Made by a program: the position numbers and the translations under genes. From a virus: 64,000 nt of DNA. The DNA lies in the IMG/VR virus record IMGVR_UViG_3300031857_000005, positions 62,001 to 126,000 of that record; one strand, 5' to 3'. The notes below the pieces were generated by a model. The model had not been told where the DNA came from. It did not search any database and saw only the letters and a list, made by a program, of their open reading frames with translations. The number at the start of each line of letters is the position of its first letter. Position 1 is the first letter of the stretch. Shown one piece after another: positions 1 through 64,000 of the stretch.

Positions 1-413
1 ACATTAATGAAGAACAAGGTATAACTCCTTCGTGGGAATCAAAATACACCGAATGGGCGAATAATAAATCAGGCAATCCCGAATTGGCAATGAAACTAAT
101 GTCAAGATATTGGGATTTAAAAAATCATCCTGAAATGCCTGTTAAGTACAAAGATTTTAATAATTTAACTGACGCTAACGAACTACAAGATCTTATTGAT
201 GAAATGGAAGAGGCGGTAATAATTAACAAACTGAATCAAGACATTACAAGAGTAAATCATTTTGGGGATTATCATGATGGTAGATATCAATCCGATTATC
301 ATAAAAAACATGATATAAGTGTTGGTCCTGAGGCTAAAAAAGAGAGAGAAAAAAGACAAGAAGAAAGAAGACGAGAAGAAGATAGAAAATGGTTTGAAAG
401 AATGAGACACTGA
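1..413 (+). CDS. C-terminal part of a hypothetical protein (cut by window edge)
   Basis: The frame is open from base 3 to the TGA at 411-413, so the true start lies before the window; the TTG and ATG codons near 84-90 are internal. The visible part is hydrophilic and ends in a strongly charged Glu/Arg/Lys helix (EAKKEREKRQEERRREEDRK), which suggests a coiled coil. No family recognised. A hairpin terminator follows directly, so this is the last gene of its transcript. Confidence 0.7.
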   Translation, partial: INEEQGITPSWESKYTEWANNKSGNPELAMKLMSRYWDLKNHPEMPVKYKDFNNLTDANELQDLIDEMEEAVIINKLNQDITRVNHFGDYHDGRYQSDYHKKHDISVGPEAKKEREKRQEERRREEDRKWFERMRH

Positions 414-429
414 ATATGAAATAAACATT

Positions 430-460
430 ACCCCCATTCCTAATAAGAGTGGGGTTTTTT
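430..460 (+). terminator. Rho-independent terminator
   Basis: Stem CCCCATTC/GAGTGGGG with one G-U pair and a 7-base loop, followed by six T. It closes the transcript of the partial gene at the left edge. Confidence 0.8.
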
Positions 461-550
461 GTTTTCTGCCTTTTATGTGTTTTTTTGTCCCGTTCCCGAC
501 TTCGTCGGTTATTTTTTGTTTGGATGATATATTTATAAATAAAATTAATT

Positions 551-1357
551 ATGAAACATATTTTAAACGACATATCTTTGGAAGACAAGAAGAGAATCCT
601 TGAACAACATGACGGTGGAAAAAAATTGGTTATTGAAAACTTTAATAAATTGGTTAATAACAAATTGGGTACCGTAAAGGTTTTGGTTGAACAAGATGAC
701 GAGTTCTTAAAGACTGACTGGGTTCAGACAAGTTATGTAACCCCATTGTTAACCAATGGTTATTCTCAAGTTGCTGAAATAGATCTTCCTGATGGTACAT
801 ACAAAATGGGAGGTAGTGGATATCAAATTAATATTAACGATTCCACTGATAAAGAAACTGGATATTCATTAATTGTTCAGAGTGGAATTAGAGGTGAATG
901 GGAAGGTGATATAACAATTACATCAAAAAAACCAAGTAAAAATTATGCTGGTATATTCTTTAAAAATGTTGGATATACTGCACCTGAAAAAACTATTCAA
1001 ACAGGACAAACTCAAACTTTATCAAGTAAGGTATCAACTGAAGGACTTAAAAATGTTTCCGACTCAATGATACAATCCCCACCATTTAAAGGTTATTATA
1101 GTGGTTATGTAATTGGTGGGACTTTTAATGGTGTAAATTATGAATGGGATTTTAATGGTGTTGAGGGTATGTCAGGAGTTAGAGGTATGGTTGATGGACA
1201 GATTATTTGTGATAATAATACTGGTTTAAATAAACAAACAAAAAAGGAAATCACAGATGCTATTAACCCAGGATTTTGGCTTGGTTTTTATAGTTCACAA
1301 TCAAAATTTGTGTGTTATATGACAACAAATAATACCCCTAAAGTGGTGACATTTTAA
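551..1357 (+). CDS. Leader-bearing hypothetical protein (candidate virion cargo), 268 aa
   Basis: The first 20 residues (MKHILNDISLEDKKRILEQH) form a capsid-targeting-like leader with I-L-E at 16-18, the [LI]-x-E pattern cut by T4-type prohead proteases. The rest is Gly/Ser/Thr-rich and probably beta-stranded, with no family I recognise. ATATTTAT lies at 529-536, 15 bases before the ATG. The next gene starts 22 bases downstream and also carries a leader, so the two are probably co-transcribed. Product function unknown; packaging is inferred from the leader. Confidence 0.8.
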   Translation: MKHILNDISLEDKKRILEQHDGGKKLVIENFNKLVNNKLGTVKVLVEQDDEFLKTDWVQTSYVTPLLTNGYSQVAEIDLPDGTYKMGGSGYQININDSTDKETGYSLIVQSGIRGEWEGDITITSKKPSKNYAGIFFKNVGYTAPEKTIQTGQTQTLSSKVSTEGLKNVSDSMIQSPPFKGYYSGYVIGGTFNGVNYEWDFNGVEGMSGVRGMVDGQIICDNNTGLNKQTKKEITDAINPGFWLGFYSSQSKFVCYMTTNNTPKVVTF

Positions 1358-1379
1358 ATAAATAAATAAAAACAAAAAA

Positions 1380-1700
1380 ATGAAAAAAGTAATTAGATTA
1401 ACCGAATCAGATTTAGTCCGAATAGTTAGAAGAGTAATTAAAGAAGGGGTAACCGTAGTAAACCCTTGGTCGGATATTGAAAGTGTCGATAAAGGAGATA
1501 CTATGAAAGTAACTTCTAAAGATGGTGCCATTGATCATTTTAAGAATGGAAAAAGATGGACTGGATATATTGGATACAATATTATACAAAATCCAAGACA
1601 GGTACAACTTGATCAATCAGGTGCTATGAATGTTGTTTCATTTGACCCAACAAGAAAAACCGTAACATTCCAAAACGGAGTTGTAATTGGACCGGCATAA
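1380..1700 (+). CDS. Leader-bearing hypothetical protein with MKKVIRLTES leader, 106 aa
   Basis: The leader MKKVIRLTESDLVRIVRRVI continues K-E-G, giving a possible I-K-E cleavage site at residues 20-22. Nearly the same leader occurs on six other unrelated proteins here (7387, 10633, 47452, 48153, 48690, 49063). The ~84-residue body is a small domain with many beta-prone residues, unrelated to the other bodies. It has no promoter motif of its own and probably belongs with the gene at 551. A terminator follows at 1721. Confidence 0.8.
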   Translation: MKKVIRLTESDLVRIVRRVIKEGVTVVNPWSDIESVDKGDTMKVTSKDGAIDHFKNGKRWTGYIGYNIIQNPRQVQLDQSGAMNVVSFDPTRKTVTFQNGVVIGPA

Positions 1701-1720
1701 TAATACAAAAATAATTTTAA

Positions 1721-1748
1721 AACCCCACCTCATCCGTGGGGTTTTTTG
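1721..1748 (+). terminator. Rho-independent terminator
   Basis: CCCCAC/GTGGGG stem with a 7-base loop and six T. It ends the 551-1700 transcript; the next promoter motif begins 9 bases later. Confidence 0.85.
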
Positions 1749-1769
1749 TTTTCAATATATTTATCTAAT

Positions 1770-2606
1770 ATGAAAATACAAAACGATGCAATACTATGGT
1801 TTAGGAGACGAATAAATGATCCTGAAATAATGGATGTTCTTAAAGATATTGTTGAGGAGGGGTATGAATATGTTAATCCCTGTGATTATAAGAACAATTT
1901 TAAATCTTATTTAAATGACATTGTTTATGGTTCCGTTCAGACATTCATAAATTCATATGATGAATTGTATAAAACAAAAAGTGATATGAGGGTTCTTGAG
2001 AGTTATATTTATAAATTCATTGAATTTAAATTTGTGAATTCCATAAAAGAAAATTATGACTATTGGATTGAGGATTGTGATGAAACCCTTAATGAATCTC
2101 AGGTTCCACAACGAACAACATCCCTTGTATCAAGATTATATGAAGAAGGTAAAAGCATTAAAAAAATAAATGAGATAACGGGAATACCATTTGAGACAAT
2201 TATTTTATCAATTAAAGATTATTCTATGTTAATTGATTGTGGAATGGCGTATGAGTTGATTGATCTTCTTTTTAGATATACCAATTTATTAAAGACTAAG
2301 TCTGAGTCAAGTGAAGGACAAATTGAGATTAGTTATGAAAGATTTGGGGGTACGGTAGAATACGGATATAGAACCAAAGAATATGTTTTACATGGTTTTG
2401 CCACACCGTATTGGAATGGAGAGTGTGATTTACCAATTGATAATACGAACTATTATGACAGGAGGAGAGATAAGGATGAAGACGATGATTGGTTAACAAG
2501 TGTCAACATTCCCTTTGAATTTTATAACATATCGGAATTAATTGATTGGTTTAATGATGAATACCATCAATTACTTTTGGAGATAATGAAACAATGGGAG
2601 GTGTAA
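1770..2606 (+). CDS. Hypothetical protein, 278 aa, mostly helical, acidic
   Basis: The ATG at 1770 is chosen over an upstream in-frame start because it sits 6 bases after the promoter motif ATATTTAT (1757-1764), as at neighbouring genes. The start MKIQNDAILWFRRR is not a clear capsid-targeting leader. The middle (about 120-150) contains SRLYEEGKSIKKINEITG, which resembles a small helix-turn-helix ('YEEGKSIKKI..ITGIP'), so DNA binding is possible but unproven. The C-terminus is rich in Tyr, Trp and Asp. It ends 3 bases before the next gene. Confidence 0.75.
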   Translation: MKIQNDAILWFRRRINDPEIMDVLKDIVEEGYEYVNPCDYKNNFKSYLNDIVYGSVQTFINSYDELYKTKSDMRVLESYIYKFIEFKFVNSIKENYDYWIEDCDETLNESQVPQRTTSLVSRLYEEGKSIKKINEITGIPFETIILSIKDYSMLIDCGMAYELIDLLFRYTNLLKTKSESSEGQIEISYERFGGTVEYGYRTKEYVLHGFATPYWNGECDLPIDNTNYYDRRRDKDEDDDWLTSVNIPFEFYNISELIDWFNDEYHQLLLEIMKQWEV

Positions 2607-2609
2607 TGT

Positions 2610-2969
2610 ATGAAATTTATTATAACTGAATCAAGATATAGTGACCTTGTAACCAACTATTTGGACATTGGGGTTCATCCCGATTATAATTGGGGACCTG
2701 AACTTCACGATTTTTATCGTAAAGAAATTAAATCATACGGGATTTATGATTTTGTAATTAATGATAATGTTGCATATACCTATTACGGAGAATGGGATGG
2801 GTATGATTATATGTATCTGTTATTAATCCAACCTTGGTTGAGTAGGGAACTGACATCAATGTTCGGTCCAAAGTGGAAACCAATATTTAAGGAATGGTTT
2901 GAAAAAAATTCGGGACTTGAGGTTAGGGATATGAAAGTAGGTGAAAATTTGGGAAACTACATTGATTAA
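2610..2969 (+). CDS. Leader-bearing hypothetical protein (MKFIITES), 119 aa
   Basis: The leader MKFIITES is of the short type with I-T-E at residues 5-7, immediately comparable to the T4 internal-protein cut FIAE|A. The body is rich in Tyr and Trp with no recognised domain. It follows the 1770 gene by 3 bases, so the two are translationally close. If the leader is removed the mature product is about 112 residues. Confidence 0.75.
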   Translation: MKFIITESRYSDLVTNYLDIGVHPDYNWGPELHDFYRKEIKSYGIYDFVINDNVAYTYYGEWDGYDYMYLLLIQPWLSRELTSMFGPKWKPIFKEWFEKNSGLEVRDMKVGENLGNYID

Positions 2970-2991
2970 TATATTTATAAATAAAATAATT

Positions 2992-3474
2992 ATGGGAAAA
3001 TTTATTATAACAGAAGAAGAAAAAAACTCCATTAGAAAAATGTATCTGATGGAAGAAGATGAAACCGCTCAAGCAGATGAGGAGGTAAAAAATATTGATA
3101 TTAAACAATATTGTTCGGATAGAGGAGCACCATCATGGGTTACCAAAATACTAAATTCTTTACCTGAAGATAAAAAACAGGAAGCAATAAAAATTATCAA
3201 AAACTTTGCAAATGCTATCAGTGGTAAAAGTCTAAAAGAATTAATTACTCTTAGAAAAGAAGTTAATGATGAAAAACGAAAAGCCGAATTGTTAAATAAG
3301 GGTAGTATGAATGAACAACTTGCCCCTTTGGTTATTGCAGGTATTTCTATTCCCGCAACTTTATTAATAATCATCGGTATAGTTTTGGTTGCAATTATAA
3401 TAGTTTTTATTGTTAAAAAAACTAAGAAAAGTCAATATGGATGTGGGGGTCCTGGTTGGTGGAATGATTTGTAA
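2992..3474 (+). CDS. Leader-bearing membrane protein, 160 aa
   Basis: The ATG at 2992 is preferred over the longer frame from 2941 because it follows ATATTTAT (2971-2978) and opens with a leader (MGKFIITEEEKNSIRKMYLM, then E-E; possible L-M-E cut). The central part is helical and charged. A hydrophobic segment of about 28 residues near 116-143 (LVIAGISIPATLLIIIGIVL...) is a likely membrane span. A short basic, Gly-rich tail (GCGGPGWW) follows. It could be a packaged protein that inserts in the host membrane after ejection; that is inference. Confidence 0.8.
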   Translation: MGKFIITEEEKNSIRKMYLMEEDETAQADEEVKNIDIKQYCSDRGAPSWVTKILNSLPEDKKQEAIKIIKNFANAISGKSLKELITLRKEVNDEKRKAELLNKGSMNEQLAPLVIAGISIPATLLIIIGIVLVAIIIVFIVKKTKKSQYGCGGPGWWNDL

Positions 3475-3545
3475 TTTTATTTTTTGTTTCATCCATATAT
3501 AAAAATTATTGAACGAAAATTAAAAGAATTAGAATTAGTTAAAAT

Positions 3546-3827
3546 ATGAGTCCTAAAGTACCGTTATTTTTTAAACGAAGATTTTATCAAGGTCCATTTG
3601 AGAACCAACTTATGCGTAGTATGCAAAAATGGATTGATAAAGGAGGTAAATCATTTGCGGATTATCAAGTTAATGTGATTAATGATGTTATTGATGAATA
3701 TTTTTGGTCGTTATATAATATCAGTATTTTTGATGATCTTGAACTTGGTGAGATTTATAGTTTTGAGGACTTTGTTTCCGATAAATATGGGAAAATAATG
3801 AGGGAATACTGGTTTGATAATAATTAG
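3546..3827 (+). CDS. Hypothetical protein, 93 aa
   Basis: It starts MSPKVPLFFKRRF and lacks a capsid-targeting-like leader. The C-terminal half is acidic and aromatic (YFWSLYNISIFDDLELGE). No family recognised. It lies 71 bases after the previous gene and is followed by a terminator at 3835. Confidence 0.6.
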   Translation: MSPKVPLFFKRRFYQGPFENQLMRSMQKWIDKGGKSFADYQVNVINDVIDEYFWSLYNISIFDDLELGEIYSFEDFVSDKYGKIMREYWFDNN

Positions 3828-3834
3828 TAATTAT

Positions 3835-3862
3835 ATCCCCACCTCATCAGTGGGGTTTTTTA
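3835..3862 (+). terminator. Rho-independent terminator
   Basis: CCCCAC/GTGGGG stem, loop of 7, then a T run. Very similar to the terminator at 1721. Confidence 0.85.
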
Positions 3863-3883
3863 TTTTTCATATATTTATCTAAT

Positions 3884-4189
3884 ATGAAATATATCATTAC
3901 CGAAACACAGGATAAAAAAATACAATCATTTGTAAGACGACTTAATATTGTTGATGATTTTATTTCTATGTTGGATCCTAAAGATATTTGTAAATATTGG
4001 AACAACACAGATAAAGATGCGTTATTTTTTGCTGATGATGTTCTTGTTGGTGCAGTATGGGTAGTTAACGAAACCCTTGGAATTAAAAATTCATATGACA
4101 ATAAAGAACTTTATAAATTTCTTGAGGATGCTGGTTATTACGATAAACTAATTAAAATATTTCATAACTCATTTGAATTATGCGAATAA
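3884..4189 (+). CDS. Leader-bearing hypothetical protein (MKYIITET), 101 aa
   Basis: First of a run of three small genes with MKYIITES-type leaders. The leader has I-T-E at residues 5-7. The body is helical with two Trp and no known domain. ATATTTAT lies at 3871-3878, 5 bases before the ATG. Its 3' end overlaps the next gene by 10 bases, which indicates coupled translation. Confidence 0.75.
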   Translation: MKYIITETQDKKIQSFVRRLNIVDDFISMLDPKDICKYWNNTDKDALFFADDVLVGAVWVVNETLGIKNSYDNKELYKFLEDAGYYDKLIKIFHNSFELCE

Positions 4190-4509
4190 TAATAACTGAA
4201 AATCAAAAATATGTTCTCCGAAGAGTCCAACAATTTATTGATATTGTTGAGGAACAGATAGAGGGGTATGAATTAAATGAAGATGGTGCTTGGTGGTGTA
4301 GACATAATACCCCAAATACTTTTTTGGATCAGGTTAGAGATAGATCGATTGAAGAGTTTGTTAATAATAACTGGGATTTCTTTCATGATGATTCTGAAAA
4401 GGGTGGTGCAAATATGGATATCAGTATGTTAAATAACATTGTTGAACGGGAATATGGAAACTATATTAAGAACTTGTTTGTTCGTAAATGTAATAAATCA
4501 CGATTTTAA
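4180..4509 (+). CDS. Leader-bearing hypothetical protein (MRIIITEN), 109 aa
   Basis: The leader MRIIITENQ carries I-T-E. The body contains an acidic, Trp-rich stretch (GAWWCRHNTPNTF) and the segment SIEEFVNNNWDFFHD, which resembles VTEFVMQDFPNFFD in the gene at 6103; the bodies may be distant paralogues. It overlaps the upstream gene by 10 bases and ends 2 bases before the next ATG. Confidence 0.7.
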   Translation: MRIIITENQKYVLRRVQQFIDIVEEQIEGYELNEDGAWWCRHNTPNTFLDQVRDRSIEEFVNNNWDFFHDDSEKGGANMDISMLNNIVEREYGNYIKNLFVRKCNKSRF

Positions 4510-4511
4510 TT

Positions 4512-4862
4512 ATGAAATACATTATCACAGAATCTCAATTTAAAACTAGAATTTACGATAAGTTCCTTAATATGTTGGTGAAAGAAACCGAAATATTTGG
4601 CGGTAAAAAACATAAGTATATGTCATATGAATATGTTGCGTTCATAAAATATCCCCATTCTGAAAGAATACCTTCTGATTTGGCATTTAATGACCCTGAA
4701 GAATATACATTCACAACACCAGGAGGATTGATGGAAGAATGGTTACAATTAATTGGGGTTGATATAAAAAATTCACCTTATTTAGGTAAACAACTTTGGG
4801 ATGAGTATTTGGATAGATTACGCATTAAAGTGATAGACTACATCCAAAATTATATTAACTAA
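4512..4862 (+). CDS. Leader-bearing hypothetical protein (MKYIITES), 116 aa
   Basis: The leader is MKYIITESQ (possible cut after I-T-E). The body has a long helical C-terminus (EYLDRLRIKVIDYIQNYIN) and no recognised domain. It is third in the 3884-4862 series. Directly after its stop codon lies a broken copy of the same leader (4863-4886). Confidence 0.75.
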   Translation: MKYIITESQFKTRIYDKFLNMLVKETEIFGGKKHKYMSYEYVAFIKYPHSERIPSDLAFNDPEEYTFTTPGGLMEEWLQLIGVDIKNSPYLGKQLWDEYLDRLRIKVIDYIQNYIN

Positions 4863-4886
4863 ATGAAATATATTATCATTTATTAA
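4863..4886 (+). pseudogene. Orphan leader remnant (MKYII then stop)
   Basis: ATG AAA TAT ATT ATC ATT TAT TAA begins in the same way as MKYIITES genes but stops after seven codons. Its ATG follows the preceding stop codon immediately. It looks like the scar of a deleted leader gene. With so few bases chance cannot be excluded. Confidence 0.35.
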
Positions 4887-4912
4887 AAAAATAAATCAAT
4901 TATAATGTTGTT

Positions 4913-5092
4913 ATGAACAATTCACAGAAAGCAGAAAAGTATAATCAATTAATGTTTGAATATACAAGAGTACAAAACCAAATTTCATCTATTAAGGGTG
5001 AATCCATTGATTTAAATCAAAAACAAATAAACGAAATTAGAGAACTTGAGAATAGATTAAGATTTTTAATGGAATCCGCATCTCGTTTATAA
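4913..5092 (+). CDS. Small coiled-coil protein, 59 aa
   Basis: An ATG at 4913 opens a 59-codon frame ending TAA at 5090-5092, one base before the next ATG. The predicted product is almost entirely helical with heptad-like hydrophobic spacing (EIRELENRLRFLMES). Use of A/T third bases matches neighbouring genes. It has no leader and no recognised family. Confidence 0.6.
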   Translation: MNNSQKAEKYNQLMFEYTRVQNQISSIKGESIDLNQKQINEIRELENRLRFLMESASRL

Positions 5093-5093
5093 T

Positions 5094-5726
5094 ATGGCTT
5101 ACATTGAACATAATTTTTTTCCTTTAAAAGTTTGGGTTAGAAACGAGTATTTCTATCAAGGTAAAAAAGGTTTGGGTGAATTTACTCAAGGAGTTATTGT
5201 TTCCGTTAGATGTATGCCTGGACAAGCGGCATTATTCCAAGTCCTATTAGAAAATGGTGTGATGAGGGATAAGTTACCGTCACACGCATTGCTTACAGAA
5301 CCAAAATTACCTGATCCGGATCTTCCATTTCATTTTTTACAGTTATGGAATTGTTTTTCATATAATTTTACATTGTTTCATTTGAGTTATGTATATGATA
5401 CGAATGTTGAAGTGTTTATGAAAGATAAAAAATGGTATTCAGGTAGTTATTATGCGACTATTAACTGGGGTTCAAATGATATGAATACGGATTTGACATT
5501 GGCTGAAGATCCAATGGAACATAAATCACACCACATTATTTTATTAGACAACGGGCAAATTGCACTACAACCAAACAACAGAATCAAATGGTCGGAACCA
5601 TCTTTTGTCACAAAACCATTCCCTGATAAACCAGATTTTTTGGTTAATAAAGATTGGTTTAATACTGAAGGTTTTGATAAATGGAATACCGAAGATTCTG
5701 AAAGAATGTTTTACGATACTGAATAA
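5094..5726 (+). CDS. Hypothetical protein, 210 aa
   Basis: It begins one base after the preceding stop, so the two are probably translated together. The sequence is rich in aromatic residues and Pro, with many beta-prone stretches (KVWVRNEYFYQGKKGLGEF; YSGSYYATINWGSNDM). It has no leader, signal peptide or membrane span. No domain recognised; possibly a compact beta protein. Confidence 0.7.
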   Translation: MAYIEHNFFPLKVWVRNEYFYQGKKGLGEFTQGVIVSVRCMPGQAALFQVLLENGVMRDKLPSHALLTEPKLPDPDLPFHFLQLWNCFSYNFTLFHLSYVYDTNVEVFMKDKKWYSGSYYATINWGSNDMNTDLTLAEDPMEHKSHHIILLDNGQIALQPNNRIKWSEPSFVTKPFPDKPDFLVNKDWFNTEGFDKWNTEDSERMFYDTE

Positions 5727-5744
5727 TCATATATTTATTTGTAT

Positions 5745-6092
5745 ATGAAAATAATAATTTCCGAATCTCAAAAAAGTCGGATGTATTCTATAATACAAAA
5801 TCTGATTGACTCCGAGTTGAACAAAATTCGTGAGGAGTCAGAAAATTGGGGTTTGGGTGAGATGGATGAACTTGATGAAATCCAATCAATAGAAAGGATT
5901 GAGGTTGACAATATATCTACAGTGGATGGGGTTAAAGTTTATATTAATATCTATAAAAATTCACAAAGAAATGATTTTCAAAACACCCGTGGAGAATTAC
6001 AATATTATATTCAAGACATCATACCAAATATAAAAATATTTATAAACGATATAATTGATGAAAGGACATTTGGACCTGGAATTGATTGGTAA
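5745..6092 (+). CDS. Leader-bearing hypothetical protein (MKIIISES), 115 aa
   Basis: The ATG at 5745 is chosen because ATATTTAT lies at 5731-5738 and it opens the leader MKIIISESQ (I-S-E). The upstream TTG at 5739 would overlap the promoter region. The body is acidic and helical then beta-prone (VDGVKVYINIYKN). No known domain. Confidence 0.75.
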   Translation: MKIIISESQKSRMYSIIQNLIDSELNKIREESENWGLGEMDELDEIQSIERIEVDNISTVDGVKVYINIYKNSQRNDFQNTRGELQYYIQDIIPNIKIFINDIIDERTFGPGIDW

Positions 6093-6102
6093 ATAATTGG
6101 TT

Positions 6103-6780
6103 ATGAAATATATTATCACAGAATCACAACATAATTTTATTAAAAGAAGGTATTCCTTTATAAGACAACTAATGGATAGGGAACTTGTTGATCAAGAACC
6201 TTGTTATTACAAATATCATGGGACAGGATTCAATAGTTATAAGCAAGCTGTTTTAGAAGGTGTTACAGAATTTGTTATGCAAGACTTCCCTAATTTTTTT
6301 GATATGGATGAGGGTGAATCTGATGAAAAGTGGTATATGATACACGATAGTTTAGAGGGTTTATTTAGTGAAGAAATTGAGTACCATTATGACAATGCCG
6401 ATTGTAGTGAATATGAAGAGGGTTATCTGAATGAGTCTAATGTTATTAGTGAATTGGATAGAAACTGGATGGATTCGGAGTATGAAGAACAATATGATAG
6501 AATTAAGAAAGGTATTATTAGAAGTATTAAAAAGATGATGACATCATATGGTGAAAATGAAAGAGTAATTAATGTATATGGTGAAAATGAAAAAATTTTG
6601 ATGTCATATCTTAAACAAAGTCGCGAATTATATTACGATAGATCAATCTCAGATATAATGGAAAACACATTACCCCACCCAATATGGTTCGTGAATGGTA
6701 AATATATTATGAGTGAAGTTTTTGAATCGTTTTTCCCTAATGAACAAGTTAAACGATGTTCCAGTGCAAATATAGTTTAA
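6103..6780 (+). CDS. Leader-bearing hypothetical protein (MKYIITES), 225 aa
   Basis: The leader is MKYIITESQ. The ATG at 6103 is preferred to an upstream TTG because it starts the leader exactly. The body is very acidic and helical, with internal similarity between RRYSFIRQLMD and the start regions of other MKYIITES proteins. It lies 10 bases after the preceding leader gene, so the two are likely co-transcribed. Function unknown. Confidence 0.75.
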   Translation: MKYIITESQHNFIKRRYSFIRQLMDRELVDQEPCYYKYHGTGFNSYKQAVLEGVTEFVMQDFPNFFDMDEGESDEKWYMIHDSLEGLFSEEIEYHYDNADCSEYEEGYLNESNVISELDRNWMDSEYEEQYDRIKKGIIRSIKKMMTSYGENERVINVYGENEKILMSYLKQSRELYYDRSISDIMENTLPHPIWFVNGKYIMSEVFESFFPNEQVKRCSSANIV

Positions 6781-6819
6781 TTTTATTCCACCTAATGATA
6801 TTTATTAATAAAGTAAAAT

Positions 6820-7383
6820 ATGAAGAATTTATTTATTATAGAAGAAAGTGAAAGAAATAGAATTTTAGGTATGCATGAAAATGCAACTAAAAATCAATAT
6901 CTAACCGAAAATGAGGAGATGTCCGAACAAGTTGGTGCGGGTATCAAATCAAAGTTTGCTGGTTTAGGTGCAAGAGTTAAAACAACAGCTCAAAATTTGA
7001 AAACTGCGGTAACACCTACGACAACACAAGAAAGAATCACAGATAGTCCTAAATTGAATGCTGCTCTTGCAAGAATTAAATCAAGAGCTGGTTCTTTTGA
7101 AAAGATTGTTTCTGATTTGAATACTGATTTGAATGAGATAGTTACTCAGGCAACAAACTTTACAGGTGCAAATAACCCATTTAGATTTGAGGCACAACAA
7201 TTATTGGATTTAACTAATACTTATAGAACTTTATTATCTCAGGTTAGTACAACAAATACTCAAATGAAGTCGTTCCAATTCAAAAAACCTGAATTAACCG
7301 CACCAGCAGCGGCAACAACTACACCGGCAGCAACAACTACAACAACTACTACTGCACCGGCATCAACAACACAGACGGCTTAA
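6820..7383 (+). CDS. Leader-bearing protein with Thr/Ala-rich tail, 187 aa
   Basis: The leader MKNLFIIEESERNRILGMHE belongs to the 'ERxRIL' type also seen at 551 and 39601. A possible second cut is Y-L-T-E-N at about 27-31. A helical middle follows (KSKFAGLGARVKTTAQNLKT), then a low-complexity tail of Thr, Ala and Pro (about 160-187). ATATTTAT is at 6798-6805. The next gene starts 3 bases after the stop. No enzymatic domain seen. Confidence 0.75.
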   Translation: MKNLFIIEESERNRILGMHENATKNQYLTENEEMSEQVGAGIKSKFAGLGARVKTTAQNLKTAVTPTTTQERITDSPKLNAALARIKSRAGSFEKIVSDLNTDLNEIVTQATNFTGANNPFRFEAQQLLDLTNTYRTLLSQVSTTNTQMKSFQFKKPELTAPAAATTTPAATTTTTTTAPASTTQTA

Positions 7384-7386
7384 AAT

Positions 7387-7821
7387 ATGAAAAAAGTAAT
7401 TAGACTAACGGAATCAGATTTAACAAGGATTGTTAAAAGAGTAATAAATGAACAACTTAGTTTGGGTGATTTAGGAAAATTACCTACAGTTGATATTAAC
7501 AAACCTAAAAATGTAAGTAAAAAAGGTTCAATTAAAGATATTGCAAATAAAAATTTTAAAAACAAAGAAGATTTTAATCATGTTTATAAAATGACTCAAG
7601 ATCCTAATACTACTTGGGTTATAGTATCTTCTACAGGAGATGTTAAGGTTGCTGGAGTCTCAAAAAATTTAAGTGGTAAACAACTAAAGTCATCGGATTT
7701 TATTGATTTAACTAATGGTGGTGAAATTACCCTTAAACCAAAAAATAAAGAAATAAATGCGGTTATGTACATCCAATTAGGTCGTAATGGGTCTATTGAA
7801 TCTGGGATGGTATGGGACTAA
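7387..7821 (+). CDS. Leader-bearing hypothetical protein (MKKVIRLTES), 144 aa
   Basis: The leader MKKVIRLTESDLTRIVKRVI ends N-E-Q, giving I-N-E as the likely cut. The body resembles a small mixed alpha/beta domain (DPNTTWVIVSSTGDVKVAG). It sits 3 bases after the 6820 gene and 22 bases before the ferritin-like gene, all on one strand, and so is probably one operon of packaged proteins. Confidence 0.8.
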   Translation: MKKVIRLTESDLTRIVKRVINEQLSLGDLGKLPTVDINKPKNVSKKGSIKDIANKNFKNKEDFNHVYKMTQDPNTTWVIVSSTGDVKVAGVSKNLSGKQLKSSDFIDLTNGGEITLKPKNKEINAVMYIQLGRNGSIESGMVWD

Positions 7822-7843
7822 AATAAACAAATAGAATAATATT

Positions 7844-8446
7844 ATGGACGATAGAATTTTAAAAAATGAAATAATGAAAGAAATTAAACGAAGAGGACTT
7901 CTTGAACAAGAGGAACAGGACGAAAGAGAAGATGATTCTGATGTTGAGGAAACGGAAGAAGGACTTTATAAATTACCGTCAAAAACAATCAAAATTTTAA
8001 CTGATAGAATTAAAGACGAATACACCGCACACTATTTTTATAGAGCGGCAACAAATTGGTGTAGAGATAAAAACTATAAGAAGGCGGCAGAATTTTTCAG
8101 TAATGAGGCTGATGACGAATTAACTCACGCGAAAAAAATTCAAGAGTATATGGTGGATTTTAACATCATACCTCAAATCCCTCAGGCACCAATTGATCAC
8201 AAATTTGACAATCTTATTGAGATAGTTCACGGAGCCTACAAAATGGAATTGGGATTGATGAAGTCATATAACGAAGATTCTCAAGAGTTGTTTTCCAATG
8301 ATATGTCAACCTTTGATTTTTTAACTGAGTTTAGAGAAATCCAAAGAGGTGCTGTTATTGAATACAATGATTTGATTAATGGTAGTCAATTAGTTGACAC
8401 TAAAGATAAATTCCAAGTACTATACTTTGAACAAACTTATTTTTAA
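7844..8446 (+). CDS. Ferritin-like protein with capsid-targeting-like leader, 200 aa
   Basis: Residues 45-180 fit the ferritin four-helix fold. Helix A has IKDEYTAHYFYRAA (E59, H63), helix B has FFSNEADDELTHAKK (E88, E92, H95; the ExxH iron motif), and helix D has FREIQRGAVIEYND. Ferritins oxidise Fe(II) and store it. The first 21 residues (MDDRILKNEIMKEIKRRGLL, then E-Q) are unlike normal ferritins and resemble the leaders of adjacent genes; an acidic linker (about 22-40) follows. I infer packaging in the capsid. Free cytoplasmic iron storage or redox protection are the alternatives. Confidence 0.8.
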   Translation: MDDRILKNEIMKEIKRRGLLEQEEQDEREDDSDVEETEEGLYKLPSKTIKILTDRIKDEYTAHYFYRAATNWCRDKNYKKAAEFFSNEADDELTHAKKIQEYMVDFNIIPQIPQAPIDHKFDNLIEIVHGAYKMELGLMKSYNEDSQELFSNDMSTFDFLTEFREIQRGAVIEYNDLINGSQLVDTKDKFQVLYFEQTYF

Positions 8447-8466
8447 TAAAATAAATATACAAATTA

Positions 8467-8495
8467 AAACCTCATCCTTTGGTGGGGTTTTTTTA
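8467..8495 (+). terminator. Rho-independent terminator
   Basis: Stem ACCTCATC/GGTGGGGT with loop CTTT and seven T. It ends the operon that includes the ferritin-like gene. Confidence 0.8.
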
Positions 8496-8515
8496 TTTTC
8501 ATTATATTTATCGTT

Positions 8516-9040
8516 ATGGTAGTAGAATTAACTAAAGAACAAGAAAAAGGTTTTGAGATTTTAACAAGAACATTAATACGAAAATTCCCATACATTAAAA
8601 GTTTAAAACTGATTAACGGTAGTGCATATCATATATGGATACAATTTGAAGTTGAGTTCTTTAGTTTTTTAACTTTTTACAATGCTCCACCAAATGATTT
8701 TTATACAAAATATGGGGCAAAAGGAATTTATGAGTACTTTAAAAGTAGCACACCCAGTCATTACACATTTACTATGGTTGGTGGTGATTCAGTAGAAGAA
8801 TTTGGTAATGAATTTAATAAAAATTTTATAAAAATAATTAATATTCTTTACGAATCATTACCTGAACAATATATTAAATTTAAAGAAGATTGGTATGAAA
8901 AATCCCCAATAGAATTGGGGATTAGTTCATTTTATGTTGTGGTTGATAAGAGTAAAGAAACCCCCACTCTCCGAGATACGTTAGATCCTGAATATGAAAG
9001 TGCTAGACAATCTCTATATCCATCAGAATCACCCGACTGA
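8516..9040 (+). CDS. Hypothetical protein, 174 aa
   Basis: It starts MVVELTKEQEKGFEILTRTL 5 bases after ATATTTAT (8504-8511). The N-terminal half looks alpha/beta (IKSLKLINGSAYHIWIQFEVEFF), and the end is Pro/Ser-rich and unstructured. No leader is evident and no family recognised. Its 3' end overlaps the convergent FKBP gene by 12 bases. Confidence 0.7.
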   Translation: MVVELTKEQEKGFEILTRTLIRKFPYIKSLKLINGSAYHIWIQFEVEFFSFLTFYNAPPNDFYTKYGAKGIYEYFKSSTPSHYTFTMVGGDSVEEFGNEFNKNFIKIINILYESLPEQYIKFKEDWYEKSPIELGISSFYVVVDKSKETPTLRDTLDPEYESARQSLYPSESPD

Positions 9041-9454
9041 TACTACCTCAAGTTCAAAAATTAATTTCTTACCTGATAGAGGGTGATTTGCATCTAATGT
9101 AACAGTTTCTTCATTAACTGCAAGTACGGTAACATTAACAGGACCTCCTGGAGTCATTGCTTGTAACATATCACCAACTTTAATTCCTTCAGGAACTTGA
9201 TTTTTTTGTACTTCAGATACCATCATTTCGTTTGGTTGTCCGTAAGCATTCTCAGGTTCTATCTCTACTGTTCTTTTTTCACCCACTTCCATATCAATCA
9301 AACCATCTTCAAAACCTTTAATAAGAGTCCCCTCACCAAGTTTAACTGTAATTGGTTCCCTTCCCTCATTCAATGATGAATCAAAAATAGAACCATCTTC
9401 TAATTTACCTGTGTAGTGTACTGTTACCAGGTCTCCATTTTGTATTTTTGCCAT
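9029..9454 (-). CDS. FKBP-type peptidyl-prolyl cis-trans isomerase, SlyD-like
   Basis: The 141-residue product matches the SlyD class: an FKBP N-part (VTVHYTGKLEDGSIFDSS, then LGEGTLIKGFEDGLIDMEVG), an inserted chaperone flap (about 65-125) with AYGQPNEMMV, and a return to the FKBP strand (LIFELEVVSV). It lacks the His-rich tail of enterobacterial SlyD. Such enzymes catalyse proline isomerisation and assist folding. It is encoded convergently to its left neighbour. With ClpC-like and Hsp20 genes elsewhere in the window it extends a small protein-quality-control set. Confidence 0.9.
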   Translation of the reverse strand: MAKIQNGDLVTVHYTGKLEDGSIFDSSLNEGREPITVKLGEGTLIKGFEDGLIDMEVGEKRTVEIEPENAYGQPNEMMVSEVQKNQVPEGIKVGDMLQAMTPGGPVNVTVLAVNEETVTLDANHPLSGKKLIFELEVVSVG

Positions 9455-9526
9455 AATAATATTGTTTTTGATAAGTGTATGAGTATTTTTTCGTATAGTA
9501 AAATGTTTTGATGATATTTATTTTAT

Positions 9527-10093
9527 ATGAGGGAAATTATTCGTAAAGTTTTATTGGAGACTGACTATTTGAAGAGGAAGGAGTTTGCAAAAAAAACTTT
9601 ATTTAAGTTATGGGATAGAGAAAAATCTATGGGTAAACAACCAGTAATTAATGATGTGATTACTCAAACTTTTGGTGTTATGGCGTATGACTTAAATGAG
9701 ATGTTAGTTGAGTGGTATGGAGGTGTTGATAAGGTATACGAAATAATAAAAAACAGATTATCAAATAAATCTATAACAACAGATAAAATTCAGGAATTGG
9801 GGGTTAATGTTGGAAATTATGATTTTACATTTGAATTTGAGAATATAAAAATTCGTAGAAGTCGTAGTGGAGGGTATGATTTGGAACTCCAAATGAATAT
9901 AATTGATGGTGGAGTTGAGTTAATGACTGACGGTGAATACATTGATTTAATGAACCCAAGTTCTGTAAATGATGATTTATGGTGGGAAATATCTTATGAA
10001 ATAAAAGATATTGCAGGAGATTTAATATATAAAATATCAAAAGAATATGGATTTGATAGTTTTTTAGGTGACATAATAATAGATTTTATATGA
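9527..10093 (+). CDS. Leader-bearing hypothetical protein, 188 aa
   Basis: The leader is MREIIRKVLLETDYLKR with L-L-E at 9-11. The N-terminal body (FAKKTLFKLWDREKSMGKQP) is helical, and a beta-rich part follows around 90-130. ATATTTAT is at 9514-9521, 5 bases before the ATG. The last codons overlap the next gene by 4 bases (ATGA), so the two are translationally coupled. No recognised domain. Confidence 0.75.
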   Translation: MREIIRKVLLETDYLKRKEFAKKTLFKLWDREKSMGKQPVINDVITQTFGVMAYDLNEMLVEWYGGVDKVYEIIKNRLSNKSITTDKIQELGVNVGNYDFTFEFENIKIRRSRSGGYDLELQMNIIDGGVELMTDGEYIDLMNPSSVNDDLWWEISYEIKDIAGDLIYKISKEYGFDSFLGDIIIDFI

Positions 10094-10572
10094 AATATTT
10101 AATTACAGAGTCTCAATATGAGATATTAATTGAGAATCAAAAATATGTTGATTCATTATTGGATAAAATTTCCGAAGAAGGGTACCAATCATTAAGTATT
10201 GATGAGAAAAGGTATTTGGATGAATTTTCTAAACACAAAGGAGAACCTGATGAGTTTGTTTACTCTTCAGATCAACACGACGAAAGAGAAGGTGAAGTGA
10301 TTGAAGGTGAGATTTCTGGATTACCCATTAAGTATACATTTTCTGAGGAGGCGGATAACAATGATGGTATTGGTTATTATGGTGGACTTGAATTTGATGG
10401 TGATGAATATTTTGGAGTTATAATCTCGGATGAACGAGGACATTTGGTGGGTTATGATTTTTATAGCGTTCTTTCAGATGATGATGTTAGATTACAAGAC
10501 AATATTGAAGGATTGGAACACGAAGTTTCTTTATTTTTTTCAGAAAATGTTCTTCCTGAACTACATAGGTGA
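10090..10572 (+). CDS. Leader-bearing hypothetical protein (MKYLITES), 160 aa
   Basis: The leader is MKYLITESQ (I-T-E). Residues 12-60 form a long acidic helix region; residues 70-130 look beta-rich (GEVIEGEISGLPIKYTFSEE). Overall strongly acidic. Coupled to the upstream leader gene by ATGA overlap. Function unknown. Confidence 0.75.
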   Translation: MKYLITESQYEILIENQKYVDSLLDKISEEGYQSLSIDEKRYLDEFSKHKGEPDEFVYSSDQHDEREGEVIEGEISGLPIKYTFSEEADNNDGIGYYGGLEFDGDEYFGVIISDERGHLVGYDFYSVLSDDDVRLQDNIEGLEHEVSLFFSENVLPELHR

Positions 10573-10632
10573 TAGAATTTTCTAAAAAACGGTATATTTA
10601 TATATTAAATAAAAGAAATTAAAAAAATTATA

Positions 10633-11022
10633 ATGAAAAAAGTAATTAGATTGACAGAAAGTGAATTAACTGAACTTATACATAGAATCATTGTTGAGAC
10701 GGAAATGGATATGGATCGTGATACGATGAAGGATGGCGAAATGGAAGAAGGTTTATTTGGACCAAGCAAAAAAGAAAAAGAAGAATCCAAAAAAGATTTA
10801 ATGAATAAAATGGAAGATTTACTTGGAAATAGTGAATATACTGAAGATGAATTGGCGAATAGTATGGAATCTATTTTGAATAAAGCTAAAGATTCTCATT
10901 ACAAAGGGAAAGTTAAGTTAACTAAAACATCAAAAGGAAAACCAATGTTTGCTTTTGAACCTGAACTTACTAAGATGCAAAAGTTGGCAGCAGGATCAAG
11001 AGGACAAGCTTACGGAAGATAA
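10633..11022 (+). CDS. Leader-bearing hypothetical protein (MKKVIRLTES), 129 aa
   Basis: The leader MKKVIRLTESELTELIHRII continues V-E-T, giving possible I-V-E or L-T-E sites. A second acidic/Met-rich stretch (ETEMDMDRDTMKDGEMEEG) precedes a basic helical body. ATATTTAT lies at 10594-10601. A bidirectional terminator follows at 11044, shared with the convergent membrane-protein gene. Confidence 0.8.
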   Translation: MKKVIRLTESELTELIHRIIVETEMDMDRDTMKDGEMEEGLFGPSKKEKEESKKDLMNKMEDLLGNSEYTEDELANSMESILNKAKDSHYKGKVKLTKTSKGKPMFAFEPELTKMQKLAAGSRGQAYGR

Positions 11023-11043
11023 TATTAAAAATTATCAATATTG

Positions 11044-11069
11044 AAAAGGGACTTTAAGTCCCTTTTTTT
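11044..11069. terminator. Bidirectional terminator
   Basis: Near-perfect AAAGGGACTT/AAGTCCCTTT stem with a one-base loop and T runs in both directions, placed between converging genes. Confidence 0.85.
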
Positions 11070-11337
11070 ATTCCTCAAACATTTCATCAATCATAACATT
11101 TGCGTTGTATGAAATTTCGTAAAATCTTTTGTAATTATATGATTGAATAATTTGTTGAATAAACACAATCGCAACACTCAAAAAAATGTAAGGAACGAAT
11201 GTTGGAAACATAGTTACAAACAAAGTATATACGAATAATGAGGTGAAGAATAAAAAACTGATAACTGAAAATACCAATTTAGAATTGTAAGTATTAACCA
11301 TTGACTGAATCTCTTTTAATTTTTTGTTTGTTTCCAT
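11068..11337 (-). CDS. Small membrane protein with two spans, 89 aa
   Basis: Two hydrophobic segments, about 22-44 (FSVISFLFFTSLFVYTLFV) and 47-65 (PYIFLSVAIVFIQQI), are flanked by charged ends. It has no leader. The upstream region on the minus strand carries TATATTTG, a host-type -7 element, instead of the phage ATATTTAT motif. Function unknown. Confidence 0.7.
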   Translation of the reverse strand: METNKKLKEIQSMVNTYNSKLVFSVISFLFFTSLFVYTLFVTMFPTFVPYIFLSVAIVFIQQIIQSYNYKRFYEISYNANVMIDEMFEE

Positions 11338-11407
11338 TGTTCTATATTTTATAAGTATAATACAAATATAATGTTTTTAATCTGTTCTACCAAATATTTA
11401 TTTAAGT

Positions 11408-12013
11408 ATGAAAATAATTTTAAGTGAAAGTCAGTATATTAAATTAATTACAGAAGTTGAGGATATTGAACCATCAAAATCCGCTGTAAGGAATATTTGT
11501 GATAGTGAGAAGTTTTGTAATGCTCAGGGGGAAATAACTTTTGGACAATTGCGAGCATTGGTTGAGTCTACAACAAAAAAAAGATTATATCAGCATGTTG
11601 GTGAGGGTGGATTTAAGGCGACGATAAGAATGTTACCTTGGTTTTTACCCCAACTTATTATTGCAGGAGTAGTTGGATCCGCAGCAAGAGCAATTAACAA
11701 AATAGTTAGACCAACATTAGAGGAAACTGATAATTATAAAACTTGGTGGGGTAGAGCGGTTATGAAGTCGTTTGATATTGTTGAGGGAGAATTAGGGTTA
11801 AGAGATCCTTTATCAAAAATATTTTTTATATCCGATGGTCTTATGACAATGATGGATGATAAATATAAAGTTAAATTCGCCAAATATATTGCGGAATTGG
11901 CTAGTGAACAACCTGACGATGAGGTGGTTCCTGAATACTTTGTTGAAAACGAATTAAGAAGGTGGGTTAATGATAAATTTCTTTTGGATCCACCACTACC
12001 ACCAAAAATATGA
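11408..12013 (+). CDS. Leader-bearing protein with hydrophobic segment, 201 aa
   Basis: The leader MKIILSESQYIKLITE offers two cut sites (L-S-E at 5-7 and I-T-E at 14-16). A hydrophobic, Gly/Ala-rich segment near 75-95 (MLPWFLPQLIIAGVVGSAAR) may span or bind a membrane. The C-terminus is helical and acidic, ending LLDPPLPPKI. ATATTTAT is at 11394-11401. The stop overlaps the next ATG (ATGA). Confidence 0.75.
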   Translation: MKIILSESQYIKLITEVEDIEPSKSAVRNICDSEKFCNAQGEITFGQLRALVESTTKKRLYQHVGEGGFKATIRMLPWFLPQLIIAGVVGSAARAINKIVRPTLEETDNYKTWWGRAVMKSFDIVEGELGLRDPLSKIFFISDGLMTMMDDKYKVKFAKYIAELASEQPDDEVVPEYFVENELRRWVNDKFLLDPPLPPKI

Positions 12014-12225
12014 TTTCATTTATTAAACATTTAATAGTAGTTTTTGGACAACGATACGGTTCTTTTGTATGGTTTGGTACCCACATTAGTTTAACGCAAA
12101 CAGATTGGCATTGGTTACTTGAAATTTTTTTATCTGTATTTATAAACTTTTTAATTATATTTTCGTTATACTTAGAGTGGAAAGATAATGAAAATGAAAA
12201 ATTACAAAAAACTAACAATACCTAA
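12010..12225 (+). CDS. Small membrane protein, 71 aa
   Basis: It starts by ATGA overlap with the upstream gene. One clear hydrophobic segment lies near 39-58 (LLEIFLSVFINFLIIFSLYL), with a charged tail (EWKDNENEKLQ). Its 3' end overlaps the next gene by 38 bases. Translational coupling supports a real gene, but no family is recognised. Confidence 0.55.
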   Translation: MISFIKHLIVVFGQRYGSFVWFGTHISLTQTDWHWLLEIFLSVFINFLIIFSLYLEWKDNENEKLQKTNNT

Positions 12226-12772
12226 AGATTCTGCTTGGGAAAGAAAATCAATATGGAGAAAATTACCTCTTTGGTTAAAAACATTTTTAACAGGTTGTAA
12301 TAATCTAATTAAATGGACACCAACAATTTGGAAACAAAGGGATTGGGACGACTCATTCATCTTTGATATTTTACAAAAGAAAATTGAATTCCAAAGAAAG
12401 GAACTTGTATTATCAAATAGACATACCAGAATTAATATTGATAATCGTGATATGACAATAGTTCTTAATTTAATTGAGAAAGTTAGAAACGAGTATTATG
12501 CTACCGAATATTTGGATTATCGTGAAACTAAATTCCGATTTGAGGATATTGAGGGTAGACCCCAATATAAATCTTTAGAGTTAGATGTTGTATGGGAAGA
12601 TGATGACACATTCTTATATAAGTACCCTTCCACAATTCGTAAAGTAATTAAAGATAAACCAGGACTTAACAAATCAGACCTTTGTTTTTGGGTTGCACAA
12701 TACAATCAAGAAAAGGCACATAATCTATTATTTAAAATTTTAAAAGAAAGGATGAGATGGTGGTGGGATTAA
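12188..12772 (+). CDS. Hypothetical protein of a type common in large phages, 194 aa
   Basis: The pattern LIKWTPTIWKQRDWDDSFIFDILQKKIEFQ near residues 40-70 is a type I recall from many large-phage proteins of unknown function. It is basic and aromatic at the N-terminus and ends in a Trp cluster (RMRWWWD). A second ATG at 12194 is an equally possible start. It overlaps the upstream small membrane-protein gene and converges with the next gene by 4 bases. Confidence 0.75.
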   Translation: MKMKNYKKLTIPKDSAWERKSIWRKLPLWLKTFLTGCNNLIKWTPTIWKQRDWDDSFIFDILQKKIEFQRKELVLSNRHTRINIDNRDMTIVLNLIEKVRNEYYATEYLDYRETKFRFEDIEGRPQYKSLELDVVWEDDDTFLYKYPSTIRKVIKDKPGLNKSDLCFWVAQYNQEKAHNLLFKILKERMRWWWD

Positions 12773-13041
12773 AGTTTAACATCAAGTGATGACATAACAA
12801 TTGGTTTTGATTTAATACCTAAAATTGGCCAACCATTATCCATCATAAAGTTAATACCATCGGGGTGAGATTCCACTGATTCCTCAATATTGTCAGTGTA
12901 AATTGTGATAGTAATCATATGACATTGTTTACTTCTAACCCAATTAATATCATTAACAACTACCTCACTATTAATACCATATAAAAGATCTTTATGAGTT
13001 TTTAAAACTTTATTTAGTATTATTTCAAGACGGTGTTTCAT
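12769..13041 (-). CDS. Hypothetical protein, 90 aa
   Basis: The start at 13041 (MKHRLEIILNKVL) is preferred over an in-frame start 36 bases upstream, since it opens a normal amphipathic segment. Later residues look alpha/beta (SKQCHMITITIYTDNIEESV). No leader and no recognised family. It converges with the upstream-strand gene, overlapping by 4 bases. Confidence 0.6.
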   Translation of the reverse strand: MKHRLEIILNKVLKTHKDLLYGINSEVVVNDINWVRSKQCHMITITIYTDNIEESVESHPDGINFMMDNGWPILGIKSKPIVMSSLDVKL

Positions 13042-13143
13042 ATATTGAAAATATAATAACCATAAATGATAAGACAATGGCTTCTTTTGCTAAAAGGCGT
13101 TCGTCAGATAAGAAAACAAACAAAACTTAATAATATTTATCAC

Positions 13144-15393
13144 ATGAATATGAAAAATTTAATCTTAACTTTATTAATGGTGTTAACAACATCATTATCT
13201 TTCACACAATTTTGTCCGTATCTCGGAAATGATCAATTATTATCTTGCGGAATCAATTCAACAACATTAACTGCTGATTTAAGTCAATGTGGTGTTGGTG
13301 GAATCAACCCAAATCAAACAACTAATTATGGTGTTAGTAACATTGCTTACTCTCCTGACTCATACACCAATGGTAACTCAGTTTTTTTAGGTGATGATGC
13401 AATATCTAACTCAATTCCGATAGGATTTAACTTTTGTTATTTTGGGCAAACATATACCAACTTTTACATTGGTTCAAACAATTGGGTTGGATTTTCTGCG
13501 GGACAAAACTCCACTTGGATAACAACTCCTATCCCTAATGGTTCAGGATCGGCACCTATGAATTGTATAATGGGTCCTTGGCAAGACATTAATCCTGGAA
13601 TTGGTGGTACTATAAAATATGCGGTATACGGGACGGCTCCGTGTAGACGACTTGTTATATCGTATTATCAAGTACCTATGTTTTCGTGTACAAGCCAATT
13701 ATATAGTAGTCAAATTAAAATTTATGAAACAACAAATATAATTGAAACTCATATTTTAAATAAACCAATTTGTGCGTCTTGGAACTCAGGTAATGCGGTT
13801 CACGGATTACATAATGCGAATGGAACACAATCTGTTTTAGTACAACCACCCGTTTCAACATCAATTAGAAATAATAACCAATGGTCAACACAAAATGAGG
13901 GAGTTAGATTTACACCATCAGGACCTGTAGTTAATCCTGTACTTACTTGGTACCAAGTTGGTAACCCAAATCCAATAGGTACAGGTCCAACGATTAATGT
14001 AACACCACCCCCACAAGGTGCAAACTACACTTGTCGTTTTGTTTATCCCATTTGTAATGCAGGTTGGAACATTTGTAATTCAGTTGTTGGTGGTTTTGGA
14101 CCTGATACTGTATTTGTTTTACCTGGACCACCAAATATACAAACATCCATAACATCATTTACCGAACCATTATGTTATTTAGGATGTGATGGAACCGCAA
14201 CTGTAACCCCAATAAATGGTACACCAAATTTTACCTATTTATGGTCTAATGGACAAACAACACAAACCGCAATAAATTTATGTGTAGGAGTGTATGATGT
14301 TTTAGTTACAGATGATAATGGATGTACAGGTAATTCTTCCATTACAATAAATCAACCAACACAAGTAATTTTTAATAACATCATTGAGTCTAATGTTACT
14401 TGTGATGAAAATGACGGATCAATAATTATGGTTGGTAATGGGGGAACTCAACCATATAATTATTTTATTGATAATGTATCGTCTAACGACACAATTAATG
14501 GTTTATCGGGGGGTAATTATTTAATCTCAATTCAGGATGTTAACGGTTGTCAAATAGACTCTAATGTTTATCTAACATACCCAACACCAATTACACCATC
14601 CATATCACCTATTGATACGGTACAATGTATTCCTGGTAACTTTACATTTGTAAATACCTCATCACCATCTATTAATATGGTTAGTACTTTTGTTATGTTT
14701 GATGATAATACTGACACAACAACATTATTAACGGATAATATCACTCACACATATGATTCAGTTGGTGTTTGGGATATCACAATGTCGGTTACTTCTGATT
14801 ATGGGTGTGTTTATACTCAAACATTTGATGACATTGTTGAAACTCGTCCATTACCAACCGCACAATTTAACATCTCACCAAATCCAACTACCTTCTTTGA
14901 AACAACTGTGTTAATGCGGGATCAATCCTACTCTAATATTGTTGATTGGTATTGGTACTCACCAAATGGATCACCAATGGTAAGTACTTATGATAGTCCA
15001 ACAATTACATTCCCTGAAGGAGTTACAGGACAATACCCTGTTTATTTAACGGTTATTGATAATCTTGGATGTTCAGATACCACATCAAGAATTTTAACCG
15101 TAGAGAGTGATGTATTATCATTTATTCCAAATACATTTACACCCGATGGAAATGAATACAATCAAGGTTGGGGGTTTAATTTTGCGGGTATTGATGAATA
15201 CCGATTTAATTTATACATCTTTAATAGATGGGGAGAAATGATATGGGAGTGTCACAATCCTAATGAGACTTGGGATGGGACATACAATGGTTTCCCTGTA
15301 CAACAAGGTATGTATGCTTGGAAAGCGGACTTTGGTGTGGTAAACACTGATGAAAGAAGAAGTATTAACGGTTTTGTAAATGTAATCAGATGA
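13144..15393 (+). CDS. Secreted multidomain surface protein with T9SS type B sorting domain
   Basis: The start at 13144 (MNMKNLILTLLMVLTTSLSF) gives a signal peptide and follows ATATTTAT (13133-13140); ATG 13150 is equally plausible. Order: signal peptide (1-25); a Cys-containing N-terminal beta domain (about 25-270); Ig-like and SprB-type repeats (about 290-500; GTPNFTYLWSNGQTTQ, then VYDVLVTDDNGC); a PKD-like domain (about 505-590); and a C-terminal gliding-motility/T9SS type B domain (about 665-749; IPNTFTPDGNEYN, FNRWGEMIWE, WDGTYNG, GMYAWK). In Bacteroidota such C-termini direct export by the type IX machinery. A phage copy is unusual. It may be host-derived, exported during infection, or reused as an adhesin. 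Confidence 0.85.
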   Translation: MNMKNLILTLLMVLTTSLSFTQFCPYLGNDQLLSCGINSTTLTADLSQCGVGGINPNQTTNYGVSNIAYSPDSYTNGNSVFLGDDAISNSIPIGFNFCYFGQTYTNFYIGSNNWVGFSAGQNSTWITTPIPNGSGSAPMNCIMGPWQDINPGIGGTIKYAVYGTAPCRRLVISYYQVPMFSCTSQLYSSQIKIYETTNIIETHILNKPICASWNSGNAVHGLHNANGTQSVLVQPPVSTSIRNNNQWSTQNEGVRFTPSGPVVNPVLTWYQVGNPNPIGTGPTINVTPPPQGANYTCRFVYPICNAGWNICNSVVGGFGPDTVFVLPGPPNIQTSITSFTEPLCYLGCDGTATVTPINGTPNFTYLWSNGQTTQTAINLCVGVYDVLVTDDNGCTGNSSITINQPTQVIFNNIIESNVTCDENDGSIIMVGNGGTQPYNYFIDNVSSNDTINGLSGGNYLISIQDVNGCQIDSNVYLTYPTPITPSISPIDTVQCIPGNFTFVNTSSPSINMVSTFVMFDDNTDTTTLLTDNITHTYDSVGVWDITMSVTSDYGCVYTQTFDDIVETRPLPTAQFNISPNPTTFFETTVLMRDQSYSNIVDWYWYSPNGSPMVSTYDSPTITFPEGVTGQYPVYLTVIDNLGCSDTTSRILTVESDVLSFIPNTFTPDGNEYNQGWGFNFAGIDEYRFNLYIFNRWGEMIWECHNPNETWDGTYNGFPVQQGMYAWKADFGVVNTDERRSINGFVNVIR

Positions 15394-15479
15394 GTTTAGA
15401 AATTTATACCGCAATATATACACCTATTGTAATAGTGGGTGTATTTGTTTTCTTAATTTTATATCGGAAAGAAAAGTAA
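15390..15479 (+). CDS. Very small membrane peptide, 29 aa
   Basis: The ATG overlaps the stop of the preceding gene (ATGA). The frame encodes a single hydrophobic span (TPIVIVGVFVFLILY) with a basic end (RKEK), which is consistent with a small membrane peptide with a cytoplasmic tail. The short length keeps confidence moderate; the ATGA coupling is the main support. Confidence 0.4.
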   Translation: MSLEIYTAIYTPIVIVGVFVFLILYRKEK

Positions 15480-15514
15480 ATAGTTATTTATGTTGGATTG
15501 TGATATTTATTAAT

Positions 15515-17638
15515 ATGACAAAACTTTCAAAAATATCTTTATTTATTTCGGTAATCATTATGATTGCTTTTTTTACAACACAATCATTAGTTGTTTTTAA
15601 TTTTATAAAATATATTGATGAGGTTGGTTATTTTGGTTACGCTTGTTTTTTAGCATTTTTACCATTTTTCGCGGTTGTTGTTTTAGAATATGTAAAAAGA
15701 AATAGAATCGGTAAAAACCATAATAAGTATATTAAAGAATTAAATAAAACACTTATATCACAGTCACACAATCCTTTATTTTATGAGGGTAATACAACCG
15801 AAGGTGCGAAAGTACTAACTAAAGAAGTTACAGAATCAATAAGTGCTGATAGATGTTCAATATGGTTATACAATGAAGATAAAACGGCAATAATATGTGA
15901 ACAATTATATATCAAATCTGAAGATAATTGGTATCAAAATATAACACTACGCAAAAAAGATTTCCAACCGTACTTTTTGGCGTTATTAATTAACCCAATC
16001 ATTATTGCAAATGATGCTGAGTCACATACCGCAACTTCTTGTTTTACTGAGACATATTTAAAACCACTTGGTGTAAAATCTATGTTAGATGTCCCTATTG
16101 TTTACCGTGGAGAAACGATAGGTGTTATTTGTATTGAGTCATTAACCCTTAGAGATTGGGATAATGCTGAAGTTAATTTCGCCCAATTATTATCATCCCT
16201 TTATACTTTTGCTTATTCAGTTAAAGAAGGAAACGATTTATTAAGAAGAAATAAGGAAACTGAAAACTTTTTAAACGAATCGTCAATTATTTCAGTTGCC
16301 GATAAATACGGTAAAATCACATATGTTAATAAAAAATTTGAGGAAGTTTCAGGTTGGTTGTTAGATGAAGTTAAAGGTAAAGATCATAGTATTGTTAATT
16401 CTGATTTACAACCTGAAGGATATTGGGGTAAGATGTATGAAAAAGTAATGAAAGGTGAAATATGGAATGATGTTGTTACCAATAAAGGAAAGTCAGGAGA
16501 ACTATATTATGTTGATACATATATTAGGGCAAGATTTGATAAAGATGGTAAATTAGAAGGGTTTTCATCAATCAGACAAGATGTTACAGATCTTAAGAAA
16601 AAAGAAGTTGAAATTCGTAATAGAATGAACGCAATAAATAAATCTAACGCAGTTATTGAGTTTGATTTAGAAGGGAATATTATTTTTGCTAACGACTTGT
16701 TTTTAAATACTATGGGATATTCATCAATTGATGAAATAGTCGGAAAACACCATAGAATATTTATAGATGAGGAACATTCAAAAAGTGAGGAATATTATCT
16801 TTTTTGGAAAAAATTAAATGATGGTATATTATTTACTGGTGAAATTACTAGAGTTAAAAAAGATGGATCTTTAGTGTATCTACAAGCCACTTATAACCCT
16901 ATTCTTGGTTTAGACGGTAAAATTTATCGTATTATGAAAATCGCCACTGATATCACTAATTCTCATGAACAAAAGAAAGAGATTGAAAAGAAAAATACTT
17001 ATTTAGAACACGCAGCAAAGATATTAAGACACGATATGCATTCAGGTATAAATACATATATGCCAAGAGGATTGAGTTCGTTAGAAAGAAGATTAAGTTC
17101 TGAAGACATTACATCATTAAAAATTGAGGCACCTATTAGAATGATTAAAGAAGGGTTAAAACATTCTCAAAAAGTATATAAAGGTGTTTATGAATTTACT
17201 AATTTAGTTAAAAAAGACGTTGTTTTAAATAAATCAGAATGTAATTTAAAAACCATTCTAAATGATTATTTGTCATCAACGGCATACAGTAGTCAAGTTA
17301 TTATTGAGGACTTACCAACAATAGAAGTAAACGAGGCGTTATTTTGTACTGCAGTAGATAACCTAATTAGAAATGGTTTAAAGTATAATGATTCAGATAC
17401 TAAGTTTGTTAAAATTTATTCAGATAAAAATAATATCTATATCCAAGACAACGGTAGAGGAATTACACAAGAAGATTTTAATCACCTACGTGAACCATAT
17501 ACAAGAAAGGAAGGACAAACAGAGTCAGGTACAGGTTTGGGGTTAAATATTTGTGTTGCAATTTTAGAGGAACACGGGTTTAATATCACTTGTGAGAAAA
17601 ATGAAATAGGAACAAAAATGAAAATAAAAATAAAATAA
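15515..17638 (+). CDS. Membrane sensor histidine kinase (GAF-PAS-PAS-HATPase)
   Basis: About 707 residues from ATG 15515, 4 bases after ATATTTAT (15503-15510). Two membrane spans (about 7-30 and 40-60), a GAF domain (about 90-240; ISADRCSIWLYN), two PAS domains with PAC ends (about 250-365 and 370-490; DKYGKITYVNKKFEEVSGW), an H-box with His near 506 (KILRHDMHSG), and an HATPase_c domain with N, G1 and G2 boxes (DNLIRNGLKYN, IQDNGRGI, ESGTGLGLNIC). It should autophosphorylate on the His and pass phosphate to a receiver, likely the next gene. Full catalytic motifs argue against a decayed host gene. Confidence 0.9.
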   Translation: MTKLSKISLFISVIIMIAFFTTQSLVVFNFIKYIDEVGYFGYACFLAFLPFFAVVVLEYVKRNRIGKNHNKYIKELNKTLISQSHNPLFYEGNTTEGAKVLTKEVTESISADRCSIWLYNEDKTAIICEQLYIKSEDNWYQNITLRKKDFQPYFLALLINPIIIANDAESHTATSCFTETYLKPLGVKSMLDVPIVYRGETIGVICIESLTLRDWDNAEVNFAQLLSSLYTFAYSVKEGNDLLRRNKETENFLNESSIISVADKYGKITYVNKKFEEVSGWLLDEVKGKDHSIVNSDLQPEGYWGKMYEKVMKGEIWNDVVTNKGKSGELYYVDTYIRARFDKDGKLEGFSSIRQDVTDLKKKEVEIRNRMNAINKSNAVIEFDLEGNIIFANDLFLNTMGYSSIDEIVGKHHRIFIDEEHSKSEEYYLFWKKLNDGILFTGEITRVKKDGSLVYLQATYNPILGLDGKIYRIMKIATDITNSHEQKKEIEKKNTYLEHAAKILRHDMHSGINTYMPRGLSSLERRLSSEDITSLKIEAPIRMIKEGLKHSQKVYKGVYEFTNLVKKDVVLNKSECNLKTILNDYLSSTAYSSQVIIEDLPTIEVNEALFCTAVDNLIRNGLKYNDSDTKFVKIYSDKNNIYIQDNGRGITQEDFNHLREPYTRKEGQTESGTGLGLNICVAILEEHGFNITCEKNEIGTKMKIKIK

Positions 17639-17655
17639 AAAACAAAAAAGAAAAA

Positions 17656-18093
17656 ATGATTGATTCAATTTTATTGGTGGATGATGAAGATTTATTCCAT
17701 TTAGTATTTGAAGACGCTTGTTCATTACTTGACATAAGTTTGTCTTTAAACGCATTAAATAGTTCTGACGAAGCTGCAAAACTATTCCAAAAATGGTTCC
17801 AAAGTGGAGACGATAATGATAAACCTGAATGTGTGTTTGTTGATTTAAATATTATAGGTAGTTCTTTTGATGGTATAGAATTAATTAGAAAAATTAATTT
17901 TGAGTATGGTAATCATGTGGTTATTGGAATAATATCATCAAGTAATGAACCTGAAGAACAAGCAAAGGCGATTCAGGCAGGTGCTCAGTTTTGGATTATT
18001 AAATCTGACGACATTGAACCTCGTTTAGAAGAGTTCAGAAAAGACTATGATGGGTATAAAAATAGAACTTTACCATTTAAAGTTTACAAATGA
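17656..18093 (+). CDS. Response-regulator receiver-domain protein (single domain)
   Basis: A 145-residue receiver fold: acidic pair D9-D10 (LLVDDED), likely phosphoacceptor D63 (VFVDLN), and conserved Lys near 116 (FWIIKSDD). No output domain is attached, so it probably acts by protein contact as in CheY/Spo0F-like relays. It starts 17 bases after the kinase and its stop overlaps the next gene (ATGA). That makes the kinase the probable phosphodonor and the 18090 product a possible partner. Confidence 0.9.
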   Translation: MIDSILLVDDEDLFHLVFEDACSLLDISLSLNALNSSDEAAKLFQKWFQSGDDNDKPECVFVDLNIIGSSFDGIELIRKINFEYGNHVVIGIISSSNEPEEQAKAIQAGAQFWIIKSDDIEPRLEEFRKDYDGYKNRTLPFKVYK

Positions 18094-18767
18094 TAAAAAT
18101 AGATAGTAATACTAAAAAACTTTTGATGGACTTATACCTTAAAAAAGGTATAGGTCTTGAAGGTAATATTACTAAACTTATCAATACTGAAGATGATGAG
18201 GACTTTAAAAAGTATTTAAAGGATTGTGAAACAAAAGACGGAGACAAAAGAAGAAAACGTCTTGAGATGACAAAAAAAATACAAAAACAAAATGAGGAAC
18301 TTGTAATTTTAAATGAAAAAAACGAAAAAATGATGGAAGATCTTCAGTCAACTTTAAAAGAAACTGAAGAACAAAGGGTAAAAATTGAAGCACAAAATGA
18401 GGAGTTAATTGATTGGAGAGAAGAAAACGAAAAAATACAACAAGATCTACAAAGAGAAATGATTAATTCTGAAAAAGCAAGAATACAGGCTGAAGAAGCG
18501 AAAACAAATGCCCTAAATGACTTGGATATATTACAAAAAAGAAATCAAACTGAGTTAATATCAACAATTGTTAGGGTTGCTCTTTGGATTATTATGGGTG
18601 TTGGGGTTGTTACAACTGGAGTTTATGTTTTTACACTTGTAATGGGTAAAGACACTCAAGTTATTAGTGCCGCTTGGTCAAATATATTTGGTATTCTTTT
18701 AACAAACGCTTTTTCAATCGTAGGAACCATTATGGGTATTAAATACGCAACAGAAAATAAACAATAA
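18090..18767 (+). CDS. Coiled-coil membrane protein linked to the two-component genes, 225 aa
   Basis: Translationally coupled to the receiver gene by ATGA. Residues about 60-155 are a long charged coiled coil (QKQNEELVILNEKNEKMMED and similar). Two hydrophobic segments follow, about 158-185 (VALWIIMGVGVVTTGVYVF) and 193-215 (SNIFGILLTNAFSIVGTIMG). It may be the membrane-tethered partner or target of the receiver; that is inference from gene order. The endolysin starts 10 bases after it. Confidence 0.75.
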   Translation: MIKIDSNTKKLLMDLYLKKGIGLEGNITKLINTEDDEDFKKYLKDCETKDGDKRRKRLEMTKKIQKQNEELVILNEKNEKMMEDLQSTLKETEEQRVKIEAQNEELIDWREENEKIQQDLQREMINSEKARIQAEEAKTNALNDLDILQKRNQTELISTIVRVALWIIMGVGVVTTGVYVFTLVMGKDTQVISAAWSNIFGILLTNAFSIVGTIMGIKYATENKQ

Positions 18768-18777
18768 AACAAAAATT

Positions 18778-19605
18778 ATGTTATTAAAAGTGGGATCGGA
18801 AGGGGACGATGTAAAAAAACTCCAAGAAAAATTAGGTGTAGAAACTATAGGTAAATTTGGACCTAAAACTGAAGCAGCAGTTAAAGCTTGGCAAAAAGCA
18901 AATGGATTAAAAGACGATGGTATTGTTGGCGATGCAACTTGGTCTAAATTATTTGGTGAATCACCACAGGTAGTTAAAGAAAATGTAGTTATTACACCCG
19001 TAGAGGGATTAAACATTGAGAAACTTAAAGGAACTATTCCTGATACGGTAATTGCACAGATTGCAGAAACCGCAAAGAAGTTTAATATCACAAACAATTT
19101 GAGGTTGGCTCACTTTTTAGCACAATGTGCTCATGAATCAGGTAATTTTAAGGCAGTTTCGGAGAATTTAAACTACTCTGCTGACGGATTAAAAAAAACA
19201 TTTGGGAAATACTTCCCTGGAACCCTTGCTGAGTCATATGCAAAACAACCTGAAAAGATTGCGTCCCGTGTTTATGGTGGAAGAATGGGAAATGGTGACG
19301 AAACAACCAAAGAAGGGTATAAATTTAGAGGAAGAGGATACATTCAATTAACTGGAAAGGCAAATTATGTAAGTTTTACTAAGTTTATTGGTGAAGATTG
19401 TGTTACAACCCCTGATTTAGTGGCAAATAAGTACCCATTGGCGTCTGCAGCGTTCTTTTTCGATTCAAATAAGTTGTGGAGTATCTGTGATTTAGGATCA
19501 TCAGACGATGTTGTAACAAAAGTAACAAAAAGGGTGAATGGAGGAACTCATGGACTTGAGGATAGACTCACAAAGTTCAAAAAGTACTATAGTTTATTAA
19601 AATAA
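18778..19605 (+). CDS. Endolysin: peptidoglycan-binding domain plus GH19 lysozyme/chitinase-like domain
   Basis: Residues 1-60 are a peptidoglycan_binding_1 domain (GDDVKKLQEKLG, FGPKTEAAVKAWQKANGLKDDGIVG). Residues about 85-275 match glycoside hydrolase family 19, with catalytic-type Glu near 120 (AQCAHESGNF), EGYKFRGRGYIQLTGKANY and VTKRVNGG. It should cleave cell-wall glycan at lysis. There is no signal peptide, so export would need a holin; holin-like genes lie at 20565 and 54344. It lacks a capsid-targeting-like leader, which fits a lysis rather than an entry role. Confidence 0.9.
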   Translation: MLLKVGSEGDDVKKLQEKLGVETIGKFGPKTEAAVKAWQKANGLKDDGIVGDATWSKLFGESPQVVKENVVITPVEGLNIEKLKGTIPDTVIAQIAETAKKFNITNNLRLAHFLAQCAHESGNFKAVSENLNYSADGLKKTFGKYFPGTLAESYAKQPEKIASRVYGGRMGNGDETTKEGYKFRGRGYIQLTGKANYVSFTKFIGEDCVTTPDLVANKYPLASAAFFFDSNKLWSICDLGSSDDVVTKVTKRVNGGTHGLEDRLTKFKKYYSLLK

Positions 19606-19655
19606 TTGACAATTTAGGTTAAAACCACTATAATTACCCTATAAATTTAAAAAAT

Positions 19656-19907
19656 ATGGTATTAATAGTGGTTTTAATCGTTTTTACACTTGTTTTAAGT
19701 GTATTTTCAATAGGTTTGTTCATTTGGTGGAGAAAATACGGTAGAGAACTGTTTTCTATGGTAAAAAAAATGAATAATTACACAAAAAATCAAAATTTTC
19801 CCTTTGATAGTGATATTTTAAGACAAAATCTTAATTTTCCTAAAGATTTTAGTGAAAATTTAAAAAATTTACAAGATTTATTAGGAAAATCACATAAAAA
19901 ACACTAA
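19656..19907 (+). CDS. Small single-span membrane protein, 83 aa
   Basis: An N-terminal membrane span (about 1-25, VVLIVFTLVLSVFSIGLFIWW) and a hydrophilic C-terminus (FPKDFSENLKNLQDLLG). It lies 50 bases after the endolysin. The upstream region has TTGAC with a TATAATTA-like element. Position after the endolysin makes a lysis accessory role conceivable, but no spanin or holin family is recognised. Confidence 0.6.
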   Translation: MVLIVVLIVFTLVLSVFSIGLFIWWRKYGRELFSMVKKMNNYTKNQNFPFDSDILRQNLNFPKDFSENLKNLQDLLGKSHKKH

Positions 19908-20123
19908 AAAACCCCATTTTTAGTGTTAATTTAACCTATTTTTACTAAAAAAACCCGTTTTTTTGTCAAAATTGATGTTTTTTTTATCATTTATAGTCAA
20001 AATTTGACATATTATGGTGATTTTTTGTCGGTTTTTAACCCTATTTAAATGGTATTTTACCCTATTTTTCATCAAAAATCATTGATTTTATAGGTAAAAC
20101 TACCGTATAAAAGAATACCTTAT
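19908..20123. other. AT-rich intergenic stretch with short inverted repeats
   Basis: About 215 bases without a credible gene. It is extremely T-rich and contains repeated GTCAAAATT/AAATTTGAC-like words and copies of CCTATTTTT. It separates plus-strand genes from a minus-strand group, so it probably holds both 3' ends. An origin or regulatory role cannot be judged. Confidence 0.4.
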
Positions 20124-20279
20124 TTAAGGCTTTTTCTTCAGGTATTTAACCTCTACCTCATATGGTCCAGTATTTGTCTTTAAATTGTCATATTTCCATA
20201 TAACAGTACAGTCGTCATAAGTGAAAACTCTCTCAAATTTAACTTGTTCTGGTAATTTCTTGGTGTTTTTTGAACTCAT
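20124..20279 (-). CDS. Small hypothetical protein, 51 aa
   Basis: A minus-strand frame from ATG (20279-20277) to TAA (20126-20124). The product is basic at both ends with a beta-prone centre (KFERVFTYDDCTVIWKYDN). A complete host-type promoter lies upstream (TTG-N20-TATATTTG, 20305-20335), which is the main reason to accept it. Confidence 0.5.
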   Translation of the reverse strand: MSSKNTKKLPEQVKFERVFTYDDCTVIWKYDNLKTNTGPYEVEVKYLKKKP

Positions 20280-20304
20280 ATCTTATTATTTTGTGTTTGG
20301 TTCA

Positions 20305-20335
20305 CAAATATAGTAAAAATATCAATAAAAACCAA
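20305..20335 (-). promoter_or_regulatory. Host-type promoter, minus strand
   Basis: On the minus strand: TTG, 20 bases, TATATTTG, the Bacteroidota sigma -33/-7 pattern, placed about 25 bases upstream of the 51-residue ORF. Confidence 0.5.
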
Positions 20336-20336
20336 A

Positions 20337-20456
20337 TTACCTCTTTAAGGTGTGATCACATTTTCTATACCATTCAAGGTATTCTCTCCTGTCGTTAATA
20401 ACTGTTTTACAAAACAATGTAACCGTAAAACCAAAAAATATTATAAATCCTATCAT
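20337..20456 (-). CDS. Very small membrane protein, 39 aa
   Basis: A minus-strand ATG frame encodes MIGFIIFFGFTVTLFCKTVI, a single hydrophobic span, followed by a charged tail (NDRREYLEWYRKCDH). The start fits the spacing of neighbours, but the short length leaves doubt. It could be a small membrane regulator or a chance frame. Confidence 0.4.
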   Translation of the reverse strand: MIGFIIFFGFTVTLFCKTVINDRREYLEWYRKCDHTLKR

Positions 20457-20516
20457 ATCAACAATATATAGTAAAAAAACTTATAAAGTGTGTTACGATA
20501 ACATTAAGTTTAGGTT

Positions 20517-20545
20517 ATAAAAAACCCCACCTTTTGAGTGGGGAT
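20517..20545 (-). terminator. Rho-independent terminator (minus strand)
   Basis: GTGGGG-type stem CCCCAC/GTGGGG with a 7-base loop; reading leftwards it runs into a T tract. It ends the holin-like gene at 20565-20828. Confidence 0.8.
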
Positions 20546-20564
20546 TACATAAAAAACTAATAAT

Positions 20565-20828
20565 TTATCCTTCAGGTGTCTCTTCGTCCTCTGATCCGTG
20601 TTTCTTATTGATAAATTTATCAACAGAACCAATAGCAAATGAACCTAATACTAAAATTAAGAATGAATTAAAGATAAATTCATTAACCACCAATGGTGCT
20701 CCCATAAAACCTGTGATAATATCTGCACCAGCAAATAAACACATCATTAAAAATGCGATAAACCCTACTACAGATTTTTCGTTAATAGAATTGTTGTCAC
20801 AAAACAACTGATTAAAAAATTTTTTCAT
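20565..20828 (-). CDS. Holin-like membrane protein, 87 aa
   Basis: The start at 20828 (MKKFFNQLFCDNNSINEKSV) is preferred to a longer frame because the motif ATAAATAT (20845-20852, ATATTTAT on the coding strand) lies just upstream. Two hydrophobic segments (about 20-38 VVGFIAFLMMCLFAGADII, and 46-65 EFIFNSFLILVLGSFAIGSV) and an acidic tail (GSEDEETPEG) give the layout of two-span holins. Proximity to the endolysin supports this, but the family is not certain. Confidence 0.6.
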   Translation of the reverse strand: MKKFFNQLFCDNNSINEKSVVGFIAFLMMCLFAGADIITGFMGAPLVVNEFIFNSFLILVLGSFAIGSVDKFINKKHGSEDEETPEG

Positions 20829-20923
20829 AATACTTGTTTTATATATAAATATTAAAAAAAATACCAAAAACTATTTACTTTAATATTTGATATAATATAC
20901 TAAACGAATTTTTAACCAATAAA

Positions 20924-20953
20924 AAAAGGGACAGTAGCGAATTGTCCCTTTTT
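20924..20953. terminator. Bidirectional terminator
   Basis: AAAAAGGGACA/TGTCCCTTTTT stem with a 9-base loop. It ends the minus-strand gene at 20990-21517 and insulates the holin-like gene. Confidence 0.8.
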
Positions 20954-20989
20954 GGTGTTGCCTTAACGACAACGGTCCTAATTAAATTC

Positions 20990-21517
20990 TTATTGTCCTT
21001 TAACTAAATTAACACATTGTTTTAAGTACTCTTTAGTTCTTGGGGATGGAGTATACTCGTCCTCTTTAACCTGTAGATTCAATATCTTTTCAATATCTTT
21101 AACTAATTCAGTACCGTGCTCGTTTTCTTTATATAATTCAATGACTTTATCCATTGCTTTATGACAATCCCCACTAGTTTCATCATAATAGTTCTTATTT
21201 CTGAATCTGTTGAGATTATTCATCATTTCGTAAGCCAAGTGTTCTCCACCATCTTTAATGTCCTTAAACAATCTAATATTGTTTAATATACCCAATGTAT
21301 CAACAAATCCATTAACACCTCTATTTCTTTTTGTAACTCCTGGTGAGTATTTTGCAAATTCCTCAGAATCCCCAACGATTTCATCCAACTGAATTATATT
21401 CTCAGGAATACATCTTGGTTTAACTTTTTTCTTTTCTGCGGAACTCATGCTATCATCTTCTTTGATGATTTTATATAGTGCTTTTCTAATATCACTTTCT
21501 TTAACTAATCTTCTCAT
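20990..21517 (-). CDS. Leader-bearing hypothetical protein, 175 aa (minus strand)
   Basis: From ATG 21517 the product opens MRRLVKESDIRKALYKIIKE, a leader ending I-K-E. The longer frame would start inside the promoter motif ATAAATAT at 21534-21541. The body is helical and acidic, with two Cys (KPRCIPENIIQ; GDCHKAMDK). No family recognised. It is one of the few leader genes on the minus strand and faces the leader gene at 21582, so the two share a divergent promoter region. Confidence 0.75.
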   Translation of the reverse strand: MRRLVKESDIRKALYKIIKEDDSMSSAEKKKVKPRCIPENIIQLDEIVGDSEEFAKYSPGVTKRNRGVNGFVDTLGILNNIRLFKDIKDGGEHLAYEMMNNLNRFRNKNYYDETSGDCHKAMDKVIELYKENEHGTELVKDIEKILNLQVKEDEYTPSPRTKEYLKQCVNLVKGQ

Positions 21518-21581
21518 AGTGTAACTTTTTAATATAAATATCAAACATTATTGTATTTATAAATATAAATATACCTGAAAA

Positions 21582-22214
21582 ATGAATAATATTAAACAGA
21601 TTGTTAGAAGAGTTATTTCTGAAACTTTTATACCTAATATGGTTTTAACTGAAAATGTTAAAATATCTAAGAATTTGGATTACCATATTAATAATAAAAT
21701 TACTTTATCTGAAAGTGTTTTTAGACCATATTCGGATAGCTATTTTAATTTGGTTTGTGAAGTTAGAGATTTATATAATAACGGATCAATTCAATTAAAT
21801 AGATCAGACAAATGGTTAATTGAAACTGATTTAGGTAAGATGGTTAAACTATCTTCAGGTGAATATGTTTCATTGGATTGTCCTTATTTAATGACTGAGG
21901 AAGAACTATTATCTGAAGCTGAATATCAAGGTAAAAAAGTTAAAGTTGGTTACCCAATGAGAAACTCTGGTGGTGGTAAAAAGTATAAAGTATATGTTAA
22001 GAACCCATCGACAGGTAAAATCAAAAAAATCACATTTGGTGATGTACATGGAGGATTAACCGCTAAGGTGTCTAACCCTGAAGCGAGAAGAAGTTTTGCG
22101 GCAAGACACAAATGTAAAGATAAGAAAGATAGAATGAAAGCTGGTTATTGGGCTTGTAGAATTAATCGTTATGGACACCTGTGGGGTGGTAAAACATATG
22201 GAGGTTATTGGTGA
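21582..22214 (+). CDS. Leader-bearing protein with conserved Gly/Arg-rich C-terminal domain, 210 aa
   Basis: The leader MNNIKQIVRRVISE ends I-S-E at 12-14. The C-terminal 80 residues (KKYKVYVKNPSTGKIKKITF, then DVHGGLTAKVSNPEARRSFA, HKCKDKKDRMKAGYWACRIN) match a domain I recall as widespread in large aquatic phages, sometimes attached to virion proteins and of unknown function. A GTATTTAT variant of the promoter motif lies upstream. It precedes the cupin-domain gene by 3 bases. Confidence 0.75.
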   Translation: MNNIKQIVRRVISETFIPNMVLTENVKISKNLDYHINNKITLSESVFRPYSDSYFNLVCEVRDLYNNGSIQLNRSDKWLIETDLGKMVKLSSGEYVSLDCPYLMTEEELLSEAEYQGKKVKVGYPMRNSGGGKKYKVYVKNPSTGKIKKITFGDVHGGLTAKVSNPEARRSFAARHKCKDKKDRMKAGYWACRINRYGHLWGGKTYGGYW

Positions 22215-22217
22215 TTT

Positions 22218-23222
22218 ATGAAATTAACTAAAAAAATGATTGATAGGTTAGAATCATCAATAAAAAAAATTATTGATGGTTATGAACCATTTGAGTATAT
22301 AATAGATGATGATGATTTAAAATTTATTAAAATAGAACCATATATTTTATGGAATAGATTTGTGAAAAATTACACCATAAATCTGTTTTATAATTTTAAT
22401 AAATACATAACTTATGAAGGTAAGAAATCGGCGATAAAACATGGGTATGAATTAATCCAAAGAATAAAAATGATACTTCCAGTTCTTTCAGATGCCATTG
22501 GAGATGTTCACGTTAAAACAAAGGAAGAATATAAGAGATATGAGGACGAATTAATACCCCAAGTAAGAAAATTTCTACCTGAGCAAAAGATGATAATTAA
22601 AGAAGAAAAATATACCGAAGAGTATTTCCAAAAGATGGAAAATAGAATCAATAAATTCTTATCAAAATTTAAACCATTAAAAAGTGAAAATTTTGTTGGG
22701 TATACCGCTATTGTAGGTAAAGAAAAACATCACGACGGATTAAGTGTTAGGATAATTGCCTTATTCAAAAAACCATTTACTCAAAATGATTCGGATATAT
22801 CTAATACCCAAATTAAAAAAATGATACCTATGTTAAAAGACGGAATTCCTCAATTAGGTAATGCAGAAATAAAAGGGGGTAGTAGTTCAACAATTGAAAG
22901 TCATAAACAAAATTTAGGTTGGGAATTAAAATGGTTGGGTAGAAAACTTGATGAATCAACATTACCATTTAAACAAACAACTAAGGATGGGATAAAAACC
23001 AGAGTTTTTGATAAGAATATTGATAACCACGAATTAAAATGGCATCGTGATGAAAGAGACAGAATTGTTGAAGTCGTAAAAGGTAGTGGATGGAAATTCC
23101 AAACGGACAATGAATTACCGAGAACATTAAAAGAAGGGGACAGATTTACCATCCCCTCCGAGATCTATCATAGAGTGATTAGAGGTAGTGGTGATTTAGT
23201 TATTAAAATCAAAGAACTTTGA
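22218..23222 (+). CDS. Protein with C-terminal cupin-like phage domain, 334 aa
   Basis: The N-terminal half is helical. The C-terminal 65 residues (LKWHRDERDRIVEVVKGSGW, then GDRFTIPSEIYHRVIRGSGD) look like a cupin barrel with possible metal or ligand residues (HRD; YHRV). I recall this domain from T4-like and large-phage proteins of unknown role. The start MKLTKKMIDRLESSIKKII is helical but lacks a clear [LI]-x-E. It ends one base before the convergent guaC stop. Confidence 0.75.
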   Translation: MKLTKKMIDRLESSIKKIIDGYEPFEYIIDDDDLKFIKIEPYILWNRFVKNYTINLFYNFNKYITYEGKKSAIKHGYELIQRIKMILPVLSDAIGDVHVKTKEEYKRYEDELIPQVRKFLPEQKMIIKEEKYTEEYFQKMENRINKFLSKFKPLKSENFVGYTAIVGKEKHHDGLSVRIIALFKKPFTQNDSDISNTQIKKMIPMLKDGIPQLGNAEIKGGSSSTIESHKQNLGWELKWLGRKLDESTLPFKQTTKDGIKTRVFDKNIDNHELKWHRDERDRIVEVVKGSGWKFQTDNELPRTLKEGDRFTIPSEIYHRVIRGSGDLVIKIKEL

Positions 23223-24182
23223 TTATTCAACCACCACATAATCAACGAACATAAGGGAACTTAAATTTGAGGGGTTTCCGCCAGCATATGATATCGCACT
23301 TTGTAAAGATTCCTCAATTTGTTTTAATTTGATAAAAATAGATTCTTCTTTATAAGGAATATATTTTTTAATTCCCTCAATTCTATTTTCTTTTCCTGAT
23401 TGTTCTGAAGATGCCGAACCCCAAAAAGTTTTATGCCATTTATCATTGATTTGGATTAATTTACCTGGTGATTCTTTATACCCCGCAAGCATTCCACCAA
23501 CCATAACCATTGAACCTCCTAAAACAAGACTTTTAACAATGTCAGAATGTTCTTTAATTGATCCATCTGCAATAATTTGTTTTTTCGCAATTCTGGCACA
23601 ATCTCGTATCATACTTGCTTGCCAACCACGATTACCGAAACCTGTTGAGTGATATGTCGTACAAGCGGATCCACCACCTATACCTACTTTAACTGAGTCA
23701 CATCCCCATTCTTCTAAATCTTTAACCGCTTCAGGTGTGCAAACATTACCACCAATAATAAATGTATGAGGTAATTTCTTACGAAGAAACTCAATCATTC
23801 TCTTCATCTTAATACAATGTCCGTGAGCAATATCGACGGTAACAAACTCAGGTATTAAATCTTCATCAATCAGTTCCTCAACTAATGAGTACGAATCATC
23901 ATTAACACCAATAGATATTGATGAAAGTAAGTTTTGTTGTTTCATATTTCTAATAAATGAAACTTCATCAATCTCAAATCTGTGTAAGATGTAAAAATAT
24001 CCATTCCTTGCTAACTCAATTGCCAATTTTTCATCAATGATACTTTCCATGTTTGCGGGAATCACAGGAAGTTTAAATTTGTAACCACCAAATTTTACAG
24101 ATGTATCACAATCTGATCTTGTGTATACATAACTGTACTGTGGGATTAATGTTATTTTATCAAAATCAAACTTCTTGCTCAT
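23223..24182 (-). CDS. guaC: GMP reductase (GuaC, IMPDH/GMPR family)
   Basis: 319 residues with no CBS insertion. The active-site loop GIGGGSACTTYHSTGFG has the catalytic Cys near 174. The segments RDCARIAKKQIIADGSIKEH, MVMVGGMLAGYKESPG and LQSAISYAGG match the Bacillus-type GMP reductase more closely than IMP dehydrogenase. The enzyme converts GMP to IMP with NADPH and so diverts guanine nucleotides toward adenine, plausible for an AT-rich phage. Its start overlaps the thioesterase gene by 17 bases, so the two form an operon. Confidence 0.85.
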   Translation of the reverse strand: MSKKFDFDKITLIPQYSYVYTRSDCDTSVKFGGYKFKLPVIPANMESIIDEKLAIELARNGYFYILHRFEIDEVSFIRNMKQQNLLSSISIGVNDDSYSLVEELIDEDLIPEFVTVDIAHGHCIKMKRMIEFLRKKLPHTFIIGGNVCTPEAVKDLEEWGCDSVKVGIGGGSACTTYHSTGFGNRGWQASMIRDCARIAKKQIIADGSIKEHSDIVKSLVLGGSMVMVGGMLAGYKESPGKLIQINDKWHKTFWGSASSEQSGKENRIEGIKKYIPYKEESIFIKLKQIEESLQSAISYAGGNPSNLSSLMFVDYVVVE

Positions 24183-24582
24183 ACTTACCTTCTATTAGTT
24201 TATTTATTCTGTTTTTTCCTTTTTCACCAATCGGAATTGGGTTTCCATATTCACTTATTTGAACAAATCTGATATTTGTTTTTAATACGATAACTTGATT
24301 TCCCGTGTAAACATCGTGAGCTCTCGCCTCCATATAAAGTGTAATTGATGTTGTACCTATTTTAGATGGATAACCATATATTTTTAATAGTTGTCCTTCT
24401 TTCGCCGGTTTTTCAAAATTACATTTATCAATAGATACTGTAACCATTCTTGGCGAATCACATAATTGCATTGAGTATCCAGCCGCTGCAGCATCAATCC
24501 AAGCCAAAAGTTTTCCACCGAATAAATTTCCGTGAAATCCTAAGTCTGATTTTTTAATTGGGTGAGTGTTTAATAATTCCAT
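24166..24582 (-). CDS. Acyl-CoA thioesterase, hotdog fold (YciA-like)
   Basis: 138 residues with the hotdog signature HGNLFGGKLLAWIDAAAAGY (catalytic-type Asp near 30) and the following strands (MVTVSIDKCNFEKPAKEGQL; ALKTNIRFVQ-like end). This family hydrolyses acyl-CoA to free fatty acid and CoA. Upstream of guaC and overlapping it, hence co-translated. Why a phage would carry it is unclear; membrane-lipid remodelling or CoA recycling are guesses. Confidence 0.85.
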   Translation of the reverse strand: MELLNTHPIKKSDLGFHGNLFGGKLLAWIDAAAAGYSMQLCDSPRMVTVSIDKCNFEKPAKEGQLLKIYGYPSKIGTTSITLYMEARAHDVYTGNQVIVLKTNIRFVQISEYGNPIPIGEKGKNRINKLIEGKYEQEV

Positions 24583-24651
24583 TGATTAAGTATAATAATT
24601 AAAAGTTAACAATTCAAATTTATAAGAAAAATAAACGTTATATTTATTAGT

Positions 24652-25251
24652 ATGAATATCAAGGAAACAATACGAAAAATAATCAATGAAGACAATAGGA
24701 TGAGAGAACCAATTCGTAAAATAGTTAGAGATATAATATCTGTGGTTAAAAATGAAGATGAAGGAGAATTTTATTTGCCTGAATACTTTGAAGATGATGA
24801 TTCCATGGTTTACGAGTTCAATAAGTTAAATCCGTTCTCTGTTGATGTAATTATTGAATATGGTAAATATGGTGTAAATGCGTCTTATGTGAGAGATGAT
24901 GAAACCATAATGGTTAAAATCCAATATGGTAAAAACGATAAAAATAATATTTTATATAAATTAATTGGTGAACTTAACGAATTAATTGCTCACGAATTAA
25001 GACATCTAAAACAACACAAATTAGGTTTATTTGATTTAGATGTTGAGGAACCCGAATCTCCTTTGGAGTACTATACTCAACCTCATGAAATAGACTCCCA
25101 ATACTTTGGATTTAAGAGGTTGTCCAGGTTAACAAAAAAACCATTTAATAAAGTGGTTAAAAATTGGTTTGATACCCACAAAGAACTACATCAATTAAAT
25201 AATAATGAAGTTGAGATTGTTGTGGATAAAATTTTAAATTATAGAAAATAA
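24652..25251 (+). CDS. Leader-bearing zinc metalloprotease-like protein, 199 aa
   Basis: The leader MNIKETIRKIINE ends I-N-E at 11-13. The body carries LNELIAHELRHLKQH, an HExxH zinc motif at H114/E115/H118, with a downstream acidic candidate ligand in QPHEIDSQYFGF. The arrangement suits a small zincin. ATATTTAT is at 24640-24647. Leader plus protease suggests a packaged protease that could act on scaffold or on host proteins after ejection. Substrate unknown. Confidence 0.8.
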   Translation: MNIKETIRKIINEDNRMREPIRKIVRDIISVVKNEDEGEFYLPEYFEDDDSMVYEFNKLNPFSVDVIIEYGKYGVNASYVRDDETIMVKIQYGKNDKNNILYKLIGELNELIAHELRHLKQHKLGLFDLDVEEPESPLEYYTQPHEIDSQYFGFKRLSRLTKKPFNKVVKNWFDTHKELHQLNNNEVEIVVDKILNYRK

Positions 25252-25634
25252 TGGCGCACTATACGGAAACATATAATCCCGAACTAATAAAAAAACTTGA
25301 CAAAATTAAATACTTGATACTTTCAATTGGTGGTATTGAAGATAGAATTGATTTTGAGGTGGACATGAATTCAATTAATGGAGAGATATACTCATTATCA
25401 ATTTATATTAGTAATGATTTTGAGGTTGATGGTTTGTTAGAAGAGTTTATTGAAATCTTTAATGATTTAGATACTAAAATGCGTAATATATTTAAAAAAA
25501 TTAAATTAGATGAACATTTAAACTTGAATCGTTCTTATCAAAATGATTATAATGGGGGTATGGTTGAATATCTAAATTTTGAGAATAGGTACGGAACTTT
25601 AAATTACACTATTCATTTCCTATTACATATTTAA
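25251..25634 (+). CDS. Hypothetical protein, 127 aa
   Basis: Its ATG overlaps the last base of the metalloprotease stop, so the two are coupled. Mixed alpha/beta composition (YLILSIGGIEDRIDFEVDMN) with an acidic middle. No leader and no recognised family. As a coupled neighbour it might regulate or inhibit the protease, but nothing in the sequence proves that. It converges with the next gene, overlapping by 4 bases. Confidence 0.65.
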   Translation: MAHYTETYNPELIKKLDKIKYLILSIGGIEDRIDFEVDMNSINGEIYSLSIYISNDFEVDGLLEEFIEIFNDLDTKMRNIFKKIKLDEHLNLNRSYQNDYNGGMVEYLNFENRYGTLNYTIHFLLHI

Positions 25635-26251
25635 TTTCTGAATCTATTAATAATTTTTCTGATTACCTCTCTAACAATAATACTTGATCCGATAATCACA
25701 CCATAACTTAATAGTCTTTTTATAATTTGATTAATAGTTGTTTGATCGAATCCCATTTGAGCCATTTCATACAATTGAGGTAATATCGGAATTAAAAATG
25801 TATATGCCAACATATTAGATACTTTGAACATCGTTATATTCAAACTTTCTACAAAGGATAAAAAAGTATCTTTAAGATTATTTGCCGCAGATAACATCTT
25901 ATCAAATACCTCAACTAATCCCCTTTCTTTAATCTCAGAAAGTATTTTTACCAAAGCCTTTTTGTTTGAGGTGTAATAAGTAACCATAACTCCCGTAACA
26001 AGTAAAGATAAATCAAGACTTGTTAATTCAGGATGTTCACCCTCAATAAATTTTGTTACTGGCATCATTAAACCGCCAAGGGTTGATCCCCAACTTAATA
26101 AGAATCCAAAATCAAGTCCTGTTACCGTTTTAGCTTCCTTTAAAACCTTTTCAGTAAACTCACCCATTGACTTATAACTCTTCAAAATCTTCTCAGATAA
26201 ACCTTCGGTTAACAATAATTTATTCTGATTTTCTGATATTACTACTTTCAT
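25631..26251 (-). CDS. Leader-bearing multi-span membrane protein, 206 aa
   Basis: The leader MKVVISENQNKLLLTE has I-S-E and L-T-E sites. Several hydrophobic segments follow (FGFLLSWGSTLGGLMMPVTK; LSLLVTGVMVTYYT; MFKVSNMLAYTFLIPILPQL; LLSYGVIIGSSIIVREVI), so it is probably membrane-inserted after delivery. ATAAATAT at 26262-26269 is its promoter motif, back to back with that of the 26289 gene. Confidence 0.75.
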   Translation of the reverse strand: MKVVISENQNKLLLTEGLSEKILKSYKSMGEFTEKVLKEAKTVTGLDFGFLLSWGSTLGGLMMPVTKFIEGEHPELTSLDLSLLVTGVMVTYYTSNKKALVKILSEIKERGLVEVFDKMLSAANNLKDTFLSFVESLNITMFKVSNMLAYTFLIPILPQLYEMAQMGFDQTTINQIIKRLLSYGVIIGSSIIVREVIRKIINRFRN

Positions 26252-26288
26252 AATTACAATAATAAATATATCGTATATTTATTTGTGT

Positions 26289-26948
26289 ATGGCAAGATTA
26301 AATTTAAACCCTGAATTATCAAAAGGAGATAGAGTTATATGTATCTCAATGGATGATGAATACGCTGCAGTCCCAACAGGAATACCGGGAACAGTAACCC
26401 ATGTTAGTGTTGTTTTTGGTGAAAAACAATATAATGTTAGTTGGGATAACGGATCCAAACTGGCACTTATTGATGGTGCGGATAAATGGATGAAGGAAGA
26501 GGATATGTTAAATAGAAGAAGGAAAAAAACCGATGAATCTGTTTTTGTAACCACAAAAAAGAATTTTTTAAAAGAAAACTTCTTTCAACAAAACTTAGAC
26601 TTATTTAGAAATTTTAATGTTAGATTATTACATCAATACTTAAAAGCTTTAAGAGAGTCTGGTGTTACAAATATGTTAGGTGCGGCACCATATCTTTATA
26701 TGGGTAGAGAACGAATTGCACATCAACATCATTATGAAGATTTTGATGGAGAAAGAGAGGAGGCGTTTGAGAGGGTTCTTGATATGGCAGATGAGATAAA
26801 AGATGAGATGATTCAAGGGGCAATTAAAATTCTTGAAAAAACTAATCAGGAGGTAACCCCAAGAAGGGCATCAAGACAAATTGAGGAATATGCAAGAAAA
26901 ATGTTAATGGCATATACAAAAATGGCTGGAGGGCATTTAAATCATTAA
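26289..26948 (+). CDS. DUF4314-like N-terminal domain protein, 219 aa
   Basis: Residues 10-75 (KGDRVICISMDDEYAAVPTG, then GTVTHVSV, YNVSWDNGSKLALI) fit the SH3/KOW-like DUF4314 domain, a small domain of unknown role often in mobile elements. The rest is helical, with repeated charged segments (EEAFERVLDMADEIKDEMIQ). It starts 6 bases after ATATTTAT (26275-26282), without a leader. Confidence 0.75.
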   Translation: MARLNLNPELSKGDRVICISMDDEYAAVPTGIPGTVTHVSVVFGEKQYNVSWDNGSKLALIDGADKWMKEEDMLNRRRKKTDESVFVTTKKNFLKENFFQQNLDLFRNFNVRLLHQYLKALRESGVTNMLGAAPYLYMGRERIAHQHHYEDFDGEREEAFERVLDMADEIKDEMIQGAIKILEKTNQEVTPRRASRQIEEYARKMLMAYTKMAGGHLNH

Positions 26949-26973
26949 TGATATTTATATAAAAACTAAAATT

Positions 26974-27672
26974 ATGGCACAATATTTTTTCGGAATAACA
27001 AAAGAGGAGAAAGAAAATATTCTTAACCAACATAAAACCGTTTATGACGGATATGTTACCCAATATGGACAAAGTAATGAACAACCTTTATATGTTCAAG
27101 ATTTTGCTAACGATAAGAACGGAATTACCGTATCTAATAAAGGTGAGGTTAAAACCTATACAAATATGAACATCAACGAGTCTCACTCAGGTTTGGACAT
27201 GATTGGTGACGGTGATGATGATTTAATTAATGGAACCGTTGATATTGATGATGAGTCAAACTGGGAAGATGAAGGTATTGAATTCATTTCATTAGGATTG
27301 AGTGATGATGACTGTCACGAATGTGGTGGTGAAATGGAAGAAGGTTGGGATAGTCCGGAAATGAAAAACCGTTATGATGATTATTCATCTAAAGATTATA
27401 GAGATTTACCAAAAGTATTTGGACACGGAATGTCTGATTATGAAGGAACAAGATTAATTGATCCTGAAATGGAAGATGACGATTTTGAGGAATTTAACGA
27501 TAATTATAACGATGATTTTAATTACGGTGAGGACTTTGAGGATGATGATGATTTTGAACCAATATTTGAAGATAATTTCTCTGATGAGGTGGATGATGAA
27601 ATCCTACCTGAGTTTACAGAAAAGTTGAATGAATCATTGGATATGTTTAGAAGATTTAAAAAATATAATTAA
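26974..27672 (+). CDS. Very acidic leader-type protein, 232 aa
   Basis: The start MAQYFFGITKEEKENILNQH resembles the 'EExxxIL' leaders, although it lacks a clean [LI]-x-E. The rest is extremely Asp/Glu-rich (for example DDFNYGEDFEDDDDFEP) with one CxxC-like pair (DCHECGGE). Such acidity could mimic DNA or bind basic proteins. ATATTTAT at 26951-26958. Confidence 0.7.
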   Translation: MAQYFFGITKEEKENILNQHKTVYDGYVTQYGQSNEQPLYVQDFANDKNGITVSNKGEVKTYTNMNINESHSGLDMIGDGDDDLINGTVDIDDESNWEDEGIEFISLGLSDDDCHECGGEMEEGWDSPEMKNRYDDYSSKDYRDLPKVFGHGMSDYEGTRLIDPEMEDDDFEEFNDNYNDDFNYGEDFEDDDDFEPIFEDNFSDEVDDEILPEFTEKLNESLDMFRRFKKYN

Positions 27673-27711
27673 TTATTTCTTTTAAACATTAATTAGTTAA
27701 TCTTTACTCAA

Positions 27712-28017
27712 ATGGAAATTAACGAAATAGTATCATACTACATACACGAGGGATCAAGGAGATTAGAGGTTTCCTTCAGATTGATGAACGACAACGACGA
27801 CGAGGTTAGAAACGATATCATTAATATAGATGAAGCCGAGGATTTCGGTTATAATTTAATCCAGGAAGGATTTGATTTATTTGATGATGAAGATAATGAA
27901 GATGACTTTGACGATTTTGATGACTTTGACTCAATTGATGAAGAAACTCTAATTACCTACCTTAACGAATATTATATCGTTAACCCAACAAAATTACCAA
28001 AACCTGAATTATTTTAA
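27712..28017 (+). CDS. Acidic hypothetical protein, 101 aa
   Basis: The N-terminus is ordinary alpha/beta (VSYYIHEGSRRLEVSFRLMN). The middle is an Asp run (DDEDNEDDFDDFDDFDSIDE). Follows the other acidic protein by 39 bases; the two may be related in role. A shared terminator with the convergent lipoprotein gene lies immediately after. Confidence 0.65.
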   Translation: MEINEIVSYYIHEGSRRLEVSFRLMNDNDDEVRNDIINIDEAEDFGYNLIQEGFDLFDDEDNEDDFDDFDDFDSIDEETLITYLNEYYIVNPTKLPKPELF

Positions 28018-28044
28018 GAGTTGATCCATTAAGGACCAACTCTT
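28016..28044. terminator. Bidirectional terminator
   Basis: AAGAGTTG-A-TCC/GGA-C-CAACTCTT stem overlapping the end of the acidic ORF and lying between converging genes. Confidence 0.7.
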
Positions 28045-28535
28045 GTTAGAATTAAAGTTACCGATACATTAGAACCAGCACTTCCGTTAGCCCAAGTTCC
28101 TGTGGTACGAAGAACCAATGTTTCATTACCATCATCAACAATCTTAAATGTTCTCGTTGATCCATCAATGTCAACTTGGATATACCCCAAATCAAACTGA
28201 GTGGTTTGTCCGTGAACATAGTAATAATATTCTTTAGTCCAATTAACCGAACCATCAGGATTATCAATTGGTTTGAACCTCATCATGGAATAATCCATAT
28301 GAATTCGAGTAAAACCAACTTCAATTGAATCCATTGGAAATTTCTCACTTGGGTTTACATACAAATCACCAGGGTAATAAACCATATTATTACTTGATGA
28401 AGTATTATCAACTTCTTCGTATGTTACCTTATCAATACGATACTCACCACTCAAACTAACAAGAGTTGATTGTTCGTATTTAACACAAGAAGTTAAAAGA
28501 AAAATTGACACGAGGAAATAAAGAATTCTTTTCAT
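28029..28535 (-). CDS. Lipoprotein, 168 aa
   Basis: The signal MKRILYFLVSIFLLTSC contains a lipobox (LLTSC, Cys 17). The mature part is beta-rich, with lipocalin-like or barrel-like repeats of strands (SGEYRIDKVTYEE; FDLGYIQVDIDGSTRTFKIV; ETLVLRTTGTWANG). Likely anchored in an inner or outer membrane leaflet of the host. It may be a host-range or superinfection factor; this is a guess. Confidence 0.75.
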   Translation of the reverse strand: MKRILYFLVSIFLLTSCVKYEQSTLVSLSGEYRIDKVTYEEVDNTSSSNNMVYYPGDLYVNPSEKFPMDSIEVGFTRIHMDYSMMRFKPIDNPDGSVNWTKEYYYYVHGQTTQFDLGYIQVDIDGSTRTFKIVDDGNETLVLRTTGTWANGSAGSNVSVTLILTRVGP

Positions 28536-28610
28536 AGTTTATTTGTTTATTATTTTATGAATACAAAGATATGGAAATTTATTTAATCTACAAGTATTTA
28601 TATAAATAAT

Positions 28611-28862
28611 ATGGAAACAAATTTAGACGAGTTAATTTACTTGATGAAAAAATATACCTATACCGATGATAATAACGGTGAAATAGGTGAACAAGACGAA
28701 GGTGGGGGAGCGGCTGCAACAGGAGGTGGTGGTGAAGGATATCCTACCGTTACAAAGTGGGAAACAGGACTCACTAGAAGTGTTGCAAATACCATAGACG
28801 ATAAAGTGACTTGGAAGTCCTTGAATAAACTTGTAAGGGGTAAGGCAAACACATTATTATGA
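28611..28862 (+). CDS. Leader-type protein with Gly-rich linker, 83 aa
   Basis: METNLDELIYLMKKYTYTDD leads to IGEQDEGGG, a possible I-G-E cut, then an Ala/Gly linker and a conserved-looking core (YPTVTKWETGLTRSVANTID). A TATTTAT motif lies at 28595-28601. The stop overlaps the next gene by 4 bases. Confidence 0.65.
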   Translation: METNLDELIYLMKKYTYTDDNNGEIGEQDEGGGAAATGGGGEGYPTVTKWETGLTRSVANTIDDKVTWKSLNKLVRGKANTLL

Positions 28863-30136
28863 ATAATACTGATGAAATATTGAAGAGAATACTTCTTAAT
28901 ATGAAGTACGATTCAAGAAAAACTTTGAGTGAAAATAGTAGTCTATTATCCGAAAATGATAAAAGGGATACTAAAGAATATTGGGACAATCTTTACAAAA
29001 AAGGTAAAGTAAGTAAAGATATGTATGATTATCATATTGAAAGGATTGAGGGTTTAGAATTAACTAAATCTTTTACTAAAGGTATGAAACAAAAAGAATT
29101 TCAAGGTAACGAGGAATGGAATGATCAACCCAAAAATTCGGTATATAATGTTTATGACAAATCAACTATAGTAACTTATAAATCTGTAATACCTGGCAAA
29201 TTTTTAACCGCACCTTTACTTGGGACACCTAGTGTAAAACCATTATCTTACCATAGTAAAAATCAACCTTACTACGAAGAAGGTGCAAAAAGAATGTTTG
29301 GGTTGGCTTGTCAAGTACTTTCAGGGACAAATGATAAATATAAAGTTGGGTATGATAATATGACAGATTATTATATGGATGATAATGGTAATAGATGTCA
29401 ACCAACAAAATCATACATTGAGATAACAAATACTGGTAGAGATAAAAAGTACGATTACCAAAGAATATCCGACATGGATAATAGAAATAAGGAATACTTT
29501 TACCGACAAAAAAATACTACAGAATGGAAAACACCGAATTATAAGATGAAAGAATCTATAATGAGTGGAGTTACATTTGATTCAGGAGGAATAAACATCC
29601 AAGGGATAAAACAAAGAACTAAATATGAATACCCAGCAGGATGCAAACCTTTACCATTTGATACTTGTTTAAGATGGTCGTGGAGATCACTTTATGAATA
29701 TGGAGGTGTTGATGGAGGACTTGATTCATTTGAATATTTTGAGAACAAAGACTCAACAAAAATAACTTATAAAGCGTGTATTAGGGTTGATGACTTTTAC
29801 ACACCTTGGTTATCTGAATATGCTGGTTATTATGATACATCAAAAATATCGGAAGGTAGTTATAACGAATCTTTAGGGGTTAAAATTGGGATGACTTGTC
29901 CTAAAGGTGCGATAACGTCATTACCATCAACACCAAGTGTTTATTACGGTAGTGAAAATAATCAATCAGTTTCTGATTTAGAGAAAAAAGATGAATTGGC
30001 TCGTAAATATTCCGCAGAAGCGGAATCTTACTATAAAGAAAAATCCGCATACAATAGAGTAGGTGAAAGAACACAATTAGAAATTGATGCAATGTCTTCA
30101 GTAGTATCGGGTGGTTTAAGAATTGTAGGAAAATAA
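28859..30136 (+). CDS. Leader-type hypothetical protein, 425 aa
   Basis: It starts MNNTDEILKRILLNMKYDSR and has L-S-E sites near 24 and 32. A long soluble body rich in Tyr, Lys and Asp contains several Cys (LACQVLSG, NRCQPTKSY, GCKPLPFDTCLRWSW) that could form disulfides. It ends two bases before the next gene. No enzyme domain recognised; coupling with 28611 and 30138 suggests one functional set. Confidence 0.75.
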   Translation: MNNTDEILKRILLNMKYDSRKTLSENSSLLSENDKRDTKEYWDNLYKKGKVSKDMYDYHIERIEGLELTKSFTKGMKQKEFQGNEEWNDQPKNSVYNVYDKSTIVTYKSVIPGKFLTAPLLGTPSVKPLSYHSKNQPYYEEGAKRMFGLACQVLSGTNDKYKVGYDNMTDYYMDDNGNRCQPTKSYIEITNTGRDKKYDYQRISDMDNRNKEYFYRQKNTTEWKTPNYKMKESIMSGVTFDSGGINIQGIKQRTKYEYPAGCKPLPFDTCLRWSWRSLYEYGGVDGGLDSFEYFENKDSTKITYKACIRVDDFYTPWLSEYAGYYDTSKISEGSYNESLGVKIGMTCPKGAITSLPSTPSVYYGSENNQSVSDLEKKDELARKYSAEAESYYKEKSAYNRVGERTQLEIDAMSSVVSGGLRIVGK

Positions 30137-30137
30137 T

Positions 30138-32402
30138 ATGGAAAAGAATTTAAAACAAATATTATCGGAAATGAAAAAACTTATGGAATATAACCCATCC
30201 ATAGGTAAAATAATTAACGAACAAGATCCAGATTTTGACATTGACCCAAGATTAGGTTCTCAAAAATCTGATCGTTTGGGTAAAGGAGGTACATTTGATA
30301 GACAACAAAAAGAATTAACAAGAAAAGGTGTAAAATCAACTGATGGATATTTTTATAGACAAAGTTTTAATGAACATAAAGGATACTTTGATAATAATAT
30401 GATGTTAGGAGAATGTTTTGACATAATCAATTTCACAACAAATGATAATGCACTAACTTCAATGAATATTCCTAAAGATAAAATGTTTAAAGACGAAATC
30501 GGGTATTATATTAAAGGTAAAACCAATGCATACGGAGATTCAAGAGACATTAGAATTTATTTACCAAAAGATGATTTTTTTAGAAATTTAAATGGTGTTG
30601 TTAAATCATTTATTGCTTACCAAACTTGTAATGATCAAAAAAGAAAACAAGGAGGTAGAAAATATAATTTAGTGTATCAATTAACAGATCCATCAAAAGC
30701 GGTTATAAATCAAATTATTGACGGTAATGGGTTTCAAATCATTGACGGTGAAGTTTCAAGAGGGTGGACAATAAGTCAATTTGGTGGTAACCAGTCTGGG
30801 TATTTTAGAAGTAAATCTGAAGAATATGATGATGTAATTGGTGGTGATCCAAGTTTAAAGGGATCTTTATTACCTCAAGATTTTTCTGAATTTTCATTAG
30901 ATAATTACGGTGAAGAATATGGTAGATCAGATTTTGATATATGGTATGATTCTGGTTGGGGAACTGCTGTGAGTATTGGTGTTGCAATTTTAGCGTCTAT
31001 CGTTACTGGTGGTATTGCGGCAGGTGTTGGGCTAACAAGTAGATTCGCAATTTTAGGTGCCGAATTGGCGGGTGAATTATTAATTGCGATACCTGAAGCA
31101 ATATATCTAAAAGGTAGAGGTTTAAATAGCGGTGCCGCAATGGTATTATTATTTTCATTGATACCCGTATTAAATGCTAGTGGTTTTGCAAAAAAAATAA
31201 CAGGAACATTAACAGATAAAGAAATATCGAATTTAATTAAAAAGATATCACAAGATGCAGAACAAGGTGCGTTTAAAACACCTGGAGATGTTAAAGCATG
31301 GATTAAAGGTTTAGATGATAAAACAAGAAAATTTGTTGAGGAAACATTACAAAATGGTTCGGACGCATTAAAACAGGTTAATAAAGAAGTATTAGTTAAA
31401 GATATTAATGATGGTTTAAAAAAAATACTTAATGAAGTTAGAACAAATAAAGTGGTTACTAAAGAAATTGCCGAAAGTGTTGACAAATTATTTGCTGATT
31501 ACGCTAAAAGTTATGCAAGCACATTTAAATTAATAGGACTTGATTTGGTGGCGGTTTTTTCGTCTATGCCAATAATTAAAACATTAGTTAAAGACGATGA
31601 AGAAATAATGAAAGACCCTCAAGGTTTTTTAGAAAATGTTAAGAAGAACATTGAATTGGTTTTTGGAAATGCTGACGAAAAGATTAGGAAAAAAGCCGAA
31701 GAGGAATGTAAAAAATTACAATCAGATTTTATTAATGCAACAACAACAGATGAACAATTAGAAAAAGGTAAATTATATCTTAATTTTTTAAGGGATATTG
31801 GGAATACCGGCAAAATAGATTATGAAGAAATGAGTACTGAAGCATATAAAGTTTTGTTACAAATGGTTTTATATGATATTAAGAAGGAATATTATGTTGC
31901 TTATGCGAATAATCAAACTAAAGAAATTTTAGAAAGTAAGAATAAATATAATCAATTAGTTAACACTACTGAAAAATTTGAGCAATCCCTATTAAGTTTT
32001 TGTTCTGATTTACCAATGACACCATTTCAAAATTATCAAGAGGCTTGTGAGTTTTTAACTTGGGTTAGTACAAATAAAAAGAATTTTTATTTCACAATTT
32101 CTTTTGAGGATGGAACTGAAATGACGGTTATAGGAGTTAAATCTTGTGATTTTAAGAAAAATGAATTGGGTTATTCTGACTCATTCATTATGAATGAATG
32201 TGAAATTAGAAATGCATATAGTCAATATGGTACGGAGTACTCAAAAATAGTTCCGACTACTATTACATCATCACAAGTAAGTGAAACTAAAAATTGGCAA
32301 TATAAAGATAGTGATGGGAATTGGGTTGATTGTACCAAAACTCAAGCCGATGCTAGAAAAAAGAAAGGTCAAGAAATTAGAGAAAAACCAAAAATGAATT
32401 AA
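30138..32402 (+). CDS. Large leader-type protein with membrane-active segment, 754 aa
   Basis: The start MEKNLKQILSEMKKLMEYNP leads to KIINEQDPD, giving I-N-E near 24-26. A Gly/Ala-rich hydrophobic region at about 275-350 (VSIGVAILASIVTGGIAAGV; LLIAIPEAIYLKG; VLLFSLIPVLNASGF) may cross or form pores in a membrane. Long helical stretches follow. The last ~40 residues (NWQYKDSDGNWVDCTKTQAD) form a module repeated at the start of the 35467 frame. It may be an ejected, channel-forming internal protein; function is inferred. Confidence 0.75.
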   Translation: MEKNLKQILSEMKKLMEYNPSIGKIINEQDPDFDIDPRLGSQKSDRLGKGGTFDRQQKELTRKGVKSTDGYFYRQSFNEHKGYFDNNMMLGECFDIINFTTNDNALTSMNIPKDKMFKDEIGYYIKGKTNAYGDSRDIRIYLPKDDFFRNLNGVVKSFIAYQTCNDQKRKQGGRKYNLVYQLTDPSKAVINQIIDGNGFQIIDGEVSRGWTISQFGGNQSGYFRSKSEEYDDVIGGDPSLKGSLLPQDFSEFSLDNYGEEYGRSDFDIWYDSGWGTAVSIGVAILASIVTGGIAAGVGLTSRFAILGAELAGELLIAIPEAIYLKGRGLNSGAAMVLLFSLIPVLNASGFAKKITGTLTDKEISNLIKKISQDAEQGAFKTPGDVKAWIKGLDDKTRKFVEETLQNGSDALKQVNKEVLVKDINDGLKKILNEVRTNKVVTKEIAESVDKLFADYAKSYASTFKLIGLDLVAVFSSMPIIKTLVKDDEEIMKDPQGFLENVKKNIELVFGNADEKIRKKAEEECKKLQSDFINATTTDEQLEKGKLYLNFLRDIGNTGKIDYEEMSTEAYKVLLQMVLYDIKKEYYVAYANNQTKEILESKNKYNQLVNTTEKFEQSLLSFCSDLPMTPFQNYQEACEFLTWVSTNKKNFYFTISFEDGTEMTVIGVKSCDFKKNELGYSDSFIMNECEIRNAYSQYGTEYSKIVPTTITSSQVSETKNWQYKDSDGNWVDCTKTQADARKKKGQEIREKPKMN

Positions 32403-32418
32403 AATAATCTATACTATA

Positions 32419-33900
32419 ATGCGAAAAATAATTACCGAAATAAACAGAATTAGAGAAATGATAGGAGTATCCTTAATTGTTGAGGGTATTGGTGATGTTT
32501 TAAACATATTTACTAATTTAGGTAAAAAAAGTATTAAAGAATTAAGTAATGAGGAACAAGAAATTATAAGTAAACTCATTAAAGATTCTGCCGAAATACA
32601 AAGAGCCGGTATAAGAAGTATTGATGATGTTATGTCAGATGCTGGAAAACAATTATTATTAAAAACCATTAGAGAAAATAGTGTTGCGGTTAAAAATGTT
32701 TTTTCGGATATTATTACAAAATACGCTAACAACTCAATGGTAATAATTAATAAAAATTTAGAATTAATTCCTGATTTAAAAACTGAATTATCTAAATTAA
32801 AGGCAGGACCAAATACCGCTCTTGATATAATACGAAAAATAGAAAGTAACGGAATTCAAAATATAGATACATTACAATTAGCAGCACTTAAAAAAACATT
32901 AACAGACGCAAAAACCACCTTTGTTGGTAATTCTAAAATGATAACCTATCTTGATGATGTTACCGAACAAGTTGATGGGTACATTAAATCTAATTCAATT
33001 AAAATTGACGACATAATAACACAAGATACTCCACAAATGGGTGGAGGTAAAATTAAAAATCCCCAAAGAACTATTTATGAACAAAAACCTGACGGATCGG
33101 TTGGTGAAATTGAAATGCCTTCTTGGGTTTGGGATAATTGGTGGAAAGATGGAGATATTCGTGGTGGTAATATTATATTGGAACTAAAGAATAAAGTTAG
33201 TAGAATTGATAATAAAACTTTTAATCCTAATGACATTAAAGTTTTAAACTTTACTACCGACTCAGGAGGTAGAGAATATTATGAACTATTATTACCAACA
33301 AACGATAAAGTAATTTTATATAAATCATCAGGAACTGGATCACCTGAATTAAAACAAAAGGGTGATTGGCAAATAGTTAATGGTTTTACATCACATCCTA
33401 ATGATAATAATTTCTTTTGGGTAGCAAAAGATGTGAACTCAACACAATATACTAAAGGAGAAAGTAGATACTTTACAGATTTATCTGATTATTTAAAACA
33501 AAATGGAGACAATCCAATAACTCTTTTAGGTAATAAAAGCGTGTTTAGTAATATAAAACCAAAAACAGAATTAAATTTTTTATCAAATAAATTTGGAGAT
33601 ACTTCAGAAATAAATTGGTCGGTTATTACAAATGCAAAAAATATTGTTGACTATGACAAATTAATAAATGATGCGTTTACAACAGGTGATTTTAGTAAAA
33701 TATCAAGATCAGGATTTGAAAATTATGATATACCTAATTTTAGGGAATACTTAATGGATATGTATTATAAAAATGTCAACCCAGATTATGGTACCCCAAT
33801 AAATTTAAAACAAAATGAAAGTCCATCAAATTGGTATGATTACCAACAACCAGGGTTTTCAAGAAGTCCGTATGAAAAATATGGTGCTGGATCAAACTAA
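32419..33900 (+). CDS. Leader-bearing modular protein, paralogue A, 493 aa
   Basis: The leader MRKIITEINRIREMIGVSLI continues V-E-G (I-V-E site). Residues 1-190 are nearly identical to the next gene, while the C-terminal 300 residues are unrelated to it and look soluble and beta-rich (PSWVWDNWWKDGDIRG). So this is a common N-module with a swapped effector-like tail. No promoter motif directly upstream; probably transcribed with 28611-32402. Confidence 0.8.
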   Translation: MRKIITEINRIREMIGVSLIVEGIGDVLNIFTNLGKKSIKELSNEEQEIISKLIKDSAEIQRAGIRSIDDVMSDAGKQLLLKTIRENSVAVKNVFSDIITKYANNSMVIINKNLELIPDLKTELSKLKAGPNTALDIIRKIESNGIQNIDTLQLAALKKTLTDAKTTFVGNSKMITYLDDVTEQVDGYIKSNSIKIDDIITQDTPQMGGGKIKNPQRTIYEQKPDGSVGEIEMPSWVWDNWWKDGDIRGGNIILELKNKVSRIDNKTFNPNDIKVLNFTTDSGGREYYELLLPTNDKVILYKSSGTGSPELKQKGDWQIVNGFTSHPNDNNFFWVAKDVNSTQYTKGESRYFTDLSDYLKQNGDNPITLLGNKSVFSNIKPKTELNFLSNKFGDTSEINWSVITNAKNIVDYDKLINDAFTTGDFSKISRSGFENYDIPNFREYLMDMYYKNVNPDYGTPINLKQNESPSNWYDYQQPGFSRSPYEKYGAGSN

Positions 33901-33949
33901 TATATTCAATTTTTACTCTTTGGTTATATTTATATAAAAAATCATAATT

Positions 33950-35446
33950 ATGAACACAAAAAAAAATAATCTTTTACTTGAAATAAACAGAATTAGAGAA
34001 ATGATAGGGGTATCCTTAATTGTTGAGGGTATTGGTGATATTGCGGATTTTTTCACTCGTTTAGGTAAAAAAGCCGTTTCAGAATTAAGTGATGAAGAAG
34101 CGGATACTCTTAGAAAACTCATTAAAGATTCTGCCGAAATACAAAGAGCCGGTATAAGAAGTATTGATGATGTTATGTCAGATGCTGGAAAACAATTATT
34201 ATTAAAAACCATTAGAGAAAATAGTGTTGCGGTTAAAAGTACCTTTAATAAAATTGTGTCAGATTATGCAAAAACTAGCATGACAATGATTAATTCCAAT
34301 CTAAAATCAATACCTGATTTAGAAACTGAATTATCTAAATTAAAGGCAGGTCCAAATACCGCCCTTGATTTAATACAAAAAATAGAAAAAGAAGGTACTG
34401 AAAATTTAGATACTTTACAATTGGCGGCACTTAAAAAAACATTAACAGACGCAAAAACTACATTTGCAGGTAATCTTAGAATGACGACATACCTTGATGA
34501 TGTTTCAGAACAAGTTGATGGTGTTATAAAAGCAAAAAATGTGGATGTAAATATTGAATCTGCTGGTACTAAAACAACTAAAACCGCAGCCGATGAAATT
34601 GCTGAGGAAGCTTCTAAAAAAATTACCGCATCACAACAACAATCAATATTGGATGGTGTAAATAAAATGAGTGACGATGAGGCTCAAAAAGTATTAGATG
34701 ACATTAAAAATGGTAAAGGTTCATTTGAACCTCAAAAAATGGTTAAAGCAGGTTTTGATTTAGAGGCAATTAAAAAGGCAACTAAAGCCGTATTTGAGAT
34801 ATTGAGTTTACCTATTGAGGGTGTATTTAAATTATTAGAGGCGTTTAGAGTCATACCTAAAGGGGTTGTTGGACCTAAGGTTTATTTGTATATTACAATG
34901 ACTATATTTGTTGGTATTGTTGGATGGCAATTAATTGATTGGTGGTTTTTGGGAGGTGAACCACCAATAAAAATTGACACATCCAATATTAAATTATTTG
35001 ATAGCGAGGAATTAAATTGTATTCAACGGGTTCAGGGTAGTGAAAACCTAAATAAAGATATGTTAAACTATGCGGCAATAAATTTTGGTTGTGCTAAAAC
35101 TAAAGATGCTACAGGGAACGATAAAATAAGTGGATTTGCGATTGATGAAAATAATTTAATGGTTGTTGTATATCCTAACTGTCAGGAAAAATATTCTGTT
35201 GATTCCGGTGGAGGTACTGGTAAAAAAGAAAGTTCTACTTGTGAAGAATCGAATATGGGTGGTGGAGACGAGGAGAATAGTGAGGAATCAACCGGATCAT
35301 ATGAAAATAATGAGACAGACTTCAATAGATGGTTAGGAATTAAAGGATGGTCAGGAATTTGGGATTCATCACTACCAGAAGTAACTGACAATAGTGGTGA
35401 ACCACAACTTTATGAATTTAAAAATGGTGAATGGGTTTTAATCTAA
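33950..35446 (+). CDS. Leader-bearing modular protein, paralogue B, 498 aa
   Basis: Leader MNTKKNNLLLEINRIREMIG with L-L-E and, later, I-V-E sites. Its N-module duplicates the 32419 protein, and a >100-base DNA block is identical. The C-terminal part differs: a helical segment, a hydrophobic stretch near 305-325 (GPKVYLYITMTIFVGIVGWQ), then an acidic Ser/Glu-rich region. ATATTTAT at 33926-33933. Confidence 0.8.
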   Translation: MNTKKNNLLLEINRIREMIGVSLIVEGIGDIADFFTRLGKKAVSELSDEEADTLRKLIKDSAEIQRAGIRSIDDVMSDAGKQLLLKTIRENSVAVKSTFNKIVSDYAKTSMTMINSNLKSIPDLETELSKLKAGPNTALDLIQKIEKEGTENLDTLQLAALKKTLTDAKTTFAGNLRMTTYLDDVSEQVDGVIKAKNVDVNIESAGTKTTKTAADEIAEEASKKITASQQQSILDGVNKMSDDEAQKVLDDIKNGKGSFEPQKMVKAGFDLEAIKKATKAVFEILSLPIEGVFKLLEAFRVIPKGVVGPKVYLYITMTIFVGIVGWQLIDWWFLGGEPPIKIDTSNIKLFDSEELNCIQRVQGSENLNKDMLNYAAINFGCAKTKDATGNDKISGFAIDENNLMVVVYPNCQEKYSVDSGGGTGKKESSTCEESNMGGGDEENSEESTGSYENNETDFNRWLGIKGWSGIWDSSLPEVTDNSGEPQLYEFKNGEWVLI

Positions 35447-35466
35447 ACTAAAAAAATGTATCAAAA

Positions 35467-37572
35467 GTGAGTGAAGTTAAGGATTGGCAATATAAAGATA
35501 GTAATGGGAATTGGGTTGATTGTACCAAAACTCAAGCCGCGGCCAGAAAAAGAAAAGGGCAAAAAATTAGAAAAAAACCAACAGAAGATACTGAGGATAC
35601 TACCGTTACTCCTCCCCCATCACCATCAACAACATATAAAGATTGTGGTAATGGACCTTACAAAAAAGGTTGTAAAGGAACCCCAATTTCTACAATCCAA
35701 GAATGTTTAATTAGTAAAGGTTATACTCTTAAGTACGGTGCCGATGGTAAATTTGGTAAATACACTGAGGAAGCTTTATTTAGTGCCACAGGTAAGAAAG
35801 AATTTACAAAAGATGAAGTAACTACTTTGTGTCAAGAAATGAAAACAGATGAATCAATATCTGCGGCGTTTGGTAAAGAAGAGCAAAAGAAGTATTGGCA
35901 AGATTTAAAAGATAAAGGACAGATATACACAAAAGGTATTACTTATCTTCTTAAGAATGGTGTAACATATGTTTATATCATTAAAAGAAAGAAAGACGGA
36001 ACTAAGGTTCCAATTGTATCTGAGGCGGAATTAAATGTAAAAACTTTAGAGGGTAAAACAAAACTTATCCAAAGTTTTGATGAATTTGACTACGAAATCC
36101 TATACCCAATAAATCCAGCGGCTAAAGCAACCGCAGGTGAAGTTGGTGTATTAACCGCAGGTTTAACACAAGATGATGAAGTTTATGTTAGAATTATTAA
36201 AGATAATCAAGGAAATTGGAAACCAACAGAACCTGATGAATCTTTTGAATTGTCAGGTGACGAACCTATGGTGGAGCATACAATTAAAACGATATTAAAA
36301 CTTCGTCTATTTGAACAAAATGTTAAGAGAACAATTGGTTCATCTTCAGATCCAAACAAATTATACACAGTAGGTGGAGGAACACCGACATCATCAAGTA
36401 CTTCAGTATCTACATCAACATCTACAACACAAACTTCGGTAAAGACAGAGGAAGATAAGAAAAAAGAAGTTAAAACTGTGATGGAACCAAAACAAGTTGA
36501 GGTATTAACCATTATGGATGAGTTAATTCTTTATACAGGAAAATACGGAAAAACATTCAAAGGAATGAAAGTTAAAAAGTTCAATGAAAGTAGAGAATTG
36601 ATTGGTAATATGAATATGGCGGACGTTTGTTCTGAAAGTAATCAGGCTGAACTTAAAAATGCGGTTAAAGAACTTGATAATGCAATGGTTGATTATGATA
36701 GTCAATTAGATGAAACTGAAGAATCATATTTAAATAAAATTAAAACAATTTTATTAACAATTCCTGGAGAATGTGATAAAATTAATAAATCATTTGCAAC
36801 TGCATCAGTAACTACAACCACATCAACACCAACAAAAGGGGTGGAAACATCAACAGTTAAGACAAAAGAAGTTGTAACAACAAAAGATGAAGAAACCGCA
36901 ACAGGAGTTAATCCTGAAGTTAAATCATTCTTGGAGGATAATGGTTATACCTTTAGTAAACCAAGTTTGGTTGAGAAGGAAAGACTTTCATCTCAAACTA
37001 CAGTTGGACAACAATTAAGAAATTTGGATGCTGACGGTATATATGAAGAGTATTATACTGACTCAACTCCAATTTGGAAATCGGCAACTGAGTCATTTGG
37101 TGATTTAAAATACACAATTCAAAACATAGAATCTAATATACCAAATGAGGTAAAAAGAGAATATTGTAAATCCGCAATTGATAGATTATATCAATCGGCA
37201 TTCCCATCAACAAGAGTTGTTCAAACAAAGAACCGTTCAGTTATTGAGGATGATGAAATGTTAAATCAATTAAAGAGTGCAATCATCAAATGTGATGAGG
37301 AAAAAAACTTCTCAGTAGGAAAAGGTGGAAAAGGAGACGAACTAAGTGCATTATACAGATGTCGTTCAAACAAGAAAGGTAGATCATACTACGGTGTTGA
37401 TAGATATTGTTTGACTGATTATAAAACATTGAAACAAGACAATCCAACAATGCAAATGGAGTCTGTCGTTAAGAAACATATTTTTGAGGCGATAAAAACA
37501 AAGAATAAAGTACTCAAGAATGAAGTTAAGGTTGAATCAATTTTGAGAGAAATCAAGAGATTGAGGAAATAA
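35467..37572 (+). CDS. Peptidoglycan-binding-like multidomain protein, ~701 aa (start uncertain)
   Basis: The frame has no ATG at its 5' end; GTG 35467 is the first usable start. It enters directly into the module VKDWQYKDSNGNWVDCTKTQ, the copy of the C-terminus of the 30138 protein. A Cys-rich PG-binding-like segment follows (about 60-120; IQECLISKGYTLKYGADGKF, GKYTEEALFSATG), then Thr/Ser-rich linkers and helical domains. Either a GTG-started gene that lost its leader, or a frame-shifted descendant. The internal text TILKLRLFEQNVK resembles a leader. Confidence 0.65.
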   Translation: MSEVKDWQYKDSNGNWVDCTKTQAAARKRKGQKIRKKPTEDTEDTTVTPPPSPSTTYKDCGNGPYKKGCKGTPISTIQECLISKGYTLKYGADGKFGKYTEEALFSATGKKEFTKDEVTTLCQEMKTDESISAAFGKEEQKKYWQDLKDKGQIYTKGITYLLKNGVTYVYIIKRKKDGTKVPIVSEAELNVKTLEGKTKLIQSFDEFDYEILYPINPAAKATAGEVGVLTAGLTQDDEVYVRIIKDNQGNWKPTEPDESFELSGDEPMVEHTIKTILKLRLFEQNVKRTIGSSSDPNKLYTVGGGTPTSSSTSVSTSTSTTQTSVKTEEDKKKEVKTVMEPKQVEVLTIMDELILYTGKYGKTFKGMKVKKFNESRELIGNMNMADVCSESNQAELKNAVKELDNAMVDYDSQLDETEESYLNKIKTILLTIPGECDKINKSFATASVTTTTSTPTKGVETSTVKTKEVVTTKDEETATGVNPEVKSFLEDNGYTFSKPSLVEKERLSSQTTVGQQLRNLDADGIYEEYYTDSTPIWKSATESFGDLKYTIQNIESNIPNEVKREYCKSAIDRLYQSAFPSTRVVQTKNRSVIEDDEMLNQLKSAIIKCDEEKNFSVGKGGKGDELSALYRCRSNKKGRSYYGVDRYCLTDYKTLKQDNPTMQMESVVKKHIFEAIKTKNKVLKNEVKVESILREIKRLRK

Positions 37573-37581
37573 CCAAGGGAA

Positions 37582-37607
37582 CTTATCTGGCGTAGTTGCC
37601 GGATAAG
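37582..37607 (+). ncRNA. Strong hairpin in a 3' region, possible small RNA
   Basis: CTTATC-T-GGC/GCC-G-GATAAG with loop GTAGTT forms a 9-pair stem just after the 701-residue ORF. About 40 bases later lies a terminator hairpin. Together (about 37575-37675) they look like a short structured 3' UTR or a processed small RNA. Confidence 0.35.
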
Positions 37608-37647
37608 GATAAACCATCTAAAGGAAGGGGGATGTTCATTATCTAGC

Positions 37648-37675
37648 AAAATGGGGACTTTGTTCCCATTTTGTT
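37648..37675 (+). terminator. Rho-independent terminator
   Basis: AAAATGGGGAC/GTTCCCATTTT stem with a 3-base loop and T-rich tail. It closes the long 28611-37572 gene group. Confidence 0.75.
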
Positions 37676-37720
37676 TTATACCCTATTGACACTTTAATGT
37701 ATCTTAATTATAATTGTTTT

Positions 37721-37909
37721 ATGAGTTATGTAATAATTAAAAAAGTTAAGAGACCAAACACAACACCAACACAGTATTTACCTGTTATATTATTAAATAG
37801 TGATACTGAAGTTTGGGAATTTGAATCAAGGGATAAAGCTGAGGAAATGAAAGACATATTCCAAACCAATTCAGATTCAGGACACCTATATGAAGTGAAA
37901 AAAATCTAA
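37721..37909 (+). CDS. Small conserved large-phage protein, 62 aa
   Basis: The start at 37721 (MSYVIIKKVKRPNTTPTQYL) is preferred. The pattern 'YVIIKK...TPTQYLPVILLNSD', then VWEFESRDKAEEM and NSDSGHLYEVKKI, is a compact alpha/beta sequence I recall from other large phages. Function unknown. Confidence 0.7.
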   Translation: MSYVIIKKVKRPNTTPTQYLPVILLNSDTEVWEFESRDKAEEMKDIFQTNSDSGHLYEVKKI

Positions 37910-37915
37910 TTTATT

Positions 37916-37944
37916 TTGTGGGATAAAATATTTCATTATCTTTG
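37916..37944 (+). promoter_or_regulatory. Host-type promoter
   Basis: TTG, 18 bases, TATCTTTG; 16 bases before the ATG at 37960. Confidence 0.6.
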
Positions 37945-37959
37945 TTAAAAATAAGACAT

Positions 37960-38664
37960 ATGAAAAATTTTAAATTCCTACTTTTAATTATCTCACTTCT
38001 TTTTGTTTTCTATGTTTGTGAAGGTTCTTCACAAGAAAAAACAAAATATTCAGAAAACAAATCCGAAACTCAAAACACCGAATTACCGAAGAGAGACATT
38101 TCAAATGTTGAATCCATTGAGGATGAACATTCTGAAGAGTCTAAAAGTTATTATTCTGAAATTGTAACCAAAAACGAATATAACAAAAATTATACCCCCA
38201 AAAAATGGTATAAGGATATGAAGATTTTTGTTAAGGGTAACAAGGTTGGTTATTTAATGAATGAACTTAATAAAGTAGTATCCGAACTTAATGGTTTGAT
38301 TTCAGGTATTAATATTGAGATTGTTGATTCAGAATCTGAAAGTAATTTTATTGTTTATTTTGGTGGGCAAAAAGGGTATAATCAAATTTGTCCTACATCA
38401 ATTGGATATACAGAACATAACTACGGTTTGTTTGTGATTAATAGTAGTGGTGGAGAAATTACTGACGGATCTATGTATGTGGATATTGATAGAACCTCAA
38501 GATCTAATGGAGAGAAACACTTATTACGAGAAGAATTAACCCAATCACTTGGATTAACAAATGATTCATACAAATACCCTGAAAGTATATTTTACGGTGA
38601 ATGGACAGAAACCACAAAATATACTGAATTGGATAAAGAGGTAATTAAAATGTTGTATAACTAA
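37960..38664 (+). CDS. Secreted DUF2927-like (metzincin-like) protein, 234 aa
   Basis: The ATG at 37960 gives MKNFKFLLLIISLLFVFYVC, an N-terminal signal with a Cys that could be lipid-modified. The C-terminal half (about 125-230) resembles DUF2927: SNFIVYFGGQKGYN, YVDIDRTSRSNG, then LREELTQSLGLTNDSYKYPE. DUF2927 has a degenerate zincin-like helix; here it lacks an HExxH (REELTQ), so protease activity is doubtful. Driven by a host-type promoter. Confidence 0.7.
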   Translation: MKNFKFLLLIISLLFVFYVCEGSSQEKTKYSENKSETQNTELPKRDISNVESIEDEHSEESKSYYSEIVTKNEYNKNYTPKKWYKDMKIFVKGNKVGYLMNELNKVVSELNGLISGINIEIVDSESESNFIVYFGGQKGYNQICPTSIGYTEHNYGLFVINSSGGEITDGSMYVDIDRTSRSNGEKHLLREELTQSLGLTNDSYKYPESIFYGEWTETTKYTELDKEVIKMLYN

Positions 38665-38666
38665 TT

Positions 38667-38783
38667 ATGGAAGATATTTTAGAACTAATTCATAATGAAT
38701 TTGTTAACTCTGAGGAATATTATGTGTTTCTACAAAGATTAGAGGAAGAAGAAGAATTATATAAAAAAAAATACACCAACTAA
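38667..38783 (+). CDS. Small acidic protein, 38 aa
   Basis: ATG 2 bases after the previous stop; a short helical product (FVNSEEYYVFLQRLEEEEEL) whose stop lies inside the next terminator stem. Coupling and composition support it; length limits confidence. Confidence 0.5.
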   Translation: MEDILELIHNEFVNSEEYYVFLQRLEEEEELYKKKYTN

Positions 38784-38797
38784 TTGGTGTATTTTTA
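38769..38797. terminator. Rho-independent terminator
   Basis: AAATACACCAA/TTGGTGTATTT stem with a 4-base loop. Serves the plus-strand group and possibly the convergent minus-strand gene. Confidence 0.75.
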
Positions 38798-38821
38798 AGT
38801 TATATCTAAAATAAATTAATA

Positions 38822-39601
38822 TTATCCGAGTGTTGTAGTACACAACATTTCGATCTGTTCAGGTGTTACAGTCTTACCCATATTTAATTTATTAAGTGCG
38901 TCTTGTGTTTTACAACCCCAATATCCGTCATCTTTAATACCCGCATTTGGGAATTTTTTAGCAAGACATCTTTGTAATTCTTTTATTTTTTCACATTTAT
39001 CACACTTATGATAATGTGTTGATCGGGTACAATCTTTATATCCACTACAAGCCTCAATCCCACTTGGACATTTTTTTACTTGTGTACCTTCACACTTATA
39101 ACCATCTTCACCAGGTTTAGCCCAAGCGACACTTCCGGGTCTTTTAGTATCAGGTTTTAATTTTGTTCCACAACAAAACATTGATTTCATTTTTGGTATA
39201 AAATCAACTGGATCAGAGTATGAAAATTCGTCTTCATCAATCCAACTACCATCATCCGCTTTAAACTTACCAATCACTTTATTGGAGTTACAATTTATGG
39301 TTAATAGTTTGTAATATTTTGTACTTGATGGTTTTTCAAGCCAAAATACAATTCCATTAAACCTTTCGTCACCCCAAACTAATGTTCCTGATTTTATTGT
39401 TTCAGATACTCCTTTACCACCTTCTTGTCCAATTTGTTGTCCTCTAAAAGTAACTTCACCTTGCGTAATGTATTGACCTTTAGAATTTAATACATCTTTA
39501 TCTTTACTATATTGTTCAAGAATTGGTTTTAAAGATAATGCTTTGTGCATACCCAATATTCTTTGTTTTTCTTCTTCAGAAATTAAAATTCTTTTGTTCA
39601 T
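38822..39601 (-). CDS. Leader-bearing Cys-rich protein with PG-binding-like C-terminus, 259 aa
   Basis: The leader MNKRILISEEEKQRILGMHK resembles that of 6820 and leads to KPILEQ (I-L-E). The middle has many Cys (MFCCGTKLKPDT; KKCPSGIEACSGYKDCTRST; CDKCEKIKEL), perhaps a metal or disulfide cluster. The end (LQRCLAKKFPNAGIKDDGYW, then GCKTQDALNKLN) is a peptidoglycan_binding_1-like repeat. ATAAATAT at 39617-39624. A candidate packaged cell-wall binding protein. Confidence 0.75.
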   Translation of the reverse strand: MNKRILISEEEKQRILGMHKALSLKPILEQYSKDKDVLNSKGQYITQGEVTFRGQQIGQEGGKGVSETIKSGTLVWGDERFNGIVFWLEKPSSTKYYKLLTINCNSNKVIGKFKADDGSWIDEDEFSYSDPVDFIPKMKSMFCCGTKLKPDTKRPGSVAWAKPGEDGYKCEGTQVKKCPSGIEACSGYKDCTRSTHYHKCDKCEKIKELQRCLAKKFPNAGIKDDGYWGCKTQDALNKLNMGKTVTPEQIEMLCTTTLG

Positions 39602-39641
39602 AATTTGAGTTTAATAATAAATATCCCCACATACAAAAAAA

Positions 39642-40595
39642 TCAAGCAATTGACTCAGCACCAACAGATTTTGGTGAATAACATTTATCGTCTAATGGGA
39701 TATTTTCAACCTTGACATAATAATTTTCAGTCTCATCTGAAATATTAAAGACATAGGCATCATTGGCAATCTCTTGATATTTTGAATTATTTGTTAACCA
39801 TTCAGGTATGTTTATACATCCTGATGACATCATTAGTTCTTTATTTTTAGTTTCATCGTCCAAATCAGAAATTGTTCTATCTGAGGATTTAATCAATGCG
39901 TTTTTTCTTTCGGCAACATCCAATACCTTGTGAATTGCTTGAGATAACCTTTTACCATCCAAAGTTTTTAAATATGTGGTTATGTCGTTTAATTTATTGG
40001 TTGTGTAAATACCAGGGTTTAAAGACGCGCCACCACTAAATTCAAAAACTTCATTATCTGAAACATCGCTAATATTTTTATTTTTTGTTTTTGCAATATA
40101 AGATCTTCGTTCCTCAAAATTTAAAAGATTAAATTCCTTCCAATTTTCTTCAGTTGATTGTTTTTCTCTACCTGTTATTATTGGTATTGGGGATTTTTTC
40201 TCAGGATTTTGGTAAGGTGTTACATCGTTTAATGTTTTATCAAATAAATAAATTGTATGTTGTCTTGAATCCACAATTATTATATTTTTATCTTTAAATC
40301 CTGGTCTTATATTTATAAGTCCCATTTGACAAGAAGGTCGTTCTGCAATTCCCTTTGAAATTAGGTTTGAGGCAAAGGACTGAATGTCATTGTTTATACC
40401 TGAAAAAACAACATTCAAATTTTCCGTTTTTAATTTTGTTTTATATGATGATATAATCTCGTCATAATCTACAACATTAGTTTTTGTTGATTCATTAAAT
40501 TTAGTACAGAATTGATTAGTCTGTTCAGTTATAATACCATATAATTTTTTTATGTGGTTTTTTTCGTTTTCCGTTATTATGAATTTTTTACTCAT
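39642..40595 (-). CDS. Leader-bearing L,D-transpeptidase-like (YkuD-type) protein, 317 aa
   Basis: The leader MSKKFIITENEKNHIKKLYG ends IITEQ (I-T-E at 22-24). The body shows YkuD features: KNIIIVDSRQHTIYLFD, PIITGRE, ASLNPGIYTT, AIHK (H222) and SSGCINIP (C260), matching the [ST]-x-G-C-[IVR]-N catalytic motif. YkuD enzymes cross-link or exchange peptides in peptidoglycan. Leader plus YkuD suggests a packaged cell-wall enzyme. ATAAATAT at 40652-40659. Confidence 0.8.
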   Translation of the reverse strand: MSKKFIITENEKNHIKKLYGIITEQTNQFCTKFNESTKTNVVDYDEIISSYKTKLKTENLNVVFSGINNDIQSFASNLISKGIAERPSCQMGLINIRPGFKDKNIIIVDSRQHTIYLFDKTLNDVTPYQNPEKKSPIPIITGREKQSTEENWKEFNLLNFEERRSYIAKTKNKNISDVSDNEVFEFSGGASLNPGIYTTNKLNDITTYLKTLDGKRLSQAIHKVLDVAERKNALIKSSDRTISDLDDETKNKELMMSSGCINIPEWLTNNSKYQEIANDAYVFNISDETENYYVKVENIPLDDKCYSPKSVGAESIA

Positions 40596-40687
40596 CTAAA
40601 TTTTTTTAATTTTTACAATTATATAACCATCATCTTAAATTATATACTATAATAAATATTTTCATATATAAAAAAACAATGAAACAC

Positions 40688-40717
40688 TTGTCAAATTAAA
40701 AAAAGTACCTATCTTTG
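40688..40717 (+). promoter_or_regulatory. Host-type promoter upstream of first tRNA cluster
   Basis: TTG-N19-TATCTTTG matches the Bacteroidota housekeeping promoter exactly in elements and spacing. A phage ATATTTAT motif (40750-40757) follows it, so the downstream region has both promoter types. Confidence 0.7.
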
Positions 40718-40763
40718 TACAAGAAATTTGAACTTTTAGTAAAAACACTATATTTATAACAAA

Positions 40764-40871
40764 ATGAAAACAACTAATAAACATATGAACATTTGTATCC
40801 CGAGCAATCAGTGGTCGTTCGTGTATCGTACGCTGAAGTCGGATATTAGGGCATTTTCGTTTATGAGTTGA
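40764..40871 (+). CDS. Possible leader peptide, 35 aa, ahead of tRNA cluster 1
   Basis: ATG frame MKTTNKHMNICIPSNQWSFV... to TGA 40869-40871, 6 bases after ATATTTAT. Its GC content is higher than that of nearby genes, so it may be a structured RNA instead. The end of the frame contains TTAGGG and GAGTT, both complementary to the next terminator's left arm. Confidence 0.35.
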   Translation: MKTTNKHMNICIPSNQWSFVYRTLKSDIRAFSFMS

Positions 40872-40906
40872 TAGATATTAACATAAAACATAAAAAGGAA
40901 TATAAG

Positions 40907-40937
40907 ACCCTAACTCAAAACAGTTAGGGTTTTTTTA
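40907..40937 (+). terminator. Terminator, possible attenuator, ahead of tRNA cluster 1
   Basis: CCCTAACT/AGTTAGGG stem with seven T. The left arm could instead pair with TTAGGG/GAGTT words at the end of the 35-codon ORF, which is the geometry of an attenuator. The first tRNA starts 14 bases after. Confidence 0.6.
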
Positions 40938-40950
40938 TATCCAAAAATTT

Positions 40951-41022
40951 GGTTTCTTAGTATAGTTGGTAATACCCTGGATTTGTAACCCAGAGTCATC
41001 AGTTCGAACCTGATAGAAACCT
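40951..41022 (+). tRNA. tRNA-Thr (TGT)
   Basis: Acceptor GGTTTCT/AGAAACC, loop TTTGTAA, T arm ATCAG-TTCGAAC-CTGAT. One A-C mismatch at 31-39. Confidence 0.85.
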
Positions 41023-41038
41023 CAAACAAAAAGAAAGA

Positions 41039-41050
41039 GTTCTTTGACAT
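41039..41050 (+). promoter_or_regulatory. boxA-like antitermination element
   Basis: GTTCTTTGACAT, resembling rrn boxA (TGCTCTTTAACA), between tRNA-Thr and tRNA-Gln. The same word followed by ATTGG recurs at 49634. Confidence 0.5.
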
Positions 41051-41064
41051 ATTGGCTTCATTAA

Positions 41065-41136
41065 TGTTCCCTCGTCTAATCGGCAGGACACATGGTTTTG
41101 GTCCATGGAATCGAGGTTCGAACCCTTGGGGAACAA
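41065..41136 (+). tRNA. tRNA-Gln (TTG)
   Basis: Acceptor TGTTCCC/GGGAACA; anticodon arm CATGG-TTTTGGT-CCATG. Confidence 0.9.
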
Positions 41137-41140
41137 CAAT

Positions 41141-41224
41141 GGAAGGGTAATCACAACGGCTTGTGACTCCGTCTTGAAAACGGCAGGTACCGAAAGGTAT
41201 GGGGATCGACACCTCACTCTTCCT
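41141..41224 (+). tRNA. tRNA-Ser (TGA)
   Basis: Acceptor GGAAGGG/CTCTTCC, loop CTTGAAA, long variable arm (GGTACCGAAAGGTA). T loop is GATCGACA rather than the usual GTTCGA. Confidence 0.8.
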
Positions 41225-41230
41225 CAATAT

Positions 41231-41303
41231 AGGGTAGTTGACTAATTGGTAAGTCACCACATTTGGGATGTGGACGATGTCGGTTCGAGTCCGGTCTACC
41301 CTA
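41231..41303 (+). tRNA. tRNA-Pro (TGG)
   Basis: Acceptor AGGGTAG/CTACCCT; anticodon arm CCACA-TTTGGGA-TGTGG. Confidence 0.9.
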
Positions 41304-41318
41304 CTAAAACTTTAAAAA

Positions 41319-41507
41319 ATGGTAACAAACGAAGAATGTGAAATAATTGCAATTAAAGGTAAGTTGAGTGGTTTAAACCATTATTATCTTAGTCTTGTTA
41401 AGATTAGTAAAGATCCATCCTACCGTGGGGATTTAAGTGAAGAACTAAAAAGAGTAGAAACAGAAATAAACCTAAACAATCAAAAATTAATGTCCTATGG
41501 AAAGTGA
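41319..41507 (+). CDS. Small hypothetical protein between tRNAs, 62 aa
   Basis: Helical acidic product (KISKDPSYRGDLSEELKRVE) from an ATG 16 bases after tRNA-Pro. It has the A/T-ending codon bias of the phage genes and no leader. No family recognised. Embedded in the tRNA array, it is likely transcribed with it. Confidence 0.55.
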   Translation: MVTNEECEIIAIKGKLSGLNHYYLSLVKISKDPSYRGDLSEELKRVETEINLNNQKLMSYGK

Positions 41508-41525
41508 CAAGTACGACAAACAGAA

Positions 41526-41600
41526 GATCTCGTAGCTCAGTTGGTTTAGAGCACTCCACTTTTAATGGAGGGGTCGTGAGTTCGAGCCTCACCGGGATCA
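41526..41600 (+). tRNA. tRNA-Lys (TTT)
   Basis: Acceptor GATCTCG/CGGGATC; arm CTCCA-CTTTTAA-TGGAG. Confidence 0.9.
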
Positions 41601-41604
41601 CAGA

Positions 41605-41673
41605 TTTAGAGAATAATAATCAAATAGGGCGATGGTGCATACGCCAATGATATAAAGATTAAAATTCTCTAAA
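41605..41673 (+). ncRNA. Stem-closed 69-base element between tRNA-Lys and tRNA-Val
   Basis: TTTAGAGAAT pairs perfectly with ATTCTCTAAA at the two ends, and an internal GGCG/CGCC hairpin is present. tRNA-sized but with no T arm and no anticodon arm. Function unknown. Confidence 0.45.
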
Positions 41674-41676
41674 CAC

Positions 41677-41750
41677 ACACCTTTAGCTCAGATGGTAGTA
41701 GCGGTTGTTTTACATACAACAGGTCACAGGTTCGATCCCTGTAGGGTGTA
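41677..41750 (+). tRNA. tRNA-Val (TAC)
   Basis: Acceptor ACACCTT/AGGGTGT; arm GTTGT-TTTACAT-ACAAC. Confidence 0.9.
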
Positions 41751-41755
41751 CAAAA

Positions 41756-41838
41756 GGGAGAGTTGAGCAATTGGTTGGCTCAGCAGACTGTAAATCTGTC
41801 GTCGTAAGACCTTGGGGGTTCGAGTCCCTCCTCTCCCA
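41756..41838 (+). tRNA. tRNA-Tyr (GTA)
   Basis: Acceptor GGGAGAG/CTCTCCC; loop CTGTAAA; long variable arm as in bacterial tRNA-Tyr. Confidence 0.9.
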
Positions 41839-41846
41839 CAACAAAT

Positions 41847-41919
41847 GGACAAGTAGCTCAATTGGTAGAGCAATCGGCTGTTAACCGATAGGTTGTAGGA
41901 TCGTACCCTACCTTGTCCG
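41847..41919 (+). tRNA. tRNA-Asn (GTT)
   Basis: Acceptor GGACAAG/CTTGTCC; arm TCGG-CTGTTAA-CCGA; T loop ATCGTAC is atypical. Confidence 0.85.
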
Positions 41920-41922
41920 CCA

Positions 41923-42062
41923 AAGATACAATGTTGGGTTCCCCAGTGGTAACGGTATGAACTATAGTAAGTAGACCACAAGAATCTAGTAAGAAGTGGA
42001 AGGTGGGTTCCCCACGACTAAAGTATCAACCACCGAGATGCTGGCGAGCTGAGGGGGTGGTT
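41923..42062 (+). ncRNA. Structured non-tRNA elements (two)
   Basis: First part (about 41923-42026) is closed by GATAC/GTATC and contains the paired words GGGTTCCCC twice and CCAC/GTGG. Second part (about 42027-42062) is a hairpin AACCACC/GGTGGTT. No cloverleaf can be drawn. They fill the 168 bases between tRNA-Asn and tRNA-Ile. Confidence 0.4.
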
Positions 42063-42087
42063 AATAAATACCCCTAAATACGCACCA

Positions 42088-42160
42088 GCTCATCTAGCTT
42101 AATTGGGAAAGCACCACGCTGATATCGTGGAGAGAATCGGATCGTAACCGGTGATGAGCA
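42088..42160 (+). tRNA. tRNA-Ile (GAT)
   Basis: Acceptor GCTCATC/GATGAGC; arm CCACG-CTGATAT-CGTGG; T loop ATCGTAA. Confidence 0.9.
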
Positions 42161-42163
42161 CTA

Positions 42164-42249
42164 CGGAAGATAAACCTTGATGGCGATAGGGTCCGCCTGC
42201 TAAGCGAGATGTACCTTCGGGTATTTGGTTCGATTCCAATGTCTTCCGC
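42164..42249 (+). tRNA. tRNA-Ser (GCT)
   Basis: Acceptor CGGAAGA/TCTTCCG, loop CTGCTAA, long variable arm GTACCTTCGGGTA. Discriminator is C, unusual for Ser. Confidence 0.85.
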
Positions 42250-42254
42250 AACAA

Positions 42255-42322
42255 CCCGTATGATCAGGGATCAAAGTTGGCTCATATCCGACTTTAGGTT
42301 GGTTCAAGTCCAACATACGGGA
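42255..42322 (+). tRNA. tRNA with CAT anticodon (Met or Ile2), short D arm
   Basis: Acceptor CCCGTAT/ATACGGG, loop CTCATAT on GTTGG/CCGAC, T arm GTTGG-TTCAAGT-CCAAC. Only 68 bases because the D arm is short (GATCAGGGATC). Confidence 0.8.
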
Positions 42323-42330
42323 CTTATATG

Positions 42331-42403
42331 GTGTATGTAGCTCAATCGGGAGAGCGTCGGTTTGTGGAACCGAAGGTAATGGGATCGTAACCCATCATAC
42401 ACA
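42331..42403 (+). tRNA. tRNA-His (GTG)
   Basis: Acceptor GTGTATG/CATACAC with a G at -1; arm TCGGT-TTGTGGA-ACCGA. Confidence 0.9.
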
Positions 42404-42406
42404 CAA

Positions 42407-42535
42407 AATAGTTTACAACGGACAAGGCTTAGGCGAGTGAGTTGAGAATGAGTCGTAGGAGATTAATAATCGTTTGGACTACAAAAAGTTTGATTCAAGA
42501 AATCGGTGGGATGCGAGTGGTTGACCAAAACTATT
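42407..42535 (+). ncRNA. Stem-closed 129-base element
   Basis: AATAGTTT/AAACTATT closes the ends exactly between tRNA-His and tRNA-Arg. The inside has weak hairpins (GGTTGACC) and no tRNA arms. Confidence 0.4.
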
Positions 42536-42537
42536 AT

Positions 42538-42610
42538 GCCTTTGTAGTTCAATCGAACAGAACACACGACTACGGATCGTGAGATGGGAGTTTGAATCTC
42601 TCCGAGGGTA
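42538..42610 (+). tRNA. tRNA-Arg (ACG)
   Basis: Acceptor GCCTTTG/CGAGGGT (G-U rich), arm CACGA-CTACGGA-TCGTG, T arm GGGAG-TTTGAAT-CTCTC. Confidence 0.85.
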
Positions 42611-42616
42611 CAACAT

Positions 42617-42690
42617 ACACAGTACAGACAGGGTGTCGGGCAGGTCTCCAAAACCTCGCCGGGTAGGTTCGATCCCTACACTGTGTGCCA
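42617..42690 (+). tRNA. tRNA-Trp (CCA), with encoded CCA end
   Basis: Acceptor ACACAGT/ACTGTGT, loop CTCCAAA on AGGT/ACCT, T arm GTAGG-TTCGATC-CCTAC; bases 42688-42690 encode the 3' CCA. Confidence 0.85.
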
Positions 42691-42700
42691 ATTTTTAATT

Positions 42701-42730
42701 TTGCCAATTAAAAAACTTTTTGTATCTTTA
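42701..42730 (+). promoter_or_regulatory. Host-type promoter
   Basis: TTG-N19-TATCTTTA, 5 bases before the ATG at 42735, so the mRNA would be nearly leaderless. Confidence 0.55.
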
Positions 42731-42734
42731 CAGT

Positions 42735-43235
42735 ATGAAAAACAAATTACCATACGAATCTACAGGAAAAGCGATTAAAGGTTATACTGATTCTGCAACT
42801 GCAAGAACCGAAACAAACGATTGTGTTGTTAGGGCGTTTGCTTCGGCATTTGATGTTTCTTATGATTATGCCCATAAGTATGTTGCGGAAGAGTTTAAAA
42901 GAAAACCAAGAAAGGGTACATATTTTACTGCATCTAAAATGGTTAAACTATCTGAGAGTTTAATTAAAGTTAACAGTAAGAAGATTACACCTATTGGGAC
43001 AAAGTGTAGTAGTTTTGCTTATCCATATTCACTTTCATATGATGTAAAAGTGAAAGGTGAACAAGTTAAAAGACAAATGACTGTTGGTACATTTGTAAAG
43101 AAAAACCCTAAAGGTACATTCTTCGTATTAGTTAAAGGACACGCATTTACAATTAAAGATGGTGTTGTGATTGGTAACTATGAAGATGCGGTAAAAATCA
43201 AACGACCTATGAGGGCGGCGTTTGAAATTAAATAA
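42735..43235 (+). CDS. C39/papain-like cysteine peptidase-like protein, 166 aa
   Basis: The start is set at ATG 42735 (MKNKLPYESTGKAIKG) since the promoter lies between. The sequence ARTETNDCVVRAFASAFDVS, with Cys at about 37, and GTFFVLVKGHAFTIKDGVVI, with a His, fits a cysteine-peptidase-like (C39-type) pseudo- or active fold seen in phage proteins. Its substrate is unknown. The codon choice is normal for the region and it is driven by a host-type promoter, so an early role is likely. Confidence 0.65.
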   Translation: MKNKLPYESTGKAIKGYTDSATARTETNDCVVRAFASAFDVSYDYAHKYVAEEFKRKPRKGTYFTASKMVKLSESLIKVNSKKITPIGTKCSSFAYPYSLSYDVKVKGEQVKRQMTVGTFVKKNPKGTFFVLVKGHAFTIKDGVVIGNYEDAVKIKRPMRAAFEIK

Positions 43236-43304
43236 GAACCGAAAAATTTTTGGTACTTTCAGTCCTTTTTTATTTTTAATGATATTTATATAAAAAGAAT
43301 TATT

Positions 43305-43748
43305 ATGGAAAATAGAAAATGTACAGGATGTGGTTTAATTAAAAATATTGAGGAGTTTAGTTGGAAAAATAAAAAACTAAATAAAAAGAGGAGTAAGTGT
43401 AAAGTTTGTATTTCAGAAATAGATAAGGAAAATTATAAAACTAACCCCGATAGGCAAAAAAAAATTAGAACTAGGTCAAATGAACAGATTAAATTTAATA
43501 AAGAATTTATTAAAAAATATAAAAAATTTTTAAAGTGTTTGAATTGTGGAGACAATAGATGGTATGTCATTGATTTTCATCACACAAAAGATAAACAATA
43601 TGAAATTTCAAAAATGATAAAATCAGGGTTTTCATTAACTAAAATAAAAGAAGAAATCAGAAAATGTATACCATTATGTTCTAATTGTCATAGGGAACTA
43701 CATTATTTTGAAGGTTGTAAATTAAAAAATATTAATGAGGACAGGTAG
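43305..43748 (+). CDS. HNH endonuclease
   Basis: 147 residues with two zinc-type CxxC pairs at the N-terminus (CTGCG, CKVCI), a CLNCG pair, then IDFHHTKDK and CIPLCSNCHRELHY, the HNH motif with its structural zinc Cys pair. Free-standing HNH nucleases in phages are often homing enzymes. ATATTTAT at 43282-43289. The last 10 bases of the gene are the first 10 of tRNA-Phe, a location typical of insertion beside a tRNA. Confidence 0.85.
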   Translation: MENRKCTGCGLIKNIEEFSWKNKKLNKKRSKCKVCISEIDKENYKTNPDRQKKIRTRSNEQIKFNKEFIKKYKKFLKCLNCGDNRWYVIDFHHTKDKQYEISKMIKSGFSLTKIKEEIRKCIPLCSNCHRELHYFEGCKLKNINEDR

Positions 43749-43811
43749 CTCAGTTGGTAGAGCGTCGGCCTGAAGAGCCGAGCGTCGGGGGTTCGAAACC
43801 CTCTCTGTCCA
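43739..43811 (+). tRNA. tRNA-Phe (GAA)
   Basis: Acceptor GGACAGG/TCTGTCC, arm CGGC-CTGAAGA-GCCG. Overlaps the HNH gene end. Confidence 0.9.
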
Positions 43812-43827
43812 CAAATAAATAGAAATA

Positions 43828-44283
43828 ATGAATAGAGTATTTAGAACAGTTAATGGTGAGGCGATTCCTGATGTGGTAAACCACACCTTAAACATTTTAA
43901 AAGAATGTCCTTGGGTTGAGATACACATAGGAACTGACTCTCAGAATCACAGAAGAAGTACCGTTTATGTTACTGTAATTGCGTACAGATACGGAAATAG
44001 AGGTGTCCACTATATCCTACATAAACAAAAGGTAAAAAAGATTAAAGACAAATGGACAAGGTTATGGAATGAAGCCGATTATTCAATTGAAGTTGCTGAA
44101 TGGTTAACTCAAAAGGTGAAGGTACAAGTTGAAATTGATTTGGACTACAATAGTGAAGAAAAATACTTTAGTTCAAAATTGGTTCAACCAGTTGTTGGGT
44201 GGGCAACATCATTAGGGTATAAATCAAATATTAAACCCGATAATCAAATTGCAACAAGAGCGGCAGATCACCACTGTCGTTAA
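43828..44283 (+). CDS. YkuK-like RNase H-fold protein (DUF458), 151 aa
   Basis: VEIHIGTDSQNHRRSTVYVT carries the hallmark IGTDSQ of the YkuK/DUF458 family. Later VQVEIDLDYNSEEKYFS and IATRAADHHCR provide the other acidic and His residues of a probable RNase H-like metal site. Its substrate is unknown; its place between tRNA-Phe and tRNA-Cys makes RNA processing an attractive idea. Confidence 0.8.
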   Translation: MNRVFRTVNGEAIPDVVNHTLNILKECPWVEIHIGTDSQNHRRSTVYVTVIAYRYGNRGVHYILHKQKVKKIKDKWTRLWNEADYSIEVAEWLTQKVKVQVEIDLDYNSEEKYFSSKLVQPVVGWATSLGYKSNIKPDNQIATRAADHHCR

Positions 44284-44285
44284 TT

Positions 44286-44358
44286 GCTCAGGTGGTCGAG
44301 TGGTTTAGGCCCAGGTCTGCAAAACCTTGGTACGGGGGTTCGAATCCCTCCCTGAGCT
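44286..44358 (+). tRNA. tRNA-Cys (GCA)
   Basis: Acceptor GCTCAGG/CCTGAGC; arm AGGT-CTGCAAA-ACCT. Confidence 0.9.
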
Positions 44359-44366
44359 CAATAAAT

Positions 44367-44447
44367 GCCTCCGTGGTGGAATGGTAGACACGTCAGATTT
44401 AGGATCTGATGCCAAGTGGTGTGAGAGTTCGAGTCTCTCCGGGGGTA
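44367..44447 (+). tRNA. tRNA-Leu (TAG)
   Basis: Acceptor GCCTCCG/CGGGGGT (G1-U72), arm TCAGA-TTTAGGA-TCTGA, short variable arm. Confidence 0.85.
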
Positions 44448-44465
44448 CAAACAAAAAATAAAAAA

Positions 44466-44708
44466 ATGGAAAAGTTGATGACGAACAAAGAAGGGGAGTT
44501 CTTATATGTTTTTAATATGGTTAAAAACAATGAAGTGGTGGGATCGAACATTGTATGGGGTAAAAACCTCATCCAAGCAAAATCAAGCGCGAAAAAAAGA
44601 TTCGGGGGTGTTGATGATGATTCATTTAAACGACTCACCAAAATAGAGTATGCCAATATGATGGAAGAACAAAAATCAAAAAAACTTGATAAAAAAAGAA
44701 AGTGGTAA
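44466..44708 (+). CDS. Hypothetical protein, 80 aa
   Basis: Start set at ATG 44466 (MEKLMTNKEGEFLYVFNMVK) because the longer frame runs through tRNA-Leu. A small basic alpha/beta protein with IVWGKNLIQAKSSAKKRFGG in the middle and a Lys-rich tail. No family recognised. Confidence 0.65.
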   Translation: MEKLMTNKEGEFLYVFNMVKNNEVVGSNIVWGKNLIQAKSSAKKRFGGVDDDSFKRLTKIEYANMMEEQKSKKLDKKRKW

Positions 44709-44742
44709 ATAAATTTTTATATCTTTGTAAAAAACAAATGAG

Positions 44743-44898
44743 ATGAAAGCATATGATCAACATAAGACAAAAAGAACACAGGTAAGAAAGGATCAGATTG
44801 AGGCAGGTTTCTTTGATGGGAGATTTGTATCAAGAGTTGAAACACCTAAGAATCTTTATACTAGAAAAACAAAACACAAAAAACTTTTATTTAATTGA
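44743..44898 (+). CDS. Small basic protein, 51 aa
   Basis: ATG frame just downstream of a TATCTTTG -7 element (44720-44727) without a good -33. Highly basic (KTKRTQVRKDQIEAGFFDGR; TRKTKHKKLLF), with a central FFDGRFVSRVETPKN. Perhaps a nucleic-acid-binding peptide. Confidence 0.55.
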   Translation: MKAYDQHKTKRTQVRKDQIEAGFFDGRFVSRVETPKNLYTRKTKHKKLLFN

Positions 44899-44900
44899 TT

Positions 44901-45185
44901 ATGAAAACATTTAATGATATAGATTTTAAATCTCATCCAGTTGGTGATGGACTTCACGGGTTGATATTTTTCCCTAATGGATATGGAGTATCTGTTGTTA
45001 GGTTTAAAATCAATGGACGATACGGATCATATACAAACAATAATAACCAATGGGAACTTGCGGTTATCTTTGGTGATGAAAATGAGTGGGACTTGACTTA
45101 TAATACACCAATTACAAATGATGTTATGGGATATCTTTCTTCTGGAGAAGTAACTAATATTATGAAACAAGTTCAGGAATTGTAA
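44901..45185 (+). CDS. Hypothetical protein, 94 aa
   Basis: ATG 44901 (MKTFNDIDFKSHPVGDGLHG), two bases after the preceding stop. Beta-rich (NGYGVSVVRFKINGRYGSYT, WELAVIFGDENEWDLTYN) with a helical end. The sequence type is common in phages but unnamed. Probably co-transcribed with the 51- and 89-residue genes. Confidence 0.7.
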   Translation: MKTFNDIDFKSHPVGDGLHGLIFFPNGYGVSVVRFKINGRYGSYTNNNNQWELAVIFGDENEWDLTYNTPITNDVMGYLSSGEVTNIMKQVQEL

Positions 45186-45203
45186 AAAAATTAATTAAAT
45201 TAT

Positions 45204-45473
45204 ATGAAAAAAGTGTTGTTTATTTTGGGATTAGTATCCCTATTTGGAGTGTCTTCTTGTACTGAAAATAACCGAGTAAAGAATTGGGGTGGGGATGGAA
45301 CTCTCACATTACCAAGGGGACAAAAGTTGATAAATGTAACTTGGAAGGAAAGTCAGATTTGGTATTTGACTCGTCCGATGACACCACAAGATTCTTGTCA
45401 GGTGTATACATTCCACGAATCATCTTCTTGGGGTGTAATGGAAGGTACCTACACAATTATTGAGGTAAAATAA
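45204..45473 (+). CDS. Small lipoprotein, 89 aa
   Basis: Signal MKKVLFILGLVSLFGVSSC with a lipobox (VSSC). The mature part (NWGGDGTLTLPRGQKLINVT, WKESQIWYLTRP) is a small beta domain of a type I recall from phage and bacterial lipoproteins of unknown function. Could act at the cell surface, for example in superinfection exclusion; that is inference. Confidence 0.75.
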   Translation: MKKVLFILGLVSLFGVSSCTENNRVKNWGGDGTLTLPRGQKLINVTWKESQIWYLTRPMTPQDSCQVYTFHESSSWGVMEGTYTIIEVK

Positions 45474-45548
45474 TGGATATAGTGAGCGTGTAGGAGAACG
45501 CACCCACTCAATGGGAGAATAACAGGTTCGAGTCCTTGTACTAATCTA
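45474..45548 (+). tRNA. Degenerate tRNA-like element
   Basis: Ends pair (TGGAT-A-TAGT/ACTAATCTA), a D-like arm GCGT/ACGC and a T arm-like GGTTCGAGTCC are visible. The anticodon arm CCCA/TGGG leaves a 5-base loop (CTCAA), and no U33 is available in a 7-base register. Probably a decayed tRNA. Confidence 0.4.
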
Positions 45549-45553
45549 TTTTA

Positions 45554-45580
45554 AAAAGCACCCTAACGGGTGTTTTTTTT
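45554..45580 (+). terminator. Rho-independent terminator
   Basis: CACCC/GGGTG stem with loop TAAC and eight T. It ends the first RNA region. Confidence 0.75.
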
Positions 45581-45607
45581 GTTTCATACATATTTATATT
45601 TATATTT

Positions 45608-47440
45608 ATGGGTAAAATTTTAATTACGGAAGATGAAAAAAAACGCATCCTAAATCTTTATGGAATACTTAAGGAGGCTAATCCGGTACCTGCAAAATCA
45701 ACAGAAACACTTAAATTAGATAAAACTATTAATTTTGCTCCAGGATATTATAATCCAAAATTCTCATATACATCACCAAATGGAACAACATATAATTGGG
45801 ATGTTGACACAACTTTAAAAGATGGTTTAAATAATATTAAGGAATTTTTGAAAAAAAATCCTACGGGTTATGTTGTTAGTGTTAAATTAGAAAGTGGTGA
45901 ATCTCAAATACCAAACACGGATAATCAAGAAGGTGGAAAAAGAGTTGATCCAAATTATTTAAATGATGCAAGATTAAATACACTAAAAAAATACATAACC
46001 CCAATTTTTGATTCTTGGAAATCTGAAGGGATTAACACAAATTTTACGATAACTGAAGATAAAAAAATTGGAACGACTCCTTGGATTGGTAGTGTATTTT
46101 GTCCCGCAAATTCAACTAAAGAACAATCAAGGTCAGTTTGTACAACTAACTATATGAAAATACTTGGTGATACAAAAGATCCTTTACATTCTCAAGTTAA
46201 CGAATTAAAGAAAAAGTATAATAGTGAACAATACTTTAGGGTTGTAATTGAGGTAAATAAAAGTACAGTCAAAAAAACTGTTGATTCTAAATGTGCAACA
46301 GGATTAAAAATTAGAGTTTGGGTTGAGTCACATAATTGTCAAAATGCGGAATTCTTTATGTTTGCCAACAGCACATTATTATATAATAGTGTTGGTGGGA
46401 TGACGGCTAATTTAAATAACTCAAATTCAAGTAGAGGTATCCCAAAAGCAGATTCTTCACCAATATTTGGACCAAAATGGTTAAATCCTGGATATGGTTA
46501 TTTAAAAAATGGTGATGGAACTTATTCTTACGGTTATGGTAAATTAAAACCTGCAGGTGATGTTGGTGGTAGTCGTTCTGATTCATTTGAAATAACTTCA
46601 GAACAATCGGCAAGTATTGTTGCTAATGGAAACGGTTATATTGATATATGGATGATTGCGAGTACAACTGCGGCACATAAAGACATCCCAAATGTCACAA
46701 TTACTAAACCAGGTGTTAACGAACCTATATTTGACGGTAAACCAAATATTATTCAAGGTAAACTGTTAAGATTAGACGCTTGTGGGGACACTAAGTTAGA
46801 GTTGGGTACCGACTCAACAGTTCCTAATGCCATGAGTTATGTTGGGGTATTAAAACAAGAAAAAATATCAACAATGAGATCGGCTGGTGAAAAACCTGAA
46901 GAAGAAATTGATCCAAATACAGGGAAAAGAAAAAAATTAAAATTGGATCAAAAAGCCGTATTGTTAGATAGGTTAGATATTCTAAATCAAGATATGTTTA
47001 ACTTGATATTATATTTAGGAACTCAATTGACACCATTATTTAACCCAAGGGCAGAAGCCTCTAAAAAATTACAATCACCACTTCCTGATGATGTATATCA
47101 AAATATATTAACAAGATTACAGACGGATTACCCTAAGATTGTTAACGAAATTAACAATCAAGGAACTACTGAAGAACCTGTATTAAGTTTAAGAAGAAAT
47201 GAAGATGGTGAATATGAAAATAAAACAATAAACAAAGATGATTTATATGGTGATGTAAGAGATTACCTAAATAAATTTTATAGAATGTTTGATAAAGTTT
47301 ACCTCAATAGAACATCTAAACAATATTCTCCTGAAGGATCAATTGATAATTTGAAAACAAATTGGGGTAAATTATATACAAAATTAGAAACTACTCCTGA
47401 TTGGCCGTTTAAAGGTATTGCAGGAACTAAATTAGCGTAA
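45608..47440 (+). CDS. Leader-bearing large protein, 610 aa
   Basis: Leader MGKILITEDEKKRILNLYGI ends L-K-E (with I-T-E early). A first domain (about 40-200) resembles OmpA-like periplasmic folds in places (VVSVKLESGESQIPNTDN; YLNDARLNTLKKYITPIFDS). A beta-rich middle (CATGLKIRVWVESHNCQNAE) and a helical C-terminus (about 430-610) follow. Three overlapping ATATTTAT copies (45590-45609) precede the ATG, the strongest such site here. Candidate abundant virion protein. Confidence 0.75.
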   Translation: MGKILITEDEKKRILNLYGILKEANPVPAKSTETLKLDKTINFAPGYYNPKFSYTSPNGTTYNWDVDTTLKDGLNNIKEFLKKNPTGYVVSVKLESGESQIPNTDNQEGGKRVDPNYLNDARLNTLKKYITPIFDSWKSEGINTNFTITEDKKIGTTPWIGSVFCPANSTKEQSRSVCTTNYMKILGDTKDPLHSQVNELKKKYNSEQYFRVVIEVNKSTVKKTVDSKCATGLKIRVWVESHNCQNAEFFMFANSTLLYNSVGGMTANLNNSNSSRGIPKADSSPIFGPKWLNPGYGYLKNGDGTYSYGYGKLKPAGDVGGSRSDSFEITSEQSASIVANGNGYIDIWMIASTTAAHKDIPNVTITKPGVNEPIFDGKPNIIQGKLLRLDACGDTKLELGTDSTVPNAMSYVGVLKQEKISTMRSAGEKPEEEIDPNTGKRKKLKLDQKAVLLDRLDILNQDMFNLILYLGTQLTPLFNPRAEASKKLQSPLPDDVYQNILTRLQTDYPKIVNEINNQGTTEEPVLSLRRNEDGEYENKTINKDDLYGDVRDYLNKFYRMFDKVYLNRTSKQYSPEGSIDNLKTNWGKLYTKLETTPDWPFKGIAGTKLA

Positions 47441-47451
47441 TATTTATTAAT

Positions 47452-47826
47452 ATGAAAAAAGTAATAAGACTAACCGAATCAGAATTAGTTAACTTGATTA
47501 GAAACATAATCACCGAAGGTGAAATTGCCGAATTGGGTACAATTAGTGATTTTGGTGAGATTAAGGACATTGAAGGGATTGAATCGGAATCGGGATTAAA
47601 GGCAGGTGTTGCAACAATGTTTCCTGATGAAGAAAATGAAAAAGATGTAATTGTTGTTTATCTTCTTGATAATAACGGTAATCCAGAAATTTATGGATAT
47701 GGTCCATCAATCACATCAAATATGGATGAAAGAATGGTTAGAAGAATGGCAAAAAAATTGTTAAATCAATGGGATGAGGAATATGGATCAAATGATTCGT
47801 ACATATCAGATGAATCTTTATTTTAA
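47452..47826 (+). CDS. Leader-bearing hypothetical protein (MKKVIRLTES), 124 aa
   Basis: Leader MKKVIRLTESELVNLIRNII then T-E-G (I-T-E). The body is acidic, with DVIVVYLLDNNGNPEIYGYG and MDERMVRRMAKKLLNQW. ATATTTAT (47440-47447) is 4 bases before the ATG. It heads a run of five consecutive leader genes that end at 49383. Confidence 0.8.
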   Translation: MKKVIRLTESELVNLIRNIITEGEIAELGTISDFGEIKDIEGIESESGLKAGVATMFPDEENEKDVIVVYLLDNNGNPEIYGYGPSITSNMDERMVRRMAKKLLNQWDEEYGSNDSYISDESLF

Positions 47827-47836
47827 ATAAAAAAAT

Positions 47837-48136
47837 ATGAAAAATATAAAACTATCTGAGAAAGAATTAATAAATATGATTGAAAGAATCATTAAGGAAG
47901 AAGAAGACGAGTTCTCAATTGAACCTCATGTTAATAAAATTCCTCGTGAAAGACAATTACAAAATATGTTTGGTAAATATGATGAACAAATACCAAATGA
48001 TATATTAAGATATATGAGAAAAAATCCTCAGTTAATTATGAATAGATTGGCAAAAATCTATGGTGATAACTTTTTGAAATATGCGGATAATGCATATGTA
48101 AACGCTAAAAAATTCGATGATCTTGGATCATTATAA
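47837..48136 (+). CDS. Leader-bearing hypothetical protein, 99 aa
   Basis: Leader MKNIKLSEKELINMIERIIK, then E-E (I-K-E; L-S-E early). The body is helical and basic-acidic mixed (RERQLQNMFGKYDEQIPNDI). It follows the 47452 gene by 10 bases. No family recognised. Confidence 0.75.
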   Translation: MKNIKLSEKELINMIERIIKEEEDEFSIEPHVNKIPRERQLQNMFGKYDEQIPNDILRYMRKNPQLIMNRLAKIYGDNFLKYADNAYVNAKKFDDLGSL

Positions 48137-48152
48137 ATAAAAAACAAAACCT

Positions 48153-48677
48153 ATGAAAAAAGTAATTAGACTAACAGAATCAGACTTAACAAGGATTGTT
48201 AGACGAGTGATTAATGAAAATGATGAGAGCATGATTCGTATCCCAAGAAAATATGATGGGGTTAGAATGGAACTTGGTAATTCTGTATCTCCTGAAGATA
48301 TTATTGAAATGTATAATGGGCTTGTTGAAGAGGGAACTCCTCTTGTTGATTATTCTGAGTATGGGACAGAAGGGATGTTTTATAATGAAGAAGGTGAGGA
48401 AATTCCTGTTGACGCGATTCTTGATGAACTTAACTACGCAATAGTTGGTAAAGAAAGTGGTGAGGATTATGATCCTCCCGTTGGAAAGGAAGGTAGAGTT
48501 AGTGATAATGAATACGTATTAATGGATACGGGACTCGACAAATACAATTTTATCTTTAACCCAACACGGAATAGATACGAATTTAAAACTTGGATAAAAA
48601 ATGGATCACAGGGTACGGCAGTACTAACTGATGACCGATTGAAATCATTACTTGATTTTTTAACCAAACATAAATAA
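48153..48677 (+). CDS. Leader-bearing hypothetical protein (MKKVIRLTES), 174 aa
   Basis: Leader MKKVIRLTESDLTRIVRRVI then N-E-N (I-N-E). The acidic body (YNGLVEEGTPLVDYSEYG) ends in a basic segment (FNPTRNRYEFKTWIKNGSQG). Third in the 47452-49383 run; spaced 16 bases from its neighbour. Confidence 0.8.
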   Translation: MKKVIRLTESDLTRIVRRVINENDESMIRIPRKYDGVRMELGNSVSPEDIIEMYNGLVEEGTPLVDYSEYGTEGMFYNEEGEEIPVDAILDELNYAIVGKESGEDYDPPVGKEGRVSDNEYVLMDTGLDKYNFIFNPTRNRYEFKTWIKNGSQGTAVLTDDRLKSLLDFLTKHK

Positions 48678-48689
48678 AAAACAAAACTT

Positions 48690-49040
48690 ATGAAAAAAAT
48701 AATTAGACTAACAGAATCAGATTTACAAAGAATTGTAAAACGAACAATTAAAGAAAATAGAGAACACAAAAGAGAATTGGAACTTAGAAAAAAGTTAGAT
48801 GATGTTTTCTTTGGTTATGATGAATCTAATATTACAAGTGAACCAGGTGAAAGAGGATATCTATCTCAAGAATATAGATTATCTAAAAAGATTAGTCCAA
48901 GACAGAGAATTGAAAGGATTAATCAGGTGATTGAGGAATTGGAGAACTATATTAGTGATTTGAAGTATAGTATTGGATCTGAAGAAGAATACATAAAAAA
49001 CCCAACATACGATGAGGTTTGGGGTGATATTGAAAAATAA
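48690..49040 (+). CDS. Leader-bearing hypothetical protein (MKKIIRLTES), 116 aa
   Basis: Leader MKKIIRLTESDLQRIVKRTI then K-E-N (I-K-E). The remaining residues are charged and helical, with a coiled-coil-like end (RIERINQVIEELENYISDLK). Lies 12 bases after the 48153 gene. Confidence 0.8.
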   Translation: MKKIIRLTESDLQRIVKRTIKENREHKRELELRKKLDDVFFGYDESNITSEPGERGYLSQEYRLSKKISPRQRIERINQVIEELENYISDLKYSIGSEEEYIKNPTYDEVWGDIEK

Positions 49041-49062
49041 ATAAATAAATAAAAGAAAAAAT

Positions 49063-49383
49063 ATGAAAAGAGTAACTAAATTAACTGAAGGGGATTTAAC
49101 AAGGATTGTTAGACGAGTTATTAAAGAAGATAACGAAGAAGATAAAATGGATGGTATGAGAATATCCATTACATTGGATGATGTGTTTAAGGAGGTTAGG
49201 GAATCTCTTTACGATCTTGGTGATTATGATGATGCAACTATGGGAAAAAAGGCTATGACTTTGGCCAAAGATATTATGGGTGACTTTCAAGATGACTTGT
49301 CCACGGTATTAGCAGACTATATTTCATTGAATTATGAGGATTACCTTTATGAGGTTCTTGGTGATGAAGGTGAAGATTTTTAA
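49063..49383 (+). CDS. Leader-bearing hypothetical protein (MKRVTKLTEG), 106 aa
   Basis: Leader MKRVTKLTEGDLTRIVRRVI then K-E-D (I-K-E). Acidic helical body (DDVFKEVRESLYDLGDYDDA; MALAKDIMGDFQDD-like). Last of the five consecutive leader genes. A TTGACA/ATATTTAT-bearing region follows. Confidence 0.8.
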   Translation: MKRVTKLTEGDLTRIVRRVIKEDNEEDKMDGMRISITLDDVFKEVRESLYDLGDYDDATMGKKAMTLAKDIMGDFQDDLSTVLADYISLNYEDYLYEVLGDEGEDF

Positions 49384-49443
49384 ATAAAACTTGACACTTT
49401 TGAAAAGTATCATATATTTATAACAAAACAAATAAAAACGCAA

Positions 49444-49518
49444 ATGAAAAATTTACATATCATATCTTTAAGAGGATTGGCGATAGCTGAGGATACTTTC
49501 TGTATGGAGATGGTGTGA
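49444..49518 (+). CDS. Possible leader peptide, 24 aa, ahead of tRNA cluster 2
   Basis: Frame MKNLHIISLRGLAIAEDTFC-MEMV, stop TGA 49516-49518. ATATTTAT is at 49414-49421. The last codons (ATG GAG ATG GTG) form the arm GGAGATGG, complementary to CCATCTCC of the following terminator. Confidence 0.35.
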   Translation: MKNLHIISLRGLAIAEDTFCMEMV

Positions 49519-49542
49519 TAAATTATTATATAATAAAATTTG

Positions 49543-49573
49543 AATCCCATCTCCAAAAGAGGTGGGATTTTTG
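49543..49573 (+). terminator. Terminator with competing upstream arm (possible attenuator)
   Basis: AATCCCATCTC/GAGGTGGGATT stem followed by five T. CCATCTCC in its left arm can alternatively pair with GGAGATGG at 49506-49513 inside the small ORF. Confidence 0.65.
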
Positions 49574-49584
49574 TTTTCAGGGTG

Positions 49585-49615
49585 TTGTGTATGTGAAAAA
49601 TTATACATATCTTTG
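49585..49615 (+). promoter_or_regulatory. Host-type promoter for tRNA-Leu (TAA)
   Basis: TTG-N20-TATCTTTG followed by boxA-like GTTCTTTGACAT at 49634-49645. Confidence 0.65.
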
Positions 49616-49633
49616 TAAAACAAACAAGAAGAG

Positions 49634-49645
49634 GTTCTTTGACAT
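49634..49645 (+). promoter_or_regulatory. boxA-like antitermination element
   Basis: GTTCTTTGACAT, with the same downstream context (ATTGG) as at 41039, between promoter and tRNA-Leu. Confidence 0.5.
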
Positions 49646-49659
49646 ATTGGTAAATTTTT

Positions 49660-49743
49660 GCTCGGATGGTGGAACAGGTAGACACGCCGGACTTAAAATC
49701 CTGTGGGCATTTGCCCGTGCGGGTTCGACTCCCGCTCCGAGTA
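49660..49743 (+). tRNA. tRNA-Leu (TAA)
   Basis: Acceptor GCTCGGA/TCCGAGT, loop CTTAAAA, variable arm GGGCATTTGCCC. Confidence 0.9.
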
Positions 49744-49764
49744 CAAAAAAAACAAAAAAAAGAT

Positions 49765-49795
49765 TTGGTAGATTAAAAATGATTACATATCTTTG
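49765..49795 (+). promoter_or_regulatory. Host-type promoter for the second RNA region
   Basis: TTG-N20-TATCTTTG. The transcript would begin with a strong CGGGGGTAGGA/TCCTACTCCCG hairpin (about 49809-49847). Confidence 0.65.
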
Positions 49796-49860
49796 TAGAA
49801 CAAACAACGGGGGTAGGAAAGTTAGAGATGAGTGTCCTACTCCCGTGAGAAAAGGAAAAG

Positions 49861-49870
49861 GTTCTTTGAA
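49861..49870 (+). promoter_or_regulatory. boxA-like antitermination element
   Basis: GTTCTTTGAA after a leader hairpin, before a stem-closed RNA element. Confidence 0.45.
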
Positions 49871-49879
49871 ATAAAAATA

Positions 49880-50016
49880 TTGATAGTGGTTTTCCCCACT
49901 CAACGGATGTCGACAATCCAGAGTGGAATCGGAATTCATCACCCCCTGCCGAGGCCTCGTAAAACTACGATTAAGCAGTTAAGATTGGGACGAGATGGGT
50001 ATCCCAACACTATCAA
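49880..50016 (+). ncRNA. Stem-closed structured RNA element, 137 bases
   Basis: TTGATAGTG/CACTATCAA closes the ends; inside are CCACTC/GAGTGG and CGTA/TACG hairpins. Preceded by a promoter and a boxA-like word, so it is probably transcribed. No coding frame. Confidence 0.5.
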
Positions 50017-50021
50017 CGATA

Positions 50022-50112
50022 TTGTGACATAAGAAACGGGAAACTCGTAAAGTGCATTAACCTGTTAACATAAGATGGTGAAACGAGAGTGTGTGTTAAC
50101 TATGAATCACAA
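50022..50112 (+). ncRNA. Stem-closed structured RNA element, 91 bases
   Basis: TTGTGA/TCACAA ends with inner CTCGT/ACGAG and GTTAAC/GTTAAC pairings. Directly follows the 137-base element. Confidence 0.4.
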
Positions 50113-50116
50113 AAAT

Positions 50117-50208
50117 AGGTGAGTGGCGGAATAGGTAGACGCTATCCCCAATTTGGGGGAGATGCCGAGTTAAAAACGGCGTTAAAGGTTCAAATCCTTT
50201 CTTATCTA
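50117..50208 (+). tRNA. Class II tRNA-Leu-like gene with abnormal anticodon arm
   Basis: Acceptor AGGTGAG/CTTATCT, Leu-type D arm (GGCGGAATAGGTAGACGC), variable arm GCCG/CGGC and T arm AAAGG-TTCAAAT-CCTTT are present. The anticodon arm CCCC/GGGG closes on AATTT, leaving no 7-base loop with U33. Confidence 0.5.
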
Positions 50209-50215
50209 CAACATA

Positions 50216-50286
50216 GTGGGATGTGGAAGATGGTTATCCGCTCAGTCTCATAAGCTGAGATCGTCGGTTCGAGTCCGGCTCCCGCA
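50216..50286 (+). tRNA. tRNA with CAT anticodon (Met)
   Basis: Acceptor GTGGGAT/CTCCCGC with mismatch at the last pair, loop CTCATAA on TCAGT/GCTGA, T arm GTCGG-TTCGAGT-CCGGC. Confidence 0.8.
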
Positions 50287-50292
50287 ACTAAT

Positions 50293-50354
50293 AAGGATGA
50301 ATAGATGGAAGGGCTCTTCCTGAAAGACGGCACGCTGAGCCCGTGTTCATCTTT
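50293..50354 (+). ncRNA. Stem-closed structured RNA element, 62 bases
   Basis: AAGGATGAA/TTCATCTTT ends (9 pairs) and an internal GGGCTC/GAGCCC stem. No tRNA arms. Confidence 0.45.
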
Positions 50355-50433
50355 ATAAGCAAACCAAGCTTTACTACGATACGGGTAATACCTGTGGGTT
50401 AGGGGTGACGGTCAGGAAAGACTGACAATTTAT

Positions 50434-50507
50434 GCCGAGGTAGCTCAACAGGTGAGAGCAGGACGCTTATATCGTCAAGGTTATGGGTTCAAATCCCTTC
50501 TTCGGTA
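50434..50507 (+). tRNA. tRNA-Ile (TAT)
   Basis: Acceptor GCCGAGG/CTTCGGT, loop CTTATAT on GACG/CGTC. A GTCAG/CTGAC hairpin lies just upstream (50410-50425). Confidence 0.85.
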
Positions 50508-50723
50508 CGGGAGTGTATACAGTAGAGTTCAACTTGAGAAATGATAGTAACACGCACTTAAAAGAGGGGTTACAAGGGGTCAAGTCGTTTTTTCAGTTTT
50601 GGCGTAAAACACTGGCGTTTTATGGTAATAGTTTAATGTGATAAACTTATACTCATGATGTTAGTAGGATTGATCCCCTCATTCATGTAAAAGTGGTGAC
50701 TAACCCCAAAGGTCATCACAACT
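50508..50723 (+). ncRNA. Structured region between tRNA-Ile and tRNA-Gly
   Basis: About 215 bases with no ORF. GAGGGG (about 50565) pairs with CCCCTC (about 50678), TGGCGT occurs twice, and GTGGTGAC/GTCATCAC forms a hairpin at about 50693-50719. Possibly one folded RNA. Confidence 0.35.
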
Positions 50724-50800
50724 GCGGGTGTAGCTCAATTGATTAGAGCATCGCCCTTCCAAGGCGAGGGTTGTGGGTTTGAGTCCCACCACCCGCTCCA
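50724..50800 (+). tRNA. tRNA-Gly (TCC), with encoded CCA end
   Basis: Acceptor GCGGGTG/CACCCGC, loop CTTCCAA on CGCC/GGCG; CCA at 50798-50800. Confidence 0.9.
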
Positions 50801-50804
50801 AGTT

Positions 50805-50874
50805 GGGCCTGATGCCGACGGCAGGTCGAGTGGTTTGCAACCACATCGTTTGGGTTCGATTCCCACAGTGTCCA
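50805..50874 (+). tRNA. tRNA-Ala-like (TGC), irregular acceptor
   Basis: Loop TTTGCAA on GTGG/CCAC gives anticodon TGC; T arm TGGG-TTCGATT-CCCA. The acceptor GGGCCTG/AGTGTCC has two mismatches but keeps the G3-U70 pair that marks alanine tRNAs. Cys (GCA) is a less good reading. Confidence 0.6.
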
Positions 50875-50880
50875 CAATTT

Positions 50881-50952
50881 CGCCCATTCGGCAAGTGGTT
50901 AAGCCATCACCCTTTCACGGTGAAGTCACGGGTTCGAATCCCGTATGGGTGA
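50881..50952 (+). tRNA. tRNA-Glu (TTC)
   Basis: Acceptor CGCCCAT/ATGGGTG, arm TCACC-CTTTCAC-GGTGA. Confidence 0.9.
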
Positions 50953-51011
50953 CAATGAAAAGAACAACACAGCACACAAGTTGTACCTCTACGGTTTTAA
51001 AGTGTGTTTAA

Positions 51012-51084
51012 GGAGATTAGGTCAAATGGTTAAGATGTCGCCCTGTCACGGCGTTCGGAGCGGGTTCGACTCCCGTAATCTCCG
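51012..51084 (+). tRNA. tRNA-Asp (GTC)
   Basis: Acceptor GGAGATT/AATCTCC, arm CGCC-CTGTCAC-GGCG. Confidence 0.9.
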
Positions 51085-51098
51085 CTAAAATTAAATAT

Positions 51099-51170
51099 GG
51101 TTCCGTAGTTCAATGGATAGAACGGGTGACTTCTAATCTCCAGATCTGGGTTCGACTCCCGGCGGGACTA
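51099..51170 (+). tRNA. tRNA-Arg (TCT)
   Basis: Acceptor GGTTCCG/CGGGACT, loop CTTCTAA, one U-U mismatch in the anticodon stem. Confidence 0.85.
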
Positions 51171-51626
51171 CAAAAGACCCCACGATTAACAGAAATATCC
51201 GTCTGTTATGGTGTGTGAACCTGACTTGAAGGCTTCAAGGCTATGGGGGAGGCTACACAGGTTAGGTAAGGATTCCTCATTATGGATTTAGAGGGTAAGG
51301 GGCTTTAATTAGTCGTGTCGTAATCCACAAGTTGTGAGAACACTGAACAATCTTACAATACACACTCTGGCTTCCGAGTGAGACTCACCATGTAACTTTG
51401 GGGGTATGGGAAGATGTTCTGAGGAAATGGTGAAAAGAGTATCTGTGTTGAAGCCGTGAGGTGGATGGGTATGATGACAGACGGACCAAAGTACAAGAGA
51501 CCCACCGTGGATGGTTACTATGGGCTAACGAATCTTAGTCGTATCGGTGTGGGATACTATAACACTAATACTATGAAATTAAAAGGTTCTCCTTGATTAG
51601 TGGAGGGATGATTCAGAACCTTTTTT
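51171..51626 (+). ncRNA. Candidate large structured RNA (~450 bases)
   Basis: No plausible ORF. Many local stems: AACAGA/TCTGTT, ACCTGAC/GTTAGGT, TTGAA/TTCAA, ACTC/GAGT. It ends with AAAAGGTTCT/AGAACCTTTT plus T run (51581-51626), which may be a terminator. Its place beside phage tRNAs recalls large ornate phage RNAs such as GOLLD or ROOL, but no specific match can be shown by eye. Confidence 0.5.
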
Positions 51627-51628
51627 AT

Positions 51629-51721
51629 AGTCAGGTTGGATACAAGGTCGGTTCGAGTCCGATGGAAGGATATGGATGTCGGGTAGCACCCTGTAGAGAG
51701 GTTCGATTCCTCTCCTGACTA
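51629..51721 (+). tRNA. tRNA-like element with AGTCAGG acceptor, copy 1
   Basis: Acceptor AGTCAGG/CCTGACT and T arm AGAGG-TTCGATT-CCTCT, but the interior holds a second T-arm-like sequence (GGTCGGTTCGAGTCCGAT) and no anticodon arm can be assigned. Confidence 0.45.
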
Positions 51722-51742
51722 CTAAAATTTTAAATTAATATC

Positions 51743-51946
51743 ATGAGAGAGTTTATCACTATGTTGTCAACTGCGGTTGTTATGTTTTTTGGGTTGTTTT
51801 GTTTCACCTTTTATTTAATGTCTGAGGTAACATTGACATCAATGTTTATTGGATTCATTGGATTTGTTTTGGTATTATCTCCGGCTTGGAACAAATGGAA
51901 ACAAATTTTTAACGAATTATACTGGAAGAAAGAAAAAAATGATTAA
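51743..51946 (+). CDS. Small two-span membrane protein, 67 aa
   Basis: Two hydrophobic segments (about 5-27, MLSTAVVMFFGLFCFTFYLM; 30-47, LTSMFIGFIGFVLVLSPAW) and a basic tail. It lies 21 bases after a tRNA-like element. Resembles small phage membrane proteins; function unknown. Confidence 0.65.
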   Translation: MREFITMLSTAVVMFFGLFCFTFYLMSEVTLTSMFIGFIGFVLVLSPAWNKWKQIFNELYWKKEKND

Positions 51947-51955
51947 ATTTGTCTT

Positions 51956-52123
51956 ATGAAAGAGAGATATTCAATGAGAGTTATCCTTGAGCAGAAGTTT
52001 GGGGAAACTGAGAAAAATGTGAAGACAAGTAGAAGTACTAAACGGGCAACCAAAAAGTCAGGTGATAGTGGTAAGTATATTACCAAGATCGTTGATGGTG
52101 TCAAATATATGGTACTGAAATAA
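51956..52123 (+). CDS. Small basic protein, 55 aa
   Basis: ATG frame 9 bases after the 51743 gene: MKERYSMRVILEQKFGETEK followed by a Lys/Arg/Ser-rich stretch. Basic and possibly nucleic-acid binding. The L-E-Q near residue 11-13 recalls leaders but the pattern is weak. Confidence 0.5.
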   Translation: MKERYSMRVILEQKFGETEKNVKTSRSTKRATKKSGDSGKYITKIVDGVKYMVLK

Positions 52124-52130
52124 TATGTAT

Positions 52131-52208
52131 TGTGTTGTTCCCTTGAGAAAGGAATTGCGGTGGGAGATTGTCTTGATTTGGATTTAACCTAGCATGAATC
52201 ACAACACA
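52131..52208 (+). ncRNA. Stem-closed structured RNA element, 78 bases
   Basis: TGTGTTGT/ACAACACA ends, inner TTCC/GGAA. Immediately followed by GAGGA-CTTCTCA-TCCTC (52209-52225), a free-standing 5-pair stem with a 7-base loop, the shape of an anticodon arm. Confidence 0.45.
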
Positions 52209-52230
52209 GAGGACTTCTCATCCTCAAAAT

Positions 52231-52326
52231 AGTCAGGCGGCGAAATTGGGACAATCTACTTAAGAGACCCCAAGGTGGATGCCTAACGATTGAGTATCGC
52301 AACAGGTTCGACTCCTGTCCTGACTA
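52231..52326 (+). tRNA. tRNA-like element with AGTCAGG acceptor, copy 2
   Basis: Same acceptor AGTCAGG/CCTGACT, T arm ACAGG-TTCGACT-CCTGT and a Leu-like start (GCGGCGAAATTGGGAC). Anticodon arm unclear; long interior. 96 bases. Confidence 0.5.
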
Positions 52327-52344
52327 CAAAAAAAAATAAAAATT

Positions 52345-52536
52345 ATGGAATTAATATTATTTTCGATTATTGGATGTTTGCTTGGTTGTTTAGTTTTAGT
52401 GGGACTATTAAACCAATTTAAGTCAAAACCCTCAGTTGATTATCATGAGTTAATTAAACAATCTGAAGAACGATTAGAGAAGTCAAAAAAGTATGGTGAA
52501 GAGTTAGATAGAATGTTAGAAGAAATGAAAAAATAG
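52345..52536 (+). CDS. Small single-span membrane protein, 63 aa
   Basis: N-terminal span (MELILFSIIGCLLGCLVLVG) and a charged coiled-coil tail (HELIKQSEERLEKSKKYGEE). The topology resembles holin accessory or spanin-like proteins, without firm match. Its last two bases overlap the following tRNA-like element. Confidence 0.65.
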   Translation: MELILFSIIGCLLGCLVLVGLLNQFKSKPSVDYHELIKQSEERLEKSKKYGEELDRMLEEMKK

Positions 52537-52635
52537 TCAGGTGGCGGAATGGTAGACGCTAAGATGTTTTGTGTATTCTAAGTGCATTACAGATAGAGAA
52601 ACTAAATCATACAGGTTCAAATCCTGTCCTGACTA
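52535..52635 (+). tRNA. tRNA-like element with AGTCAGG acceptor, copy 3 (Leu-type D arm)
   Basis: Acceptor AGTCAGG/CCTGACT, D arm GGCGGAATGGTAGACGC as in class II tRNAs, T arm ACAGG-TTCAAAT-CCTGT. The interior is longer than a normal Leu tRNA (101 bases), with no clean anticodon arm. Confidence 0.5.
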
Positions 52636-52640
52636 CATAA

Positions 52641-52714
52641 GGTCCTTTAGCTCATTCGGTTAGAGCAATTGACTCATAATCAATAGGTGGTTGGTTCGAT
52701 CCCAACAAGGACCA
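52641..52714 (+). tRNA. tRNA with CAT anticodon, probably Ile2
   Basis: Acceptor GGTCCTT/AAGGACC, arm TTGA-CTCATAA-TCAA. The start GGTCCTTTAGCTC resembles bacterial tRNA-Ile2 (lysidine-modified) more than initiator or elongator Met. Confidence 0.85.
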
Positions 52715-52733
52715 CATTTTTTTTAAAAAAGTT

Positions 52734-52763
52734 TTGGCAATTCAAAACTAAAGCATATCTTTG
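52734..52763 (+). promoter_or_regulatory. Host-type promoter
   Basis: TTG-N19-TATCTTTG, 22 bases before ATG 52786. Confidence 0.7.
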
Positions 52764-52785
52764 TATAAATCAAAACGGAAAAGAT

Positions 52786-53532
52786 ATGACAACAGACATC
52801 GCAACACAAGTAAGAAACTACCAAGGAACTAACTCTTTCATCATCAAAATGAAAGACTCAATCTCTCGTTACGGATCATTAACCGTAAAACAACAAATGG
52901 CGGTTGAGAAAATTTTCTCAAACATCGGTGAAATCAAATCTGTTGAATTAACAGGTGATTTGAAGGTAATCTCTGACTACCAAGGATCTAACTCTTTTGT
53001 TAACGATATTAAGTCTAAATTGGCTCAATTCGGTAAATTGTCTGATAAACAAGTATCTGCTGCAATGAAACAAATTGACAAAGAAAATAACAAACCTGTT
53101 GTTCGTAAAATGAACTTCAAGGCTGAAGGTGATACTATCAAAGTTGGTAGAGGTATCGGACAAGGATTGAAAGAAAAATATAACTTGAACTTCAACCCAA
53201 TCCTTTTGGATATCACTAAAGTAATGGGTGTTACTGCAAAGGCGGTTAAATTCTCAGGTAAGATGACTGTAAAGCGTGGTGATGTTTGTGTGTGTTGTGC
53301 AAAAACTCTTACTGACGAGTTCTCAATGTTGACTAAAATGGGTAAGACTTGTGCTAAACACATGGGTGTTGAGTATATCACTGACAAATCTCAAGCGGAT
53401 AAGTTTCGTGAGGACTACTTGAAAAAAGTTGAGGAGATTGGTGAAATGGAATTTTGGGTTCCAAGAAACCAAATCAAACTTTGGGATGGAAAAGGAGGAT
53501 TCATCCTTGATATGTCCGAAAAATGGTTTTAA
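52786..53532 (+). CDS. Two-repeat zinc-binding-like protein, probably highly expressed, 248 aa
   Basis: Start at ATG 52786 (MTTDIATQVRNYQGTNSFII); the longer frame runs into the tRNA. Residues about 12-40 and 63-90 are repeats (YQGTNSFIIKMKDSISRYGS; YQGSNSFVNDIKSKLAQFGK). A C-terminal CVCCAKTL with later C-A-K-H forms a likely zinc site (about 175-205). Codons use many C-ending forms (ATC, AAC, TTC), unlike neighbours. It looks like an abundant nucleic-acid-related protein, but no family is certain. Confidence 0.7.
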   Translation: MTTDIATQVRNYQGTNSFIIKMKDSISRYGSLTVKQQMAVEKIFSNIGEIKSVELTGDLKVISDYQGSNSFVNDIKSKLAQFGKLSDKQVSAAMKQIDKENNKPVVRKMNFKAEGDTIKVGRGIGQGLKEKYNLNFNPILLDITKVMGVTAKAVKFSGKMTVKRGDVCVCCAKTLTDEFSMLTKMGKTCAKHMGVEYITDKSQADKFREDYLKKVEEIGEMEFWVPRNQIKLWDGKGGFILDMSEKWF

Positions 53533-53541
53533 ACCATAATT

Positions 53542-53568
53542 AAACCACCAACTATGGTGGTTTTTTTA
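53542..53568 (+). terminator. Rho-independent terminator
   Basis: AACCACCA/TGGTGGTT stem, loop ACTA, seven T. Confidence 0.85.
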
Positions 53569-53598
53569 TTTAATGGATATTTATAAAATAAAGATTCT

Positions 53599-54303
53599 AT
53601 GAAAGGGAGAGTTAAAATCACTGAAGGTGAGATTAAGTATATTTTACAAAAACACAAATTATCAATTAACGAATCTGTTAAATTAACTGATTTTGTTACT
53701 AGTGATATGTCATCTGAAAGTCCAAACTTTAAAAGTTTTGTTGAGTTTTTAAATGGTAATGTTGACTTGGATACAATTGCAGATAATGTGGAAACTTTCT
53801 TTAAGTCATTATCAAAAACTGTTACGGATACTGACACAGATAATGTTAAAATCGTTGGTGGGAATAGAACTGATGACGAATTTTATAAAGAAGTATTGGA
53901 TCGTATTGGTGCTGAACCAACAAAAGAAAACATGAAATTTTTCTATGCATGGAGACAAGCGGAAGGTGCTCAAGCAACATATAACCCATTTAACACAACA
54001 CATAAAAAAGAGGGATCTAGTTTATGGAATTGTTTAAAGAAGAAATCAGGGAAATGTGTTTCAGGTGTTAGAAATTATGATTCTGAGGAAGATGGTATAA
54101 GTGCAACCGCATCAACAATTAAAAATGGATATTATCCGTGTATATTAGACGGATTAAAAAATGATATTGGGGCAAAAAATATTGCTGACAAATGTTTATC
54201 AAACTTAAAAACTTGGGGAACTGGTGGTTTAGTAAAAACCGTATTAAACAGTAAAACATTAAATCCTCCTGTAATCTCAAGAAGTTTGGTTAAAAAAGTT
54301 TAA
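53599..54303 (+). CDS. Leader-bearing lysozyme-like protein, 234 aa
   Basis: Leader MKGRVKITEGEIKYILQKHK leads to LSINES (I-N-E, plus I-T-E). The C-terminal 130 residues (FFYAWRQAEGAQATYNPFNT; VRNYDSEEDGISATASTIKN; GYYPCILDGL) match a lysozyme/transglycosylase-like domain I recall from phage cell-wall hydrolases; E in AEGA is the probable catalytic Glu. ATATTTAT at 53577-53584. Leader plus hydrolase suggests packaged cell-wall digestion at entry. Confidence 0.75.
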   Translation: MKGRVKITEGEIKYILQKHKLSINESVKLTDFVTSDMSSESPNFKSFVEFLNGNVDLDTIADNVETFFKSLSKTVTDTDTDNVKIVGGNRTDDEFYKEVLDRIGAEPTKENMKFFYAWRQAEGAQATYNPFNTTHKKEGSSLWNCLKKKSGKCVSGVRNYDSEEDGISATASTIKNGYYPCILDGLKNDIGAKNIADKCLSNLKTWGTGGLVKTVLNSKTLNPPVISRSLVKKV

Positions 54304-54343
54304 CATATATCCTATGTTAAAATAAACCATAAAAACAATTTTT

Positions 54344-54511
54344 ATGAAGTTAACAAAAGAACAAATTATGGGGATTATTCGTCACGGATTAACATTCGTC
54401 GGTGGTATTCTTGTAATGAAAGGACTCGTTGATGATACAATGGTTTCTGAAATCATTGGTGGAATTATGACATTAACAGGTGCCGTTTGGTCTATTATTG
54501 ACAAAAAATAA
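54344..54511 (+). CDS. Holin-like protein (Pam3 gp28-like), 55 aa
   Basis: ATG 54344, 55 residues: MKLTKEQIMGIIRHGLTFVG, then GILVMKGLVDDTMVSEIIGG and IMTLTGAVWSIIDKK. The order (amphipathic start, hydrophobic helix, VDDTMVSEIIGG, second hydrophobic helix ending WSIIDKK) matches the Pam3-gp28 putative holin family. It probably works with the endolysin at 18778. Confidence 0.75.
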   Translation: MKLTKEQIMGIIRHGLTFVGGILVMKGLVDDTMVSEIIGGIMTLTGAVWSIIDKK

Positions 54512-54535
54512 TTTTCATTTAATTTTTTTTTGATG

Positions 54536-54563
54536 AACCCCACTATTAAGGTGGGGTTTTTTA
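54536..54563 (+). terminator. Rho-independent terminator
   Basis: AACCCCAC/GGTGGGGTT-type stem and T run after the holin-like gene. Confidence 0.8.
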
Positions 54564-54588
54564 AAAAATATAATATTTATTAATTAGT

Positions 54589-55197
54589 ATGGAAAATTAT
54601 GTAGGGATTATAATCGCATTTATTACAGGTGTGATAGGACCAATTTTAATTCTTTTTATAAAGAGTAAGTTGGAAAAGAAGGAGAAACCGGATATGGTTA
54701 AGGAAACCCTTAGAGTTGCGGAGTTAGTTACAAACAAAATTGATCACATAAAAGAAGAATTCAATGCGGACAGAGTATGGGTTACACAGTTTCACAACGG
54801 AGGTAACTTCTACCCAACAGGTAAGTCAATGGCGAAGTTTTCCGTAATGTACGAAACTGTTAATCCTGGTATTAGTTCCATACAAAGTAACTTTCATAAT
54901 ATTCCTGTTAATCTTTTTTCAAAATCAATTAATCAACTTTTAAATAACGATACGATTGAAATCTCCGATTTTAAGGATGAAACCATATCAACTTATGGGT
55001 TAAAATACATTGCTGAAGATACAGGGTGTAAATCAGGTTATTTGTTTGCAATTAAAACTATTGACGATAAATTCATTGGAACTTTAGGTATTGATTACAC
55101 CAAAAGAAAAACAAAACTTGATATTGAGTCAATTAACCATTTACAGGTTCATGCAACATCTTTAGGTGGAGTTTTAATGACACATCTACAACAATAA
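54589..55197 (+). CDS. Membrane protein with GAF-like domain, 202 aa
   Basis: One N-terminal span (about 5-25, GIIIAFITGVIGPILILFIK), a linker, then a GAF-like domain with DRVWVTQFHNGGNFYPTGKS and GYLFAIKTIDDKFIGTLGID. I recall this 'RVWVTQFHNGG' type from phages, function unknown. ATATTTAT at 54573-54580, 8 bases before the ATG. Confidence 0.7.
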   Translation: MENYVGIIIAFITGVIGPILILFIKSKLEKKEKPDMVKETLRVAELVTNKIDHIKEEFNADRVWVTQFHNGGNFYPTGKSMAKFSVMYETVNPGISSIQSNFHNIPVNLFSKSINQLLNNDTIEISDFKDETISTYGLKYIAEDTGCKSGYLFAIKTIDDKFIGTLGIDYTKRKTKLDIESINHLQVHATSLGGVLMTHLQQ

Positions 55198-55199
55198 TT

Positions 55200-55229
55200 T
55201 TGTAACTTCAAATAAAGTTCATATCTTTA
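55200..55229 (+). promoter_or_regulatory. Host-type promoter
   Basis: TTG-N19-TATCTTTA, 4 bases before ATG 55234. Confidence 0.55.
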
Positions 55230-55233
55230 CGGT

Positions 55234-55713
55234 ATGAATATTTTCTTTTTAGATTTTGATACAAAAAAATGTGCTGAATATCATTGTGATAAGCATGTTG
55301 TAAAAATGATACTTGAAACTGCACAACTTTTGTGTGGTGTTCACTGGATTAACGAATCAGAGGCACCGTACAAATTATCTCACAAAAATCACCCCTGCGC
55401 AATATGGGTTAGAGAATCATTATCTAATTATCTGTACCTATGTGACTTAGGTTTAGAGTTGTCTAAGGAATACACTTACCGATATGGTAAACGACATAAA
55501 TCTCAAGACATAATTGAGTGGTGTTTATCAAATAAACCAATAATTAAAGATATTGGGTTTACCACACCCCCAAAAGCAATGCCTGATGAATATAAAGTTG
55601 ACGATGTAATTGAGTCATATAGAAACTACTATGTTGGCGCAAAAAAAGATTTCGCTAAATGGAAAAATAGAGACATTCCCGAATGGTTTCATAACAACGA
55701 AGTATTTATATAA
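55234..55713 (+). CDS. Conserved phage protein, 159 aa
   Basis: The sequence MNIFFLDFDTKKCAEYHCDK, then HVVKMILETAQLL and HKNHPCAIWVRES, NYLYLCDLG, EYTYRYGKRHKS, PPKAMPDEY, YRNYY and AKWKNRDIPEWF is a family found in many tailed phages, sometimes annotated as a DNA-repair-like or DNA-binding protein without proof. It has conserved His, Cys and Arg. A host-type promoter suggests early expression. Confidence 0.7.
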   Translation: MNIFFLDFDTKKCAEYHCDKHVVKMILETAQLLCGVHWINESEAPYKLSHKNHPCAIWVRESLSNYLYLCDLGLELSKEYTYRYGKRHKSQDIIEWCLSNKPIIKDIGFTTPPKAMPDEYKVDDVIESYRNYYVGAKKDFAKWKNRDIPEWFHNNEVFI

Positions 55714-55729
55714 ATAACATTTTATTTAT

Positions 55730-56476
55730 ATGGAGATTAATGAGACAAACACCTATGGATTTGAGCAAGGATCTGTTGATTCGGGTAAAGTAGTTTTTGG
55801 TGGTAAAAATAACAATTGGGGCGGTTCTATGGAACGAGCATTAGAAATTGCTAGTTTTGCCAAAAAATGTTCGGGTAAGAAAAATGTAATATCATCACAA
55901 AAACGATCTAGAGTTAAAACTGCATCAGGGAATGTATCTGATCATTATGAAGGAAATCTATCGGCATATGCGGTTGATATACCCGCAAGAGGAGAAAAAG
56001 GTGACGAACTGTTAAAATGTATCATGGGTGAATTTAATAACGGTAGTAATTCAAGTTATACCGGTAATAAATGGTTAAATGTGACAGTTGATGGTTACCG
56101 ATACCAATTTGGTTGGAGGGTTAAGAATCACTACGATCACATCCATGTGGGAGTTAAAAAGGTTGGGGAATCAAGTAAAGTTGAGGATGATACCGAAAAG
56201 GCAGATAAAGTTTTATTTGACGCAAATAGTTTTGGTGAAAAGGGTGATGAGAATCTTAATAAACTTTTAGATGAATTAAAAACTAGAGGCGTTACTAATC
56301 CACAAGAGACATTAAAAAAATGGATAGGTAGTATTGCGAAAAAAGAAATGAAATATAAATCATTTAAAGATATTTTAAATTCTGACGAATACAAACAATT
56401 AGTTAAGTACCTTGAAGTTAGTGAGATTGAACAAATGGATGAAGAAATTCAAAGAATCAAAAAAATTATTGGTTAA
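55730..56476 (+). CDS. Peptidase M15-like protein (D,D-carboxypeptidase-like), 248 aa
   Basis: Zinc-ligand pattern H72 (VSDHYEGNLSAYAVDIPA, with D83) and H137/H139 (NHYDHIHVGV) fits the M15 fold that cleaves peptidoglycan peptides. Residues 1-60 precede the catalytic domain, and the C-terminus is a charged helical region. It starts MEINETNTYGFEQGS, no leader of the other types. Probably lysis or wall remodelling. Confidence 0.8.
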   Translation: MEINETNTYGFEQGSVDSGKVVFGGKNNNWGGSMERALEIASFAKKCSGKKNVISSQKRSRVKTASGNVSDHYEGNLSAYAVDIPARGEKGDELLKCIMGEFNNGSNSSYTGNKWLNVTVDGYRYQFGWRVKNHYDHIHVGVKKVGESSKVEDDTEKADKVLFDANSFGEKGDENLNKLLDELKTRGVTNPQETLKKWIGSIAKKEMKYKSFKDILNSDEYKQLVKYLEVSEIEQMDEEIQRIKKIIG

Positions 56477-56562
56477 CCTATTGTCTAAATAAAATCAAAT
56501 GACTATGTTTGTACTGTTGTTTTGATAAACAGAAAGACAATAAAAAAAAACAAAAAAAATAC

Positions 56563-56593
56563 TTGACAGATTAAAATAAAAGTATTAGATTTG
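56563..56593 (+). promoter_or_regulatory. Host-type promoter
   Basis: TTG-N20-TAGATTTG, then a TTCGGA/TCTGAA hairpin and boxA-like GTTCTTTAAT at 56635-56644, leading to the 51-residue gene at 56669. Confidence 0.6.
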
Positions 56594-56634
56594 TAAAACA
56601 ATTCGGAAATAGGTTTCTAAATCTGAATAAAATA

Positions 56635-56644
56635 GTTCTTTAAT
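56635..56644 (+). promoter_or_regulatory. boxA-like antitermination element
   Basis: GTTCTTTAAT after a leader hairpin, ahead of a small gene rather than a tRNA. Confidence 0.35.
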
Positions 56645-56668
56645 TATTAACCTTTAAACTGTTGTGAG

Positions 56669-56824
56669 ATGTCAGAAGACAATAACACAGTAGAATCTAA
56701 GGAAGTTGTAATGTACGGTTACAAAAATTCTGAAGGAAAGATGTTTTGGACATCAAACTTCGAATTCGCTAACATTCGTGCAAACCACTTCGGAACTTAT
56801 GATGTCTACGAAGAAAAAAATTAA
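56669..56824 (+). CDS. Small hypothetical protein, 51 aa
   Basis: ATG to TAA, 51 codons, with C-ending codons like the 52786 gene. The product (VVMYGYKNSEGKMFWTSNFE) is compact, probably beta-hairpin. A full host-type promoter and a structured leader precede it. No family recognised. Confidence 0.6.
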   Translation: MSEDNNTVESKEVVMYGYKNSEGKMFWTSNFEFANIRANHFGTYDVYEEKN

Positions 56825-56843
56825 AAAAAAGTTCACAAAGTAC

Positions 56844-56874
56844 TTGACAAAACAAAACAAATGTCGTAACTTTG
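56844..56874 (+). promoter_or_regulatory. Host-type promoter for the ~0.9 kb structured RNA
   Basis: TTG-N20-TAACTTTG, followed by TTCGGA-AAAG-TCCGAA hairpin and boxA-like GTTCTTTGAA at 56903-56912. Confidence 0.65.
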
Positions 56875-57048
56875 TAAAACAAATTCGGAAAAGTCCGAAA
56901 TCGTTCTTTGAAAATTGAATTATCCGTTCAGGAGTAAGTAATGAAACTGATAAAGATATTGGGCCGTGTATAGTCCATGAAATAAACTACGAAAGTAGGA
57001 TAAAGTGAACCCTTAAGTGTGTTGGGTTTGCGGTTTGGGTAACCGAAC

Positions 57049-57456
57049 TTGAGTACACAAGCGGGATACCGTATAACCTTTAGTACCGAGGGCAACGCTG
57101 TAGGGAAAGTGGTTAAACGATTTGGCGATGTGGGTCGTCTGATTGAGGTGGGAACACCAATAGGAATAACTCGTAGGGATATTGCAAAAAATATGGTTAT
57201 CCAATTATATTATTGCGTGTTCCATTATGATAGGATACTTAAAACCGAAAGGTATGATAACAAACAGGTGGTGCTGACATTATCCTTGATAAACTTCTAC
57301 CAAGGGGTTAATCTCGAAGTAATCTTGAAATATCGGAATGGGGACATTTCAAGGAGTAGTTTGGTATTTCGTTGTTCAAAAGACGACGAATCTGAAAGAC
57401 GGACCACTACTTCTATAATCCACGACACAGAACTTTATTTTTACATTGAAGAGTAA
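57049..57456 (+). CDS. Doubtful ORF inside the structured RNA region, 135 aa
   Basis: Frame from TTG 57049 to TAA; first ATG at 57190. The product includes VVLTLSLINFYQGVNLEVIL, which reads like protein, but third positions are much more G/C-rich than in neighbouring genes. The frame overlaps sequences that form stems. Could be a protein gene inserted in a structured RNA, or a chance frame. Confidence 0.3.
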   Translation: MSTQAGYRITFSTEGNAVGKVVKRFGDVGRLIEVGTPIGITRRDIAKNMVIQLYYCVFHYDRILKTERYDNKQVVLTLSLINFYQGVNLEVILKYRNGDISRSSLVFRCSKDDESERRTTTSIIHDTELYFYIEE

Positions 57457-57805
57457 AATCATAAATTAGACTTAAAGCAAAAGTGTCCGTCAGGTAATAG
57501 TGAAAGGTGACTACATAGTAATGAGCCGTTCATTGCATCGTCTAAACCGCAAGTTTAACGATATTCTTACCAAAAACCTCTAATCCCGCAAGGACTAGTT
57601 GGGGAGGCATCCTCGAAGAGAGTTGAGTAATGAGAGAGTAACTAATACCTCAAGGAGTGGTACACCTAAAAGACCGTCACTGAGAAATACTTTTCAAAAG
57701 AAAGTGGATAAGAGTAGAAACAATAATGACTCTAAAGGTTCTCAACAAAAACTGTAATCTCAGGTTTTTATTTTAGATTTAAAATCTTATAAGAAAAAAA
57801 TTAAT

Positions 57806-57834
57806 AGGGACGATGTGAATCGATCCCTTTTTTT
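57806..57834 (+). terminator. Rho-independent terminator
   Basis: AGGGA-C-GAT/ATC-GA-TCCCT stem with T7; ends the structured RNA transcript. Confidence 0.75.
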
Positions 57835-57871
57835 GTTTTATATATATTTATAAATAAAAGAATATAATATT

Positions 57872-58141
57872 ATGGGAAGATTAATAAAATTATCAGAAAT
57901 GGACATAACAAGAATTGTTAGACGTGTAATCAAAGAAGACAAAGGACTTGGCGATAGAAAAGGTGAACTATATTCTTCCATTAATAATGTTCTTATGGAT
58001 TTTGAGGATGTTGATCCATCTGACATTGTAATGATTTTAAAAAATATATTAGATGTTCATAAAGCTATGGAATACAGGAGTAAAAATAAAATAGAACCTG
58101 TTTCCTCCCATGATGTAAGAAAACGTTTTAAAAATTACTAA
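57872..58141 (+). CDS. Leader-bearing hypothetical protein, 89 aa
   Basis: Leader MGRLIKLSEMDITRIVRRVI then K-E-D (I-K-E; L-S-E early), the 'TRIVRRVIKE' type. A short charged helical body (DLDPSDIVMILKN-like). ATATTTAT at 57844-57851. Terminator right after the stop (58149-58170). Confidence 0.75.
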   Translation: MGRLIKLSEMDITRIVRRVIKEDKGLGDRKGELYSSINNVLMDFEDVDPSDIVMILKNILDVHKAMEYRSKNKIEPVSSHDVRKRFKNY

Positions 58142-58148
58142 ATAAAAA

Positions 58149-58170
58149 AACCCCATCGTAAGATGAGGTT
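58149..58170. terminator. Terminator hairpin between leader gene and tmRNA
   Basis: AACC-C-CATC/GATG-A-GGTT stem, loop GTAA. It separates the plus-strand gene from the 3' end of the minus-strand tmRNA. Confidence 0.6.
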
Positions 58171-58177
58171 TATTAAT

Positions 58178-58580
58178 TGGTGGAGGTGGAGGGGCTCGAA
58201 CCCTCGTCCATAATATCCTGTCAGATAAGGACTACACGTTTAGGTTAACATTTTCTAATGTTCCAAAATATTTGGTTTTTCAAATCCGATCCAAAAACAG
58301 ATATAATCAAATTAACCCCTGATTATTAGGGTTTGTTCCTTTTCGGGTAGAAACCACACCTTTGTAAAGACTTCTGTTGCTAGGTTGTATGTCCACCGAC
58401 CCCCCGTTTCCGTAAACTTATTAAGCTACAGTAACTTCAGAAGTACGGATTAATCCGATAGCTTCCATTTTGTTTAGCACATTGCCAGTTGTTTTTCTGA
58501 ATCAGTTTTTAAGGAGATTAACTCAGTCCCCACGTGCCCTTATTCTTCAGCCAATACCTGTCAAATCCAAAAACACCCCC
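58178..58580 (-). ncRNA. ssrA: tmRNA (trans-translation RNA), phage-encoded
   Basis: On the minus strand the ends form an alanine-type tRNA domain: 5' GGGGGTG pairs with CACCTCC before ACCA, with TGGATTTGACAGG near the 5' end and GGTTCGAGCCCCTCC near the 3' end. The G3-U70 pair for alanine charging is present. The reading frame (58486 down to 58424) starts at Gly GGC and ends TVA then TAATAA, giving a 21-residue tag beginning GNVLNKMEAI and ending SEVTVA. tmRNA rescues stalled ribosomes. The tag is longer and different from the Bacteroidota ALAA-type tags I know. Confidence 0.9.
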
Positions 58581-58659
58581 ATATTATCAAAGAACTTATT
58601 CTGTATACAAATATAAGTATAATATTAAATATATCCAAGTTCAAGTATATTTATTTGTA

Positions 58660-59733
58660 ATGGCAAAAAATAGTGAATTATATGATTTGTTGGTTAGAGT
58701 AAAAAACGGATATGATCCAGGATGGGCATACTACTCAAGGTATGATGATGATAATTTAGATGATATTAGATTTAATGAAAACAAACCTGGACTAAGCAGT
58801 GTAAATATTGTATTTTCTGATTATGACGATTACTTAAAATTATACTCTGATTTACTAGATGAGGATGATATCTATTATCTTAAACTATTTTTATCTAATC
58901 AATACCAAAATGATTTTGATAGGTACCAATTACAAGAAGAATGGGAACAAGGATATGTTGCAAGTTATCTAAATGATGAAAACAAAGAACTTATTGATAG
59001 AATCGCGCATTTTATCTCTAAAGATTCGGTTAAAATGGATTTTACAAATAAATCAAAATTGTTATATAAGGAGTACGAAGGTGAGATAGATAATATAATG
59101 TGGGAATGGTCAGACATAGAACACAATTGTAGAATGGATATTATACGAGATGAAGTTATTGATGAATTCAGTAATAAATTTTATAATTTAGGTATTAAAG
59201 AAGTTGTTCCATTGTATAAGTACAAATGTTCCGTCAATACCTTAATAAGATTATTTGATATGTTTGGTTTACAAAGTGGGACTATTTTTGACCTATTCAA
59301 AAAAATATTGGAGGTTAACAAAGTGTCTGTGAATTCATATTATAATGAAATGTATTGGAATACCAGCTGTACTAATTTTGATATGGAGTCATTTAATAGA
59401 TCAGCAAATTGGAACTTAACAAGAATATATGAACATATTTTAGATGATGAAAAATTTGTGGATGTTGAGGAATTTTACGATGTAAAAAATGCGGTAGAAA
59501 AGGAATTTGGTTTTGATAAATGGAATAAGATTAAAACTAAAGAAAATTTATATTTTAAGGTTGATGATGTTGACCCCTCAACAAATAAAATAATCATATC
59601 TTTCAGGAATAATGAAAGTGATAATCGTGAGGAAAAGCGTTCTGTAACTTATGACGAATTACATAGAATGCAAACTCAATACGAATTATTTAATGAAATA
59701 CGAAAAATCAGAGACAAAATTTTTTTAATTTGA
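58660..59733 (+). CDS. Hypothetical protein, 357 aa
   Basis: Start at ATG 58660 (MAKNSELYDLLVRVKNGYDP), 5 bases after ATATTTAT (58647-58654); the longer frame crosses the tmRNA 5' end. It is acidic and helical, with many Tyr and Asp (DDDNLDDIRFNENKPG), and no known domain or leader. Confidence 0.7.
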   Translation: MAKNSELYDLLVRVKNGYDPGWAYYSRYDDDNLDDIRFNENKPGLSSVNIVFSDYDDYLKLYSDLLDEDDIYYLKLFLSNQYQNDFDRYQLQEEWEQGYVASYLNDENKELIDRIAHFISKDSVKMDFTNKSKLLYKEYEGEIDNIMWEWSDIEHNCRMDIIRDEVIDEFSNKFYNLGIKEVVPLYKYKCSVNTLIRLFDMFGLQSGTIFDLFKKILEVNKVSVNSYYNEMYWNTSCTNFDMESFNRSANWNLTRIYEHILDDEKFVDVEEFYDVKNAVEKEFGFDKWNKIKTKENLYFKVDDVDPSTNKIIISFRNNESDNREEKRSVTYDELHRMQTQYELFNEIRKIRDKIFLI

Positions 59734-59755
59734 TTTAATTCCATATATTTGTTAT

Positions 59756-60544
59756 ATGGAAAGAAATTATGAATTACTGAAAGAAGTTTTGTCGGTTCCC
59801 ACAAAGACTTATCAAGAAGATTTAATGGTACAATTTATCTGTGACTGGTTGGATGAAAATAACATCCCCTTTTATGTTGATGAATTTTACAATGTGTATG
59901 CAACCAAACAAACCGATGAAAACATTGAGTTTTTTCCTTGTGTTGTTGCCCATACGGATACGGTACATAACATTGACACAATTAATGTTGTTGAGGAAAT
60001 GTTACCTGATGCTCAGGGTAATGTTAAATTATCCCTGAAGGCATATAATGACGAAGGCAATCCAACGGGTATTGGTGGTGATGACAAGTGTGGGGTTTAT
60101 GCTTGTTTGGAGTTATTGAAAGAATTACCTAATCTGAAAGCGGCATTTTTTGTTTCTGAGGAAACTGGTTGTAAAGGTTCGTTTAATTCTGATCCAAAGT
60201 TCTTTGAGAATACGGGATATGCCATTCAGTTTGATGCACCTGAGAACAATATGATTTCTGAATTTTTGATGGGGGTTAATATGTTTGATCGTGAGAGTAA
60301 ATTCTTTGAGGTTGGGGGTAAGTTAATTACGGAACATTTCCCATCCAACACAAAATACCATAGACATCCATATACGGATATCTACCCTATTAGAACTAAG
60401 TATAATATTGCTTGTTTTAATATCTCAATCGGTTACTACCGTTATCATACGGCAAATGAATATGTTGTTGTTGATGATGTTTACAACGGTATTAAAGTTG
60501 GTAAACTAATGATTGACGAACTGGGTTATTCTAAACATATATAA
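59756..60544 (+). CDS. M20/M28-type metallopeptidase, 262 aa
   Basis: Zinc-peptidase motifs: VVAHTDTVHNID (H66, D68), GIGGDDKCGVYACLELLKEL (D109-110), VSEETGCKGS (E135/E136) and RYHTANEYV late. It resembles peptidase T/aminopeptidase folds of M20/M28. It probably trims peptides. The upstream element is ATATTTGT, a variant of the ATATTTAT motif. Confidence 0.8.
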   Translation: MERNYELLKEVLSVPTKTYQEDLMVQFICDWLDENNIPFYVDEFYNVYATKQTDENIEFFPCVVAHTDTVHNIDTINVVEEMLPDAQGNVKLSLKAYNDEGNPTGIGGDDKCGVYACLELLKELPNLKAAFFVSEETGCKGSFNSDPKFFENTGYAIQFDAPENNMISEFLMGVNMFDRESKFFEVGGKLITEHFPSNTKYHRHPYTDIYPIRTKYNIACFNISIGYYRYHTANEYVVVDDVYNGIKVGKLMIDELGYSKHI

Positions 60545-60545
60545 A

Positions 60546-60573
60546 AAAAGGAGGTTATTGAACCTCCTTTTTC
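60546..60573. terminator. Bidirectional terminator
   Basis: AAAAAGGAGGTT/AACCTCCTTTTT stem between converging peptidase and ClpC-like genes. Confidence 0.85.
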
Positions 60574-62612
60574 TTTCTACCACCTCTTTTCTTTGGTTCT
60601 ATTGGAACCAATTCTTTAATATTGATTGTTTGGGTATCCTCCTCACCATCAATGAACAAAGTGTATTCCTTATTCTCAAACACCTCCTCAAGTAAAATCT
60701 TTTCCGAAATTAAATCTTCAATTTTATCTTGTATTGCTCTTTTAATTGGTCTTGCACCATAATGTTCGTCAAATCCAACCTTAGAGATAAATTTAATAAC
60801 CGATTCATCATATGAGACATTATATTTCATATACTCCAATCGTTTAATTAATTTATCAATTTCTAATTTAACAATTTTATCAATATCATTCTCCTTCAAT
60901 GAATTGAATATAACTACATCATCAATTCTATTTAAGAATTCAGGCGCAAAGAACTTACTTAATTCTTTCTTTAAAATATCCCTTTTTTGTTCTTCCTCAA
61001 CATAATTACTTTTCTTAAAACCAACACCTGATCCAAAATCCTGTAATTTTTTAACACCAATATTTGATGTCATAATTATCAAGCAATTTTTGAAGTTAAT
61101 TTTTCTTCCTAAACTATCTGTGATATGACCATCATCCAACATCTGAAGTAATGTTGAGAAGATGTCTTTGTTTGCCTTTTCAATCTCATCAAATAAGATT
61201 ACAGAATACGGTTTGTTTTTAACTTGTTCTGTTAATTGTCCACCTTCTTCATGTCCTACATATCCTGGAGGTGAACCAATCAATCTTGAGATTGTGTGTT
61301 TCTCTTGGTATTCGGACATATCAACTCTAATCATATTATCTTCACTACCAAAAATTTCTTTTGCTAATTTTTTTGCTAAGAATGTCTTACCAACACCAGT
61401 GGAACCTAAGAAAATGAATGAACCAATTGGTTTATTTGGATCTTTAATCCCCACTCGGTTTCTTCTGATTGCTTTGGAAATTTTTCCTACCGCTTCAGAT
61501 TGTCCAATAACCAAATCATTTAATGTTTGTTCTAAACCTACCAAAGATTTTGTTTCATCTATTGTAATTTTATTAACAGGAATCTTAGTCATATTTGAAA
61601 CAACCTCATAAACTAATTCAGGATTAATCTCTTTCTTCTTGATTTTTAATTCCTCATCAAACTTTTTCTTCTCTTCTTCTAACTTACCTAAAATTTTTCG
61701 TTCCTTATCTCTAAGTTCGGCAGCCATCTCAAACTTTTGACTTTTAATTACCTGAAGTTTTTCTTCTTTTATATCTGAAGCTTGTTGTTTTAGTTTTTCA
61801 ATTATTTCAGGTAATTTAATGTCTACTTGAGATCTTGCACCAACCTCATCAAGGATGTCAAACGCCTTATCAGGAAACTCTCTATCTGTAATATATCTGT
61901 CCGCCAACTCAACACATAAATCTAATATTTCTTCATTATATAAAACTTTATGGTGATCCTCATATTTTGATTTACTATTTTTTAAGATGATTAAAGTTTC
62001 TTCTTTGGTTGATGGATCAACAATAATTTTTTGGAATCTTCTTTCCAATGCACCATCCTTCTCAAAGTTCTTACGGTACTCATCTAATGTTGTTGCTCCA
62101 ACACATTGGATTTCTCCTCTTGCCAATGCGGGTTTGAAGATATTTGATGCGTCTAATGAACCTGAAGAACTACCAGCACCAACTATTGTGTGAATCTCAT
62201 CAATGAAAACAATGATATTGGGGTTATTCTGAAGTTCTTCAATAATAACCTTCATTCTTTCTTCAAATTGTCCTCTATATTTGGTACCTGCAACAATGGA
62301 ATTCATATCTAAAGATACAATCCTTTTATCTGTTAAATTCTTTGGACAATCTCCCTCAAATATCTTCATTGCCAATCCTTCTACAATTGCGGTTTTACCA
62401 CAACCTGGTTCACCAACAATAATTGGATTATTTTTCTTTCTCCTTGAAAGGACTTGTGCGATACGCATAATTTCTTTTTCCCTACCAACAACAGGATCTA
62501 ATTTACCTTCACTTGCGAGTTTATTTAAATCCTTACTAAAGTTATCCAACACAGGAGTTCCTTTGTCAGAAGGCTTTTTATTTTTGTCATCGTTATCCAT
62601 ATATTCAATCAT
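60555..62612 (-). CDS. ClpC-like AAA+ unfoldase lacking the N-terminal repeat domain, 685 aa
   Basis: Two AAA modules: Walker A GEPGCGKT with VFIDEIH in D1, and GSTGVGKT with ILFDEIEKA in D2, separated by a UVR/M-like coiled region (about 285-340). The Clp N domain is absent. A VGF tripeptide (GSGVGFKKS, near 515) is at the usual ClpP-contact loop, so it may dock with host ClpP. No ClpP is encoded here. Start at 62612 or 62600. Hsp20 is divergent and next to it. Confidence 0.85.
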   Translation of the reverse strand: MIEYMDNDDKNKKPSDKGTPVLDNFSKDLNKLASEGKLDPVVGREKEIMRIAQVLSRRKKNNPIIVGEPGCGKTAIVEGLAMKIFEGDCPKNLTDKRIVSLDMNSIVAGTKYRGQFEERMKVIIEELQNNPNIIVFIDEIHTIVGAGSSSGSLDASNIFKPALARGEIQCVGATTLDEYRKNFEKDGALERRFQKIIVDPSTKEETLIILKNSKSKYEDHHKVLYNEEILDLCVELADRYITDREFPDKAFDILDEVGARSQVDIKLPEIIEKLKQQASDIKEEKLQVIKSQKFEMAAELRDKERKILGKLEEEKKKFDEELKIKKKEINPELVYEVVSNMTKIPVNKITIDETKSLVGLEQTLNDLVIGQSEAVGKISKAIRRNRVGIKDPNKPIGSFIFLGSTGVGKTFLAKKLAKEIFGSEDNMIRVDMSEYQEKHTISRLIGSPPGYVGHEEGGQLTEQVKNKPYSVILFDEIEKANKDIFSTLLQMLDDGHITDSLGRKINFKNCLIIMTSNIGVKKLQDFGSGVGFKKSNYVEEEQKRDILKKELSKFFAPEFLNRIDDVVIFNSLKENDIDKIVKLEIDKLIKRLEYMKYNVSYDESVIKFISKVGFDEHYGARPIKRAIQDKIEDLISEKILLEEVFENKEYTLFIDGEEDTQTINIKELVPIEPKKRGGRKKKEVQ

Positions 62613-62693
62613 TTTTTAACTTTTTAAAAATGTAATTTAAAAAAAACAAAAAGTATATTATTTTGTCAACCTGTCATTCATTTTTTTTATATA

Positions 62694-62735
62694 CTGACAT
62701 TTTGTCAGTTTTATGATTTTGGCACGCATTTAGTA
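62694..62735 (+). promoter_or_regulatory. Hsp20 upstream control region
   Basis: Perfect inverted repeat CTGACA-TTT-TGTCAG (62694-62708) followed by TTGGCACGCATTTAG (62719-62733), similar to a sigma-54 -24 element (TGGCAC), with a weak -12. It lies between the clpC-like gene and hsp20. Confidence 0.5.
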
Positions 62736-62775
62736 AAATGAGGGACAAAAATAAACCAATAAAAAAAATAAAAAA

Positions 62776-63123
62776 ATGTTTAACACAATTTTTGATGAAT
62801 TTTACACATTAACAAAACCAACTAACTTATTACAAACTTATCAGACAGATGAATCCACTGTATGTATTATGGATTTACCAGGGTATAATAAAGACAATTT
62901 AAAGGTTGAATTAAAAGATGGGACATTACACATTGAGGGAAAACGATCAATTATTATTAACGGTTTGAAGTCCCCAATAAAAAACCACTCAATTTCAAGA
63001 ACATATACCATTGGTAATAAGTACGATGATGAAAAGGTAACTGCGGAGGTAAAAGATGGAATTCTGACAATAACTCTCCCGTTTAAAGATGAAAAGAAAA
63101 ATAAAGTGATTAGTTTGTTGTAA
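62776..63123 (+). CDS. Small heat-shock protein, Hsp20/IbpA family
   Basis: 115 residues with an alpha-crystallin domain (about 25-115): VCIMDLPGYNKDNLKVELKD, GTLHIEGKR, then TAEVKDGILTITLPFKDEKK. Hsp20 proteins hold unfolded clients for refolding, here perhaps with the adjacent ClpC-like protein. The I-x-I/V C-terminal motif may be VISLL. It is preceded by a palindrome and a sigma-54-like box. Confidence 0.9.
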   Translation: MFNTIFDEFYTLTKPTNLLQTYQTDESTVCIMDLPGYNKDNLKVELKDGTLHIEGKRSIIINGLKSPIKNHSISRTYTIGNKYDDEKVTAEVKDGILTITLPFKDEKKNKVISLL

Positions 63124-63154
63124 AAAAAGGTCCACTTCGGTGGACTTTTTTTTT
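63124..63154 (+). terminator. Rho-independent terminator with UUCG loop
   Basis: GTCCAC/GTGGAC closed by TTCG, then T9, after hsp20. Confidence 0.85.
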
Positions 63155-63183
63155 ACCATATTTATTTTTAAATAAAAAAAGTT

Positions 63184-63426
63184 ATGGCAATTACAAAAGA
63201 AGAAATTTCAGGAACAACAATCATAAATGAAATACAATCAAGTAATATCAAAAAGACAGTTTATGATACAATCACTAAAAAATTAATGGTGGAGTTTAAT
63301 AATGGAACACAATATGAATATGATGAGGTACCACATCAAACTTATACTCAATTTAGAATGTCAGAATCACAAGGTAAGTTCTTTAGTTCAAAAATAGCAA
63401 AAACTTTCAAATATAAGAAAGTTTAA
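63184..63426 (+). CDS. KTSC-domain protein, 80 aa
   Basis: KLMVEFNNGTQYEYDEVPHQ, then TQFRMSESQGKFFSSKIAKT, is a clear match to the KTSC domain, a small family of unknown role that is often found in phages. ATATTTAT at 63158-63165. Ends 31 bases before the next gene. Confidence 0.85.
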   Translation: MAITKEEISGTTIINEIQSSNIKKTVYDTITKKLMVEFNNGTQYEYDEVPHQTYTQFRMSESQGKFFSSKIAKTFKYKKV

Positions 63427-63457
63427 ATAAATTAATTAATCATTGTATTTATTATAG

Positions 63458-64000
63458 ATGGATAAACACGATGATATTCTTTCAAGTTTTAAAGTTCAAA
63501 AAGAACTAAACCCTAAAATTTGGGATGGTAAGGGTAGTAACTCTAAAATGAAACCTGATATTAGAGAAAGGTTACTTGAGATTGCGTATGAATTTATTGA
63601 TTTTTTAGGTGTTGATATTGTTGTTACAGATGTGATAATGACAGGTTCTCTTTCTAATTATAATTGGTCAAAATATTCAGATGTTGACTTACATATTGTT
63701 GCGAATTTTAACCAATTCCCAACCAATCAAATTGATTTATATAAAGAATTTTTCAACCTTAAAAAAATTCTTTTCAATGATAATCACGATATAACAATAT
63801 ATGGATATGATGTAGAACTTTATCTTCAGGACGAAGAAGAAACTCATTTTAGTAGTGGAGTATATTCAGTATTGTTTGATGAGTGGGCTAATAATCCTAA
63901 AAAAGAATCTGTTAGTATTGATAAAGAACAAATTAAAAATAAAGCAAAACAATGGATGGATATTATTGATGGTGTTATTAATAATATGAAAGATGAGGAT
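63458..64000 (+). CDS. Nucleotidyltransferase-like protein (cut by window edge)
   Basis: Open from ATG 63458 to the end of the window (181 codons, no stop). VIMTGSLSNYNWSKYSDVDL has the GS-x10-D-x-D pattern of a pol-beta-type nucleotidyltransferase, then HIVANFNQFP. The rest (KILFNDNHDITIYGYDVELY) fits the family. Substrate unknown. A GTATTTAT variant of the phage promoter motif is upstream. Confidence 0.75.
   Translation, partial: MDKHDDILSSFKVQKELNPKIWDGKGSNSKMKPDIRERLLEIAYEFIDFLGVDIVVTDVIMTGSLSNYNWSKYSDVDLHIVANFNQFPTNQIDLYKEFFNLKKILFNDNHDITIYGYDVELYLQDEEETHFSSGVYSVLFDEWANNPKKESVSIDKEQIKNKAKQWMDIIDGVINNMKDED

Follow-up and report, generated by a model that had tools for sequence, protein, structure and literature searches.

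The record IMGVR_UViG_3300031857_000005 is a T4-like jumbo phage (bacterial virus) sequence of 304,365 bases, for which a simple coding-potential caller gives 391 genes. The window referred to below is the 64,000-nt stretch at positions 62001-126000 of this record. The host is probably a member of the Bacteroidota, because a CHU_C type IX secretion signal domain occurs in 13066-15393. In the window, a sequence-only reading had listed 36 genes as starting with related leaders. All 36 coordinates are true ORF starts and the leaders are present; for the gene at 20990 the leader stands, but the real start is the ATG at 21517. The motif [IL]xE, claimed for nearly all of these leaders, is indeed seen as [ILV]xE within about the first 30 residues of 35 of the 36 proteins, against a chance level of 37% in random 31-aa internal stretches. 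The one doubtful member is gene 26974 (Table 1). The leaders comprise about four interchangeable classes, are 7-30 residues long and end in [ILV]xE. They are exemplified by MKKVIRLTESDLTRIVRRVIKE/ for type A (a slash denotes the predicted cut), MKIIITESQY.. for type B, MKELIRHILKE/ and MNLQENIRRILRE/ for type C, and ..RIxxMMGxxLIxE/ for type D.

Table 1. Leader genes of the window and genes of the head cluster. Positions are those of the window unless marked genome; a slash marks the predicted cut.
Position	Strand	Leader class	Leader	Remarks
551..1357	+	variant	MKHILNDISLEDKKRILE/	outside strict regex/PSSM set
1380..1700	+	A	MKKVIRLTE SDLVRIVRRVIKE/	
2610..2969	+	B	MKFIITE/	
2992..3474	+	B	MGKFIITE..YLME/	TATTTAT upstream
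3884..4189	+	B	MKYIITE/	
4180..4509	+	B	MRIIITE/	
4512..4862	+	B	MKYIITE..LVKE/	
5745..6092	+	B	MKIIISE/	
6103..6780	+	B	MKYIITE/	
6820..7383	+	B-like	MKNLFIIE..QYLTE/	
7387..7821	+	A	..RVINE/	
7844..8446	+		..KRRGLLE/	ferritin/rubrerythrin-like cargo
9527..10093	+	C	MREIIRKVLLE/	
10090..10572 (genome 72090)	+	B	MKYLITE..LIE/	cargo homologous to genome gene 48611
10633..11022	+	A	..RIIVE/	
11408..12013	+	B	MKIILSE..LITE/	
20990..21517	-	A-like	MRRLVKE..KIIKE/	
21582..22214	+	C	MNNIKQIVRRVISE/	orthologs in G1 and G2
24652..25251 (genome 86652)	+	C	MNIKETIRKIINE/	putative zinc metallopeptidase cargo
25631..26251	-	B	MKVVISE..LLTE/	
26974..27672	+			doubtful leader gene; first 46 residues without [ILV]xE
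28611..28862	+	variant	..GEIGE/	
28859..30136	+	variant	MNNTDEILKRILLNMKYDSRKTLSE/	
30138..32402	+	C/D	MEKNLKQILSE..KIINE/	
32419..33900	+	D	MRKIITEINRIREMIGVSLIVE/	
33950..35446	+	D	..INRIREMIGVSLIVE/	paralog of 32419
38822..39601	-	B	MNKRILISEEEKQRILGMH..PILE/	
39642..40595	-	B	MSKKFIITE..GIITE/	
45608..47440	+	B	MGKILITEDEKKRILNLYGILKE/A	610-aa cargo, fold not recognised
47452..47826	+	A	..NIITE/	
47837..48136	+	A-like	MKNIKLSEKELINMIERIIKE/	
48153..48677	+	A	..RVINE/	
48690..49040	+	A	..RTIKE/	
49063..49383	+	A	MKRVTKLTE..RVIKE/	
53599..54303	+	B-like	MKGRVKITEGEIKYILQKHKLSINE/	
57872..58141	+	A	MGRLIKLSEMDITRIVRRVIKE/	
genome 130421				terminase
genome 132442				portal
genome 135771-136499				Peptidase_S77 prohead protease, E=3e-23
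genome 136865-138265				acidic scaffold-like protein
genome 138300				major capsid protein (MCP)

To avoid circularity, leader PSSMs were trained solely on G1 (296 kb) and G2 (273 kb), two further genomes that have the capsid gene in common with this one. The cutoff was the 99.9% level of scores in 6,052 internal windows. With these held-out PSSMs, 63 of the 391 N-termini exceed it, against an expectation of about 1.2, and a chance origin of the leaders is rejected. Four of these N-termini are borderline and unlikely to be real leaders; their removal and the addition of regex matches give a strict set of 65 leader genes among the 391, and inclusion of looser leader variants brings the total to about 80. 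The initial figure of about 36 was an understatement, as there are at least 65 genome-wide, many outside the window. The companion statement that the rest of each protein is unrelated is nearly right, the mature parts of 79 proteins sorting into 71 families. In IMG/VR viral contigs, a degenerate DNA pattern for the type-A leader is matched at least 119 times; 84,980 genomes of bacteria and archaea contain no match. Searches of named phages with the leader peptides by megablast and tblastn returned no match, although queries of 22 residues are perhaps below tblastn detection. A literature search, with most subscription papers outside its scope, found no description of these leaders.

The boundary of the leader is seen best in type A. 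We gathered 138 distinct type-A leaders by residues 1-13 alone, so that [ILV]xE was unselected, and residues 20-22 are [ILV]xE in 134 of them. Column entropy is 0.12 bit at E22, 2.95 at residue 23 and about 4 bits (background) from residue 26 onward; conservation ends sharply at the Glu. Many third codon positions vary at fixed residues (L7, T8, L12), and this codon test largely refutes conservation at the DNA level, which we reject. In type B leaders, conservation does not end sharply at the first ITE. Close relatives gave 15 pairs, and in every one identity was higher in the leader than in the mature protein (mean 85% vs 55%).

Ortholog families and leader swaps point in the same direction. 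Genome gene 141671 adjoins the capsid gene. All 27 distinct sequences of its family have [ILV]xE immediately before a conserved A[TS].. start, and the residues upstream of the motif differ; the predicted post-Glu N-terminus of 141671 begins ATSDSSGSRGSFVVPLRPGLK. The motif likewise falls right before AP[IV][DG]Y in 10 of 10 distinct sequences of the family of genome gene 128996. Leaders in the family of genome gene 143912 contain [ILV]xE in 29 of 30 cases, with the first Glu (E16) as the sole invariant leader column, and the orthologs bear either type A or type C; the AF2 model of this family is poor (pTM 0.39). Within the genome, the leader is swapped between paralogs 48611 (type A) and 72090 (type B). 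Across genomes, 55889 and G1_112227 present the same cargo with different leaders, and 24652 has G1 and G2 orthologs whose other leaders end in [IL]xE. That leader classes can replace one another on a given cargo is our strongest argument for a common function of the classes.

Some ORFs hold several leader-cargo units. Genome gene 53511 has two and G1_97421 has three, while G2_243199 (1018 aa) has about six, with separators that are mostly [LI]NE/S or N. Genome gene 141671 has four units, an internal type-A leader included. We counted internal junctions, taken where a stand-alone cargo aligns to part of a larger protein. A 14-residue window at these fusion junctions contains [ILV]xE in 110 of 123 cases, vs 20% at random positions, and the motif is precisely at the expected bond in 43 of the 123; the count is weaker than it appears because one family dominates, though other families agree.

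The head cluster is located outside the 64-kb window and has the T4 gene order (terminase-portal-protease-scaffold-MCP). The objection that the genome might lack a gp21-type prohead protease falls away, because a Peptidase_S77 gene is found in this cluster, where it is expected. S77 is present in 12 of 13 MCP-related records and in 12 of 16 large leader-bearing contigs, and contig ends account for at least two of the absences (one and four, respectively). Contig L075, without S77, has only about 1.3 kb of sequence upstream of the MCP, and G015 is collinear with G018 at a constant offset of 26,637, which places the position of the G018 protease past the end of G015. The MCP propeptide ends in LINE/A; E60 and A61 are invariant across 81 sequences, and this site shares its alignment column with the T4 gp23 site FLTE/A. 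Read from the MCP site, the specificity of the S77 protease would be the motif that ends the leaders.

The internal proteins of T4 carry an N-terminal capsid-targeting sequence (CTS), MKTYQEFIAE, which gp21 removes after [LI]-x-E. The cut after L/I-X-E and the role of the internal protein (IP) propeptides as CTSs are described in PMC9026906, as is the effect of Asp at CTS position 10, which blocks processing but not targeting. Since the tags end at the head-protease cut site, at least 65 proteins of the present phage are very probably loaded into the virion and trimmed there. We consider it highly likely, by analogy with T4, that the leaders are capsid-targeting propeptides, cut by S77 after [ILV]xE, with the cargo freed in the head and delivered with the DNA. 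The proposal of cleavable targeting propeptides, put forward in the sequence-only reading, is strongly supported in silico by the protease, the MCP site, the ortholog families, the swaps, the junctions, the Glu edge and the occurrence of the type-A pattern in viral contigs but not in the bacterial and archaeal genomes searched. Such propeptides predict leader swaps, motifs at polyprotein junctions and a sharp edge at the Glu, all of which are seen; the tags, the protease gene and the conserved MCP site are, like the swaps and junctions, read directly from the sequence.

The cargo is mostly without recognised function, and Pfam and PHROGs gave few matches for 74 leader proteins. The cargo of 7844 matches Pfam Ferritin (2.8e-18); most of its 53 viral homologs have varied N-termini ending in [IL]xE, and some are leaderless. 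Two features are invariant in the cargo of 24652, an HExxH motif and, further along, a Glu (E146). Its confident AF2 model (pLDDT 86.9, pTM 0.83) places HExxH on a helix and E146 on the following one, consistent with a putative zinc metallopeptidase. A fold search with this model gave no PDB match at E<=0.001, and the viral matches are mostly unnamed, with SprT- and IrrE-like proteins ranked low. Among the leader proteins of G2, one contains a phage lysozyme domain. PDB sequence searches with the large cargo proteins gave nothing useful, and a match of 45608 to gp120 was taken as chance.

In all three genomes, the 40 nt preceding leader genes are enriched for the heptamer TATTTAT (p=1.6e-7, 2.3e-10 and 2.5e-4), which is also found upstream of the protease, scaffold, terminase and gene 210682. 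Because it was not found upstream of the MCP or the portal and is only weakly enriched in the structural block, the motif lends little to the idea of late expression, and is at best a candidate late promoter.

Other explanations of the leaders have to be weighed. The leaders may be processed in the prohead on proteins that are mainly core or scaffold parts, later degraded or kept, with few or none acting in the host. This would suit the leader proteins 128996, 141671 and 143912, which sit in the head gene cluster, and there is precedent in T4 gp22, gp67 and gp68, core proteins fragmented at the same motif (PMC9026906). Yet the 71 mature families are unlike scaffold, the cargo turns over rapidly between phages, and some of it is enzyme-like (ferritin, lysozyme, HExxH peptidase), so that we regard this explanation as unlikely. 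Still less probable is a role of the leaders in targeting a membrane, the replication compartment or a host complex, with [IL]xE as a binding motif and not a cut site. Targeting is deduced here and the motif is short, but the same motif is invariant at the end of the MCP propeptide, it is kept at polyprotein junctions despite differing upstream sequence, and leader conservation stops at the Glu.

The leaders could also be conserved gene-start DNA, involved in translation start, promoter-proximal functions or recombination, and have no peptide function. TATTTAT is common upstream of leader genes, and the leaders do resemble modules moved by recombination. We find this explanation scarcely credible, as the third codon positions vary at fixed residues, leader copies exist inside ORFs, and the leader classes have only [ILV]xE in common.

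Comparison with known systems provides the closest parallel to the capsid-targeting reading in T4 IPI-III and Alt. There, as here, a short N-terminal leader with the [LI]xE cut motif is found on unrelated proteins, some encoded beside the head genes, together with an S77 prohead protease and the same MCP site. While T4 has a handful of such genes, the present phage has at least 65, and its four leader classes of 7-30 residues are not alignable to MKTYQEFIAE, with which they have length and terminal motif alone in common. In a further difference from T4, classes swap here on one ortholog, and cargo occurs in tandem or as polyproteins with internal sites. The leader regexes matched no protein in the 40 kb of T4 that hold the IP genes. 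By analogy, the system would work like the T4 CTS, as it has the testable features of the latter except for leader sequence similarity. phiKZ and SPN3US are likewise jumbo phages in which a head protease trims many packaged proteins, as proposed here; SPN3US heads contain about 50 proteins (PMC7411985). The SPN3US propeptides described in PMC5694885 are mostly >100 residues, with sites such as AVE-79, whereas the leaders here are short and have the motif [ILV]xE; long propeptides of the phiKZ/SPN3US type with non-[IL]xE sites are not a feature of these leaders. Flavobacterium phage immuto, whose MCP (about 41% identity) places it among the nearest cultured phages, also has a T4-like head cluster and an S77 protease, with [VI]xE/A as its MCP site. 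In most of its genome, the regexes match 3 of 211 proteins, as weak type C, and none as type A or B. The broad, swappable and partly polyprotein cargo-loading is what appears new relative to the T4 capsid-targeting system.

On the T4 analogy, we infer tag binding, cleavage, packaging and ejection as follows. During assembly of the prohead core, the short amphipathic N-terminal tag would bind the core or scaffold and bring its cargo into the prohead. The gp21-type S77 protease would cut after [ILV]-x-E and free the cargo inside the head, in the same proteolytic step that matures the MCP at LINE/A. The several tag classes would perform one job and be exchanged among cargoes, and one packaged polyprotein, with [ILV]xE between its units, would give several proteins. 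Delivered into the host together with the DNA, the cargo would exert its effect when infection begins.

With moderate confidence, we extend this reading to a whole clade of such T4-like jumbo phages, which are common in metagenomes and probably infect Bacteroidota. In these phages, interchangeable tags and polyproteins would load dozens of fast-changing effectors per genome, to be released by the protease. If this is true, the tag can be used to mark, in the sequences of uncultured phages, the effectors that virions deliver. Without virion proteomics, the proteins that a phage injects are difficult to identify. With a short tag that ends in [IL]xE, they could be listed for many uncultured phages from the sequence only, and the resulting catalogue would hold candidates for early take-over and counter-defence. 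The system would also mean that the T4 CTS trick has grown into a modular delivery with polyprotein cargo, and would provide new packaging tags.

The encoded PKD/SprB protein carries a CHU_C type IX secretion signal domain, and the presence of this domain suggests that the host is a member of the Bacteroidota. The phage also has a two-component-like pair, in which a gene for a histidine-kinase-like protein is followed by one for a response regulator domain protein. The putative metallopeptidase family of leader gene 24652 is likewise found within larger proteins of 915 and 1426 residues, encoded by the viral contigs L319 and L320. Look-alike sets of genes flank the two glutamine synthetase paralogs, one set at each end of the record.

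Features outside the leader set (positions in the window, or in the whole record where marked genome)
Feature	Position	Strand	Match
Glutamine synthetase paralog	genome 650-1855	+	
Glutamine synthetase paralog	genome 301746-302945	+	
PKD/SprB protein with CHU_C domain	13066-15393	+	
PAS/GAF sensor histidine-kinase-like protein	15500-17638	+	
Response regulator domain protein	17656-18093	+	
GOLLD giant ornate RNA	57352-57766	+	Rfam RF02032, 312 bits, full length
tmRNA	58178-58580	-	Rfam E=5e-46
ClpA/ClpC/ClpB-like double AAA+ ATPase	60555-62612	-	

The GOLLD RNA is bordered by the tRNA region on one side and by leader gene 57872 on the other; the window holds approximately 24 tRNAs. The tag peptide of the tmRNA, as read by ARAGORN, is an unusual one (EKEQTLIIRG).

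The motif TATTTAT, a candidate phage promoter, is found 5' of leader genes (for example 2992 and 45608) and of many others; in most cases its first base lies 11-13 or 20-23 nt ahead of the ATG start codon. If it is a -10 element, the nearer class (11-13 nt) would give very short 5' UTRs.
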